A stretch of DNA of 64,000 bases, taken from Taxawa tesnikishii (nom. ined.) (Eukaryota; Ascomycota; Dothideomycetes; Dothideales). This document shows positions 1 to 64,000 of the stretch, one piece after another. The notes below the pieces were generated by a model. That model ran no database searches, had not been told where the DNA came from, and saw nothing but the letters and a program-made list of their open reading frames with translations. The first letter of the stretch is position 1, and each line of letters opens with the position of its first letter. Both the position numbers and the translations under genes were made by a program. Where the stretch lies: contig JAPDRO010000027.1 in the NCBI GenBank assembly GCA_030247885.1, forward strand, positions 372,001 to 436,000, read 5' to 3'.

Positions 1-630
1 GTCACTCAGCAATACGATGCCCAGGCGCACATGCGCAGCGGCAGTATTGACTACTCGCAGCAAATTGCCCAAGATCCTCGCCGCGCATCAATGGCAGTGA
101 CTCAGGCTCCATCGTACTCGTACAACACACAAACGCCATCAATGACGTCCATGAACACCGCGTACGGCCAGACGAACGGCTACACCCAGCAGGCCATGTC
201 TCAAATGAGATCGGGCAGCACGAGTACGGCCTCGTCTGGTAGCCACATGCCCGCGGCGCCGCTGTCCCTGCCACCAATCAACACCAGCCTGCAGCTGCCT
301 CGAGACAAGCCGCTCGAGGCATCTTCTCCCACCAGTGCGGCGACAGGCAACTACTACGACATGTCCAAATCCATGTCCTCTGCTCCAGCAGTCCAGACTC
401 CCGTCGAAGCACAAACCGGAAAGCGTTCGTACGGAAATGTATTCCCCACCCAACACATGAATGGCCCGCTGCGCCAGGGTGCCAGACCAAACGACTCGTA
501 CGCCGCGAGCACTGCTCTGTACGCCGAAGACGGGGATGAGGACGATTTCGCTGAGATGGCCAAGTTGCGCATGAGTTACCGTCGCGCTGACGGACGCGAG
601 ATCGCCAGGCCGTTACCTCCGAGCAACTGA
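1..630 (+). CDS. C-terminal part of a velvet/VosA-like regulator (5' end outside window)
   Basis: The frame is open from the window edge to a TGA at 628-630, so only the last ~209 codons are seen. This part is low-complexity, rich in Ser, Thr, Gln and Pro, and ends in a more ordered tail: KRSYGNVF, then a GARPNDSY stretch, an acidic EDGDEDDF patch and a basic MSYRRADGREI motif. From memory, fungal velvet proteins of the VosA type end with a similar KRS..F...GARP...YRRADG tail. The velvet DNA-binding domain would lie upstream and cannot be checked here. Known VosA proteins act with VelB in spore maturation and trehalose control. The family call rests only on the tail; it could be another Gln/Ser-rich nuclear regulator. 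Confidence 0.5.
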   Translation, partial: VTQQYDAQAHMRSGSIDYSQQIAQDPRRASMAVTQAPSYSYNTQTPSMTSMNTAYGQTNGYTQQAMSQMRSGSTSTASSGSHMPAAPLSLPPINTSLQLPRDKPLEASSPTSAATGNYYDMSKSMSSAPAVQTPVEAQTGKRSYGNVFPTQHMNGPLRQGARPNDSYAASTALYAEDGDEDDFAEMAKLRMSYRRADGREIARPLPPSN

Positions 631-1904
631 GCGTGGTCGATCGAATTCCGATCTGGGATGGGCGGTATCGATAGAGACTATGATATGAGATACAGGCCAA
701 CGAGTGGAGTTTTGGAAAGGGGTGGAAACGTCAGGTTTCGCGCCCTTGAATTTTTATTCACCATTTCTCCAACCTCTATTACTTATTCTTTTTTCTTTCT
801 ATTTTTCTAGAAGCAATGGCGCTTAACACGGAGCTCTGTTGGAGGAAATGGAGGGATTGTTGTGGGAGCTCTTTCCTCTTTGATCTTTTATGTTATGGGA
901 GGATGGGTGGTTGTTGATACCTCGCGAGCATGTTTCGCGCAACTCCTTCCCTTGAGACGATCGGATTTACTTTTACTTGAGTTCTGGGAATGTTGCCGGT
1001 ATGTGTTTTTGATAGAGCGTGTATGGGAACGGCTGGCCGCTAGATGGCTCATCTGCCTGATTTTGACATGCCTGCTCAAGTTCGCTTCACTAAGTGCCTG
1101 CCTCTGTGCCGACTCTGGAAATCCGCTGTTCTGCCTGAACCGGTTTCTTACGCCCTCATCAGTGCGGTTTCTTCACGCATATATACACCTACCCTCTCCG
1201 TCCAATCCTCCTCCACAACAGTTGTAATATGTGCAGAGACTATCGGAAGCAGACCCTCGGGGAGAAGATGTACGCCCCATTGTTTGCTACCGCTCGACTC
1301 TCCATTCCGTGTCCCTGATCGACAAGGATGCATTAGAGAGGTGAACCGTGTCGCGTTCACATCCACGCGTTTGGCGCATGGAGCCAAGGATCCGAGCGAG
1401 ACCCTGAGAGTGTTCCTGGCCTTGGCATGAATCTCCGGATCGCTCTATTCCATCTCCGCACCCTATCAACAGTTGAACATGAGCATTACTGTTTCACGTC
1501 CAACCAACGGCTGGCCACCTCTTTTCACGGCCGGTCTCTCATGGCCTGACTCTGCTGCATTGTAGATATATTCACGATTTCACGAACCCCTCTCGCTCAA
1601 ATACTACATTAACCCCGCTCTACCGGAGCGCCACTGCGGGTACGACTAACCCCAGGATTTGTATTGTTTACAAACACCGGAACTGTCCTCACGACCGAAC
1701 TGCCACCTGCCGACCGTTGGAACTCGACAACACCCAACGGCTATCACGAGAGTGAAGGGCAGTCGCTTGTAAGTGGTCTCTTAGCAGCCTATCCCCAAGC
1801 TTAGCTGCTTTCCCCTGTACACATTCCGACCCAGTCCCTAACCACCGACGACAGTTCGAAAATCTTACCCCAAATCCCCATACCTCTCTACCTCGCTCTC
1901 GAAG
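631..1904. other. Intergenic, 1.27 kb, no gene seen
   Basis: This lies between two plus-strand genes. It is pyrimidine-rich in places (around 755-810) and holds only short ORFs without family resemblance. It probably carries the 3' UTR of the first gene and the promoter of the next. An ORF at 862-1227 is Leu/Cys-rich with no homology I recognise and is not called. Confidence 0.5.
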
Positions 1905-4619
1905 ATGTCTGTACGAGACACATACAGATTCATGGAGCTGGAGCAGCCGTCGGCCCCTGCTCCGGGCAGTTCAAAGAGGAAGAGGATGGTGGAACCAGAC
2001 GAATACCCTGCCCTTCCGGTTGACCCCGCCTCAATCGAAGATGCGCACACGCCAAAACGCAGTCGCCCTACGAACTGGCGGAACAGTGGAGGAGTCGCCT
2101 CTTCTGGCAACTCGCCAGCTGCCAAGCGCAATGTCTCTTCAGTTCGTCGCAAGCACGGTGCTTGGAGTCTATCGTCTCTCAGCAGACGGCATGCCAAGGC
2201 AGATACGGATAGGGAGTCCAAGTTCCAAGAAGGCAGCATGAACGACAAGCCTAGCGATCAGCCACCAAGTGTTTTCACACGATCTCCAAGTGGACACCTG
2301 ATGCAGGATGCTACCACGATCGACGCACTCATGGGCGCATACCTCGATGACGCGGAAACCGTTGGCAATGACGCTGCCTATAACGGTCTTGCAAGTCTGA
2401 GCTTGCAAGCCAATCAACAAGCGTTGGAAGGGGCAACGGACAACAAGAGAGGGTCAGGCATATACCGCTTTGGACGTATGATGGCTGCCTCTTTCAATCC
2501 CATCAACATGTGGGGTTCGTTTTCACAGACCTGGAAGGAGACCAAAGAAGACATGACCATCCGCAACATCGAGGAGAACAGGAGGAAGGCGGCACAAAAA
2601 GCCATGGCAGAGGCGAGATATGCCGAATTAAAGAAGGCCGGACAGCTTGGCCAGCAAGGTTCCTCGCCGCTCAAGCCTGGCATGAAGATCTACTCTGCAG
2701 GGTACCAAGAGTACGAGGATTCCGAAGATGCGAACACGGGCGAACCTAGAGACTCTGGCGTGGTCATGGTTGAAGAGGGATCGACTGCACTGGAAGTCAA
2801 GGGCCCATTCCCAGCTGATTTCATGCACCCACGGCCGGCCCCGGTGCCTTCCCGAGCGGAGACGCCATCTGTCACCGAATCGACGCTGAAGTCGAAGAGA
2901 TCCTTCTTCTCCATCAGGAAGCCATTCACAAGCCTGAAGAGGGTCACTTCAGACGTCAATCTGCATACACGCCAGTCGGCCTCTTCGCTGTCGCCCGAGA
3001 AGATCGAGAAGCCAGTTTTTGACGCCGGCACACTTCGTCGATCTCAGTCAAGAAGAGACCTCCACCGGCAAGAAAAGCTGAGCAAGCGCGTGAGCGACCT
3101 CGAGACTAAGTTGCAACAAGCACGCCGTGAGCTTCACTCAGCCATCGACAACCGTTCACCAAAACCCAACCTGCCTACACGCTTTGAGAAGTTTACGCCA
3201 GACAAGAAGCTCAATCGGCCAAAGTTCGTTCCCGGCAAACTCCCTTCACTGCCTTCTGAGCGCCTGCTGGGCGTCACGTCGCCAGAGCACGAATTCGACG
3301 AGGATCCGATCAACAATTTCTTTGCTCAGCAGACGCCATCTATCAGCAAGGCTTCACTAGGCAAGGGAGCCCTCATTGCTCAGAGCTTCACTCCGCTAGA
3401 ACAGGCACAACTGGCCGGTCTGTTTCCTCCGAGGACCTCGTTCAGGCAGGCCATTATTCCGGCAATCACTGTCCAGGACGAAGACGACGCTTTGGACGGC
3501 GCTGAGGAATTCTTTGACGAAGAGATCACGCAATTTGCAACCACGGAGACGTCAGCGGCCGCGTTACAGCCACAGGAGGTACAGGACGTACAGGAGGTAC
3601 AGGACGTGCAGGACGTGCAGGACGTACAGCAGGTAAGTGCTGGCAGACAAATCAATGGGTCGTCTGTTTGTGGGGTCTTCTATCCGTTAGATGCCCTGTT
3701 GAGGAGATTAGCGCATGCTCGTTCCCTTTGCAAAGGCCTTGCGCTGTGATAGTACCTTATGCTGACCCCCTCCAGGTATGCGAACAGGCCACTCAGCCTG
3801 CCGACTACGCCGAACTCGACGCCAAACTCAGAGAGGTCGATGCCAAAGTCAAGAAGACGACTAAAAGAAGGTAGTCAGGCCGAAAAAGCGCAAATCCGGC
3901 GCGTCGGATGATGCTGCCTTCAAGCCCGGACAGGAGGACGAAGACGACGACGGCGGGATCCAGGAGACGCCGAAAAGAAGCAGCGCAAGTCCGCCGGCAA
4001 AGCCCAGAACAGCTCGAGAACGGAGAATCAGACCACTGCTGCTACTGCTGCTGCTGCAGAGGGCACGAAGGACACGCGAGTCAATGCTCAGCAGACGGCC
4101 TCACAAGAACCCACCGTCACGCCCGAGATCGAAGCTGCTCCAGCGCACCAGCCAGCCGCGAACGGAATAGACGCCGGTACCGGTGCTGTCGATTCCGTCG
4201 CGAACCTCAGCAGCAACGACGTCGAAGAAAGCTCCATCCGCACGAGCCCGGACGGCCAAACCCAATCCCTCGAGCCCATATACGAGGAAGACAGCATGCT
4301 AGCCGCCTCGGGCGACGAGGAAGCCCCGACCACGCATACCGCCACCATGCTGGAGGTTCGAGAGACGCACTCGCGCTCCCGCTCGCCGGCCGGACGCGTG
4401 CGCGGCCGTAGCCGCGGCGGGACCCGCGACGTCGTTGTCGAGGTCACGCACCGGAGGGACGGTAGGGGTAGGGTTGTGGGCGGTAGGCTCGTCGTTGGCG
4501 GGGATGATGTCGTGACGGCGGTGCCGGGGACGGAGGGCGTGCCTGAGATGCCGACGGTGGGCGGTGGTGCTGTTGCGGCTAAGAAGGTCGATTGGGAGTG
4601 GCCCGAGGATGTCTTCTGA
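1905..4619 (+). CDS. Large basic, nuclear-type protein of unknown function; two apparent 1-base losses
   Basis: Starts at ATG 1905 (MSVRDTYRFMELEQ). Exon 1 runs to 3632, an intron with GTAAGT donor and CCAG acceptor covers 3633-3775 (phase 0), and coding resumes at 3776. The protein has NLS-like clusters (KRKR near the start, PKKRKSG near 3885), a predicted coiled coil (KLSKRVSDLETKLQQARREL, about residues 390-410), a RPKFVPGKLPSLPSERLL motif and an acidic C-terminal half ending in DWEWPEDVF. From memory, ascomycete orthologues are annotated only as putative nuclear RNA-binding proteins; no RNA-binding fold is visible. After 3866 the frame closes, but coding clearly continues in a second and then a third frame to TGA 4619. 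Each change is restored by one extra base, in the A run 3863-3866 and the G run 3955-3957. I read these as assembly errors. Confidence 0.7.
3573..3632 (+). repeat. Coding minisatellite, six 9-bp units (Gln-Glu/Asp-Val)
   Basis: CAGGAGGTA and CAGGACGTA/G units are repeated six times (3573-3626), followed by CAGCAG, which directly abuts the GTAAGT donor at 3633. It encodes an acidic Q-E/D-V repeat. Its position against the splice site means copy-number change would lengthen the exon in frame without touching the donor. Confidence 0.85.
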
Positions 4620-5791
4620 GTGGGTCCGTTTTGTCGATTATGTGTGAGAGAGAGGATGGAGAGGGAAGGGGAAGCGTCCACTTTTTTCTCTCTTTTTTTT
4701 GCACAGATTGGAAAAGTGCTGATGGTTTGACGATGATGATGATGGGTTTACGGCTTACTGCTTGATTTCCAGTGCTCTGGGACAGATTGGGGGTTTTTTT
4801 GTTTCGTTTTTCAGCAAGGAGCATAGGCGGGTTTTATTCTCATTTTCTCCTCATTTTCTCCTATAATGGGGGTTTCTCTTTTCTCTGCTTTCGGCCTCAG
4901 ATGCAATTGCATGGCGACGCGAAAAAGTCCTTTCGTATCATTACTCCCTCTTTGAGTGTCGGGTCTTCTAGGCTCAAGCGTCTGGGGCAGTTTTGAGTTT
5001 GTTCTTGAGAGCCGGTTGAAGGATTCTGGGTTACTGCTGTTACGAGGCGAACGAGTGCCACGTTCAGTCAGTTGCCTGACTACCGGTGACGTCTCTATGA
5101 GCAGACAACGCCTCACACGACGTTCTTCAGCTCTCACAGCTTGAGTGCACTTACACTTGCCCTCTGCCAAACATCTCAAGGACCTGGTTTAGAAGGTTTC
5201 GAGTATGTGTGGATAACCAGTCTGCCAGCTATGGAGTGAGGACGAGGTATCTTTGGCCGGCAACAGGGCAACGACCGTGATGGAGGCTTCAACTGACTGC
5301 TTGTCGTTCACAGCCACAAGCGGGTCCCCATCTTCGGATTGAGAAGCGGCATGCTGATGCAGTGTTGCCTGGCTCCATCCAACCCTGGTGACACCAGCTA
5401 CAAGCACAGCCTTCGCCCATGCGCATCTCCGCCTTGGGACGAACCCCTGCCGATCTGGCAACATAAAAGAGGCAACAATCTGCCTCAGGCAACGAGGCGG
5501 CCCCTTTCGCTGTACCCCGTTGCACTCCACCCATAATCTACGCGTCATTTCAAGGCAACCATGTCGCTCAACGAAACCGAAACGAGAGTGAATAATCACG
5601 CACTTGAGGGGGGAGGACGTGCTACTCATAGAGGGGAGGCCACGAGAAACCGAGCGTTCCTGGTGCCTGACACCTTTTTTCCTCCTTCACACAGTCCCAC
5701 ATCATCTTGCTACCCTCAAACGCTTGCCCGGTCTCCCGTTTCCAACATTTTCTTCGTCCAATATCACACAGCGGCACTGTCATCTTGCGCC
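4620..5791. other. Intergenic, 1.17 kb, no gene seen
   Basis: Contains T-rich tracts (4680-4700, 4795-4815) likely in the 3' UTR of the upstream gene, and a C/T-rich stretch before 5792. No coding segment could be supported. An in-frame ATG at 5561 could extend the next gene by 77 residues, but that extension looks non-conserved and low-complexity. Confidence 0.45.
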
Positions 5792-7040
5792 ATGTGCACA
5801 CCACTCTCGAACAACTTTACAGCTCTGAACGAGCAAGCGGCGCAGCAGTTGAACCAAGAGCGTCAAAATGTGGTGGAGGCAACGCTCGGAGGTCGTTACC
5901 TCGACAAATTCTCAATCGAGACGGCTGCCGTCATGGGAGCTGCCTCGACCTGGTCCGGACCTACTACATCCGGGACAACAAGCGGGCTTCAGTGTGCTAT
6001 GCGAGGTGCATTGCTCGCCATAGCAGCGGACCTGGCCAAGGGGCTACCGGATCTCCTTGCGGCTCCAGACAAGAACGCGGCGGCTAGGCAACTGATCCCC
6101 ATCATCCTTCGCAACGCCGCTATCGCAGGTCTCTCTTTCACCCTTGTTCAGCACCTCAAGTGTTACCTGGAGAAGAACGTCCCCTCCATCGCCCAAGCTT
6201 TAGGTATAGGTCTGAAAGGGACCTGCCACACGGTAGTGAATATCTTGTTCCTTGCTCTTGTGCAACAAACACGTACTGACCAGGCCCTTCCAGCCGAGCG
6301 TTGCTATGGCCTCTGCTGCTGCTGCAGGCCTCATGACTGCAGCCATACAATCGCTATTGGCTCTCTGGAACGCCGTTCAGGCCTTCGGTGCAGCCTGCGA
6401 CGGTGACACCGCGACCCGGAACATAGAGCTGAAGAAAGTAAAGGACCGCTTCAGCTCGGACAACGTCGTTCGCATGACCGCGACCGCACTGAGTCATTAT
6501 GCTGTGAATGCTGCAGTGCTGGCAGCGGGCGGCCTTGGCGGATGTCCACTGCTCATACTGGAGGCCATCATCATAGTAGTCACCAACGGCCTCGTCGACG
6601 CCGTCTTGAAACGCAAGAACAACGCAGGCGGTTGGCTTACCTGGCTGCGCACTTTCACCCAGCAAGACCGACGCCCAAAGCAATGGGAGTTTCTGACGGT
6701 AGAGGATGAACGAGCCGTCACTGAGGAGTTGCAGTGCTGTATCATGTATACTATTGTGTAAGTCGTTCTCTCCTCGCAACATGCACTGCACAGCGTAGCA
6801 TCGCTCTCCCAAGCAGTGGCTCACCGTCTTCTTACCAGCGTCGATCCCGTTCGCTCCCTTCGAACAGGCCACCTCTACGAACGCAGTGCCATCTACAGAG
6901 CGCTCGACATGGACGGAAGAGATCCGCAGACGAGGCACAAGGCTACAAGGCTCGACTATGCCGACTCGCCCAAGGCTAGGAAGTTGGCGCAAGACATCGC
7001 CGCTGAGCTTGGCGCTCGCCTGGTTCTTGTCACCGAGTAA
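5792..7040 (+). CDS. Hydrophobic Ala-rich protein with C-terminal U-box-like domain (putative E3 ubiquitin ligase)
   Basis: Three exons: 5792-6232, 6294-6757 and 6839-7040, about 368 residues. Intron 1 (61 bp) has branch-like TACTGAC and acceptor CCAG. Intron 2 has donor GTAAGT, and acceptor 6838 was chosen because it keeps frame. The joined tail reads EELQCCIMYTIVVDPV, then GHLYERSAI and DPQTR. This matches the U-box order C-x-I-(6)-DPV, G-H-x-Y-E-R-x-x-I and DP-x-T-R at correct spacing, about residues 292-350. U-box proteins recruit E2 enzymes without zinc. The N-terminal 290 residues have four or five hydrophobic Ala/Leu segments (for example AAAAGLMTAAIQSLLALW and LILEAIIIVVTNGLV) that could be membrane spans or a buried helical bundle. 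I know no family with this pairing. The start is uncertain: 5561 is also possible. Confidence 0.65.
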
Positions 7041-8058
7041 CGTGGAAGGAGGCTTTTATCCTGAGCTCATGTGCTACTGGCAGAGACGAGGTATCGGGGG
7101 CATAACGGCGTTCCTGGGCTTGCTAGAATAGATGCATTCGGTCGGCTACCGGTTCCATGTCTCGACATCATGCCGGCAGCTTCCAGCTCCCAACCAGTCA
7201 GCGTTGAGCTTCGACAGGCAAGTGTGCAATGGAAATCCAGGTTCCTCTTGAAACGTGATCTGATATGGCAAGGACGCTTTGCTGGGCTGCCGGGACGGGA
7301 GCAAGTTCTTCACCCTTCTTTTCTTCGCTCTTGGTGTAGCTTACGGGGTTGCGCTTCCTCATGCTCACGCTGGAGCTTGCGTGGCGCTCCGACGGACGCT
7401 CCATTCCTCCGTTCGAGAGCGCCCGCCGTACCTTGCACTGCGGCCTAGTGATGGCGGCGTTGCTCGACGAGCTTGGTCTCCCAATTCTCAAGCATGGTTC
7501 GAGGCAGCATCATGGTCTGCGGCTGCGTGGGATTTGCGTAGCAAAGACGTTGACGATGATTTGCTTTTGTTGTGAAAAAGAAAAAAAAAAAAAAAGAACA
7601 GTGAGGCGAGGTGAACGCATGAGCATGTTACCTGGACGGGAAAGAATGGTATTTTTTTCTTTCACCGGCCGAGCAGCGCAGAGACATACCTCTGTCACAT
7701 CGCAGAGCGTTTCGGGGACGCGTCATAAGGGTTTGCCTGGCTCCGCAACATGATGGTCTTGATGGGTGAGGACAAGCACAGCGACGACACATGCTGTTAA
7801 ACTGTCGAAGGCTGTGCAAGTCCCTGGTCGACGGGCGGTACTCACAGTTTCCTCGGTTTCACCTTTCTCACTTAAAGAAGAAGGGGTACAATAGCTGAAT
7901 CCTGCAACACGGCTTCGAAACCCTTCCCGCTCTTCAAAAAATTCATTCAGCCCTTTTCCGTCCCGCACGTTTCCCATGTATATATAGCCACCATCGCGCG
8001 TCGTCATTCCCAGCACGACCCGGTCGCAGAGCCCCACACAATACTCAAATCACCAAGT
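7041..8058. other. Convergent intergenic region, 1.0 kb
   Basis: Lies between the 3' ends of the U-box gene and the CLPTM1 gene. It has a purine tract at 7577-7597 (AAAG followed by a long A run). ORFs here, such as 7349-7753, are short and lack recognisable motifs. No gene is called. Confidence 0.45.
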
Positions 8059-10133
8059 CTACTTCCTCTTCCTCGCACTCCCGCCCTTATCACCCTTGTG
8101 CACATTCACATTGACCTTGACCTCGGGCGGCTTAATATCCCTCCCTCCTTGACACTCGCATCCGCCTCCGGCGGCGCACTCAGCGGCTTATTCGCCGTCT
8201 TCTCCTCGAGTTCCTCATCATCACCGCCCTGCCCGAACTCGTTAACGCGCGAGTAGTCGACCTTGTACTTCCAAGCCTGGTACAAGTAGACGAAGAAGAT
8301 GACGTCGTCGCGCAGGGTGGCGAGGCGGTGGAGCGTGGGCATCTTGATGGTGAAGGCGAAGAGGTCGTCGATGAAGGTGTTTAGGAATTTGTACGTCATG
8401 GCTTTGGCGGGCATGTGCGCGACGGATTTGAGACGGTAGTTTATGTAAAGCGAGGGTACCATCATCAGGAAGCCGTAGGCGTAGACGGAGCCGACGAGGG
8501 TCGTGATGATGAACGAGTACCTGCAGGGCGTCAGTGGGGTTTGTGGTGAGGAGTGAGGGATAGATGAAATGAGAGTGAGGGATGCATGAGGAGACGATGC
8601 TTACCAGCTCTTGTGGGTTTCGTATAGGAGCGAGTAGACTGCGTACGCCAGCAACAGCGGCACGGCGATCATGTAGAGGTACTTGAAGGCGATGGCATCG
8701 TACTCTTCGGTCTTCTTTTCCGTTTCGGAGAGCTTGTGCTTGTCCTCGAACACAACGCGGTACGGGATCAGACTTCCCTGAGGCGCGGGGCGCACACGCA
8801 CATTCACTGTCTTGGTGATCTTCCACGCCTCGATGGCGATACCCATGCCTTGGCCGAACAGAATCATCCATGACGTGTTGTCGTTGTTGTCCATGAGATA
8901 GAGGAAGATGATGCTCTGCATGAACACGTTCGCCAGAATGGTGCGCACAGACGTACCCACGTTGTCCTTCTTCTTGCGCCAGTGGCTGACGTCGTTCTTG
9001 AATGCGAGCATCTCGAAGATCATATGCAAGATGCTGACAAAGCCAGTGACTCCGAGCAGGTAGATGTTGCTGTCTAGGAGTACCTCCTTGATCATCTCAA
9101 ACTCGCTGCCGTCGCCGCCACCGGGCGTGGTCTCTCCTGCGCGGCTTTGCGGGCAGTCTCTTTCATTCCCTCGTCCATGCTGGCCATGATGCTGAATTGC
9201 CAGTTGCCGGCGTTTTTCAGGTGGATGTTGAGTGGGAGCTCCTTTACCGTGGAGTTGAGCTCGACCATGTGCGACTTGAGCTGCCAGAAGGTGTTAAGGT
9301 ACATGATAGGGTAGTACCAGCCATTCTGTCCACTCTCGTCTCGCGCGCCAGTTGATTCCAACGGAACAAATTGGCGCACTGCTGGATGCAGTTGAGGGTA
9401 CTTTTGCACGCCAAAATTCGGGATGAAGGAGAGGGTGAAGTTAGGGTGGTAGTGGGAGGAGATGATGGGGCCCTTGTCTTCCGGTGTAATGTCTTCATCT
9501 TCAGTGGCATTGGCTGCGGACAACAAGTTGCGAGTCTTGTGGACCTTCTTCTTGGCGAGGTACTGAGTGAGGGGTCGAGAAACACGGTAGGCTTTGCTCA
9601 TGTCGTAGCCCGGAGCGGTGGGGTCCAGAACGCTGCCTGATTGAGCGATGTAGAAATGCGCCCATAGAGTTCCGTTTTCCTGCACAGCTCTTGGCACCTT
9701 GATGGTAGCATGAATGTCCCGTTTGTCGCTGTAGTTGCCCAATCTGAAAGCTTTCTCTTCCAAAACCAACGATTCGGCAGGCATAGACTTGTGCGATGGC
9801 ATGACGAAGGACGGAGATATGTACATGGTGAGATCCAGAGAGGTGTTTGCTGGCCATATTGGGTGGATTTCTTGGGGGATCTGGTTATATGTGGTGGGAA
9901 CATGCTGTGCAGCGCCTGGAGTGTATGATGGGGGCGGGGCATTGCTTGCTTGCTGTGGCTGAGGCATAAACTGCTTCATAGCGAAGTTGATGAGGAAGAA
10001 AATGCCTACAGCCTGGACGACGGAGCGAATAGTCTGCTGTACAGACTTCAGTATAACCGCGACCTTCCATGCTGTGTTCACAACGTACGCTCGCGCCAGA
10101 CTGCTGCTCCTGCTGTCGCTGTGGTTCCGGCAT
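8059..10133 (-). CDS. CLPTM1-family multi-pass membrane protein; two apparent 1-base losses
   Basis: Start ATG at 10133 (MPEPQRQQEQQ). Exon 1 ends at 10089, a 52-bp intron (GTACGT...TACAG) lies at 10088-10037, exon 2 runs 10036-8605 and exon 3 runs 8520-8059. The family is clear: an N-terminal span (AVGIFFLINFAMKQFMPQP), a large lumenal domain with NGTLWAHFY and NFTLSFI, and then the conserved core EMIKEVLLDSNIYLL, FKNDVSHWRKKKD, NTSWMILFGQG, IEAWKITKTV, TYKFLNTFIDDLFAFTIKMPT and DDVIFFVYLYQAWKYKVD. Family members sit in the ER or endomembranes; mammalian CLPTM1 retains GABA-A receptors and the relative CLPTM1L is a lipid scramblase. The frame breaks near 9130-9137, just before the GSEFEMIKEV core, and again at the C/G runs 8139-8145. 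One added base at each restores a Lys-rich tail (VKVNVNVHKGDKGG) ending at TAG 8059. Confidence 0.9.
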
Positions 10134-11044
10134 GTTTGCGTCGGTGTTCCTTGGAGGAAGTACAGACGGCCTTTCCGTTCCGATAGAGGTGTGTTGGATA
10201 GAAGCCGTTATCCTAGTCCATCCAAAGGGCTGTATCGGGTGTTTCTTGACAGATTGTAGAAACGTTGGGTTGGGCTCACGTGTAACGGAGGAGGATGCAG
10301 CCGCTAGACAGATGTGGAGGGCTTGGCAAGTTCGGATAAGGATAGCGCTGTTGCGAACAATGGCATTATCGTTGGAGACGAAAGCGGTTGTACTGTACCT
10401 CACATGATTCCGGACCTTCTGACTCCTTTGCTACTCCTTTGTTGTATACCTCTCCGCTCCTGGTGATGGTGACTATGCAAATGCCCTCTCGTCTATTTTA
10501 CTGCTGCCGGACTTGAGCTGTGTATGAGCTTGTGTCACATGCGACCAGCAGCTGCCTTCTCACAGGTACCTTTTCACAGGTACCTTCCCAAAGGTGATTG
10601 ACATCACGGCTTGGCGCGTCTCGGGCTGCGGGCTGCGGGCTGCGGGCTGCGGGCTGCAGGCTGCAGGCGGCAGCTGTCTCTACCGTACCACCCTCCGTAC
10701 CCGTACCCGTACCTGTACTACTCACAACACAACGGAGCTTACCACACGCAGCAAATATCAGTAGTGGTCTTGCTCTTTCCTCCCTGAGAGACACATCTTT
10801 CACCCGAGTATCATGCACCGTCCCTGCTACACCTGCACCTACACGTAGCAGTAATATCCTTCTATAAAACTGCAACCGTCGCCCTTATCGTCGTCACATC
10901 GAGCCATCTCCGACACCGACCTGTGACTCGCCGCAAACGGTGACTCCAGCAACCACATCCACGAACCTCTCTTATTGCCCATACGTCAACACAACGCTGC
11001 ACACTCGCTGAATATCCTCCACGCTTTACACCGACTCCTTGGTC
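10134..11044. promoter_or_regulatory. Divergent promoter region between CLPTM1 and PNS1-like genes
   Basis: About 0.9 kb separate the two start codons on opposite strands, so both promoters must lie here. It contains a 7-bp tandem repeat (separate entry), a duplicated TCACAGGTACCTT block at 10558-10588 and CCGTACC repeats around 10684-10712. No ORF is supported. Confidence 0.5.
10623..10671 (+). repeat. Tandem repeat, seven 7-bp units (GGGCTGC)
   Basis: Five exact GGGCTGC units (10623-10657) are followed by AGGCTGC and AGGCGGC. It lies in the shared promoter of two divergent genes. Confidence 0.9.
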
Positions 11045-13304
11045 ATGTTCTCCGAATGTAGGTACATCATCCTGTCACGTCCATTCCGGGGCGTCAGCGC
11101 ATGTCCGCTTCGATCGCGTGACTGACACCGCTTGTACTTCAGATGCCTCACGCTTCCTCGCTCAGTCTCAAGGAAGACTGTCCTTCACCCAGCAAGACAC
11201 AGATAGCAGATCACGCAATCCCTTAGATCGTCGGCGCATGGCCAGCAACTCGCGATACCTCCAGCGACCGAACACCATGGCCAACCCTTATCAACCCACC
11301 GGCTCCTATGTGTCACGCTTCCCATTCGCGGCGCGAGCGAGGCAGGATGCAGAAGTGCCGCTGTTCAGCGCTGCCAATGATGGCTTCGAGCAGGAGGACG
11401 ATGAGATACAACACGAGCGCGATGTTGCCGACTACCTCGCACTCCAGAGGTCCAGGAGGAACTTTGGTCCCAGCCACCTCACCGAATCTTCCGAACTGGA
11501 CGATGACGCGATAGAGCCTGTGGAAGAGAGGTCAACAAGAGCATCAACCCGTCTGACTGAGAGTCCGGAAGCCAAGAGAGGGAGATCGCGGGGGACAAGA
11601 CCGTTCGGTGCAACGGGGTCGGAAGTCAGCCCGCCAGACAGCAAGGGCAAAGGTAGGCTCGTCGATGTGGAACTTGCGTCGACAATACGCGAGAGTGAAG
11701 AGGATCTGGAGAGCCTGGACCCGGACCCAGACGACCGACCGCCGGCATTCCAGAAGTTCAATACCCAGCCTTCAAGAGGTCCTTCAAGAAGCACATTCCT
11801 TCCACAAGAGACCGATCTTGAGACCGCATTCGCGCACCCAAGACCTCCAAGTCCTGACCGGGATAGCGTGCCGCCAACAGTTGTCTTACCCACGCCAGAA
11901 CCGCCGCGTCACGACGTTTTCTGGGCTACCCTTTACCAAATCTCCATGTTCGCCATGTTCTCGACTTTCGTCCTGGTGTGGTTTCACACGACAAGCCCAA
12001 GTTCTAAGAAGCCTTTGGGTGATACGATCTACTCGGCTCTTGTGTCATCCGTCACAATGCTACTCTGGGATACGCTGATAACAGTCGTTGTGGCTATGAT
12101 CTGGCTCGCGCTTTTGCAGCATTATGTCCGGACTCTGGTCTTCACTGTCCTCGTCGCGGTACCCATCATACTGTTCTCCTTTTCAATCTACCCATTCGTC
12201 TGGAGTTACAAGGGCGCATGGAGTGGCAACAGCGTTCAAGATAGAGCCATGCGATGGCTGTCTCTCCTGCCAGCAATCACGGGTTGCGTCTGGACTTATT
12301 CGGTGTACAAGGGAAGGCATTCGCTCAGCAGAGCCATCAGCATTCTCGAATTCGCCTGTCGCATCGTAGCTGCCTCTCCAGCGCTAGTTCTCCTGGGCTT
12401 CTTCACCCTTTCCGTCGTCGTTACCTTCACATGGATGTGGATGGGCATGTTCACACGCGTCTTCCTGGGCGGCCACTTCTCCAAAGTCAAGACCTTCATC
12501 ATCGACGTCAACACCTGGTGGCTCGGCTTCTTCTTCGTCATGGTCTACCTCTGGTCCCTCGGTGTCATCGCCGGCGTGCAACGTGCAACCACCGCAGCGA
12601 CCGTGTCGCAATGGTACTTCCACCGCTTGAGCCTACACAAGCCGTCCTCTGCCACCGTCGTCAAGGCCTCGTTTTTCCACGCCACAGGTCCCATGCTCGG
12701 GACCATCTGCCTCTCCACCTTTCTCGCCTTGCTCGTCCGCCTCCCGCTCATCATCCTCCCGCGCCGCGTCGCGCAGCTCATCACCTTGTGCGCCTACTCC
12801 GTCATCCCAGCCTCCCTTGCCACTCTCACCAATCCCCTCACGCTCACCTACGCGGCCATTCACTCACAACCCCTCAGCATCAGCGCCCGCGGCATCGCTC
12901 AACTCCACGGCCTCGCCGGCCCCACGCCTTCAAACACCCTCAACCCGTCCTCCTTCGCCCCCTCCTCGGGCGGTCGCATGATCCCTTACCGCCTCGCCAA
13001 ACTTCTCCTCCACGCAACCCGCTTCATCATGTCCTTTGCGCTCGGCTTCGGCGGCTGGGTCCGCACGGCTCGCAGTCTGCAGCTCGCGGGCGGTGGCTTC
13101 AAGGGCAGTCTGTACGCCTACGTCGTCGGTTTGATCGCCGCCACCATCGGCTGGGCCGTCTTGGGCGCCATCGAGGGCGTCGTGGGCGGTGTGGTGGATG
13201 CGAGTGTCGTATGCTGGGCTAGTGAGACGGGAGGCAAGGGCGGGGCGGGCGAAGCGAGATACTGTCGCGAGGCGGGCGAGTTGTTCGGCGAGGGCGATTT
13301 CTAG
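11045..13304 (+). CDS. PNS1/CTL (SLC44) choline-transporter-like membrane protein
   Basis: Exon 1 is only 13 bp (ATG 11045: M-F-S-E plus one base). An 85-bp intron, 11058-11142 (GTAGGT, branch GACTGAC, TTCAG), joins it to exon 2 and gives MFSEYASRFLAQSQGRLSF. The alternative in-frame ATG at 11118 lies inside this intron. Residues 1-260 are hydrophilic, acidic and Ser/Pro-rich, a likely cytosolic regulatory tail. From DVFWATLYQISMFAMF onward there are about ten hydrophobic segments, including VFTVLVAVPIILFSFSIYPF, VTFTWMWMGMFTRVFLGG and VYLWSLGVIAGVQRATTA. The C-terminal YAYVVGLIAATIGWAVLGAIEG is typical of DUF580/CTL. In yeast Pns1 sits in the plasma membrane; its substrate is uncertain. The frame is fully open for 720 codons, unlike many neighbours. 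Confidence 0.85.
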
Positions 13305-14606
13305 ATGTTCCAGCGTTTTGGGCCTTCAGCGCACATTGTAGTGCCTGCAAATGCATGGGTTGGGAGCGAAACTTTCAATACCCCTTGCCGGCCAAGCCAA
13401 GCCGCCTTTGGCCTTTTTCTGGTAGGCTGCTAAGTAACGTTACCCCGTCAGGATTCATTTTTTGTCTTTTGTTTTCGTTTCAGCGTGGTCGTTGAGGAGT
13501 CCCAGCTAGGCTTGCATAGGTCGGATAATCGGACCCCCCCCCCCCCCGTTTCATAAATCCTTTGTGGGAAGGCTGCGGGTAGCACGACCTCCCAAGTATA
13601 CAACACATGCATCCCACAAACGACATGGTAGAGAACGGTGACTGCATGATAGAGAGCGATGACTTGGTCCTATGCAAAAAAGGCCCCCTTCCGAACTCGC
13701 GACTGTAATCCACCAGCCTCGACCTCCGAGTCTCTCCCACAAGACCGATGACCCAAACCAGGCGTTCGATCCGAGCTGCATGACCAGCTGCGCTCAAACC
13801 CCTAGAAAAACTGATTCGAGGACACATCGGTCCGTAGAGAAGCCCCGTCGTCCCTTCGCGTAGCCCGAACCTTTGTCGACCTCAAGCCTCGTCCCTCGGA
13901 ACAGAACAGCCTCCCACTCTTCATGCAAAGAGAAAAAGGGGGTGGGGGAGGGGGACCTGTATATAGTATGCTCGGCACATTGCAAGCCGCGCGCTTTCTC
14001 CTGAGGACTCGGCTTCTTGCCGCATCCCTTTCGTGACCTTTGCGTGATCGGACCGCACTGGGTCTTGCTGCAGTTGGCGGAGAAGAAAAAAAAACTGCAC
14101 ACGCTATATTGCCGCCGAAGGGTACAATCTACGCATGTAATCGATCTGCCACGACGGGATGGCGTGTGTGTCTCATTCCCGGCCCGGCCCTCTCCCCAAA
14201 GATCAGTATGGGATTCACGATCCGGGCACGGGCACGTCACGTCCGACCGCATGTTCGCAGAGAGTGGGGGTCGAGCAGAGAGACTTGGTGTATATGGGCC
14301 CCCTGTATCGGAAACTTGAGCGTTTTCTCGTCACAGGAATGGAGGGTGGATGCCGATGTGGGCAAGGCAGGAGGCGATGGACATGGACATAAGCGGCAAG
14401 CGGCTGGAGAAGGTAACGCAAGTTTCGAGGATGCATGTAGGGAACGAGACACCGAAAAGGTGGATTGCAACAATCGACTGCGTCATTCTCGTTTGCAAGA
14501 TGTTGAGAACAATCCGATAGGCGGATGACTAAAAGGCCGCAATGCTGGCGGACGGGCGGCAATAATGGTCACCCCCTCCCCTCCCAACCATACCAGCTCC
14601 ATATTG
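13305..14606. other. Convergent intergenic region with 14-base C run
   Basis: This is 1.3 kb between two 3' ends. A run of 14 C lies at 13534-13547. ORFs such as 13794-14252 and 14040-14528 overlap each other on opposite strands and show no family motif. No gene is called. Confidence 0.45.
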
Positions 14607-16743
14607 TTAAAGTAGACGGATACCAGGGAAATGCGCTGGCTCGTCCACAAGACACGGATCATCCCACGTCGTCTCTCCCGTGTCCTCATTGATAAAGTAG
14701 ACTCTTCGGCCCAACGGTACAGTGGTCTTGCCACCCCAGGCGCAACGTCCAGCGTGCCAGCCTTTCGGGCAAGGCCCTGTTCCTAGGTGGGGGAATCGGG
14801 GATCGTGTGTCGTCCTTATCCCTAAACCGCCGTGCTCGAAGATCTGCCTGCCTTGCTCCAGAGCACCTGGTGTCCAGCCGGGCGGTAAAGCAGTACTGGT
14901 GTCCTCTTGCGAATAGTCACCATCTGAGCATCGCTTCTTCCTGGAGCAGTCGGCAATATAGCTTGAGTAGCTTAAGTGTGGGTCGTTTTGATCGTCCATG
15001 ATCCCGTACGCATAGCATTCGCCGATCAGCTGGTGGAAGCCATCTTTCGGGCGCACGACGACTGGACGCCTGACCCCGGAAATCACGGTAATGTAGTCGG
15101 TCAGTTGGCACTGTGATGGCACGACGCAGAAACGGCCTGCTTCGGTGACGCCGAACCTTAACTCCCAGAAGACTCGCCTTCGGTCCAGCATGTTGACGAA
15201 CTTATGATAATGTGCAGTCTCATTCCGCTTGGCTACGGCCTCTTCGGAAAGCCAATCGAGTAACGAATGTAATGCACGACTTGCCTGCTGCTCATCGATT
15301 ATCTCAAGGCCTGAAACGTTGGGTTCGCGGGCGTGGAATGTGTGTAGCAGCGCCATGATCCGCTGATCGCCGTAGATGGTAGAGTTTGTAATAGCCTGGA
15401 CGCAAGAGTGTAAAAGTCTCAATACTTCTTGACAAGCACTCCGCGAATACCGAGTTTTCGACAAGGTCTCGCGGTCGCACATCTCACTGAGAAAGCAGAG
15501 TCTCTCAGATAGCGCCGCGGTCGTGATGTAGACATATCCACCTTCGCCCCGCCTCTGCACTCTACCGTCTCTTCCTTCCAATGCTGTCTCGGTGTAGCGT
15601 GGCGGGCGATGCGACGATGTCCAATCAGGAACCCACGAGGGAGGCCTCGCAAGTTCTGGAATTGCAGCCCTGCGTTCAGCTCGACGTTGCTAATGCCATC
15701 TTCCAACATTCTGATAACAACGTCAATGAATAGCTGCTGTGGCGAGCTCCGATAATCAGGTATCGGAAGATAGGCATCCATCTCTTTGGGATCAACCAAT
15801 CCTGTCAAGGTGTATATCTTATCATGTGGTCGTGCACACAAAGTCCTGAAACTGTTTCGAAGCAGATTGGATAGGGCCAGAGGCTTAGCATCTCCGAAGT
15901 GACCAAGCCGAATGCGTTGTATAACCATGACCTGATTGACCGCGTCCGCAACCTGTGGTTCAATGGGACGTCGATGGACAACAGTTGCGTGATAGAAGCA
16001 TGACCAGGCAAAGGCGAACAGTTCACTCCAGAGGCATGTCCGCGAACCGCAGGCAACGACAGTGTTAGTATTCGAGGCTGCTTCTTGTTGCACCCAGGCT
16101 CTTATGAACCATGGACGGAAGAAGAAGTTTTTGATAGCCTTTTGTTCAGCATCCCAGAAGGGCGAGACCTCCGGTAATCCGAAATGGGCTTTTGCAACGC
16201 CGTCTGTGGACGCCCGGGATGTGTCGAGGTGTCCCAACCAGGTAGCTGGAGCTGTACATGATTTGCGATTTCCGGATCGAGGCCTGCAATTATGTCCATG
16301 ATCGCATCGCTGTTGTCTGCAGCATCACCAAGCCAGATGACGACATTGTTAGCACGTGCGTAGATCTCTTTCATCTTTCTGACTTGACTGGCTTTTTCAT
16401 CCAGATTGTGCTGATGGATACAGACTGCATCAACCCATACGTTCCTGATAGTGTCTTCTTTGCGGAGGCTCAGAAGAGCAGCGTGAAGGTTTACGGTTAC
16501 TCTAATAACCTTCTCGTCGCACAGTATGTTCGTTTGGTTCCGAGGGTCACCCCAGGAGTAAGAGAGCGCTTCATAGCCCATGCCATCATCCGGAGCAACC
16601 TCCACGATTCGGCATCTAATTGGTTCTTCCTTCAGTCCGGGAAGCAGTTGGAGAACTCGGATATAGCGATAATCCTTGAGCGGTGCATATTGGAACTCCG
16701 GAGTCGGGCACTTTGCGCAAGTACTCAAATGCTGATTCCCCAT
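14607..16743 (-). CDS. HET-domain protein with C-terminal WW-like module; two apparent 1-base losses
   Basis: Start at 16743 (MGNQHLSTCAKC) is preferred because the CAKC...FQYAPL...IRVLQLLPG opening is typical; a longer start at 16854 exists. HET-domain landmarks are in order: YEALSYSWGDP, VTVNLHAALLSLR, VWVDAVCIHQHNLDEKASQV, MKEIYARANNVVIWLG, FFFRPWFIRAWVQQEAA, LCARPHDKIYTLTGLV and LPSWVPDW. The HET domain triggers allorecognition cell death in fungi. After about residue 580 come LPPGW and, 50-60 residues later, GRRVYFINEDTGETTWDDP, which resembles the second half of a WW domain, a Pro-peptide binder. The product would be about 710 residues. Two frame changes lie within conserved HET blocks, and each is restored by one base in a short homopolymer run, so the gene may well be intact in the organism. 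Confidence 0.8.
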
Positions 16744-17210
16744 AGCACAAGGCTTTCGGAGATTTCCTTGGGGTCTGACGACCGCAGTATCGCTGCACCG
16801 CGCGACAAAACAGCGTCGCAAGCAAGCAAAGTCAGGGTACTGGATGATAAACAAGGTTAGAGGGTCTCGAAGCGGAGGGGAGAACGGAGATCAAATTAGC
16901 GCAATAAATTGGCCCCCACTATGTTAGCGAACGCCAAGTGTTTGATGTGTATATTGGTGCCCAATAGGAAATCTCCTACCCATTTGTGGTAGGTAGAGTC
17001 ATGGGCTAGTAGGCTTGTCGTGCCTCAGACGAAGATCTGCCTCGGTGTCTCGTCTGTTGCAGAACTGCTCTCTTCCACCAGCAATCAGAACAGCCCGGGT
17101 GAAGTGTGAGTGAAGCTGACACATCGCTCCAATGAATCCATAGTAAGGCTGACGTGAAGTCCAGCTGTTGTCTTTCCGGGTTTCCGTAGAATAGGATAAG
17201 AGTAGGCAGT
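16744..17210. other. Spacer between HET and PEX39-like genes
   Basis: This 467 bp lies upstream of the HET gene (same strand) and downstream of the PEX39-like gene. The long-start variant of the HET gene would use 16744-16854. Nothing else is seen. Confidence 0.4.
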
Positions 17211-17791
17211 CTAGGTTGCCCAGCTGGGAGTAGGAGCAGGGGTAGCATCCTTCTCCCAAGGCTTCTTTCGTCTGGACGCATTGCTTTGCGTCCCTTGGCC
17301 TTCAAGGACTGTGTCTGGAATGTCTTTGATGCCTGGTATGGACTTTCCTCGGCGATCATTTCGCAGATCTGAGCGAAACTTGCTGGCGCTGGAGCATTTC
17401 CGCAAGCGGAGGAGGCATCTTCAGTGGCAACAGCTGGTGGTTCTGGCTGTGTATTCGTTTCCGCCTCAAATTGGGGATTGTTCCCAGGTTGGACACCAGC
17501 CTTATCGCGCAGCCATGCTTTGTAGCTGTTGAAGTCTACTGGTGTTCCATGCTTTCTGCAGAGCGTTAGTGGATTCTTTGACGAGTTTATAAGAAAGACT
17601 GGCAGTCACCTGGCGAAATAGTAGCATTTGGCGCGTGTAGTCAGATGAGCAACCTGTTCTGGGGAAGACGCTGGACCTAGTATAGCTCTCAGTCCTGCTT
17701 GAAACTCTTGATCCTCATCCCAAGGATAGCTGTCAAGCTGTCTGAACAGGTTGGTAGGGTCACCACCGTCGCTGATTGCTTGCGTGGCCAT
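17211..17791 (-). CDS. Small KPWE-motif protein, PEX39-like (DUF5572 type)
   Basis: Start ATG 17791 (MATQAISDGGDPTNLF). Exon 1 is 17791-17610, a 54-bp intron follows (17609-17556, GTGACT...CTGCAG), and exon 2 runs to TAG 17211. The N-terminal half is YPWDEDQEFQAGLRAILG and FARKHGTPVDFNSYKAWLR. After an acidic Pro/Ala linker comes FAQICEMIAE, then GKSIPGIKDIPDTVLEGQG and RRKKPWEKD. The PGI..IP....EG.G....KPWE block is the hallmark of the KPWE domain. As I recall, this defines the peroxin Pex39 (yeast Yjr012c, human C6orf226), which helps Pex7 import PTS2 cargo and shares the [R/K]PWE motif with Pex13. The frame shifts between MIAE and GKSI at 17347-17348; one extra base restores it. The product is about 175 residues. 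Confidence 0.7.
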
Positions 17792-18120
17792 AGTGAAGGT
17801 GCAAAACGTGAACAAGTCGAGAGACAGATGTGTAGCAGTGTCCTGTACCGTCAACAGTTTAAGTGGAGGGAGGTGAAGACGAGGGCTATGATGGCATATG
17901 GTACAAAGTACTCGCACCGTGAGCGTCAAAGTGACTGGCTGGGTAGAGTTCCTCTCAGCTGTGTTTGCTTGGTTTGCTTGGTTTGCTTTGGTTTGCCGAG
18001 CGTACAAGTCGCGACAGCTTTCTACTACTCTAGTAAACTAAAGGAGCGCGACTTCGACTGAAGCTCACGTTAGAACACCGCGCACTCGCCCCTCGTCGAC
18101 ATCTTCTCCTACATCTCGCC
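17792..18120. promoter_or_regulatory. Divergent promoter, PEX39-like / Lsm14-like
   Basis: 329 bp separate the two start codons. It carries a TTTGCTTGG-type repeat (17966-17995: GTTTGCTTGGTTTGCTTGGTT). No regulatory site could be named. Confidence 0.5.
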
Positions 18121-20205
18121 ATGTCCGAATTCATCGGGTCCCGGATATCCCTAATATCCAAAAGCGACATCAAGTGAGTTTACCACTCGTTCACGAGGGA
18201 CAAGGCCTGGCTCCAGCAATCTGCCGTCTTCAAAGCCCAGACGGTCCTCAATCCTTCGCCCATTGCGACTGCTACCGTCACTGACGGCACATTGCTCACA
18301 GATATGTCGGCACTCTCCACGAGATCAATTCGGAAAACTCGACTGTCGCCCTGGAGAACGTCAAGTCGTACGGCACCGAAGGCAGACGCGGCAATCCCGA
18401 CGAGGAGATCCCTCCAAACGACCAGATCTACGACTACATCGTCTTCCGTGGCAGTGATGTGAAAGACCTCACAATCGTCGAGGCCCCGAAGGAGAACAAA
18501 CCGCCGCCACCTCCAGTCCCTAATGATCCTGCTATACTCGGCGTAAGTCAGCCTCCTGCCGCCCTGGTCTCTCCTCAGCCGCTGCCCATTTAGACGTATT
18601 TGTTGTGATGAAGCATATCGGATGTAAAAATTGTCAATATCCCGAGAGCGCAAAACCGTGTAGAGATTTCCGTTGCCTTCCTTCTGAACATACACTTCAT
18701 CCATCATCTGTACAATTGAGCAGGGAGTGAATTTGGGCTAATGGAAACCCACAGGCTGCCCGTCCTCACCCACAAGGTCCACCACAGCAGCCTGGTCAAC
18801 CACCCAACCAGCAATGGCGCGGTCCTCAGCCCCCCTTTCCCTCCTTACGGTTATCCTCCCCACCACAACAGCATTCGCGCTTTGCGCCTCCAGGAGGCCT
18901 GCATGGATTTCCAGGCACCCCTGGCGCTGTTCCAGGTTATGGAATGCCTCCATACGGGCCACCACCGGGATGGTACCCTCCAGGTCAAGGACCGCCGGGT
19001 CAGGGCTTTCCTCAGGGGCCACCAGGACCGTTCTCTCCACAACCACCACCAATTGGTCCGCCAGGCCAGCAAAATCAGGGTGGTCCGCAACAAGCGCCCA
19101 TTGGATCTGCGCCGAAACAACCAACACCATCTCAAACGGGCGCCGCACAACCACCACCGCCAGCTGCTGAAGACAAACCTAGCGAACTTTCTACCACCCC
19201 AGCTCCATCTTCTCAAGCAGCTCCCCCACCTCCACCAGTCGAATCGAAGCCAGACGTCGCTGAAGCGCTTGCTCCTCCTCAGCAACCAGCTCAGACAAAG
19301 CCTGCTGGCCCCAAGAACAACCGCATTGCAGTTCCTCTACCTAGCCCCAGGGTGAGCGCGCCTCTCCAAGCCAAACCAGGCAATGCTCCTGCTACGGTAG
19401 CTCCGCCACCAACTGCTGTTGCTACGACAGCGGCGCAACAACAGCAGAGCGCAACACAAGCAGCAGCTGCAGCAGTTGCAGCAGCCATGGCTAAACTTGG
19501 CCCTCTCCCAGCGCAGGCCAACAAGCAGGCCGCAACCCCAGCCAATGCAATCGACAACCTGACCAAGAAGGTCGGTGAGATGCGCACTGATGAGCGCATC
19601 CGGAACTCGCGCCAGCCTGGCACTGGCGGCTACGCAGCAAGCCACCGCGGCGGACGTGGCGGCCGTCGTCCCAGCACGCGCGAGCAAGGCAAGCCCGTCG
19701 AAGTCCCGCAGGCAGACTTCGACTTCGAGAGCGCCAACGCCAAATTTAACAAGCAAGACTTGGTCAAGGAAGCCATCGCGACAGGCTCACCATTGGGTAC
19801 TCCGACGGGCGAGCACGACGATCCGGCCTTGCCCCCAACGGCGCCACAGATGGCGCGACCAACGGCGCCAGCGCCGCGCACGACGACGTGGTCATCCCCA
19901 AGGCGGCCACTTACAACAAATCGACCTCCTTCTTCGATAACATCAGCTCCGAGCTCAAGGACCGACAGGCGGCACAGGATGCCGGCCAGCGCCTCGGCGG
20001 GAACGAGTTCCGCTCCGTGGAGCGCAGGAAGAACCTAGAGACCTTCGGTCAGAGTAACGTTGACACGGGCTTCCGCGGCGGATACCGCGGACGCGGTCGC
20101 GGCAGGGGATTCGGTGGTCGTGGAAGGGGTGGCCCGAGGGGTGGATACGCTGGACGCGGACATGGCTACAGTGGTGTTGCGCAGGATGCGGCGCCAGAGG
20201 CTTAG
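18121..20205 (+). CDS. Lsm14/Scd6/Sum2-type P-body mRNA regulator; one apparent 1-base loss
   Basis: Three exons: 18121-18173, 18302-18542 and 18755-20205. The N-terminal Lsm14 domain is plain: MSEFIGSRISLISKSDIKYVG, LHEINSENSTVALENVKSYGTEGR and IYDYIVFRGSDVKDLTI. A long Pro/Gln/Gly-rich linker follows, with PPGQGPPGQGFPQGPPGP and a poly-Gln/poly-Ala stretch near 19430-19490. The FDF motif (QADFDFESANAKFNKQDLVKE), the FFD/TFG boxes (KSTSFFDNISSELKDR and RRKNLETFGQ) and a C-terminal RGG region (GRGRGRGFGGRGRGG) close it. This is the full order of Scd6/Lsm14 proteins, which repress translation by binding eIF4G and Dhh1 in P-bodies. The frame breaks at the C run 19832-19836 between the FDF and FFD motifs; one more C joins PPNGATDGATNG to the FFD box. 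Ends at TAG 20205. Confidence 0.92.
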
Positions 20206-21969
20206 GAGGCTACGATGCGCACGCTAGTCCGGCAGATTAAGCGGGCGAGAGAGTTGAGGGACAATGTGCAGGAGATTAAGGGATGATGCATCAGAGTGGT
20301 AGTACGGTTGGCTTTGGCATTGGGAGTCCACATGGAAAACTCATTGACGAAAACATGATGTTGGGATGTAACATTAGTGGGACCAACAGACGATCCGGAA
20401 TGAACAGAATCGCCAGACCGCGCTTTTCTTTTTTTTTGGCCCTGGGAATCGCTGTGATAGGTTCGGGTCGTTCCTATGTAAGGACTTCACTTGTTCAACG
20501 GTCAGGCTGCGCTCCACTCTAAAGGCCCCTCAAACACGGAGGACAGTATACCAAGTCTTGTCTTCAGACCAACGGCGGGTCCAAGGGTATCTATCAATCT
20601 GTTGTTGCTCTCCTTCAGTAGACTGAAGTGCTTTTGATACGCGCTCTCAGAGACCGATCTTACGGCCGAATAATTGACGGCCTATCTTTGCGTTACGGTA
20701 GAGCCGTATCTTGGAAATCGAGGATACGACAGCAGTTTCGGTCACGACAGGGAACATGCGGTCACGCTAGCTTCACCGCTCTGCGTAGCGTAACTCCAGT
20801 GGACCTGTATACCTACCACTTGTCTGACTTACTTGGGACCGCACAGAGTACGCTGGCCGGAGGATCGGGGTTAGGAGTCAAGTCGACTGCAGACTTGTTC
20901 ACTACATTAGCTACTTAGCTGTTGTCGTTGCTCGCTGAACGGCTAGGGTTAGAAGGGTGAGAGTGTGATGAGTTCGTTCTAAACGGGTCCTCTTTTTGCA
21001 CTGGCAGAGACGTTGTTCGAAAAGACTTTCGGCCATCGTTCTTGTCGGACGGGGATAACATTGTCTCACACTCAACGGACAAGAGAGTGCTTTCGACTAA
21101 TGAAACCACCTATTTCGCTGAAGGTTATAAAGACACAGGAACCGGATGTCAAGAAACACGGCACTCAAGAACCGGCCCGTAGAGGCGTGCACATCTTCAA
21201 TCTTCTCGGGTTCCATCTAGTGGAATGGTATGATGTGGCACGTTTCTGGAATATGTTTTCGTGTGCATGAGCATGGAGGATATGATAGAGCGCAGCAGAA
21301 CGATGTTCGCTATCGGATATGCTTTGGGCTTTGCCTGTGTGAGGAAGCACCATACTTTTGCGGGACTACAGAAAAGTTGGCTGATCTGATCGGAGAGTAA
21401 TCAGTCGATATCGTTCAACGTGAGTGGGACCAGAGAGCCGAATGTCTTTTTCTTTTGTTGTGGTTGCCCGAAGAGTGGTGGCCGCTTTGGTTCCAAAGTT
21501 CCTGTGATACAACTTCCTCGACGAGAATGGCTGAACCGGACGCTATAGCAGCTGCGAAGCATGTCTTGATCAAGAACGTAAAAGCCATGCTAGACCTTAC
21601 ATGGCCCTCTCGGCTCGATAGATCAAATTTGCCTTAGGATCCGATAACGTCCGTATTGCCCGGCGACTTGGAGTGGTAGTGATGCGAGCCAAGGGTGAAG
21701 GACCAGGTATGGATACACGGTGGGCTCCTGTCTAGCTTGTGAGCAAATATACTTTTCCTCGGATTATCTGTACAAATTGCTCGAGCACGTTGTATGCTAT
21801 GCGCAAGGAATGCGGAACCACAGATGGACGAACGGTGATTTGATACTCGACAGGAAAGCAAGAGTCAGCATGTAATAGTCTCCCAATTCCCTCCAGATAA
21901 CACCATTACGACCTTTGTTCCTTCGAAATCAAAACGTCCAGTCGTTCAATATACAAAGAAAAACACAGC
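20206..21969. other. Convergent intergenic region, 1.76 kb
   Basis: No ORF above about 96 codons and none with a recognisable motif (20628-20918, 21013-21270 and 21455-21637 were read). Likely 3' UTRs of the flanking genes plus unknown sequence. Confidence 0.4.
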
Positions 21970-24266
21970 TCAGAAGTCCCGATCCCGATCCCGAGCCATC
22001 GAACCAGCCGAAGGGCTCGGAGCCTCCGTCACACGCGGACTAGTATGACCAGAGTGCTGCGAATACTGCGTCCGCGCCGACTGCTGCCTACCCAGAAAAT
22101 CCTTCTCACTCGCTTCATAGACGTTCACTGGACTTCGCACGCTCGGCATCTCGGTCGGCATCGGCGGGGGCAAGTGCGGCTGGATCTGCAGCGGTGGAGG
22201 ATAATAGAGTTGCTGAGGGGTGGATAGTAGGGTTGAGGATGTGACGATGTACGGCCGAGTTCGTGCAGACTCCTGTTGTCGGGCCATGGGGTGTTGGTGT
22301 CTGCGCGGGATGACCAGCCTGGTGATGTTTGCAGTGGGTAGCCGGCATCAAGTTCTTGACCGGTGGGGCTCAGAACTGGTTTGTGAACGTTGCTGTAGTG
22401 GGAGCGGGGTGAGGATGGGTCGGGGTTCGGAAGCTCGGCCATTGTCTGTGAGGGATAGCCCTGTCCTTTTCGACCTGCTGCAGCCCGCTGCGCTTTATTC
22501 TTACTCCGCCGGCGGAGACAGAAGATGAGTACGCCGACGGCGACAAGGGCGACGACTCCGCCGACCGTGCCCCCTGCAATTGCTCCCACATTGGTGTGCG
22601 ATTCAGATGACGTATGATTGGATGATGTTCCGTTGGTAACCAACACTGGAATGGCACGTGTAGGAGTCCGTGTTGCTGCGGCATAGACTCGAGTGAAATA
22701 AACCGAAAGATCGTTGGAGTTCCAGCCCTGTGTAGGGGTGGTGAGAGTCGCCCCGCCAGTTGCCCTGAACGATGGTCAATAGATTGTCCATCAGCGCCGT
22801 CGCAAGGACACATACCCGCCGCCCACGGCTTTGGTAATTTCCGGCGGAACCTGATAGCTCGTGACGTTGGGCAAGAAATAGTACCACATGGCGTCTTCTT
22901 CATTCTGCTTTCCAAGGTTGAGGTTGTGCATGCCGTAGTTGACTTGGGCATCGCATTGAGTTGAGGAAGCGTTCGGAAAGGTTCCTCCCATAATAATCAT
23001 TTGGGAGTTGTCGATAACATTGCAGGTCAGGGAGTGATGAGGGTATGTCTGATTTGTTGACCACCACTGACCATCATGAGCAGGACTCCTGAGCAAGTAC
23101 AAGATAAATACATACCTTGATCCACGTGAAAGACGGCATCGACAGAATGTATACGTCATCGTAGCCAACTGAATTGTTGTTTGGCATTCCAAGACCGCCA
23201 TAGAGATATCTGCATATGATAAGCATCGTCGGCTTGGGAAGCGGTGGGAGACTGACACATTGTATGAAGAATGGTCTTGAGCCCAAGTAACACCGGCACA
23301 GAACCTGCGGCGCATTCCCGGGATATCACCTGTAGCCGTTTGCGTGTACCATCTGTCATTGGCAATGTCGTAGAGGTGGATTTCCTATTGGAGTCAGTGG
23401 CAAGGACCTCGATCGACATACAGCACCACGAACACTCATAGGTACCTATCAGCCGTTAGCGATTGTTTCACGTGAAGACAACAACGCCACCTACGCCTGT
23501 AAAGCTTCCGTTTCCTGACCCAGAAGATGTCTCAACACCGCCGAAATATACCAGCATGCCTCCATCGGATGCAGGAATGTAGACCATGACACCTTCTGCT
23601 CTACCGGTGTTGTCCGGTCCGGTGATGTTTGTCCACCTGTTCTGGATCATATCATAGCTCAGCAGGTAAGAAGAGGCGATTGGTGGTCCAGCCCAGTTCG
23701 GGATTGTCGCGTTGCTCATCCAGCCCCCATAGTAGTATCCGACACCTCTGTCGTTGACAGCAACGCCAGCACCGTAGGAGGACGGAGATATATCAGACGT
23801 ATCCGATACTGTTTGGTTCCACTGGTTGTAAATCGCATCATAGGCCCAAAGGGAGAATGGTTGTGCCGATGAGGTAGATTCACCGCCGTACAGGTAGAGG
23901 ACCTTGTTGACAGTGTCCGCCCAGAGGATTCCGCCTGAGAGGGATGGCACTTGTGAACCTTTTGTCAGGTTGTCGTACTCCTGTGGCATATGCTGGTTGT
24001 CGACATCCAAATTCGCATATAGAAGGTACGTATCTAGACAGAGTTAGATGGTCGAAGAAGTTATCGAGGAAGGTCTTCTAACTGGTGTAGTTGGTTGGGT
24101 TTTGTTGATAGTTGATTTGGCCTCCATCGATGAAGAGCCTTCGGTCTATAACAGCTGTCTGTTGTCCGAAGCGACGGCAGAAGTCCGCCAACGGATCATA
24201 CTGTGCGAACGATAGCTGTACGAGTAGAGCTGCAACAGCGAGGCGACAGAGCCTTGTGAGAGCCAT
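21970..24266 (-). CDS. Kelch beta-propeller type I membrane protein; one apparent 1-base loss
   Basis: Start ATG 24266; a signal peptide MALTRLCRLAVAALLVQLSFAQ is followed by the mature DPLADFCRRFGQQTAVID. Exon 1 ends at 24083; a 49-bp intron, exon 2 from 24033, and further short introns follow, one pair flanking a 12-nt micro-exon (23434-23445). Kelch blades include KVLYLYGGESTS, GVGYYYGGWMS, MLVYFGGVETS, EIHLYDIANDRWY, VYLYGGLGMPNNN and MIIMGGTFPN, with many N-glycosylation sequons. A single membrane span (GTVGGVVALVAVGVLIFCL) with a stop-transfer RRRSKNK precedes a Pro/Ser-rich cytosolic tail ending in RDRDRDF. Such proteins are common fungal surface proteins of unknown function. In the tail the frame changes at the G/C run 22288-22291, restored by one base. 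Confidence 0.8.
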
Positions 24267-26304
24267 AATGGCACATACACGACGGCTCTGTGCAGAACGT
24301 TGCAAGGCTCAGAGTAAGCGAAACACCAGGAAGTAACGTTGGTAGTTAGGGTTTGATCAAGCCAGGTACAGCGGTATGTGAATGATGCGAGAGAGGAAAC
24401 AAGTTCGGATGGTCCAGAAGGGTCACCAAATGAGATGTAGGAGCAATGTACTCAGTCACGGAGAGCGCCACCAATTTGTCGAGGAGGGACAGGGCTGAAG
24501 CATATCATCGCAGAGTAACCTATCCCCAGGGCTGGATCCACACACGGCGCATGCAAAGTCCGGAGGCTTGGAGAACCATGGCCACGTCCCGATGAAGTCT
24601 CGAATGCCGCCTGCGTCCCAACGCGAGCTTTTGTTCAAGCGTAAGCGGACGATGGCAGACATTCCCATAGACCGCTTGCTCTTTGCGCAAAGGGGCAACT
24701 TGACGATGCCGGCGACCAACCCGGACAGATTACTCTGTGTCCTTGCCAGCAGCGAAGGATGGTCTGACTTTGGATCTGGCGAGTTTCGTGTAACGACCTG
24801 CAGGAAGTGGAACGACGGAGCACCAATGAGGCAGTGCATATCGCATCAGCTGTCAGACGGGCTGACAGACTCCCGATACAGTCCTGCAGGAGTCCGCGAA
24901 TGAAGGCAGAGACTGGCGCAATCCGAGTCGTCGACATGGGTTGGCCATGTTGTACGTGGTGCGCCTCAACACATGCTGCAGTAATATTTAGGTCTCAGAT
25001 TGGCGGGGTGCGGAACTGCCCAGGGCTGGGCCTCACATGCATGGCTTTCAGCTGCTGAACACGATATCGCGTTGATTTGCAGCAGGCTCCGCGCGCATGT
25101 GATACATCACCGTCTGACCGAGAGTGGAGACCCCCAACTTGTGAACGTGCCCAACGACAAACATAAAGGGCAAATACCCCGGCCACCGCTGCCTGGAGGA
25201 AGGAGACAGCTCCTGTACCGGAGGCTTGAAATCGATGTTCGGTGAGGATTGGACGAGGACCGTGGAGGAAGCAGGGAGTTGGATCCCCGCCGTCACTGAG
25301 CAACAGCCGTCCCGCAACACGTGATTCCCATGCTCTTTTGATAGCAGTCAATCCGAGTCTTCTTATCTCTGAACTTTACAAACAACCTGCTTGGTGGTAA
25401 TGCCATCCAAAGCACTGTACCCAACACGATGTTTCAATGCGCGTGATGCAGGCTCACCATGCATCACCACAAACCAACTCGTCTGTATGGAATAGGTCAC
25501 CAGCATACTCACAGTGTTGCTTATGCGAATACTCACGGTGATGGCGGACGTGTGTGATCATGCTAGCCTCCTGGCCCTTGCCGCTCTCGGCAGCGTAGTA
25601 CTGACGGACCCATACTCACGCAGTTTCTACTGTCCCCTCCCACCATGACGACGACAGCTGAGAGAAGGACTCTGAACGCAGCGGAGAGGGCGGCGACGTC
25701 ATTCACTGTTTCCGCTGTTCATCGCTGGTCTTGAAAGGAGGTGTACTCTGTCCAAAGGGCTGGATTCCTTCCATTCGCTTGCGTACATCACGAGCGGTGG
25801 AACGTAAAGGAACAAGGATTCCCGGCTCACAAAAGATGAATTGAACTAGATAGGGCGCCCTGAGAGTACACACCTGTCTTTCCAGACTGGAAGTCTATCC
25901 TGCGCAGGTGTAACACACTTCCACTAATGTCTTACTCAAGCTCGAGGCAAGCATCACTCAACAACTGCTTTGACTTTGTCTGAGCATGACTTGGGCTTGA
26001 CTTGTACATGGACTGTTCGCTCGAATGCCTTGGACCAAGGGAAGATGCCGAGTTCAAGTTTGCCAAGACTGCTGCGTGCCTTCCTTGCGGCTGCAGTGTG
26101 ACGCGCTTTCCCCAGCGCGACTGAAGCTGAAACTGCCAGCTTCACTTACACTTTCCCCTTTCACCACGTCAATAACAATACTGGATCATCGTGCCGCAAT
26201 TGTTCTTCCTTGCTTGTACTTGTCGCCGCCATAGCAAAAACAAATATCTTACTCATATCAACATATCGTTACTGTGAAACTGCGACTGCCCAACATCACT
26301 CACA
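24267..26304. other. Divergent intergenic region, 2.0 kb
   Basis: Lies between the kelch gene and the SAP-domain gene, which start in opposite directions. An ORF at 24568-24903 (111 codons) has no motif. A pyrimidine-rich stretch before 26305 is a likely promoter. No gene could be supported. Confidence 0.4.
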
Positions 26305-27201
26305 ATGGCCGACTACGCGAAGATGAAGAACGCCGAGCTCGAGGCTCTCCTTGTCGAGCGCGGACTCCCAAAGACCGGCAAGAAGGCAGACATGGTTAAG
26401 CGACTCGAGGAAGACGACAAAGCCAAGTCGAGCGCCCCTTCTAAAGCTACCAACGAAGACGAAATTGACTGGGACGACGAGCCAGCCGCGACCGACGCGA
26501 AGACCACCACAACTGCGTCCGCTGTTGCCGAAGCAAAGACAGCCACCACTGAGCCCGCCGCTGCCGCCCTTGCTGCTGGTGGTCAAGGTCAAGTAGACAA
26601 TCCGCAAGCGGTGCCCAACCAGGTCGTCGGCGAGGACGTCACCAACACCGGCAGCCTTGCTGTCTCGAAACCAGACGAAGAAGCCCCTGCAGCTACCGGC
26701 GCGACGACTGCGGTCGAGTCGACCGAAGCAGTAGCGCCAGCCGAAGAGAAGAAAGAGCCAGTCGACTTCAGCTCCGGTCTGGCGAAGACCACACTTGATG
26801 AGGAGATTGAGAAGCGCAAGGCGCGCGCCAAGAAATTCGGCTTGGATGTCGAAAAGGACGAAACGCTGAAGGCTCTTGAGCGTGCGAAGAAGTTCGGTGC
26901 AACGGAGCTTCCTGGCAACTTGAACGAAGCTCTTCCTGAGAAGCGCGAGAGGAAGCGCGGACGAGAGGGCGGCGAGGAGAATGGGGACAGCAAGAGGAGA
27001 GGCGCAAGGGGCAGGCCGGATCTGGGTGGCCGCAGAGGTAGCAGCAGGAGGAACACACCGAGATCGGGCACGCCAAACAAGGGCGCAGGAGCGGGCACAG
27101 GCACAGCACCGCAGGCAAAGGCCGCAGGTGGAGGACCTACCTGGATGAGCGAAGCGGACAGGGCAAAGGCGGAGGCGCGCAAAGCGAAATTTGCGTCTTA
27201 G
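26305..27201 (+). CDS. SAP-domain mRNA-export protein, Tho1/SARNP (CIP29)-like
   Basis: Single-exon gene of 298 codons with ATG 26305 in a good context (CTCACAATGGCC). Residues 4-38 form a SAP domain (YAKMKNAELEALLVERGLP then KTGKKADMVKRLEEDD). A tryptophan-acid patch DEIDWDDEP follows, then an Ala/Thr/Glu-rich linker. About residues 155-200 carry the tandem DEEIEKRKARAKKFGLDVE and LKALERAKKFG repeats of the Tho1/MOS11 C-terminal domain. The tail is Arg/Gly-rich (KRERKRGREGG and RRGSSRRNTPRSG) and ends in WMSEADRAKAEARKAKFAS. In yeast Tho1 binds nascent RNA and the DEAD-box helicase Sub2 and helps mRNP export. The frame is intact. Confidence 0.88.
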   Translation: MADYAKMKNAELEALLVERGLPKTGKKADMVKRLEEDDKAKSSAPSKATNEDEIDWDDEPAATDAKTTTTASAVAEAKTATTEPAAAALAAGGQGQVDNPQAVPNQVVGEDVTNTGSLAVSKPDEEAPAATGATTAVESTEAVAPAEEKKEPVDFSSGLAKTTLDEEIEKRKARAKKFGLDVEKDETLKALERAKKFGATELPGNLNEALPEKRERKRGREGGEENGDSKRRGARGRPDLGGRRGSSRRNTPRSGTPNKGAGAGTGTAPQAKAAGGGPTWMSEADRAKAEARKAKFAS

Positions 27202-27729
27202 GAGCCCTCAAGATCAGGAGCGCCCTCTAAATCCCTGTCGCCTTGCGTATGGGCTGGAACTAGGATGGCATGGGAAAAATATCAGGCGTGGAGGCGTTAC
27301 GGGTCACGGGCGACGGTTTTTTCAACAAGCAGCAAGGGTACGATATCTGGTCAGCGCATTAACTCCACGCAGGCGCTTCACAATGAAACAACCTATTAAA
27401 CCCCCTTTCGCGCTGGTCTTCGACCTGATTTGCAAGCCTTATCTCGAGATCTATCCTTGCTCTTCCTCGCTAAAAGTTTGGCACATTCGTGTTGGAGCCT
27501 GGCCGATCTTCATGAGTTCCTCCCTGTCGCTTGAGCAAGCGGAGTTGGTCCACATCCCGAGATACCTTTTATACGTTCTTCTATCTCTCCTCAGATTTTT
27601 GGCTTGTTTTGAAGAATGGTTCCCGCTTCCGGTTCTCCAAACGTAGTCAGCTACGACTACACGCGAAAGGCAGGGGTGCGGATGATTCGCACGCAAACAA
27701 CGCATGCCCATCGCACGAGAAACCACGTA
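27202..27729. other. Convergent 3'-3' spacer
   Basis: 528 bp between the stop codons of the SAP gene and the acyl-CoA synthetase gene. ORFs on both strands overlap and carry no motif. Nothing is called. Confidence 0.5.
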
Positions 27730-29725
27730 TTACAGCCTAGCCCTTGATTTTCGACCGCCTGCCGGATGCCATTTCTGCACGGTCCCAAGAGAACCATGAT
27801 CAGGAGGGAAAAGCTGAGGACCGAGCAACTTCTTCGACACCTTTCCGGTTGCTGTTTTTGGTATTTCTCCTTCGAGTATCGTGAGCAGAGTCGGCATTTT
27901 GTACCTCGCTAGCCGGTCGGAAAGATCTTCCCTCAACTTCTCGATATCCAGACTCGACGTCACTGGTTGCAATCTGTGGTCCCGTCCGTCGTGGGTTGGA
28001 GGGAGGACGTTGGATCTCAACACAACGGCTGCCGCGACCCGCTGCCCGAATTCCTCATCGGGTACGCCTACAACTGTGACCTCGGATATATACGGCAGTC
28101 CCAATATCTCCCGCTCGATGTCTAGAGCCGATATCTTATATCCGCCGGATTTGATGACTGCGATCCGTTAGCAGTGTGGGGAGATGAACACTGGCGCTAC
28201 GCACTATCGACAGAGGCGCGGCCCAAGATCCAGTAGTAATTGCCCTCCCGGCGTGCTATATCGCCAGATCTGTAATATCCTTCCTCGTCGTGCGCTTTAC
28301 GGGTTGCCTCATCGTCGTACATATACCTGGACCCTGTCAGTTACCTGCTCTTCTGGCATACACAAGAAATACAACTTGGAAAACATGTATGGACTCCTTA
28401 TCAAGACTTCGCCTTCATCACCTTCGGAGAGCTTGATGTCGATTCCGGCTGGAACCTCGCCCACTGAACCCTGCTAGCGGTCAGCATACACTTGAGTCTT
28501 GCATCGAATACCACAGTACCTCGGGGACGTGGTCATCGTCCATGCGAACTTTGAACACCGCCCCGAACTCCGTTGCTCCGTATCTCAAGAGTATCTTTTT
28601 CCCCATGACACCCTGCCAAAAATCCGCGATCGGCTTCGGCAGCGCGCTCGTTCCGCACCAAGACGCTCTGAACTGCCTTGCCGCAGCGACATACTCTGCC
28701 GTGTCCTTCCCGCCTTCGAGAGTATGCTGGTAATACCGCATCATCCGCATATAGATGGTCGGCACGCCGGAAAATATCGTCAAACCTCCCTGCGCCAGCG
28801 TTCCCAGGTCCAGCCGGGATCGAAGCTGCCGCTTCGAAACTCGATGCAAGCGCCGGCTACCAGCAAGGGGAAGAACATCATGCCCACACCGGTTGCATGG
28901 TGCACGGGGAGAAGATGTAAGAGCACGTCGCTCTCAGATATGTGGTAGTGGTCCGCGACTGACAAGGCGAAGTCGTGAACGAATGCACGCGGCATCACAG
29001 ATCCTTTCGGTGGGCCGGTGGTGCCTGGAAACGTTGATTAGCCATTACACGCAACCACGAGTTTGCCAAATTCGTACCGCTCGTGAAGATGACAACACCT
29101 GGAGCATTTTCGTCCAGATATCTGTCAGATGAGACCATGATATCAGCCGCTCGCACGACCGGGGTGAAGGTGGAAGGCGCGATTGGCAAACAACAGAACG
29201 TGCTCGTGGGATCCCCGCTTTGATCAGTTTCTCTAGCTCTACGCCCTGGCTCATTGCAGATGACGAAGCTAGCACAGCAATCGATCGCGACTTTCTTGCG
29301 TAGTACAAAGCCTCCTTCGGCGGCAACGCCACAGCTGCGCTCGTCAGCTTCTTCATAGGCAATCCTCCATCACGATATATCTGGAACTTACTCATGGGCA
29401 CGCATGCCCCGCCGAAAGCCAGAACCGCAAGCATAGCCACGGCATACTCGTATCCGCCTGCTGCGAGGATCGCGATATAAACAGGTTCGCCTCCAGCTAG
29501 GATCTTCTGGGTGCTTGTACGGAGATCATGGCGGAGCCTGTTCCGCAAGGCCAGGACATCTGTCAGGAGTTGCAGGTATGTTGCTTCCGCATGAGCGATG
29601 TCGTCGCGTACGGCTAGCCTTGGAGGTCGGTTGTGAGCGAAGCGTAGTAGTCTGCTGAAGAAGGGGGATCGTGGTAAGACGTAAGGGCCGTCGTGGGCGG
29701 GGACGTATTTTGTGCGGTCGTCCAT
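27730..29725 (-). CDS. Peroxisomal acyl-CoA synthetase, ACSF3/malonyl-CoA-synthetase-like; two apparent 1-base losses
   Basis: Start ATG 29725 (MDDRTKYVPAHDGPYVLPRSP). Adenylate-forming landmarks: IAILAAGGYEYAVAMLAVLAFGGACVPMS, VVIFTSGTTGPPKGSVMPRA (P-loop, formed across an intron), HLLPVHHATGVGMMFFPLL, IFSGVPTIYMRMM, LLRYGATEFGAVFKV, EGYYRSGDIARREGNYYWIL, GRASVDIIKSGGYKIS (hinge), VVGVPDEEFGQ and IPKTATGKVSKK with the catalytic Lys. It ends in -ARL, which fits the PTS1 consensus [SAC]-[KRH]-L. Four introns were inferred. Two frame changes, near 29185-29190 and at 28788-28790, are restored by one base each. The closest family is ACSF3-like malonyl/methylmalonyl-CoA synthetase; the acyl substrate cannot be read from sequence. 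Its divergent partner is acyl-CoA oxidase, which supports a role in peroxisomal acyl activation. Confidence 0.82.
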
Positions 29726-30170
29726 GGCTTAATTTGTCTTCGATCGGATTAACTGCTAAGGCTGAGTTGCTGCTCGTCTGGCTGGTGTGGTAGATTCAGA
29801 GCTCAGATCTGAATTAGAGGAGGGAGCGAACAAAGGTAGGATGTACGTTTCCCACACTGGACTTTGCTTTGTACTCTTCCTTAATGTTTCTCTGTTTCTC
29901 TTCAAGTCTTTTCTCCTTCCACGGTTGAGAAACAACAATGTGTCATGTACTAACCAATCCTTCTCCGATGCCATGGCCGACCATTTCCCCGCAAATGAAA
30001 CTGAAGTCGTGTGGGGTGAAGATGCGGGATGCGGGGAAACCAACCATTGTTCCTCGGTTGCAACCGTGCAGATGCAGATCGGTATGTCTAATATCTTGTT
30101 GTGTGTCTTCGCATTCGTTTCAGTGCGATGTGTCAATCATACTCTCTAATTCCATTCATAATCCACCAAC
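29726..30170. promoter_or_regulatory. Bidirectional promoter, acyl-CoA synthetase / acyl-CoA oxidase
   Basis: 445 bp separate the divergent start codons. It holds a C/T-rich tract (29870-29920) and one CCTCGG hexamer. A possible 5'-UTR intron of the oxidase gene (GTATGTCT at 30080 to TTTCAG at 30122) would place the hexamer in the leader. Confidence 0.55.
30052..30057 (+). promoter_or_regulatory. CCTCGG hexamer, candidate FarA/FarB (fatty-acid response) site
   Basis: CCTCGG is the core reported for FarA/FarB binding upstream of beta-oxidation and peroxin genes in Aspergillus. Here it lies 114 bp before the oxidase ATG. A single hexamer can occur by chance; the support is its place between two PTS1-bearing fatty-acid genes. 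Confidence 0.45.
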
Positions 30171-32306
30171 ATGCCGGATTTCCCTGACAATTTACGACCA
30201 GCAGCACCAGATGGCGCGACTATACTCCGCAATGAACGAAAGAAATCCAACGTACCAGCGCAGGAACTTGCAAATCATCTATTCGGCCGTGATGGCTTTC
30301 TGGACCGGCAGAGTAGAATCCTTATGATATTGGAACGCGACCCCTTGTTCCGGAAGGAGAAGCAGATGAATCTCTCTCGTCCAGAACGATACCACTTGGG
30401 TCTCGCTCGAGCAAAAGCCCTACGTCGCCTGTCGGTCAAGCACCACTGGGACTCCGAGGACGACAAGATGGCAGAGTACCTAGTGGATGACGTCAGCCCG
30501 TACATGTTGCACATGTCCATGTTCGTTACCACAGTACGAGAGCAAGGCTCCGACGCTCAGCGCGCGTTCTGGCTGCCAAAAATCGAGAATTGGGAAATCA
30601 TCGGCGCGTACGCGCAGACAGAGCTTGGACACGGCAGCAACGTGCGCGGACTCGAATTGCAGGCCAAATGGGACCCGAAAGCGAGGGAGTTCGTACTGAA
30701 CAGTCCGGCTCTGACGGCCAGCAAGTGGTGGAATGGGACACTGGGACGCACCGCAAACCATGCCATCGTGGTCGCGCAGTTGCTGCTTCCCGACTCCGCA
30801 TCTTTCACATCTCCGTCCGAAGGCGAGGTGCAGTACAAGTCCCACGGCCCTCATCCCTTCATCGTGCAGATCCGCACCCTGGACACGCATCAACCACTCC
30901 CGCGCATCATCGTGGGCGATATCGGACCGAAGTACGGCTACGCATCCATGGACAATGGGTACATGCTCTTCAACAGCTTCCGAATCCCACACTCAGCGCT
31001 CCTGTGCCGCTACTCGCGCGTCGATCCCGCCACGGGCGCCTACACCCGCACCGAAGGCGTGAATCCCGCAATCGTGTACGGCAGCCTCACAGCCGTGCGC
31101 GCCAACATTGTCATGCACGCGCGTCTTGTGCTCGCGCGCGCCGTCACCGTCGCTGTGCGCTACACCGCCATCAGGCGCCAATTCGCGGATCGCGACGGCG
31201 CCAAGGGAGCACCTGAACTGCCAGTCCTTGACTACCCGACCGTACAAATCCGTATCCTGCCACTCCTGGCCGCGACATTCGCGCTTCACTACACAGGGCG
31301 CTGGATGCAGGAGCTATACGCTCGCACCCGGGCCGCCATCGACACGAAGAACGATTTCGGACGCCTGGCGGAGCTGCATGCCGCGAGTTCGGGATTGAAG
31401 AGCCTGTGTACGGAGATCGCGGCAAACGGCATCGAAACGTGTAGACGTGCGTGTGGTGGACACGGGTTCGGGGGTGGGAGCGGACTGGTGCAGCTCAACG
31501 CAGACTACTTGAGTAAACCGACGGTTGAAGGTGACAACTGGATGATCACGCAGCAAACATCCGCTTGGCTCATCAAGCAAATGAGGGAGGCGGCGGAGTG
31601 CCTTTGCAAATCGCCCTCTTCCTCTGACAAAGAGGAGAGCAGTGGAGAGAACGAATTCAAGGAAGATTGCAGGAGGTACTTGACCCAGCGACAGGGCCAC
31701 TCTCTGGGTCCGGTGGGCTCTGTCTTGCTCTGCGATACGGCGATCGTGGAAGCGTTCCGTCGGCGCGCTTTGCATCAGACGTACCACTTGACCCACGCAC
31801 GAATCCTGCAGAAACGCAGCTGGAACGACTTGCTCATACCCTTGCACAAGCTCGCCATTGCGTACGCACAGTTCCTGCTCGTGGACAACTTCTACAACGC
31901 CCTCTCCTCGCTTTCCAAGAACAAGCAAATACCAGCGCAGTTGAAGAGCATTGTGGAAAAGCTTTTCCGCCTCTTCGCACTCAATTTAATGGACCTCAAT
32001 GCACGCGAGTTCAGCACCTGCACCGCCGTCGAGGAGGCGGAACTCGATGCCCTCCAGTCTACCGTTCAAGACTTGATGAAGGAGATCAGGCCGCATGCGG
32101 TGAACTTGGTCGACGCGTGGTCGATTCCGGATTTCCTGCTCGAGAGCGCTTTGGGGAGGTATGATGGGAGAGTGTATGAGGAGCTCTTCCGGAGAGCGCA
32201 TAAGCTGAATCCGCTAAATGGGATCACGTTCAATCCCGACTGGAGGAGCGAGGAGGTTGTGATGGGCGCGCGAGGTGGGATTGAGGAGATCAAGGCGAAG
32301 TTGTGA
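30171..32306 (+). CDS. Peroxisomal acyl-CoA oxidase
   Basis: Single exon of 711 codons, fully open. Acyl-CoA oxidase order: N-terminal helical domain with MSMFVTTVREQGSDAQRAFW, the flavin-binding EIIGAYAQTELGHGSNVRGLE, KWWNGTLGRTANHAIVVAQL, FNSFRIPHSALLCRYSRVD, RANIVMHARLVLARAVTVAVRYTAIRRQF, the ACGGHGFGGGSGLVQL loop and PTVEGDNWMITQQTSAWL, whose Glu is at the catalytic-base position. The C-terminal ACOX domain follows and the protein ends in -AKL, a PTS1 variant. It catalyses the first, FAD-dependent step of peroxisomal beta-oxidation, giving trans-2-enoyl-CoA and H2O2. Length is near the fungal norm. It shares a promoter with the acyl-CoA synthetase gene on the other strand. Confidence 0.95.
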   Translation: MPDFPDNLRPAAPDGATILRNERKKSNVPAQELANHLFGRDGFLDRQSRILMILERDPLFRKEKQMNLSRPERYHLGLARAKALRRLSVKHHWDSEDDKMAEYLVDDVSPYMLHMSMFVTTVREQGSDAQRAFWLPKIENWEIIGAYAQTELGHGSNVRGLELQAKWDPKAREFVLNSPALTASKWWNGTLGRTANHAIVVAQLLLPDSASFTSPSEGEVQYKSHGPHPFIVQIRTLDTHQPLPRIIVGDIGPKYGYASMDNGYMLFNSFRIPHSALLCRYSRVDPATGAYTRTEGVNPAIVYGSLTAVRANIVMHARLVLARAVTVAVRYTAIRRQFADRDGAKGAPELPVLDYPTVQIRILPLLAATFALHYTGRWMQELYARTRAAIDTKNDFGRLAELHAASSGLKSLCTEIAANGIETCRRACGGHGFGGGSGLVQLNADYLSKPTVEGDNWMITQQTSAWLIKQMREAAECLCKSPSSSDKEESSGENEFKEDCRRYLTQRQGHSLGPVGSVLLCDTAIVEAFRRRALHQTYHLTHARILQKRSWNDLLIPLHKLAIAYAQFLLVDNFYNALSSLSKNKQIPAQLKSIVEKLFRLFALNLMDLNAREFSTCTAVEEAELDALQSTVQDLMKEIRPHAVNLVDAWSIPDFLLESALGRYDGRVYEELFRRAHKLNPLNGITFNPDWRSEEVVMGARGGIEEIKAKL

Positions 32307-32826
32307 TGAGGGAGCCATGAGTTAGCGTCTTGAGCACGAGCGACCCGAGAATGAGTTTGCTTTGCCTTGCATGAGCTCTTGCATCGTGTCCGAGCGTTCC
32401 AACCCAGTGTTGCACAAGTTTTCTCGAGCATGGGCGTTCCAGGCATGAGCTTGTGTAAGGGTGGAGCACAATCGTCGGTAGCACGAGCTTCTCCACGCAC
32501 GAGCGTCCCAGTCTGCCTGAATGCCTTACCTGGTATCTATTGAGTACATGTGTAGGGAAAATGTTGGTTGAGACTGCACATTCTCGTTCATAGTGGTACA
32601 AACCCAACCGAAAGAATTTCATGTCGCGCAGGGCCATGGCGCGCGCATTCTCGAGCTGATATGATCGTCCGGGTCGAATCCGTCTCCGAACCTCTCCCGC
32701 ATCTCCCCTCCCCCACTTCACCCCGCAACCCGGGGATTTCCATTTCCGTTCCTCAATCATGCACTTGAAAAGAAGGCCACCTGCCACAGCCTTCATCGTT
32801 CATCTGCATCCTTGTCTCTACTTGCA
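32307..32826. other. Spacer with degenerate GCAYGAGC repeats
   Basis: This is the 520-bp 3' side of the oxidase gene and P450 promoter. Between 32330 and 32510 the word CACGAGC/CATGAGC recurs about six times at irregular 25-50-bp spacing. The purpose is unknown; it may be a decayed tandem repeat. Confidence 0.35.
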
Positions 32827-35015
32827 ATGGCCGGCCACCCACTTCTAATCGCGGCAGTGTTCGCTTCCGCGCTGTTCGTCATCTACAACGTCTTCTTTGG
32901 TAAAAATTCCCCACAGCGGAAAGGCGCTCGGGTGCCGCCAGGACCACCGGGCAAACCTCTCATCGGGAATCTATTGGATATACCGCCATCGCACTCATGG
33001 CTGAAGTTCAAAGAGTGGGCGGACGAGTAAGTGACAATACTTTGAATGGATTCAGCATGCCAGCATTCCCAAAAGGCCTTCTGCTGAACATGCGCTTGTC
33101 CGATCGCCTTGCCCTCCTACACTGATATCTCTACGCGTCCACTCGCATAGAATTCCGTACAACACCTTCCTTACTACAGACTCCCAACCCGTCTGACCCT
33201 TGCGGTACCATAACGCTCTCCTACACCAAGATACAACGATCATTGTTGCGCTAATGCTCTGACTTCTCTAACACTTTCTGACGCAGGTACGGCCCGCTCT
33301 TCCGGCTCAACATCGCAGGACGCGAACACTACGTCGTGAGCACGGAAAAAGTAGCGAATGATCTGTTGAGGGAGAGGGAAATCTGTACTCGAGCCGCGAG
33401 CAGACTCCAGCGGCGGCAAAGCTTCTAGGAGGGGATTTGAGGCCGCTATTCTTGCCGTATAACGGTATGTGCAATTGCCCCCGGAGGACGCGAACGCGTG
33501 TATGCGACTGGGCGCGCGAGACGATGCTGGGTTAGATGCGATTGGCCGCGGGTGGGGAGGGGTTGGGAGAGCTTCTGCAGAGCCACGTACAATCTTGCCG
33601 GATGGCGGTCGAGATGCTTGCGATGAGGTGTTGATGGATGTCGCGCTCGCATACGCCTGCCGCGCGAAAAAAGAAATGACCAGAGGTCGCCGGAGCTTCT
33701 AACCCTTGTAACCCTGGGGCCACACGCACTGTATGCGATACTGACTCCCGCTTGCTAGACACCTGGCGCAAAGGCAGGAAGCTAATGCACCAGCTCACAA
33801 TGCCATCGGCTGCGACATCGTACCAACCGACGCAGATCCTCGAGTCCACACGCCTTTTGCACGATCTCCTGCACTCCCTAAGGACTACGAGCAGTGGTTT
33901 GAGCGCTACTCGTCCGGGCTCATTTTCCGCCTCGGGTTCGGGAAAACGATCAAGAACGAGGGCGTTGTGAGGCGCATTATGGATGTGAACCATAACCTCG
34001 AGAAGGTAGCGAGCCCGGGTGCATATCTGGTCGATACGTTTCCGAGCATGATGTATGTACCTGAATTCTTGGCGCCGTGGAAGAGGCAGTTGGGCGAGTT
34101 CCATAAGGAGGAATTGGGGCTGTTTAGGGAGTTGTTGCAGGACGTAAGGGAAGAGATGGAGAAGGGAACGGCGCCGCCGTGCTGGGAGCGCACGTTCATT
34201 GAAGGGCAGGAGCAGTGGGGTTTGAGTACCGATCACGGCGCCTATGTCATCGGAACGTTGTTCGAGGCTGGCAGTGGCACGACAAGCGCGGCTATGTGCT
34301 CCTTCCTCCTCGCTATGGTGCTTCATCCGACCTGGCTGGCGAGACTGCACGACGAGGTGGATCGTGTCGTGGGACCGGACCGGATGCCGGAATTCGAAGA
34401 CATGCCGAATCTGCCTACGTGCCGCGCTGTTATCAAGGAGGTCCTGCGCTGGCACCCCGTCACCGCGGGCGGGCTCCCACACCAACTTATAAAAGACGAC
34501 GTGTACGAGAACTACTTCATCCCCGCAGGCACGAACATCCATCCGAATCAGTGGGCAATCCACAGAGAGCCGGAGCTGTATCCCGATCCCGAAGCGTTCA
34601 ACCCGGAAAGGTGGCTGGATCCGAAATTCCCAACGTACAAGGAACCACTGAGCGTGTATCCTAACCTGCAGAACTTCAGCGCTTTCGGCTTCGGGAGACG
34701 CATCTGTCCGGGCCAGAACATCGCGGAGCGCAGCTTGAACATCCTCACGGCGAGGATCGCATGGGGATGCGATATTCGGAAAGCGAAGGGTGAGGATGGC
34801 GCAGAGGTCGAGGTGCCGTTGTACGACTATGAAGTAAGTGATCTGATTCATAAGGAGGTGCGGGGATGGAGGTTGCTGACGAGAGTACAGCATGGTTTCA
34901 ATACGAAACCGAAGTGGTTTCCTTTGAGCTGAAGCCGCGGAGCGAGGAGAAGACGAAGATCGTGAGGACAGCGCTGGATGAGCTGACTAGAAATGATCCG
35001 TTGGCCGGGCGCTAG
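32827..35015 (+). CDS. Cytochrome P450, microsomal type (CYP64/OrdA-like); three apparent 1-base losses
   Basis: Start ATG 32827 (MAGHPLLIAAVFASALFVIY, membrane anchor), then the Pro-rich hinge PPGPPGKPLIGNL. Exons: 32827-33026, 33287-33464, 33759-34833 and 34891-35015; the first two introns (260 and 294 bp) are long for this window. Landmarks: YGPLFRLNIAGREHYVVS, TWRKGRKLMHQL (C helix), FEAGSGTTSAA (I helix; the usual AG[ST]DTT is AGSGTT), IKEVLRWHPV (K helix ExxR region), NPERWLDP and the heme loop FGFGRRICPGQ with its Cys ligand. The frame breaks at runs 33376-33378 (G), 33876-33878 (C) and 34923-34925 (T). Each is restored by one base, giving the tail FPFELKPRSEEKTKIV and TAG 35015. Substrate unknown; the relatives I recall act in polyketide and aromatic oxidation. 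Confidence 0.85.
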
Positions 35016-35258
35016 AAGAGGTGGTATGCATGCAATTTCAGAATCGGCGGTCGCGACAGTGAAGAGAATATGGCATCATGTTTCCACTGCTAGTTGCCGG
35101 AGGGGTGAAGTCCAGGTTGTACGCGCACTCGAAGCTGCAGTACGTAGACTTCGACTCAGCGTTCTCTGCTCCGTTCTCCTTTCTTTTCGTGACTCGGTGA
35201 ACTGTGCAAGGGCAGTACTGCAACTGCAAGGGTCAGAAGCGCGTTTACGTATTTGTTA

Positions 35259-37956
35259 TTACACTTCCTCGCTGTCATCCAAGCCCCTGCTCCGATTTCT
35301 CCTCATCAGTCGGTCCAACACCGTGACATGATCCTCCGCCTTCTTCACCCTGTGCTCAGTCGCGGTCTCCTCCTCGAACGCATCCGCCCTAGCTCGAATA
35401 CGACTGGGCGCCTCCGCTTCACCTTTGTGATCCTCGACACCCTGATCTCGGACGCCCGCATCCTCACTGTTTCGCGCCGTTGCACTCTTCACGTTCTTGC
35501 TGTCAATCGACGTTGACTTCGACAACAAACTCCAATACTGATTGCCGCGCTGACGCTCCGCGATGCCCTCCTTCGCAGACAACGACATCGAGCTCGCCCT
35601 TGCCGTACTTTTAGCTCTTTCATCCATGCTCTCCTTTCCATCCTGATCCGCGGTCGCGACCGACCTGCCCTTGTCTCCAGTGAGGAAGAGAAAGGCTCGC
35701 TGGGGAATTGAGAGGCAGACGTAGACCTTGTGCTTCCAGAAGTGGTAGCCGCTGTCCGTATTCAGGGAGCCGATGAGGAGAAAGAAAGGAACGCATACGG
35801 CGCAGACCACAATCCCAAACATCCAGAAGTGGTGCTCTGTGGGCATGTTTGTCATCCCAAAGACGGACTGGAGTGGCGCAGTGTTAGAGGTGCGTTGTTT
35901 TTCTCTTCACATTGTGACAAGACAGGAGCATCTCGCATGCCAGTGCGAAGCTGAGATGGGGATTTACGTACCGTTACGAAGGTCAGGGGAAGGAAGAAGA
36001 TGTTTACCAGCGTGAGGACCTTGATGTTGTAGTTCTGCTGCACTGTGATCTCGGCCTGTTCCACACTCTTTCTGCTTTCAAGAACGCTAGTGCCGCTGAA
36101 GAGCTGGTCTCGCAAGCTCCGGATCTCGTGTCTGCGCTCGTTGTTCTCCCGAATCAGGGTCCTTAGGTTCCTGATCTCGGCCTCAAACTGTCGTTTCAGA
36201 GCTTGCATCCGCTTCTTCCAATACACACTCCGAGCGCTGGTTTCTTCAACTTGCGGCCAAATGGTTTTGTGCGTTCCGGTCCAGACGGATTCGGTAAAGG
36301 TGTCTTCGTAGGAGTCGACGAGGGCTTTTATGGAATCATTCATTGTGCCTAAGGTCTGATAGGCCCAGAAATAGCGTTTGGAATACGTGAATTCGTCGTC
36401 CTCGAAAAGAAGTTTTTCGCGAAGGGAGGGATCAAAGATGAACGTGGGTGGGGGCGTCACCATTTTCGTAATCCTGCATAAAACACTGCTGTCAGCTTTT
36501 GCGGATTCATACTCGGTCGTCTCATTCGAAAGTTTGGCATTGGTATGAGATCGCCAAGCTCTTCAGCAGGGTGGGCAATGCACGGATATTCAGTAACTAA
36601 ATACACTGAATGTTCAGCGGAAAAAAGATGGTTCACTGAAAACCCAGCATATTCAGCTACTGAATATCCGTGCATTGCCCACCCTACTCTTCAATGAGAC
36701 CTGCGAGTGCAGCTCAGTCAAAAACTGCCAAGACTTGATACGTACCGTTTATATATAATCTCGTATCGCTTCTGCGCATCCTTGAATTCCGTCAAGAGTA
36801 CGTGGAGGAAAGCTTCGGGACCGTTAACATAATGCTTCGACGAATCGTGACCGTCGGTGCTACTCTGCCAGTCTGGATAAGCCTGCAGATTGATGACTTC
36901 CCACGAGGCCCATGGATCATACACATAGCCGTGCTTGGTTTTCGCCCTTCTGGCCGGGTTGCGGACTTTCTTGATTGGCTCGCCGGACAAGGATAAGGCG
37001 ACGACGGAAGAGCAACGAGAGACGGGTATGTGGCCTTCGGAGGCTTCGAGCTGCTTGTCTGCGAGCTGCCATGACATTGGAACGCATTCATCGCCCACGA
37101 TTGTGTAATACTCGAAATTGAAGACGAAAGAACGCTGCCTACGGGGATCTTCGTGGAATGAGCGGTCCATGTCGGCCTGTTTCGATCAGCTCGAGGCGGC
37201 CAGGTCAAGCTCACGTGTGCTCACAGAAGATGCTTCAGATTCCACCAGGTGCTTGAACAGGTCGTCCATGTCGAAAGCAGAATTGTACGTGTGATGCAAA
37301 GCCGCAAACATGATCTTGCTCGGCTCGCGAGCAATGGTGATCCGTCCAACAGCTTTCCGCTCCTTATTGGGATCGTTATTCAAGTCCTTGAATGTATGCC
37401 AGATGGCCATCTCTTTCCCTATCCCTCTTCTGCCACGAAGAGTATGGAGCTCTACCGGCAACGGGGCCCCATCACTGCCAACATCGAAGACCTGGAATTG
37501 AGAGTACTCTGTCGTCTTGTCCGTAGAATCGTTCGGACCGGGGAACGTCCATGGTCCGGATTCCACGTCACCAAGGATCTTGCGGCCGTATTCGTCGAAC
37601 TTGTAGCTCTTAATGTGCTTCTGCAAGTCGCCGAGCTCACAGGACCGCGCGGGAAGCGGAGTTTGAACATACAGGGATAGATCACTCTCGTCATCGCTGT
37701 CGTCGCTTATTGATAGTGTTGATTTCAAGGGATACGACTGCTTGCGTCGAGAGTCGGTGTCGCGTTTGCGTGAGTCGCTTTCGGAGAAGACAAGAGAAGG
37801 CTGGGAGGCAGATCGCGGCGAGGAAGGTCCATAATGAGGTTCTGGTAGCGAAGGCAGCACAAATGTCTGACCTAATGCCTCTTGAAACTGTCTGAGAGTG
37901 TCTTCGTAAGCGCGTCGCCGCGCGTCAAGCTGCTTGATAAGATCGTCTGCATTCAT
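35259..37956 (-). CDS. CorA-like (MIT superfamily) two-span membrane protein
   Basis: Four exons: 37956-37225, 37176-36746, 36473-35972 and 35867-35259; all phases agree without correction. The N-terminal part (MNADDLIKQLDARRRAYEDTL) is coiled and Ser-rich. The middle carries SRCSSVVALSLSGEP and FLHVLLTEFKDAQKRYEIIYKR. The CorA-type stalk is FEDDEFTYSKRYFWAYQTLG, then SVYWKKRMQALKRQFEAEI and RSLRDQLFSGTSVLESRKSVEQAEIT. Two spans follow: NIFFLPLTFVTSVFGMTNMP and FGIVVCAVCVPFFLLIG. The canonical CorA Gly-Met-Asn signature is replaced by GMTN, as often in fungal CorA-like proteins, so Mg2+ transport is not assured. The C-terminal 170 residues are charged and cytosolic. The 272-bp intron 2 holds a MITE. 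Confidence 0.82.
36567..36686. mobile_element. 120-bp hAT-type MITE in an intron
   Basis: The element starts CAGGGTGGGCAATGC and ends GCATTGCCCACCCTA. Its two ends form inverted repeats of 42 bp with five mismatches. It is flanked by 8-bp near-direct repeats, CTCTTCAG (36559-36566) and CTCTTCAA (36687-36694). YAGGGTGGGC ends and an 8-bp duplication are marks of hAT transposons. It has no coding capacity. It sits inside intron 2 of the CorA-like gene and would fold into a hairpin in the pre-mRNA. Confidence 0.85.
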
Positions 37957-38599
37957 CTGAGAATTGCTTCGCAGGAATACAATTCGGGGGTTGGAGGACA
38001 GTAGAGATTGTTGTTGTCCTACGCAAGTTTCATTGGCTTTTCTATAGTATAACACGAACAGCAGGCAATCAGGACGAGAGGCCGGAAAGGATAGGGCATG
38101 AAATGGGAAGACAATGAACGCGTAGGTCGGCAGTTTTGTGGAAGAGACCAACACGCATATTAAAGCGGTGTGTATCTCGGCGTCTGGTTTCGCTTCTGCT
38201 AGTGATCCCTTAGTATGCATCCTGATCGCAAGGCGTCCAATCCTTCGATGGTGCGGCGAAGGATATAGCGGCTCAAGACTCGAGCATGAGGGGTTCTAAT
38301 TCGGGTTCGGAGAAGGAGAAACTCCGGCGCAGCTTGCCCTGCTCACGGCAGATACCTTTCGCGGAATACGACGAGGATTTAGATCCTTCAATTAGTTGTT
38401 GAATTCCTTGTTTACTATTCTGAAAGGACTTAAGGTACTCGATGAGTTTCTTGAGGGTGTGACTGGTCAGTTGGCCTCTGGCCGTGGTAATGCATACAAC
38501 GAACAACCTTTCATGTTTCGCTTTCGCTTAGCGTTCATGGTCTGCAGCAAGCGAGCGATAAGATAAGATGCGGAGTACGCCGCCTTTTGTAACATGCGG
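37957..38599. other. Spacer between CorA-like gene and HET relic
   Basis: 0.64 kb. The upstream in-frame extension of the CorA-like ORF (to 38220) has no recognisable motif. A 77-codon minus ORF at 38273-38506 is not identifiable. Confidence 0.4.
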
Positions 38600-40341
38600 A
38601 GCCTCCAGAAAGGCCAAATCCGCCTTCACATCCCTTTCCAGACGAGACCTCCGAAGCTCCTGTGTGCTGCTTGATGCGTACAGCGGACCTTGCTGGGGAG
38701 AATGAGTATGCTGCCGTGGCATATATATGGGGCGAGCAGAAACGGAATCATACAATCGAGTGCGACGGCGCTATGATCATGGTCACTAAACGCTGCGCGG
38801 ATGTTCTCCGCACCCTCCGAAACAAAGACTACGAACAGGAGGTCTGGATCGACCAGCTGTGCATTCACCAAGGCGACAAGAAGGAAAAGGAGGAGCAAGT
38901 GCTGATGATGTTTGAGATCTATTCGTCAGCACGCGTCGTTTTAGTCTGGCTACGAGGCGAACTCGAACAAAAAGTCTCCGAAATATGCCAAAGTCATCAA
39001 GAAGTCCAGGAGCAGGATGAATCGGGAGACATTGTCCCGAAGTATATAACCACTCTTGAGATCGAGCCCCAAGGTCCCGGCGGTCCGCGTATAATTCTGA
39101 ATTTCTCGGGCCAACATCCCAGGAACAGCTTGCTTGGATCTCTCAGATCCATCATGCAAGCGTTAGCGCAAGGTGTCCAACATCGGAAACAGTCACAGGA
39201 CCTCCAATTTGTCTCGTCTACGCAGTACGCTCACTCATGACTCTTATCGGAGATGTTCCGCCACCAGATTACACATGAGAAGCGCAGGAGGTGTCCTTAA
39301 GTTACAACCAGTGGTTCGTACGGAAGGGCCATGGCGCAGAAATACTTTTCACCAGGAGCTATGATGATTTCGTGCCAGATATCGTGCCATCGTGATGCTT
39401 GAGATGGTCCAAATCTTTTTCTGCTCCCAGTATGCGGTTTTCCCCGACGCGTGGTGGCAAAACTGCTTGCCCACGAACAAGCTGCATCACAACGCTTGAG
39501 ACACGTGCATTCAGACTACAAGAGCAGGCTCAAACATGCTAACGGCCTGACTGGGCTCGCAGACACCAACCCTCTACACCTCCACATCCTCGGCTTTGCT
39601 GTTGATGGAATCATCGAGATCCTGCCGCATCCTTTTAACCTCAACCACGCATGCCAATTTCTCAAAAATGCACGCCGACATAGGACTCCGGAGGTTGACG
39701 CAAGAATTGCAAGGAGGGCGTATTGCCTCAACGACTCTCCCAACTTCTCACTCGAAACTTTCGCCACGTTCATAGTCCAGGCGTTGCTGGAACATGCGGA
39801 ACACGAAGGACAAGCCCCGCTAGATGCGTTTGTGGAGCTGACGCTACAAAAACCCAAAGAGGAGCGCATCCATCCAGCCTTTGCCGCACTTGAGCGGCCA
39901 GGTCTTGACCCCGAAGACAGCGATAGAGACAGCTCACTTGATCTGATGGCTAGCCGATCGCAAGCCTTCTACGCCAAACTCGCAGCAGCAGGTCTATCCG
40001 CATTGTTTCAGCGCCACCAAGCACTGTGCATTACCAAGAATGGCTTCACGGGGGTAGTACCAGGGCATACCTAAGTTCGTGACGTCGTCACTAATCTAGC
40101 AGACTCGAAAGCTTTCTTCGTGCTTCGGAAGCAGCAACCTGACGCACGATATTTGCTTGTCTTGTTGGATCGGCGCATCTCATTACACTTTTCGAGGATC
40201 ATGGGCGAGAGCTCGAAGCGAGCACGCAGACGCAGCTCTTCGTCATTGCCTGAGCTTGAAGATGTCGTTGGATTGGATCTCTATGACCTGGCTCGTTCGG
40301 ATTGCATGATAGGAAGGATTGCATCTACTCTTCAAGGGTAG
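38600..40341 (+). pseudogene. Decayed HET-domain gene
   Basis: HET-domain blocks are readable in order: EYAAVAYIWGEQKRNHTIECD, VWIDQLCIHQGDKKEKEEQ, EIYSSARVVLVWLRGE, a worn NQWF...RK segment near 39310, LHLHILGFAVDGIIEI, and the tail ALCITKNGFTGVVPG with a VLRKQQPDARYLLV end. The domain order and the C-terminal ITKNGFTG...FFVLR block match HET proteins. The frame is interrupted several times, including stops not explained by single-base run errors, so it is most likely a true relic. It belongs to the fungal allorecognition repertoire, which turns over fast. Confidence 0.7.
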
Positions 40342-41368
40342 CAGTATAGATCAGGTTTGAGAACACACCCCGTCTGCTACCAAGCTAGTATATCTACGTA
40401 CTTATATACGAGCCGTGATCCCTACTGGAGGTGGTATTACCGGCGATGTTCACGGTGCACATGCCCTCTATCCGGCTGTTTCCCGGTTGGTGCGGCTCAT
40501 TGTGCGTGTTGTCAACTATCGTCTGAACATCCTCCAAACTACACGTATGTTAACCCGCTGCCGCACCTCGCCGTCACCGCCCGTCGTCGTTGCGCGTACC
40601 ACATCGCTGTCGCACGCATGCTACCTTGCTATGCGCATCTCGTGCTTCGAACGTGTGTACGCCACGATTCTCGATGCGATACGGTAACCCTGCACCTTTG
40701 TGCACAAGGGTCGATAGGTAGTCATGCGATGTGCATTATGAAGTGTACTGGATATCTATAGGATAGCGTGCAGAATACTAATGGATCCATCACCTCACTC
40801 TAATGAATTGGTATGATAGGCACTCCGGATCCGGATCGGTTCAGTCCGATAATACCCTTGCTTAAACTGGAGTCGAAGGAATCCGAGGATTCGGGCCTCT
40901 GGGCGAAGTATTGTTGTTGCCTTCATACCGTTATGCACGGTCGACGTCACCACTGCGAGTCTAGAGGTACTGGAACGCGAAGCGTTTGCAATGCATGTTG
41001 AACACGATTCGTCTCTATTCGACAAAAAGAAAACTGGTTCTGCAGTCGAGACTTGCGCGAGCTTCGGGAAAGCGACAGCCTAGCCAGAATCTGGATAAAA
41101 GGAAACACCCCTTCAACGCCGCTCCGATTGCCCCAATCGTGATCCCGTTACAACCTTTGTGAACTCCTTCGAATGCTTGAAAGAAAAAAAAACGGTAGTC
41201 CCAAAGGACCCCGATGCCCTCAGTTGTGATGTATGAACACGGGTCCGGTCTTGGTCAAGAAGAAGATATGGCCTGGAATAGCAAATGTAATCAGCCACAA
41301 CAGCCTCGATGGTGGTGGGTTGTCTCTGTTCAAGAACATACCATTCGAAACGTTTTTCGGTCAATCGA
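40342..41368. other. Intergenic, 1.0 kb, no gene seen
   Basis: ORFs at 40357-40761 and 40813-41001 are His/Arg/Cys-rich in a way typical of non-coding frames. Nothing is supported. Confidence 0.4.
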
Positions 41369-41662
41369 TCAGTGACCCGTGAGCTCCTGCTTCTTCTTAA
41401 CGAGGAAGCGGAACGGACTCCCCTGCAGATCCTCGCGCACGATCTCCGCACCCAGACCCCTGGAGAAAAGCCTCGCTGTAACGGGTGAGCTTCACGAATG
41501 GTAGTGCGGTAGGGTCCAGGCTCAGGTTCGTACCTCGCTTGTCGTATGTAGATGTCACGTTCATCTCGTTCCGGCCTACTGCGTTGATGAAGAGGCCGAT
41601 GAAGGGGACTGTCAGAAGTGTGACGCCGAGGGGCGGCTGAAGAATGCACGGACGGCAGACAT
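41369..41662 (-). CDS. Small single-span membrane protein, unknown function; one apparent 1-base loss
   Basis: Start ATG 41662 (MSAVRAFFSRP), then a hydrophobic segment GVTLLTVPFIGLFINAV, RNEMNVTSTYDKR, a 58-bp intron (41533-41476, GTACGA...TTACAG) and ARLFSRGLGAEIVRED, ending LVKKKQELTGH and TGA 41369. That gives about 78 residues with one membrane span and a basic tail. The frame needs one more base in the G/C run 41630-41633, between FSRP and LGVTLL. The size, single span and compact exon structure suggest a small organelle-membrane protein, but I do not recognise the family. Confidence 0.6.
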
Positions 41663-42873
41663 TGTTGTGAGTGGTTTTCAGGGGCAGTGGTTTTCGGGCT
41701 GGGGTTCGGCCTTTGGTGGTGATGTAGTGATGTGATGGTCGTAGGTTGGTTGTGTGATGAGCTGTCGTGGTACTTGCCTGGTGGGTATCACTGGTGGGGA
41801 GCTTACAGGGTTCATATACTACTGTCCTACATCGTTATTCTCCGTCCCGGGGGGAGACTATAGGAAGGAGATCCGCGCGTGGTGGAAGCAATCTCCTGCG
41901 TGCGGCGAAGAGCGAGTCGCGAGTATGGGCTGCCATCATGCCAGTTGCGTGACAATGTCAGCCTTTGCCACCATTCCGCTTGCCCGGAAAGTCGCGCAAA
42001 GGCAACTTGTAGGGTTGGTGGGCGTTCGAGAACATGGCTGCAAGTCGCGTCTTACAACGGAGCGAGAGGGTCTGGAGAGGTGTGGTGAGAGCGCGAGACC
42101 AAGATCATGAGAGAGGTGGTCTGTGCGGGCTCGGTACGGCTGCTAAGGCGACGTCCGATGGGAGAATTCGGCCGATTTTACCGGCCATCGTTGTCGACTC
42201 GAGGATCAGATAAGATGCGATCTGGTAACGCCTATCGTTTACAATTTGCGCAGGACACATCTCATGGAATCTTCATGTGGGACTAGATCTGGCTGTTGCT
42301 ATACGGTGTCAAGCTTGCCTATGATGTCCCGTAATCTGTTGGTTGGCAAGTAACGATGTTTGATGTGATGTGAGTGTCGGTGAATCTTGTAACATGTAAC
42401 ATGCCTGCAACCAGCTCCCGTACGTGACGATATTTTCCACGCAGCCAGTACAATAGAAAGAAAAAACAGAAAGGGGCAGAAGCTACTGTATTTGCCATGA
42501 CGAAAACACCCTCTACATAAATCCATGGTATCATCAGAGCAAGAAGCGTTAACACCTGACTAGCCTTGAGCCACCAGTAAAAAAATCAGTCGTGATGAGC
42601 GCTTTGAGGGGTTCTGAGCAAGCCTGCTTGCCCGCGGAAATCCGTTCGAACGCTCCGTAGAATCTTCGCATCGGGGCCATGTTCACTGCCCGTCACCGCG
42701 ATGGAATGGTTTGGACGCACAGTAAAGGTAAGTACACCGGTTGCGAACATGGTGCCAACGAGCCGTTGCTATGCCCGATGGAGGTATGCACATCTTGGTG
42801 GGTATGACTTCTAACCCTACGTGCGAGCGCAATGCGCGCCCAGTCGCATAGCAGAGCTAACCATGCAAGCCCT
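41663..42873. other. Intergenic, 1.2 kb, no gene seen
   Basis: Lies upstream of the small membrane protein and downstream of the MARVEL gene. Short ORFs only (41754-42110, 42319-42555), without motifs. Confidence 0.4.
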
Positions 42874-44012
42874 TTACACACCCGGATGCATGCTCATATT
42901 CGGATCGGCGGACTTGTTGTTCAAGCCCCTGGTGCGCACGACGTGCAAAGCTGCCATGACGGTCGTGGCGGTGAAGAGGACCCTATGAATTTGCGTGTCA
43001 GCATGTTTCGGCGCCAGTCGTATCTACGCAGTCATGTCTTCGAGAACTATTGATAATCCGTATATCCATCTGGAGTTCGTATCGGCGCGGGGACGCGACT
43101 GGCATCGCGCGCATCGTGCGGGCACCCAATTGTGTGCAGAGGAGTCGACGAAAGAGACAAACAAACAAACAAACAAACGGAGAACAGGAACTCACCACTC
43201 GAAGGCGGCAAATACCGCCGCCGCCTTGGCCGCATTACAAACATGACCATAGCACACCCGATCGCTCAGGAATACGGCCAGGGCGATGAATCCTGCGAAC
43301 CAGAAGAGCATTGTCAGGGACTCGACCTGTGGAGAGGAGGGGTTAGCGTCCGTCAAGTCCGTGGCGTCCGTCGCGTAGCGATCAGGACAGAAAGAGAGGA
43401 TAGGGAGAAAGGATAGAGAAAAAGGGGAAGTGGGAGGGAAAGTGTGACAGAAGCAGGAGGGTCATGGTAAGCGCGTTAGGAGAATGCGTATCGACCACAA
43501 TGCGATGGTAATTTCACTCGATCTGAACTTGCACGGCGCTCAGGCGCCCAACAGAAGCAAAGCATTACCGCGCGCACAGGAGCCATTGGTATGCGCGATA
43601 GGAATATGCACCGAATTGCATTGTACAGATACGAGCGCGATACAGTGTAGAAGAGATATCCAACTTACCCCCAACACGACGAACTTATGCGCCCAAATCG
43701 GATTCGAGGAGCCAGACGTGGCCAGGCGAGGGGCAAACATCAGGTACCCGAGCGCGAGGAGAGACCAGAGGGAGCTGAAGAGCAGGAAGTTGATCTGCGA
43801 GGGCGAGAAGGCGTAGTAGTAGTGTGACCACCAGTGGATCACTGGAGCATGTTAGCGAGTTTTCGGACCCGTTTGCCATGCAACTTGCGCGGGTAGTAGT
43901 GTTATCATGAAGCGCACTCGGGGCGAGACATACCATAAGCGGTCAAACCGAGTGTTATGACTGCGAGAACGGCTTGCGCGATGCGCAGTGGGAGGGCAAA
44001 GTTGAATGCCAT
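42874..44012 (-). CDS. MARVEL-domain four-span membrane protein
   Basis: Four exons whose phases fit exactly: 44012-43934, 43841-43669, 43326-43196 and 42982-42874, giving 163 residues. Spans: FALPLRIAQAVLAVITLGLTAY; INFLLFSSLWSLLALGYLMF; SLTMLFWFAGFIALAVFL; and AAKAAAVFAAFEWVLFTATTVMAAL. The tail NMSMHPGV is the usual ending of small fungal MARVEL proteins. These tetraspan proteins sit in the plasma membrane or secretory vesicles and organise lipid domains, as Nce102 does at eisosomes. No frame problem. Intron 3 carries a short (ACAA)n microsatellite. Confidence 0.82.
43157..43178 (+). repeat. (ACAA)n microsatellite in a MARVEL-gene intron
   Basis: About five copies of the 4-bp unit ACAA lie in intron 3 of the MARVEL gene, close to its donor on the minus strand. 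Confidence 0.8.
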
Positions 44013-45505
44013 TGGACCTGCGGGCTTGGACGTCGTGGCTCGATACTCGGTGGTAGCGTATTGTGTTGTGGTGGATTTTTGCGTGCAACTGGCTGCCGAT
44101 GTCTCTAATCGCTAACCGCGTTCCTGCGCTTTTCTCGAGAGTTATGGAGAGTTGTTGGAGTTTTGTTGTTGTTGCGGTGAACACGACTCTGTGTCGCAGT
44201 TGATGTTTGATGTGGTGCAAGGGGTGCTATAGTCTCCCTTTTATCGATTCGGACTGTTTTGAACGTTGCTACGGCACGACGCGTCGGTCGCGCGTTTTCG
44301 TAAACCGTTTCAGGGATCAGGGAAAGGGAAACGGACAGGGAAACGGACAGGGAGAGGGACGGGGATGGCTCAGTATCAGGCCCTTCTGTACTGTATGGAA
44401 GAGGTATGCAGATATCGCCGCACGCTATCATATGCATTGTATATATATATGTAAAACTAGACCTTTCCCCCAGATAATCAGGCGGTTGGCGTGGCCAAGT
44501 TTGACGCGACGTGTGAGGCGCAAGGAGCCGCATGACATGGTTGGACACGCGCATGAAGATGAAATTGACCTGCACGCCAAATCTTGCTTCTGGAACGCGG
44601 GGACGTGCATGCCCTCAAACCTGGCGTACACATTGCGTGTCCAATCAATCCAATCCGGCTTTCTCCAGTCTGCACCGGGATGCACCAAGCGGCCCAGCGA
44701 AGCCAGAGCAAGAATTGTTGTGTAAGCCGCGCCCAGGGCGTACGGACAAGAGACAGCTCACTCGAACATGACTGTGCTACACCCGGCAGGTCGACAACTC
44801 CCACCGCCAAAGTCCCGATCGACAGACACCCACGGAATGTTTAGGAGTGGACTGGACTCTCGGCATCGCGCTCGTATAGCGCAGGATGCGCGCGATTGTA
44901 TTGCCACGGCTGCGCACCCGGGCGCCCAGTAGAGCTTCACGCCGCACCCATCTAAGCCAAGCCCAGCGCACATCCGGTGACCAGCTTGCAGCGACACAAG
45001 AGCTGCGACTTACGCGGCCAGGCATCCGTCACTAAGTGAAGAAACATTGGAAGAGCAACCCGCGCGGGCAATGCTCACATACAACTGTACGCGGCTGCCC
45101 CGAGCATTGCATGTTTTCCGAACGTACCAATATGTACATACAGCTGGGCATACAACTATACGACTGGGTACGAGCGCGATGCGCGTCAGTACGATACGTG
45201 ACTTGTACACAATGCTGTGCGCCTGTGCGCCTGTGCGCCTTGTTTGCTTCGTGGCAATTTCATCTGCGCTGAGAGAATTCACGTCACACACACTCCAGCA
45301 CATTCTGCCTTTGAATCCCGTGTTCCCATACTGTCCCTCGCACCTTACTCCACAAACAGGTACAGGTAAGAAGAACTAAAAAAGACTCAAACAAAAAAAG
45401 TCAGAAGTTGGTTCGGTGATACACTACACTACATCTGCAAGGTTCATATATCTCTCTGGTATGCATACATGTTGCGGAACAAAGTAGGATGACGGATCTT
45501 CCTCT
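44013..45505. other. Intergenic, 1.5 kb, with short tandem repeats
   Basis: Holds a GGGAAACGGACA-type repeat at about 44323-44362 and a repeated CTGTGCGC word near 45223-45240. ORFs at 44207-44725 and 44105-44575 overlap on opposite strands and have no motif. No gene is supported. Confidence 0.4.
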
Positions 45506-47962
45506 CTACAACTTAGCCTTCGGACTCTGACTGGCCTCTGCCTCGGCATACATCTCATCGAGCAAGTGACGGTACTTCTTCGCCGTTTGAGGTCTCTTGA
45601 GTTTTAGCCTGTTCTCAGCGTCAGCGCATCAGATCCCACACTCAGTAGCACTTCCCTCGATCCAGACCGCCATTCCAGCGCCAGTTGCGATCCTAAACTT
45701 GGGATTCGGAGAAGGGTGATAACCACTTACGTCGGCGTCAACAACTCATTCTCAATCGTGAACGGCTCCACCAACAACCTTGTACTCTTAACCCTCTCAT
45801 AAGAGTTGAATTTTGCTTTCTTGCCCACTCTTTCCAACTCCTTCAATACCGCTTTGCGGACCTTGGCCTCCTGCGCCGCCGCCTCGAGCGCCTTGATGTC
45901 CTTGTCGTCCACCTCCTTGCCCAACACCTTCCCACAGAACGCGGCGAACGCATCCGGCTGAATCCCAAAGATCGACACGAGGTGTGACTGGTGCGAGTCT
46001 CCGTGCACATACGCCTGCGCCAGCCAGTTCAACTGTCCCAGGTACACGTTCTCGATCCTCTCCGGAGACACATACTCGCCCTGCGCCAACTTGAGCACGT
46101 TCTTCCTGCGATCGATGATCTTGAACCGTCCCATCTCATCCACGCTACAGATGTCACCGGTACGGAACCAGCCATCCTCGGTAATGCTCTTCTTCGTCTC
46201 CTCCTCGTTCTTGAAATACTCCCTGAACCGATTCGCGCCCCGGATTAACAGCTCGCCGCGCGGGTGCGGCTTGTCCGTGCTCAGATACTCCATGTCCGGC
46301 ACGTCCATGAGACAGACCTCGTTACTCGGGGCCACCGCACCACAGTTCCCAGCGCTGAAATCGCCTTCCAACTGCGCGACGGAGCAGGCGTACGTCTCCG
46401 TCAGTCCGTACCCTTGCACGAACGTATTCGCGAACACAACGCGCAAGAATTGCTGCAGACTCGGATCGATAGGCGCGGATCCGCTGACCATCGCTCTTAC
46501 GCGCTCCAGCCCGAACGCAGCCGTGACCTTGCGCCCCCAGATCCGGTCCCACAGCGCATGCTTGTTCGTCGCCTTCCCGGCGTCGGCGTTCTGGAGTGCG
46601 GCCATCTTGCTCGACACAATGTGCCGGGACAGCGCACCCCTCACGCCGCTCTGCTGCACGGTGGCCGCCTTGATCGCTCCTCCAAACCGATTGTACAGCC
46701 GCGGAACGGAGATGAAAGAGGTGGGCCGCAGCAGTTTGAGGTCCTCGGTTAGGGCGGCGATGTCGCCGTGGAAGTAGCCAATCGAGGTCCCGGCCCAGAG
46801 CGCCGTGTGCTCCGTCACGCGCTCGTAGATGTGCGCGAGCGGGAGGTAGGAGCACATGACGTCGCCCGCGCGCTGCTGCATGAGTGTCAGAGACGACGAG
46901 GCGGCGGCGACGGCGTTGGCGTGCGTCAGCACCACGCCCTTGGGCGCTCCCGTCGTGCCTGACGTGTAGTTTATCGTGATGATATCCTCGGGCCGTGGCG
47001 CGTGATGTGGCTTGGGGCTCTTCTCACCCAGGGCCTCAACATCGTTGATATGATAGATGCTCACGCCCACGTCCGAGGCAAGCGCGTTGAGGATATCCGC
47101 CTTGGACGTGCCCGGCAGCTCGCCCCCGTCGTCAGCGGGTCCATACTCACGATAATCTTGAGCGTCGGACACCTGGGCGCCAATTTCAAGAGCGTCGGGA
47201 TATGTGCTAGGCTCGTACACACCGCGGCCAGACCGGCATGGTTGATGATATACTCGGTCGTGTCCGGCCCCAGCGTGTCGTAGATCGACACCGAGAAAAG
47301 TGACTGCGACATGCATCCCAAATCTACAATCTGCCACTCCGGCCGGTTTTGGCACCACAGCCCTACGCCGTACTGAGAGCCCGTGATGGAGAGGTTTTGG
47401 TGCAAGGAAACGAGCCCGATCCCAAAGTTTGTCCGTCGCGCTGCCACTTCCGCGTACGTCTCCCAAATGTAGGGTCCCCAGGTCTTGGTCGCGGGGTCGT
47501 AGGGCCGATGGCCTAGGCATCGTGCACCTGGGACGCGTTTGACTGTCGTGATCGTCAGCCAATGTTCTACCATCTTACTGTCCTGCCCCATATCGAACAG
47601 TTATGCAGACATACCGGTATCCTCGAAGATCTCGTGCGCCGTACCAATCTACATAAACAAGTGTTAGCCTCCGCAGCGCCTCGAACCAACCATCCACCAG
47701 CAGCGCAGAGTGCGCTAGTTGCATTGCAATTGCACGCGCGAGCCCAGGCGCACAGTAGAGGCGTGCACGGAAGTCGTACGCAAAGGAATATCCCATCTCA
47801 CCTTCGGATCAAGCGTCTCCAATATTCCATCCGCAAACCTCCAGTGTCTGTATATCTTACTTCTGCCAGACTGTTCGCTGCCGTCTACGGCGACGCTGTA
47901 GGGAGTGCCGGGGGTGGGGGTGCTTGCAATTCTGTTGCACGATCTAAAGCTAGGGAGGACAT
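45506..47962 (-). CDS. Long-chain fatty-acyl-CoA synthetase, peroxisomal (PTS1); two apparent 1-base losses
   Basis: Exons: 47962-47802, a 34-bp exon 47648-47615, 47542-45731 and 45608-45506. It begins MSSLALDRATELQAPPPP, then GTPYSVAVDG and SKIYRHWRFADGILETLDPK. Landmarks: FEDTVKRVPGARCLGHRPYD, GLWCQNRPEWQIVDLGCMSQ, ITINYTSGTTGAPKGVVLTH (P-loop), SYLPLAHIYERV, YGLTETYACSVAQ and the FACS box WFRTGDICSVDEMGRFKIIDRRKNV (first part). It ends LKLKRPQTAKKYRHLLDEMY...AKL, a PTS1 tripeptide. It activates long-chain fatty acids to CoA esters; with PTS1 it probably feeds peroxisomal beta-oxidation, like A. nidulans FaaB. The frame needs one base at the G/C run 47910-47914 and one at 47137-47139 (between SMDP and DDGGELPG). 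Confidence 0.93.
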
Positions 47963-49154
47963 CCTGGGTGATGTTTGCTTGAAACTAAGGTTGTTTGCTT
48001 GGGTTTAAGGTCGTTTGGGTCGTTTGGGCCGTTTGCTGCGGATGGCGATGTAAGGTTGCAGGACGTATGATGCGGGATGCGGGTTGCCGAAGTGGGTAGG
48101 GTTAGAGCTTGTACAAGTGCTTGATAGGCGATATTGGCGAAATGATATAGATATCTGTGTATGATGAGGATTGAAGGTCTCTTGTAGGCTGCTAATGGTC
48201 GACTAGGACTCGGGACGATCCCCGGTCAGCTGGAACCCATCTAGATAACCAGGTGTGATCCGAATCGCTGTACTTACCAGGCGAAACAAAGGGGATGGAT
48301 CTATGCAATGCGTGCCCAGCTGTTCTCTCTATGCTTTCTTTCTATTCTTATCGCTTCGCGACGGACGTGGCGGACCAGTTGTATCACAGAGATGGATGCG
48401 AGCAAGGAGGTAGGAAGAGCAATAGCGACACCAGGAGGGACACGACGAGGAGTAGCCAGACGGGCTGAGGTCAGATGAATGGAGGGTCGGTTTCGTAGCA
48501 CTTCACAAGACACCGAGGTTCAGTTGATCTTGGCAACGATATCATCATCTGCCACCAGGCCACCAAGCCATCGCCGACACCGACACTAGTATAATATCCA
48601 TTACGGGCGTAATCTCGACCGAACCGACTGCAGTTCGTGTTGCAACCCAGATAGACTACTACAGATGCACACACTTCCGTACCTTGACCTTTGCTCGGGA
48701 AAGATCGAGATCCTCATGATTGCAATTGCAACATCTTGCATCCACTATACCCACCACACCCATCATGTTGGCTCGAGTCAAGTGCAGCATGTCAGATCTC
48801 CACGTGTTCCTGCCGCTGCACGGCCCCCAGCCGGTAGTTGCGTTGCATAGCCGCATCTCCATCCGCGTCCGCACCCACATCCGCGAATCAAAACTTTATC
48901 CACATCCGCAGATATATTGATACATTGGTACACAGACACAACATCCGTGTATACAACCGGGTGCGAGCGACATGCGCGCGAGGCCCCGTTCCAATCATCC
49001 CAATCAAGCTCAAGGAACGCCGCGCTGAGCTGTGTGCTCGATTGCAACAGATGCTCCGACAGTGCAAGCCTCCCTTCATACTCAAGAGCCGCCATCTCTT
49101 GACGCCAACAAGTCACAGATGGCCGAAGCAGATCGAAACTCATCCAAACCTCTT
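47963..49154. other. Intergenic, 1.2 kb, no gene seen
   Basis: Promoter side of the acyl-CoA synthetase gene, with recurring GTTTG words at 47978-48035. No CCTCGG hexamer was found here. ORFs at 48778-49227 overlap on both strands without motifs. Confidence 0.4.
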
Positions 49155-50504
49155 TCACTCCTTCCCCGATTCCTTAACGCGGACCGCCGGGTCACGTCCC
49201 CTTCGCCACGCCTCATCGCGAAGCTGATTCAGCTCCTCCCTCTCCCGCTCAATCGTTTCCACCAACCATTCCTTCCGCCCCGGCTTTAAACGCTCCAGTT
49301 CCGCCTCTTCCCCGGCATCTTGTTTCCTTTCCCATTCCCCTTCTCCTTCCCCTGCGCCCACCACCCCTTCTTCCTCTCCTTCGCCTGCCCACCCAGCTCC
49401 TCGTCAGCCAATCGTTCCAATTGCTCGGTCCTGCGTAACTCATACTCCCGCTCCCTAACCCTCCACCTCTTCTCAAACCACCCCTCGAACTCCATCTCTC
49501 CGCCAAAACAGATCCCGTACCCGGAACAGTAGCAGCCCCGCATACTCGGACAGTCCACCGTTCTTCCAGTGAACAAATAATGCCAGAGATACTCCCACAC
49601 CCGCCCACTCAAATAATCACTCAACTCCGTTCTTAGCAACCAGTCCCGGAAATAAACGTACCGGGCCAAGGGAATCGCCTGGATGCGCTCCCGACTCAAT
49701 GCGAACTGCCCGCAGCAGGGTTGAGACAGGATCTTCGGCACCGGGTCCAGGGGAAAGAGTTCCTTGAACGCGGCCGCCATGAGCGGTTCCTCCGCCTTAT
49801 CCAGCGCAACCCTCCCCATCTCGGAAGTGCGCGACCCGGACACAGTGTCAGGCACAGCGGGATCGAGCGGGTGTAACCAATCGGGACACCCGGGATCCCA
49901 AGCGCAGCGCAAATTGAAGTAGCCCCGCCGCACCACGTGCGAGGGATCCAGATCTAAGAGCATCCATGCCGCGTCGTTGTTTTGGAGTTCGTTGTTGTGC
50001 CAAGCGAAGCGGTGCGCGTGCATGAAGATGGAGATGTCGGCAAGGTTGGGATAATGATCGATGATATATGTCAAATATACCATGACTTCATGTCCTTTAT
50101 TCTTCTTTACTTCCAACCCTAACCCTTCTCCCCTTTTTTGATCTACAACGTACTCCGCTACCTCCATGTTTCCCTCGGGGGTATGAGCGAGCCTAGATAG
50201 GAGCGGATCCATGTCGTGTTCTCAGCCCGAGTGCGCGCGATCACCAGCGTGCGGGTATAATTCTCCCCTGGCGGCTTTGGCGTCCCGGGCGGGAACAATG
50301 ACTTCTGGTGCAGATCTGGTGTTGGCCGGTTGTTCCTAAGATCAGGCAAGATGTGTTCACCCGAAGCTATTTCCTGCGCGCTGGGACCTTTGGGGAGCGC
50401 CATTGTGTGGGAATGAAGTGAATTTTAGCGGAGCGTTGAAAGCTCACAATGAGCACAGTGATGAGGATTGCGGTTACAAGAATTAGGCGCCGTCGAATGA
50501 ACAT
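49155..50504 (-). CDS. DUF3431 type II membrane protein; three apparent 1-base losses
   Basis: The start at ATG 50504 gives a signal-anchor MFIRRRLILVTAILITVLIV, typical of Golgi-type enzymes. The DUF3431 core follows: YTRTLVIARTRAENTTW, VAEYVVDQK, NKGHEVMVYLTYIIDHYPNL, ISIFMHAHRFAWHNN, YFNLRCAWDPGCPDW, SQPCCGQFALSRERI and RVWEYLWHYLFTGRTVDCPS, with conserved Cys pairs. A long charged C-terminal helix (QLERLADEELGGQAKERKKG; then EEAELERLKPGRKEW) ends at TGA 49155. The family is fungal and uncharacterised; its HAHR motif and short CxxG-like loops suggest a glycosyltransferase-like fold, which is inference. The frame is broken at runs 50392-50395, 50177-50181 and 49310-49313, each restored by one base. 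The N-terminal anchor and C-terminal helix are lost if the frame at face value is used. Confidence 0.78.
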
Positions 50505-51722
50505 AACCCCCGTCGTGGTATCGTGCGCTCAGCTGCCTTCGCTTGTCAAAGTCTTTCGCATAGATCGTGCCGGTAGCGGATTGAATGTTTGCATGTCAAG
50601 ATGAAGGTGCTGCGAGATCGCGGTGTCAGGAGTTCAGGGAGGTCCCGACAGCGTAGGAGGTGGAGCGGACGAAAGGGATGATAGTGGGAGAAGGAGAGAA
50701 CTGATAGTCGGAGCGATCTGCCCGCAAACAATATCGAGACTCTGTAAAGGCATTGTTGAGGATAGATAAATCCGCGTTCGACAGCGAGGTTCGGGATTGA
50801 AGCGGGAGAGCGGGAGATCTGCGATCAAGGTGGACCCTGGAATTTGACTGCGAAGTGGTTATCTCGAATGTGTCAGACTCCCTCTCCCTTTCACACATCA
50901 TGTGCGAGTACGTTTTTGCACTCTTGTCATGGGTGTTGCGTCCTCTCTACACATGAGTATACCACCTCTTCTTCGCGCGCGTTTTGGACGACGGAATCAC
51001 GCTAGCATCAAATATAGGCACATACTCCAGACATCCGCAACACTTGAGAATTACGACGCGTGCTCGTAAAACTTCTCAACCTCCGATTGAGGTTACACCG
51101 AAATCTTACCACGCCACTGTCCTGTCGTTGTTGTGGTATCTGATTCAGAGAGCTCCAACAACCAGAAGTCCACCTCTTGTACAGATCCGGTCTTCCAGGT
51201 TAGGGTTAACTCACGGCCAGATATGACGTTTTCTTCTCCTCCCTGCACCGCGCACCTCGATGCAAAGCTCGTCGATTGTTCCCAGGCACAGGACGGTCTG
51301 AAACACTCAGTCATTACTCGGGATATTCGAAGCATAGCCAGGAACCCTACTGCAACAGCGGGCGATATTACCCAATCGTCAGCAAAATCCAGGCATGGGA
51401 AGGCTATCTCAACGACAGCAAAGCTGGAAGGTTTGTGATGGCGCCGTACTTTCGGAGAGCTCGGGATCCACGACAGCGGGCTCATAGTTAGCATCGAAGG
51501 TAATGCTATACGTCGACCCTGTGACGCGTGGTACGGCAGGACAGTCGAGAGTCCCTCCGATGTCCGCTCTGTACGACACGTAGCAATGCACGAGCAGCTG
51601 TCTCTTGCCTTTCCTAATTTGTCACTCCTCTGCTTTTTGGACTTCTTGTTGCATGCATGTCTAGTTGGTCTTTCTCTTCCCAGCACTAACAGCACCGCTC
51701 TCTTCGTGAGCCTTTCTAGCGA
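50505..51722. other. 1.2-kb region with possible remnants of a secreted-protein gene (minus strand)
   Basis: On the minus strand two stretches look protein-like: DIGGTLDCPAVPRVTGSTYS and ITFDANYEPAVVDPELSES (about 51580-51440), then NVISGRELTLTWKTGSVQEV with DFWLLELSESDTTTT (about 51225-51120). The second recalls the N-terminal Kre9/Knh1-like domain of fungal cell-wall proteins (LTLTW...V..VDFWLLEL). They are in different frames, so this could be a split or decayed gene. No start or end could be fixed. Confidence 0.25.
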
Positions 51723-54700
51723 AATGGTGAAAAGTGAGCGGGAGTGGAAGGTCAAGGTTCGCGACCATCCTGGATCTTGGGTCGATGACATCTTCAATGA
51801 GCCTGACTGGAAGTACATTCATGAACATCACGTCGGAGCTCTCAACCGTGACAGCCGCAGGGCAGGCCATACTCATGCCGGAGATGATCCTTACGAGCAC
51901 GATGACCCAGTCGATATGGCAAGAGACGAGGGGCAGTAAAGCATCAAGACCCGAACAAGAAACAGAGAAAGGACAACTTTTCAACATTAGGGACATCCTC
52001 AAGGCAATTCCGGACTTCCATCTACGCCACCCAAAAGATCGCAGCCTGGGTTGGCGATATGTCTTGGACACGAGGGAAAACTGAGTGAAGAACGAGGAGG
52101 ATTGGCCTGCAAACGGCGAGAAGAGAAGAGAAGGAAGGAAGGAAGGAAGGAAGGAAGGAAGAGGAGCAAAACAAGAAGGAAGAGAGAGAACGAAAAGAAG
52201 CGGATGAAGCAGTCTGGTGGTGACAAGGACAAGGATGAACAACGGAAGGGTAATCAAGATCCCCGGCCGGAGCATGAGATGAACGAACGTGGCGGCGGAA
52301 ATAAACACCACGACGCGCGCCCCACTGGTGGAGACCAAAAGCAAGACACCGATAGGAAGGCTGAGGACGACAAGTCTGAGGAGGGTAAGCTGAGGGAGAA
52401 ATATATTCCTCAGGAAGTCTCTTTGTTGCGGATGTTGGAGCATGAGAAATGCTACATTAATAACCTTGCGCAAAGCGACGGAAAATATGTTGCACCCAAA
52501 CAGGGCGAATCGACGATATCTATTGACAAGGCCGGCCAGTTCACACCAGCCAACTGGATTCCACATTCTGCTGATCTCATTCGACCAACGCGCAAGCCGA
52601 TCTCACACTGTTGTTCGATGCAGGCTTCATCACACCCAATGATATCTTTTATGTGCGGAGTCACGGAGCAGTCCCTCGAATCCTATGGGAGGAGCATAAA
52701 CTTGACATCCAACACGGAAAGGGGTTTTCTCTATGCGAGACATCAAGAACTTTGACTGGGTCAATATCGCGGTAGCGATGGCCTGCTCGAGCAACCGACA
52801 TAAAGAGCTCAACATGATCAAGAAATCCAAGGGCTACAACTGGGGTGCTAGAGCTGTGAGCTGCGCTTTCTGAAAGGGTCCTTTGCTTCGTAACGTGCTG
52901 CTGGTCGCTGGTGTGCACGAAGACATGCTCAAGGAAAAGGATTACGAGTCAAGACGTTATTGGGTTCACTCTAAAGGAGCAGATACTCCTAACGACCAAC
53001 ATTACCCAACTTCAATCCCACTTCAGTATGTCATGGACCCTACAAGCAACATCATTCTGGCATATGAGATGAACGATGTTCCGCTGCCTCCTGTTCGCGG
53101 CTATCCCCTCAGGCTGATAGTGCCAGGATACATAGGAGGACGCAGCGTTGAATGGCTGAGGAGGATATGAGTCGACGACAAGAAAACCGATTCGTACTAG
53201 CACTTCAACGACACTCGGACCCTGCCTTCTTTCGTGACTGAGATGGACGGCGACCTCGCCAAAGCTATGCAACGTCATCCGGACACCGCATGTTACGAGC
53301 AGAACTTGAATTTCGTCATTGTCAAACCAGCTCAAGGTGAGCGTATTCCTTTGTCAGATGCAAAAAGACCTATAGAATCGAGGGTTTTGCGTAGGACGAT
53401 GGTGGTCACGAAGTCCAAAAAGTCGAGACATCGCTGGACGGAGGCGAAAGCTGGCTTTATTGTTGTCACAGGTTCCCGGATCGACTAATAAGACATAGCG
53501 AAAAATTCTGGACGTGGGTCTCCTCGTAAATAGATGTTGAGATCCTACACCTTCTGTCTGCTCCCAGCATAACGGTCAGATGTTTCAATGTCTTCAAGAA
53601 TACACAGCCGAAGACACCGTCATGGAACCTCATGGGTAAGTGGCACTAGCTTTTCGCTGCGCATACGCCGCCCTAACGGCCAAGCAGGCACCACGAACAA
53701 CAGCTGGTATCAGCTGCACACTGAGCCAACAATTGATCCCAAGACGAAATCACCTTGCCTACTGTTCAGGCACCCCGTAGAACCCGGCAATGCATCAGAA
53801 GGCTGGATGCAACCATCGTGGGTAAACAAGATCCAGCAGGTTAAACAGGAAGCGGGCACAACCTCGAAGCAATCCACAAAGGACGAAATCGAGAAGCATG
53901 ACAACGAGAGCGATTGCTGGATTGTAGTGGATGGCAGGGTATATGATGCTACAAGCGTACTGAGCTGGCGACCTGGAGGTGCAGCTGCTGTTCTGGGCCA
54001 CGCTGTAAAGTCCACTACGAGACCACCGCTGAATTCTCGGGCATACACGATGCGTTTGCATACGCAGAATTGGAAGGTGAGTTCGTTTCCGGATCACACA
54101 TCAAGAGATGCTAAGTCCGTAAGAATGCATCCTTGGTGTAGTTACCGACAAGACAAAACCAAGCAAAGTCAGAAAGCACAAGCGAAGGAGGCGACCGACT
54201 GCACCTCAACACGACAAAGGCATCGTTCTACAAAAGCACCGGTGGGTGCCCTGCAAGCTGAAGAATCGCAACTCCATTTCCGATGACAACACCGCCTATA
54301 CTTTCGAGCTTCCTGACGGCAGCAAAAGCTCGAACTTAACGCCCGTCAGCATATCCAGTGTGGCTTCCATCTGAGAGATCGAATGGTCGTTAGGCCGTAC
54401 ACACCGACGCGACCGCTGCTACCCGCAAACAATGAAGATGACTCAGCCTGTGACAATCTCCTGGACAACGATGCAGACGCTCTGCGCGACGGCGTCGGCT
54501 CCTTCGACCTTACCGTGAAAACGTACTTTCTCAGCAAGTCCCAACCGGGTGGCACTCTGTCCAACATCCTCGACTGCATGCCTATCGGCGAAGGGATTGA
54601 GATCCGCGGCCCGAGCGGCGGTATTATCTACCGCGGCCATGGCACCTTCTCAATCGAGGGCACCAAGCGCTCCTTCAGCCGCATCAGCCTCGTCCTCGGC

Positions 54701-55069
54701 GGCTCAGGCCTCACACCAGGTTACTCGCTGATCGCGCGAGCTCTCCTGACCAAGGACGACTCGACCCTCCTTCGCGTCATCGACGCCAATAATTCCGAGG
54801 ACGACATTCTCCTCCGCGACGAACTCGGCTATCTTGAGAACCGCTACTAGAATAGGTTTAAGATCGTCCACGTCATGTCCGGCCCAAGCGATGACTGGAA
54901 GGGCAAGAAAGGCTAAGTCAAAGACAACGTTATCAAAGATGCGTTGTTCGAGGCCGCGGACGACAGTGTGCTGTTCTTGTGTGGGCCGCCTGTTATGAGT
55001 CAGAATGCCGTATTGCCTGCGATCAAGGAATGAGGTTATAAGGAGCATGAGAATTGCTTCGGATTCTAA
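51723..55069 (+). pseudogene. Nitrate reductase (NADPH, niaD-type) pseudogene, all domains present
   Basis: Full-length assimilatory nitrate reductase is traceable in order but in many frames. N-terminal WKVKVRDHPGSWVDDIFNEPDW and HTHAGDDPYEHDDPVDMA are followed by SLGWRYVL. The Mo-pterin domain shows FTPANWIPHSADLIR, VMDPTSNIILAYEMNDVPL, PLRLIVPGYIGGRSVEWL and HPDTACYEQNLNFVIVKPAQ. The hinge is PCLLFRHPVEPGNASEGWMQP. Cytochrome b5 is EKHDNESDCWIVVDGRVYDA with LSWRPGGAAAVLGHA, where the first heme-ligand His of HPGG is Arg. The FAD domain is RPYTPTRPLLPA, DLTVKTYFLSKSQPGGTLS and LVLGGSGLTPGYSLIA, and the NADPH end is LFLCGPPVMSQ. Stops, frame changes of various sizes and a GGAA microsatellite (52135-52160) interrupt it. 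A conserved b5-FAD intron (54075-54140) is still visible. Substitutions at key residues argue for true decay. Confidence 0.88.
52133..52161 (+). repeat. (GGAA)n microsatellite in the nitrate reductase pseudogene
   Basis: About seven tandem GGAA/AAGG units lie in the variable linker of the nitrate reductase relic. The flanking purine-rich sequence suggests expansion after loss of function. Confidence 0.85.
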
Positions 55070-55598
55070 GCAGAGCGATTTCATGAAGAGTGAAAAAGTC
55101 CGGTGCTTTAGACACTATGAAGATATTATGCGTTGTTCAGTTGATATCATCAAAATTGAATGAACAGGCATTTCTTTGAGGGGAGGAGCGGGGCTTTGCC
55201 TTTCCACATCTCCGATGCATGAAGCAAGCCACTGACGGTGCCTGAACTTCTGAACAGCACATCCCCTCACATATCACACCTGCACCCCGCAAACTCAATG
55301 CGGTCCTTGCCGTTCAGCCCCAGGCACACGACGATGCAGTCAAGATCAGATTGCAAGTTCACGTCATCCGACAGCGCGCCTCTGCGACCAAGAAGAGGCG
55401 CAATGCAGATGAGATCATTGCCAACGGAGAGATTGAGCAAGCAGTACGCGTCTCCCTCGGCCGATTCCTCAGTGGAGGTATAAATGCACAATGCGCCTGT
55501 GATGACGGATTTGCATTTGCTCAAGACTCCCGTCGATCTGAATAGCAAAAGCGAGTGTTGACCTGGGCTTCCACTTTCGGTTTTCGGTACTGGACATC
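55070..55598. other. Spacer, 0.53 kb, no gene called
   Basis: A minus-strand ORF at 55548-55267 (94 codons, ending EFAGCRCDM) looks moderately protein-like but matches no family I know. The rest is the presumed promoter of the next gene. Confidence 0.35.
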
Positions 55599-56204
55599 AT
55601 GAAGCTCTTTTCCTTCTCCTTCGCCGCCGGCTTGGTGGCTGCAACAGCGGCGCAGATGGTTAACCGCACAGCGACGAATGGCTGGGGCTCGACGCCCTCG
55701 CAGCGCCACTACATCAACGCTACTCAGGCCATGACGGTCATCAACGCTGCGATTCAATACTCGAGGTCCTCTGCTTCCTGTGCCCCTTGCCTTCGTGAAG
55801 TCGTCTGACTCTCATTCCAGCGTTCCGAACGACATCGCCGTCCTCGATCCCTCCTCCCAACTCGTCGCTTTCTTGCGTATGGACAACGCATTTCTCGGCT
55901 CGGTCGACATCAGCATCAAAAAGCGCGCACAGTAACCTACTTCAACGGCTTGTTCCCCTCCTACGGGTTGCAAAATCGTTCCCAGCCCGGTGGCGATGTA
56001 TTCGGTATCGAGCAGACCAACGGTGGACTTGTCGTTTTTGGCGGTGGACAGCCGATCTATGACGCTGAGGGCTACTTCATCGGTGCGGTTGGTATCAGTG
56101 GAGGGTCGGTGGAGCAAGACGTCGAGACCAGTGTCAAGGCCGCGCAGAGTATTGGGACCACGTTGGTCGATTATGTGTACCCCGAGGGTGGGGTTGTGCA
56201 GTGA
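55599..56204 (+). CDS. Secreted GlcG/HbpS-like (DUF336, heme-degrading-like) protein; one apparent 1-base loss
   Basis: A signal peptide MKLFSFSFAAGLVAATAAQ precedes the mature chain. Exon 1 is 55599-55765; a 55-bp intron has a weak donor GTCCTC, branch CTGACTC and acceptor CCAG (55820); exon 2 is 55821-56204. The Haem_degrading/GlcG fold is seen as NATQAMTVINAAIQYS, NDIAVLDPSSQLVAFLRMD, SVDISIKKARTVTYFNG, GIEQTNGGLVVFGGGQPIYD and YFIGAVGISGGSVEQDV. Family members bind heme or cobalamin-like ligands, and bacterial HbpS is secreted; fungal roles are unknown. The frame needs one A in the run 55918-55922. It is the only live-looking gene between two relics. Confidence 0.8.
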
Positions 56205-56689
56205 GCCGAGCCCGGAGGGCGGAGCAGTTGTAGGGGTTTGTAGAAGTGTTCCATTAGGCCAGATATCAGCATGTACATATTATACCAGTATTCCATAATG
56301 TCGCAAAAGAAGAGAAAGCGTCGATACGGATGCCGCGAAGGGCGAGGGTCGTTTAAGCTATAGCGTAGAGGGCGATCGTCTAGCACGAGAACTGGGGAAA
56401 GCACGGAGGATATTATTAAGCATACCCTAAGTTCTTAGCCGCCCCGCCTTCCAGGCGCTCTCGATTGGCTATTGTTCAGCTGTTGTCGCTGCAGGATGCG
56501 TGGCTGAGCAATTGACGCCTAGGAACGAACCCAGCCATCTAGGCTTCCTCATATATGCCTCTGGTCGGGGTCCAGACATCTGCATTAAGAAGAAGCAAAG
56601 CTTGGCTACCCAAGAGAATGGGTTCTCAACCTGGAGCTCAGCCGGCCGCCAGACAGCCGCCCGGACAAGACATCTTTACGACCCCCAAC
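56205..56689. other. Spacer, 0.49 kb
   Basis: 3' side of the secreted gene and 5' side of the HET relic. Two overlapping plus-strand ORFs (56500-56694, 56555-56788) may contain the worn N-terminus of the HET gene, but no motif proves it. Confidence 0.35.
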
Positions 56690-58033
56690 AATGATGACTT
56701 CTACGCTAATATGGCCTACACTAAAACTCAAGACCCGCAGGCACGAGATCCGCCTAGAAGATCATGCCTGTCAATAGCAGTGGTCTGAACGAATGCCGAC
56801 TCCTACGCAGAGTGGCCTTGGCCGAGGCGCATAGGAAGTACTCTGCACTATCATATTGTGCGGGCGATCCCAAACAATTTCTACTCAACGGAAGAAAGTT
56901 TAACGTGTTTGCCAATCTAGGTCGAGCGATCATGGAGGCCCGCCAGTTCTGGATCAAGATGTTCGGGACCAGAGAATGTGTTCTTTGGGTTGATCAGATC
57001 TGTATCGATCAGTCAAATCTGCTGGAGAGGTCACATCAAGTGGGATTTATGCGGGATATCTACGCGCGTGCCGAACAAGTACTTCTATGTCTCTCTACTG
57101 GCGAACATGATGGCTATGGCATCGAGTGGCTACAAGAGCTCTATGACGCCGTCCCCCTTAGATGACGATCTAGACAAAGAGGCTGCTAGGCATTCGGCCA
57201 ATGGATATTCGGACGACCCAGACTTCCGACAATATCATTTACACCGTCTCAATGACTACATGTGAGCCAAAACTGTCAGCCATCGATTTGTGAAAGGTTG
57301 GCTTGCCTTGTACAATATTTTTGAAAGCCCCTGGTGGACTAGGGCGTGGACTTATCAGGAATTCATCGCCTCATCCCAGGCATACTTCTTGTTCGGTCTT
57401 CCGCAATCGATCCCGACTATTCCCTAGAGAACACCGCTATCAGGGTGTTCACTCAGACAGCGAAGAGCATAATCCTGTCAGGAAACAACCTGGACCTGCT
57501 CAGCCATTCTGCTGCGGCTCGTGGACGTTGGAGTAGTCGTCTGCCTTCGTGGGTTCCCTGATTGGTCATGTAAGGAATACCCCTCAAACATTCGAACGAT
57601 GAACGAGAAGATGGTACACTCTTCGAAAGGAACTTTTAATGCATCTAGGGGCATCGATGTCTCTGTCTCGTTTCTAGATCTGGGTCCCAAAGCTGCAGGC
57701 CTGACACTGGAAGTTGCAGGTATCTTCGTGGGTGTCTTGACGGTTGAGATCATTACAGATGATGGGAAGGAATACGGCCCCTTTCGCTCTTTTGAGACGT
57801 CTAGTGGGCACGTACTAATGTCGGTGGACTTCGCACAGCATGGGGACCAACTGTGGGTTTTGGCGGGAGCACGAAGCCCCTTTGTATTGCGCGTGCAAGG
57901 TAATGCCTATCAGCTCATCAGCGAAGCAACTGTGTTTTCCAAAGACGACAGAGCGGCGAGCATCCATGTGGGAGGCATTGTCGACGAGCTCGAAGCCAGA
58001 AAGAATGTCATAGAACAGATATACATAGTCTAA
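56690..58033 (+). pseudogene. Broken HET-domain gene
   Basis: HET landmarks in order: KYSALSYCAGDPKQFLLNG, CVLWVDQICIDQSNLLERS, FMRDIYARAEQVLLCLSTG, FESPWWTRAWTYQEFIAS and the C-terminal GDQLWVLAGARSPFVLRVQG with YQLISEATV. The C-terminal third (57521-58033) is open for 170 codons, but earlier blocks lie in different frames with stops between. In the first block SYCAGD stands where SYvWGd is usual, so the conserved Trp is lost. It is a relic or a heavily miscalled gene; I favour relic. Confidence 0.65.
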
Positions 58034-58289
58034 ACCATGTCGACTTAGTGTCTTGTATAGTAACACATTACTTAACTTGAAGCCATTGTCCGAGCATGTA
58101 TTCTTCATGATTAGTAACTCTCCTTCATTGTTTTACGTTGCACGGCATAGATTAATTTGTATATCAGGTACATCTAATTTATACAAGGTATAAGATTAGC
58201 AAAAGAAATCTCGCGTATAGATAGTTAGAAAACTAAAGTCTAACTACCTAAAGATCAACGCCTCTGCTACAGACAGTTATGGGCATACG

Positions 58290-58840
58290 ATGCTACATCC
58301 GGCACTCCGAGCAAAATCTCTTCACTTTACACAACAGTTACTGGCGAAGCTACCTAGAAAGCCTCCTAATCGCTCCGGTTTGGCTATCTCTGCACGGAAG
58401 CATCGCGGGAAAACAGCCCTCCATCTGGTTGTTACAGTGCATCATGAATTGCTGCTCCAGAATGGTCTGGATTTGAATATCGAAGACAACAGTGGACATG
58501 CCGCGCTGCTTTATGCAGCAGAAAACCGATTTTCAGCAGCAACGAAGACACTTCTCGAATGCCACGTGATTGGAAGCTTGGAGACATTCAGAACTTTCGT
58601 TGAGGGCGGAGATGCACACGAATCGGCGTTCTACTTCTTGGTCGATTCCGGTACATAGGAGACGCATGAAGACGCTCAGCACTGTACTTGGCTGCCGCTG
58701 CAGGCTCATCAGGTGGTATCGAAGCACTCATGTCCGGCAATCCGGATGTCAAGCCAGACATAGAGCGCGCATCGAGGATTGCCACTAAACGCATAGCATT
58801 GCATTCATCCAAAGAAGGTATCACTGTCATCGATGCGCTA
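58290..58840 (+). pseudogene. Ankyrin-repeat gene remnant
   Basis: KTALHLVVTVHHELLLQNGL, then DLNIEDNSGHAALLYAAENR and AATKTLLECHV give one and a half ankyrin repeats (TALHLA..., LL..G.D.N..D..G..ALL.AA). The frame stops at 58658 and the following sequence has no continuous ORF. It directly follows the HET relic; HET and ankyrin modules often neighbour each other in fungi. Confidence 0.5.
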
Positions 58841-59143
58841 CTGCCTCTCTGAACGAGTGCAATGCCGCCCGAAGAGAAGACAATCGAAAACCCTATTGAT
58901 TTCTCAAAACAGGCTGGGGACTATTCTGCGCTTGGACGTCTTCCATATTTGTATCGCACAAAGGAGAAAAGAAGAGAAAGCATCGAGTCAATCGGGCAAA
59001 CTATGTTTTCGTCTATCTATGGCCTCTGCAAAGACGAACCCCGGAAATGGGATCCGGAAAAGTCCGCTATAGACCATCGGGAGTCGATCCTCATCAGCGG
59101 AGTTGCGCGGTTGCGGAGTTGCGAAAACTACAAATCGCTAGTA
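58841..59143 (+). other. ORF fragment abutting the transposon
   Basis: A frame from 58862 (MPPEEKTIENPIDFSKQAGD) with RLPYLYRTKEKRRESIESIG continues into the transposon end and stops at 59284. It shows no family motif. It may be a gene fragment cut by the insertion; no continuation was found after 62786. Confidence 0.3.
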
Positions 59144-59208
59144 TTCTCGTATTCAAAATCGGTGGGGAATTCCGGGAATTTTGTTAGCTTGCCCCACCAA
59201 AGTTGCCC
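59144..59208 (+). repeat. Left terminal inverted repeat
   Basis: 65 bp, 62 of 65 identical to the complement of 62720-62784. It has normal base composition with CA and TG present, unlike the RIP-mutated interior. Confidence 0.9.
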
Positions 59209-62200
59209 AAACTGTCCCAACTTACTATTATCTCACGGTATATACCCTTACAACTATAGTGTAGCTTCTAGAAATAGTATATAGATAGTATAATTAACGT
59301 TAGAAAGTAAGCTAAGCTAGTTTTTAAAACTATTTAAACCTTCGTCGCGTTATAGTTATTTTACTTATATATCTACTATACTTCTTTTAGAAGTCGATAA
59401 ATCTTACTTATACGTATATTTTAATAATAGTAACTATATATATAATCTTATTAGCGTATTTTTAAATTCTTCTTTAAGTACGTTATATTAGAAATAGCGT
59501 AATTACTATAACTTTAATAAAGTAAAGTTACTAGAGGAAGTAAAAGGGTATACTAGTAAGTTAAAAAAGTTATTTATAGAAATTAAGGAAGAGATAATAT
59601 AGTACTTACTATAATATATAAACGTCTAGTAAAAAGAACTTTATAAATATATATTAGTAACTTATAAAGTTATTATTTTATAGCCTACTATATCTTATAT
59701 AGTAAAGAAATAAAAGGTAATAAGGAAGGTATTATAAAGGTAAGCTACTTAGCGTAATTAAGAAGATAAAAATAACTTTTATTATAAGTTATAAATATTT
59801 AAGCCTTATAAGTTAATATATATTAACGAGTTAAATACTAGCAAAAAGACCTTATAGAGATAGTTTAGATACTTACCTATAAGTATACTAGTAGTAAATA
59901 TCTAGTTAAAGAAGGCTAGTACGCGTATAACGATTTTACTTATAATAAATATTACTAGCTATATACTAGGTACTATACTAGTTTATAAAAGTAATATAAC
60001 TTTCGAGATATTCGAGTTATAGCTAGAAACCTACGTATTATTATATACGTTATTATATAGTAAAGGGCCTCGATTAGTACTAATATTCGATAACTATAGT
60101 ACTTATAAATAAGAAGTTAGTAAATAAGCTATTAAACGAGCTATTAAATAAGGTATAAAATAAGTTAATACTTACTTATTTAAGTTATATAAGCCCTTTA
60201 TACTTTATAGAAGGTACTAGTATAGTTTCTACTAGTATATTTACTAAATTATAACTCTATTAAGTTTACTTTTTACTTATTAAAGTAGTATATAAAGCGT
60301 ATATATAATCTTTATTTATATTATAGTAAGGAGTAGTATATAAAGAGGTTTAAGAGCTTTTTAAATAAAGTAATTAATAACTTTAATAAAGGTATTAACT
60401 TTAGAGAGTTATTTAAGAGATATTACGTAAATTTCGCTAAAGAAACTACTATATAACTAATCCTTATCTTTATTATCGTTTTTATCTTTATCTTTATCCT
60501 TATCGTTAATATTAAAAGATATCTTAATAAAGTTCTCCTCGCGCCTATTACGCTAAGATAGTAATGTTTATAAGTCTCTAGTATCCTTACTACTATTACT
60601 TTAAATACTTACTATCTCGAGGATAAAGTCGCTAATTTTACGCTTAATAAGCCTTTAAATACTAGTCTTCTTTATAACCTTACTTAATATACTCTTCGGT
60701 TTTCTTTTAATATAAATACTAACTAGTAGTCGTCTTTAAGAACTTAGAAAGTACTACGTAACTTAGTCTTATAGTAATAGTTAATATAATATAAGTACTC
60801 GAAAAATAGTCTTAGTTACTTAAAGTTATTCGCTTTAGTATATATCGGACTACTACGTATAGCTAGTAAGGGTAAGTATAGTTTATTATACTACTATTAT
60901 TACTATTTTCTACCTTCTTTATTACTACTATAACTAAGTATATTAATAATAACTTAGCTACTTCCCTTACTAGTAGTATTTACTACTTTTTAACGGCTAA
61001 ATTAAGGGCTATTAACGTTACTATATAGACCTCGATATTTAGTTACTAAGTAGTTAAATACTACTAGAAGTAGTACCTTAATTATACTAGTTTTAGCCTT
61101 AATATTAGCCTTCTAAAGGCCTAGCTTATATACCTTAATAGCTATATACTTTTAATTAATAAAATAGTAACTTATCTTACCTTACTAGTTAAAGTAAAAG
61201 TAAAACCTATTCGTATAAGTCTAGTACTTAGTAATTAGCTTTTAAATACTCTTCTAAGTACGTAACTTAGTAGCGTTACGCTCGGAAGTAGTTTTCTAGT
61301 TATTTCTTTTTATAAATATAGTTTATTTATTAGTATATATCTTTTTAGCTTATTTTATTACTTTTCTACTAGTAACTAATAGCCCTTCGTAAATAGGCTA
61401 TATTTACTTAATAGAAACTAGTAAAAGGCGTAGTTTATTTAGATATTAAGACTAGTACTTAGTTACCTTAACTATTTAGTTTCTCTTTATATTACTAGTA
61501 TTAAACTTAATAAAGTCCTTTACTTAGTATTATAAGTCTAGTAGTAAATTTACCTCGTTCTTAGTATCTTAAATATTATAGTTATTTATAGTAGTAACTA
61601 CTATAATATACGTCCTTTAGTACTTTTACTAGCCCTTATAATTATATAACTACTTAGTAGCTTCTTTTATATTTCGCTAAAGTTAAAAGTAGCTAGCGCC
61701 TTACTAGTTATTACTAATAATAAACCTCTTTGTAACTAGTAGTTTACTATTAAATAAAGCCTCTATAATAAGCTTAAAGTAGTAACGTAATAGTATAAAC
61801 TTACGCTAAGGAAAAAGAAAAAATATAATAGTAACTAAAGGAAGTTCTTAAAGTAGTTTAAAGCGTAGTTTTCTTATAACTAGTAAGGAATTAATAGTAG
61901 TAGTAATAGTAGTAGTACTAGTAGCTCTTCGTAAGGTTTTACTACTATTACTATATTTCTTAGCGCTTAATTATATCTTTTAAGATAATAGAAGGAGTCG
62001 TTTTTAGCTTTTAGTACTAGTTTTCGAAGTCTAAGAAGTATTTTAAGTTTTCTTTTAACGTAAGACGAGCGTAGTATAACTATTTTTAACTAGTAAAGAC
62101 TTAGAGTATATTACTAAAGAATTTACTAACGTTTTTATAGTAAGTAAAGGCTATTTTATAAGCCTATTTACTTCCCTCTTAAAATTTAGCTCTTTACGCC

Positions 62201-62719
62201 TTTTACTCTTACTTTTATGCGATAATTACCTTAGGCTATTATTTATACTAGTAATACTTTTTCCTTCTTCTTTTATTATACTTATATTACTCTTTATAAT
62301 TTCTTTATCTTTAAAACGTATATAACGCGTTATATTCGACTCGGAGACTAAATTAAAGGCTAGTAAAGATACTTCTAAGGCCCTTAAATACTCTAAAAGA
62401 AGTAAAGATAACTAATTTAGTTATAGTAATTACTTTAGAAGTTACTAAGAATATATACTACTAGTAAAAAGAAGGTTATTATAAATTATACTTTAAATAA
62501 CTAGTAGAGGCGGCGATAAAGATAGTATATAATATTAAAAGTCGCTAAGGGCTTGCTAGTTACGATGGCGCTTATAGTACTTAAAAAGGAGGTTTTAAAA
62601 GGTTATATCTATTATAAATATACGAGTCTTTATTACTATACCTTTTTAGAAGCTAACTATAGCTATATAGGTAACGTATACTACTATATCGACGAATTAC
62701 TACCTGATAGGCGCGTTTC

Positions 62720-62784
62720 GGGCAACTTTGGTGGGGCTAGCTAACAAAATTCCCGAAAATCCCCACCGATTTTGAATACGAGAA
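62720..62784 (-). repeat. Right terminal inverted repeat
   Basis: Complement of the left repeat with three mismatches. It retains CA/TG dinucleotides and is followed by the TA target-site copy. Confidence 0.9.
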
Positions 62785-62925
62785 TACAACACGTTTGTAC
62801 TTATAGCTGACTATTACCCCGCCCTCTCTTTCCCCTATCTTCTTCCTCGCCTATCCCTAACACCCTCTACCTCCCTTGGACCCCTTCTATAGCCCCTAGC
62901 AAAACCCTCTAGACAGATAGGAACA
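62785..62925. promoter_or_regulatory. Short promoter of the SDR gene next to the transposon
   Basis: Only 140 bp lie between the transposon end and the SDR start codon. It is C/T-rich (CCCCGCCCTCTCTTTCCCC near 62817), as in fungal promoters. The transposon may therefore have displaced upstream control elements. Confidence 0.5.
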
Positions 62926-63975
62926 ATGGCATCCTTCGACCTAGTCAAAGATCTCCCGGATCTCTCTCACAAAGTCATCCTCGTTACTGGAGGTTAGTAT
63001 ACAAAGCTAAGCTAAGCCAAGTTGAGCGGACTCGAGCCAAACTGAACCACACACAACCGAACCAAACTATACGCTTTCCTTCTGCACCTTCTTCCAGCAT
63101 CATTACTCCAGAACTGATTCACTCTCCTCATTTCAGGCACTGCCGGCCTCGGGCAGGAAGTCGTCTGTCAGCTTGCCGCGCACGGCACTCCCCGCATTTT
63201 CTTCACCGGCCGCAATGCCAAGTCCGCCGACGCCACCATCCAGCAGGCAAAAAGTGTCGCTAATAGCGCGGCACGCCTCACCTTCATACCCTGTGACCTG
63301 ACGGACCTGAAATCTACCGCCGAAGCCGGTGAGTACATTGCGCATGAGACTGACAAGCTGGACTGGGTCTTCTGCAACGCAGGCATCATGGCCGCTCCTG
63401 CCGACCTGTCTAAAGACGGTTGGGAGATCCAATTTGCGACCAACCATCTCGGGCATGCCATGCTGGTCAAAAAGCTTCTCCCGACCCTCCAGCGTACAGC
63501 GCGGAGTGGTGCGGATGTGCGTGTCATCTTCAGCACCTCGCTCGGTTTCAAGTTCGCCAGCACCATCGACTTCGACACCCTCAACACAAAGCAAGAATCC
63601 GTCATATTCGGCGGATTCAGGCGCTACGGCCAGAGCAAGCTGGCCAACATCCTCTATGCGGCCGAGCTGGCGCGCCGCTATCCGGAAATCACATCCGTCT
63701 CCGTCCACCCGGGCGTGATCAGGACAGGCATCATCACCGGCCTCTCGACCTTCAACCGCTACTTTACCGAGCTTACCACATGGGGCAGTCAGACTACGGT
63801 GCATGAGGGCGCAAAGAACCAGCTCTGGGCTTCGAGTGTTGCCAAGTCTAATATAGTGAATGGAGAGTACTATGAGCCAATCGGCAAGCCGGGTGGTCAC
63901 ACGCAGGCGAGCAAAGATGATGCGTTGGCGGCCAAACTGTATGACTGGACCGAGGATGTCATCACCAAGTACTGA
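62926..63975 (+). CDS. Short-chain dehydrogenase/reductase (classical SDR, WW-oxidoreductase/retinol-dehydrogenase-like)
   Basis: Exon 1 62926-62992, intron 62993-63136 (GTTAGT...TTTCAG, phase 1), exon 2 to TGA 63975; about 300 residues. The cofactor loop VILVTGGTAGLGQEVV is split by the intron. Other motifs: FFTGRN, CDLTDL, WVFCNAGIM (NAG), NHLGHAMLVKKLLP, IFSTSLGF (catalytic Ser region), YGQSKLANILYAAELA (Tyr-x-x-x-Lys) and VHPGVIRTGI. It reduces or oxidises a carbonyl/alcohol with NAD(P)(H); the substrate is unknown. The frame is intact. It is immediately downstream of the RIP-mutated transposon, yet shows no sign of RIP leakage. Confidence 0.9.
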
Positions 63976-64000
63976 GGAGAGGAAGAAAAGTACTCGAGTG

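What the first reader, a model, noticed from the sequence alone, without database searches (positions are those of the whole stretch)
1905..56204. One-sided pattern of single-base losses in homopolymer runs across many conserved genes
In about twenty places a clearly conserved protein changes frame, and every one is restored by adding exactly one base, almost always in a run of 2-5 identical bases. Sites: 3863-3866, 3955-3957, 8139-8145, 9130-9137, 17347-17348, 19832-19836, 22288-22291, 28788-28790, 29185-29190, 33376-33378, 33876-33878, 34923-34925, 41630-41633, 47137-47139, 47910-47914, 49310-49313, 50177-50181, 50392-50395, 55918-55922, plus two in the HET-WW gene. I found no site needing a base removed. 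Housekeeping genes (Lsm14, CLPTM1, acyl-CoA synthetase) are hit, so sequencing under-calls are the likeliest cause. A mismatch-repair-deficient lineage or +1 recoding are less likely readings.
Basis: partly seen in the sequence, partly recalled or inferred. Interest (0 to 1): 0.8.

Follow-up and report, generated by a model that had tools for sequence, protein, structure and literature searches.

The report
Sequencing under-calls mimic broken genes
Many genes in this fungal genome look broken by one missing letter, but the pattern fits base-calling errors in runs of identical letters in the assembly, so it is most likely ordinary and not new biology.

Summary
Six breaks (four in the window, two elsewhere in the assembly) are bridged by Pfam profiles with no room for an intron, and all six run one base short, five of them by exactly one base. 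A codon-model decoder with equal penalties finds 44 losses and 12 gains in the window plus twenty 10-kb samples from twenty contigs; synthetic genes show its sensitivity is symmetric. In the genome samples losses sit in homopolymers and gains do not. One-sidedness is not absolute (probable opposite site near 41467), and at several listed sites an intron is not excluded. The pattern hits CLPTM1, an RNA-polymerase second-largest subunit and an Hsp70-family gene. Mismatch-repair genes are present; 17 of 19 listed sites lack a slippery heptamer. Two contigs with the same mitochondrial stretch differ by single bases, one inside a tRNA. Best explanation: uncorrected homopolymer under-calling in a long-read assembly, as printed for nanopore yeast assemblies. 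No reads were available; the platform is inferred.

The parts
3863..3957 (+). two frame breaks, loss direction, in an unidentified conserved-looking gene (about 1905-4619)
   Evidence: reading; decoder losses at 3866 and 3967, 12.1 nats; no Pfam match for the first part. The first decoder run read an intron here instead
8139..8145 (-). frame break, loss direction, near the C-terminus of the CLPTM1 gene
   Evidence: reading; decoder loss at 8144, 6.2 nats; local test does not favour it because the gene ends there
9130..9137 (-). frame break, loss direction, inside CLPTM1
   Evidence: Pfam 2-272 in one frame, 272-434 in the next; 14-nt gap, no room for an intron; 12.8 nats
15584..16261 (-). two frame changes in the HET-WW gene; introns not excluded
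   Evidence: HET 1-110 then weakly 120-146 (E 0.13), 56 extra nt; local test favours loss at both but decoder reads an intron at 15584-15636
17347..17348 (-). frame break, loss direction, inside a KPWE-domain (PEX14-like) gene
   Evidence: Pfam 1-14 (E 0.048) and 17-48 (E 1.6e-14) in two frames; one base short of whole codons
19832..19836 (+). frame change, loss direction, inside the FDF domain of an Lsm14-type gene
   Evidence: Pfam 2-37 and 34-101; 47 extra nt, so intron not excluded by profile; decoder prefers loss by 7.6 nats
22288..22291 (-). possible frame break in a Kelch-like gene; intron not excluded
   Evidence: reading; local test favours loss only by 2 nats; decoder reads an intron at 22180-22252
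28788..29190 (-). two frame breaks, loss direction, in an AMP-binding-family gene
   Evidence: Pfam 173-245 and 249-336 across 28788, one base short of whole codons; 29185 by reading and local test
33376..34925 (+). three frame breaks, loss direction, in a cytochrome P450 gene with ordinary introns
   Evidence: readings; local test favours loss at all three; main piece is P450 140-428; four short pieces gave no Pfam match
41630..41633 (-). frame break, loss direction by reading, near the start of a short gene
   Evidence: reading; local test does not favour it
41460..41468 (-). probable frame break in the opposite (gain) direction
   Evidence: decoder gain at 41467, 3.8 nats, reading; ambiguous in the local test; no Pfam match
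47137..47914 (-). two frame changes, loss direction, in a long-chain-acyl-CoA-synthetase-like AMP-binding gene
   Evidence: Pfam 9-136 and 151-384, 41 extra nt so intron not excluded; local test favours loss at 47137 by 2 nats and fails at 47910
49310..50395 (-). three frame breaks, loss direction, in a DUF3431 gene (49310 in a non-conserved tail)
   Evidence: DUF3431 20-218; local test favours loss at all three; the upstream piece gave no Pfam match
55918..55922 (+). frame break, loss direction, in an HbpS-like gene
   Evidence: Pfam 21-53 and 54-127 in two frames, exactly one base short

Best explanation
The window belongs to a contiguous fungal assembly (29.37 Mb, 34 contigs) whose consensus was not fully corrected. 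Homopolymer runs were recorded one base short, more often the longer the run, and where such a run lies in an exon the frame appears broken. Shown: the direction, the spread over contigs, the homopolymer association in the genome samples, hits on housekeeping genes, single-base differences between duplicate organelle contigs. Inferred: that the true DNA has the longer runs, and that the reads were noisy long reads (most likely nanopore) without accurate short-read polishing. A minority of the listed sites may be short introns.
For: Six intron-proof profile-bridged breaks, 6 of 6 in the loss direction, five of exactly one base. Decoder 44 losses to 12 gains at equal penalties (binomial p 2e-5), 31:7 at 4 nats or more, 14:2 at 6 or more. 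Synthetic calibration: 28 of 30 losses and 30 of 30 gains recovered, no cross-calls, 1 false gain in 30 undamaged. Genome-sample losses lie in longer runs (0 of 5000 rotations, n 31), gains do not (3635 and 1416 of 5000, n 10). C26 and C28 hold the same mitochondrial stretch yet differ by single bases, one inside a tRNA-Met T-loop, 73 against 72 nt. Published nanopore yeast assemblies show the same loss excess (PMC5466710, passages).
Against: No reads or platform record seen. Gains are not absent (12 decoder calls; probable site near 41467). G/C preference (13 of 16 pure-run sites) is not significant, p 0.12. Runs of 14 C and 15 A survive in the window. 5S rRNA copies show almost no length change: 44 of 47 are 120 nt, though they hold few runs of four or more. 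The duplicate mitochondrial contigs also differ by clustered mismatches (24 and 17), so mixing of related molecules could contribute. In another fungus nanopore polishing left more insertions than deletions (PMC7500977, passages).
Confidence: 0.93

Rival explanations
1. A mutator lineage lacking mismatch repair has really lost these bases, and the genes are broken in the living fungus.
For: Losses concentrate in homopolymers; repair-poor yeasts exist (PMC6528967, passages).
Against: MutS_V matches at six places and DNA_mis_repair at three. An RNA-polymerase second-largest subunit and other housekeeping genes are hit. Coding signal continues past the breaks. In the repair-poor yeasts the homopolymer change was mainly substitutions.
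Confidence: 0.02
2. The shorter runs are real and full proteins are made by ribosomal -1 shifting or by slippage of the RNA polymerase at short homopolymers.
For: Coding signal continues in the next frame in many genes, and losses lie at runs. Two of 19 listed sites have an XXXYYY heptamer within 9 nt, against 77 of 4000 random coding positions, a rise expected because the sites were chosen at runs.
Against: 17 of 19 listed sites lack such a heptamer; runs of A, C, G and T and mixed sequence are all involved; a tRNA gene copy shows the same kind of loss.
Confidence: 0.015
3. The frame changes are ordinary short introns misread as base losses.
For: Introns of 53-56 nt explain other split matches in this genome (Hsp70 and MutS genes), and extra sequence of 41-56 nt lies at three listed sites (FDF, AMP-binding 47137, HET). 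The decoder chose introns at or beside two more places.
Against: Six bridged breaks leave no room for an intron, and the local codon test prefers a loss at 15 of 19 listed sites. Likely true for some listed sites, not for the pattern.
Confidence: 0.03

Closest known systems
Residual deletions in nanopore-only yeast assemblies (PMC5466710; passages seen)
   Same: Excess of deletions over insertions (128,050 to 7,735 before and 17,445 to 7,707 after nanopore-only polishing), often in homopolymers, breaking many genes
   Different: There shown against a reference genome and known reads; here inferred from reading frames, platform unknown
Drechmeria coniospora nanopore assemblies (PMC7500977; passages seen)
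   Same: Filamentous fungus, homopolymer errors and frame changes in conserved genes, about one fifth of test genes wrong after long-read polishing
   Different: After polishing insertions exceeded deletions there; here losses prevail
Repair-poor Hanseniaspora lineage (PMC6528967; passages seen)
   Same: Homopolymer instability
   Different: There DNA-repair genes were lost and substitutions dominated; here MutS and MutL families are present

Membership tests
Homopolymer under-calling in a long-read assembly | Single-base length errors with losses in excess | tested here: met
   44 losses to 12 gains; five bridged breaks of exactly one base
Homopolymer under-calling in a long-read assembly | Association with homopolymer runs | tested here: met
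   genome samples 0 of 5000 rotations; window sites alone not significant
Homopolymer under-calling in a long-read assembly | Spread over the assembly regardless of gene function | tested here: met
   losses in 15 of 20 sampled contigs; polymerase and Hsp70-family genes hit
Homopolymer under-calling in a long-read assembly | Also in untranslated sequence | tested here: inconclusive
   one mitochondrial tRNA copy is a base short; 5S copies stable but with few long runs
Homopolymer under-calling in a long-read assembly | Accurate reads show the longer run | not testable with these tools
   no reads held
Mismatch-repair-deficient mutator | Loss of mismatch-repair genes | tested here: not met
   MutS_V at six places, DNA_mis_repair at three; whether each is functional was not tested
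Programmed -1 ribosomal frameshifting | Slippery heptamer at the site | tested here: not met
   2 of 19 listed sites have one within 9 nt, frame ignored
Programmed -1 ribosomal frameshifting | Same shift conserved in relatives | not tested
   no related fungal genomes held; the assembly has no relatives here

The most novel reading that the evidence does not exclude
The fungus really carries one-base-short genes genome-wide and makes full proteins by slippage at ordinary short homopolymers, a recoding of unprecedented breadth.
Probability: 0.015. Interest if true: 0.95.

Novelty: not a real feature. Interest (0 to 1): 0.08.

Why it matters
It warns that gene models, pseudogene counts and missing-gene claims drawn from this assembly are unreliable until it is checked with accurate reads. 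If the shorter runs were real, it would overturn ideas on recoding, but nothing seen here requires that.

Tried and rejected
Decoder settings. The first codon model over-used introns and found 2 losses and 1 gain in the window. After retraining and allowing introns to 400 nt, losses exceeded gains at each of three penalties (window 9:1, 8:1, 6:1; rest 35:11, 31:10, 18:7). The decoder misses many listed sites: of its 9 window losses, 7 lie within 15 nt of a listed site, one (47225) is about 86 nt away and one (52581) is unlisted and probably spurious.

Homopolymer spectrum. Coding G/C runs fall from 63 of length 5 to 1 of length 6 in 121 kb, but codon constraint could cause this and non-coding runs show no clear cliff, so it is not used as proof.

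Untranslated RNA. The SSU rRNA search gave no answer and 5.8S rRNA gave no match with 39 of 883 candidates scored. All 47 listed 5S copies were fetched: 44 are 120 nt, one 119, one 122, one 99. They have few runs of four or more, so the test does not discriminate. The tRNA list was not used to count losses in nuclear genes.

Family searches. The sugar-transporter search scored 9 of 323 candidates, the best ones, so it gives no breakage rate. only repeated. Other split Hsp70 and MutS matches have 50-56 extra nt (one pair 410) and are taken as introns, not counted.

A paper search by assembly size and contig number found nothing, so the organism stays unidentified. A structure-library search with the P450 piece only confirmed the family.
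Full report
What the window is. It is a stretch of an assembly of 29.37 Mb in 34 contigs, C20:372001-436000, without N, with spliced genes such as CLPTM1, HET, AMP-binding and P450. That it is a fungus is my reading of the gene set.

Is the pattern there? Three-frame readings show the protein continuing in the frame expected after a one-base loss at the listed sites. The strongest evidence is where a Pfam profile runs from one frame into the next. I recomputed the spacing. Four window breaks leave no room for an intron: CLPTM1 2-272|272-434, the KPWE domain 1-14|17-48 and HbpS-like 21-53|54-127, and AMP-binding 173-245|249-336. Two more lie elsewhere: an RNA-polymerase second-largest subunit on C7, 1-330|326-373, and an Hsp70-family gene on C3, 29-265|265-420, both read. 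All six run in the loss direction; five are short by exactly one base and CLPTM1 has 17 extra nt, again one short of whole codons.

At FDF 2-37|34-101, AMP-binding 9-136|151-384 and HET 1-110|120-146, weak at E 0.13, the spacing leaves 47, 41 and 56 extra nt, the size of short introns seen in this genome's Hsp70 and MutS genes (50-56 nt). FDF is still favoured as a loss by the decoder, 7.6 nats; AMP-binding 47137 and HET are open. The decoder read introns at the second HET place and beside 22288. Four short P450 pieces and one DUF3431 piece gave no profile match, so those sites rest on reading and codon statistics. In the local codon test a loss was best at 15 of 19 listed sites and at both HET places; 3955, 8139, 41630 and 47910 failed. 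The 671 control positions show no leaning.

Is it one-sided? Mostly. With equal penalties the decoder gives 44 losses and 12 gains over the window and twenty 10-kb samples from twenty contigs, p 2e-5; the excess holds at stricter thresholds (31:7, 14:2). Losses occur in 15 of 20 samples and gains in 8 of 20 (counted). Synthetic genes show equal sensitivity.

Where do the losses fall? In the genome samples, 31 losses (of 35 outside the window; those with at least 2 nats and more than 110 nt from an end) lie in longer homopolymers than chance (0 of 5000 rotations); 10 of 11 gains do not (3635 and 1416 of 5000). The 17 window places tested show only a tendency (597 and 507 of 5000). This rise depends on those placements.

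Could it be biology? MutS_V matches lie at six places and DNA_mis_repair matches at three. Two of 19 listed sites have an XXXYYY heptamer within 9 nt, against 77 of 4000 random coding positions, a rise expected for sites chosen at runs; 17 have none. Reading through a loss needs a -1 shift, so '+1 recoding' has the wrong sign (inference).

Direct signs of consensus errors. C26 and C28 carry the same mitochondrial stretch, 99.5% alike over 5 kb (rRNA and tRNAs on C26). My alignment shows 5 gaps, four of them internal, and 24 mismatches. One gap shortens a tRNA-Met from 73 to 72 nt within the T-loop (my reading). The two arms of C25 differ by 7 gaps and 17 mismatches. The mismatches are clustered, so mixing of related molecules is also possible; this is support, not proof. 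The 5S rRNA copies are length-stable, 44 of 47 at 120 nt, but hold few runs of four or more.

Comparison with print. In PMC5466710 (passages) a nanopore yeast assembly had 17,445 deletions and 7,707 insertions after nanopore-only polishing, with 2,590 of 6,273 genes free of indels. In PMC7500977 (passages) about one fifth of test genes stayed wrong after long-read polishing in a filamentous fungus, but insertions prevailed there. PMC6528967 (passages) describes repair-poor yeasts whose homopolymer changes were mainly substitutions.

Verdict. The pattern is real as a property of this assembly, and homopolymer under-calling is the best explanation; a minority of listed sites may be introns. The platform is inferred. 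Runs of 14 C and 15 A in the window show that not every long run is shortened.

Noticed in passing
window 53573-55100 (+): A cytochrome-b5 and flavin-reductase (nitrate-reductase-like, my reading) remnant with a frame change and several in-frame stops by substitution; a genuine pseudogene candidate, unlike the other sites.
   Followed up: partly
window 58001-62000: An AT-rich island, GC 0.37 and 0.25 in two 2-kb windows against about 0.54 around it; perhaps a decayed repeat.
   Followed up: no
G000 contigs C26 (L022), C28 (L023), C25 (L024, L025): C26 and C28 hold near-identical mitochondrial stretches; C25 (80 kb) holds inverted duplicate arms and is about 90% like C26 over 1.7 kb, as if two related mitochondrial genomes or a chimeric assembly were present.
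   Followed up: partly
whole assembly G000: No 5.8S rRNA match was reported (39 of 883 candidates scored), so the rDNA repeat may be absent from the assembly; 5S rRNA is dispersed, at least 47 places.
   Followed up: no
window about 7577 and 13534: Runs of 15 A and 14 C survive between genes, so long runs are not always shortened.
   Followed up: no
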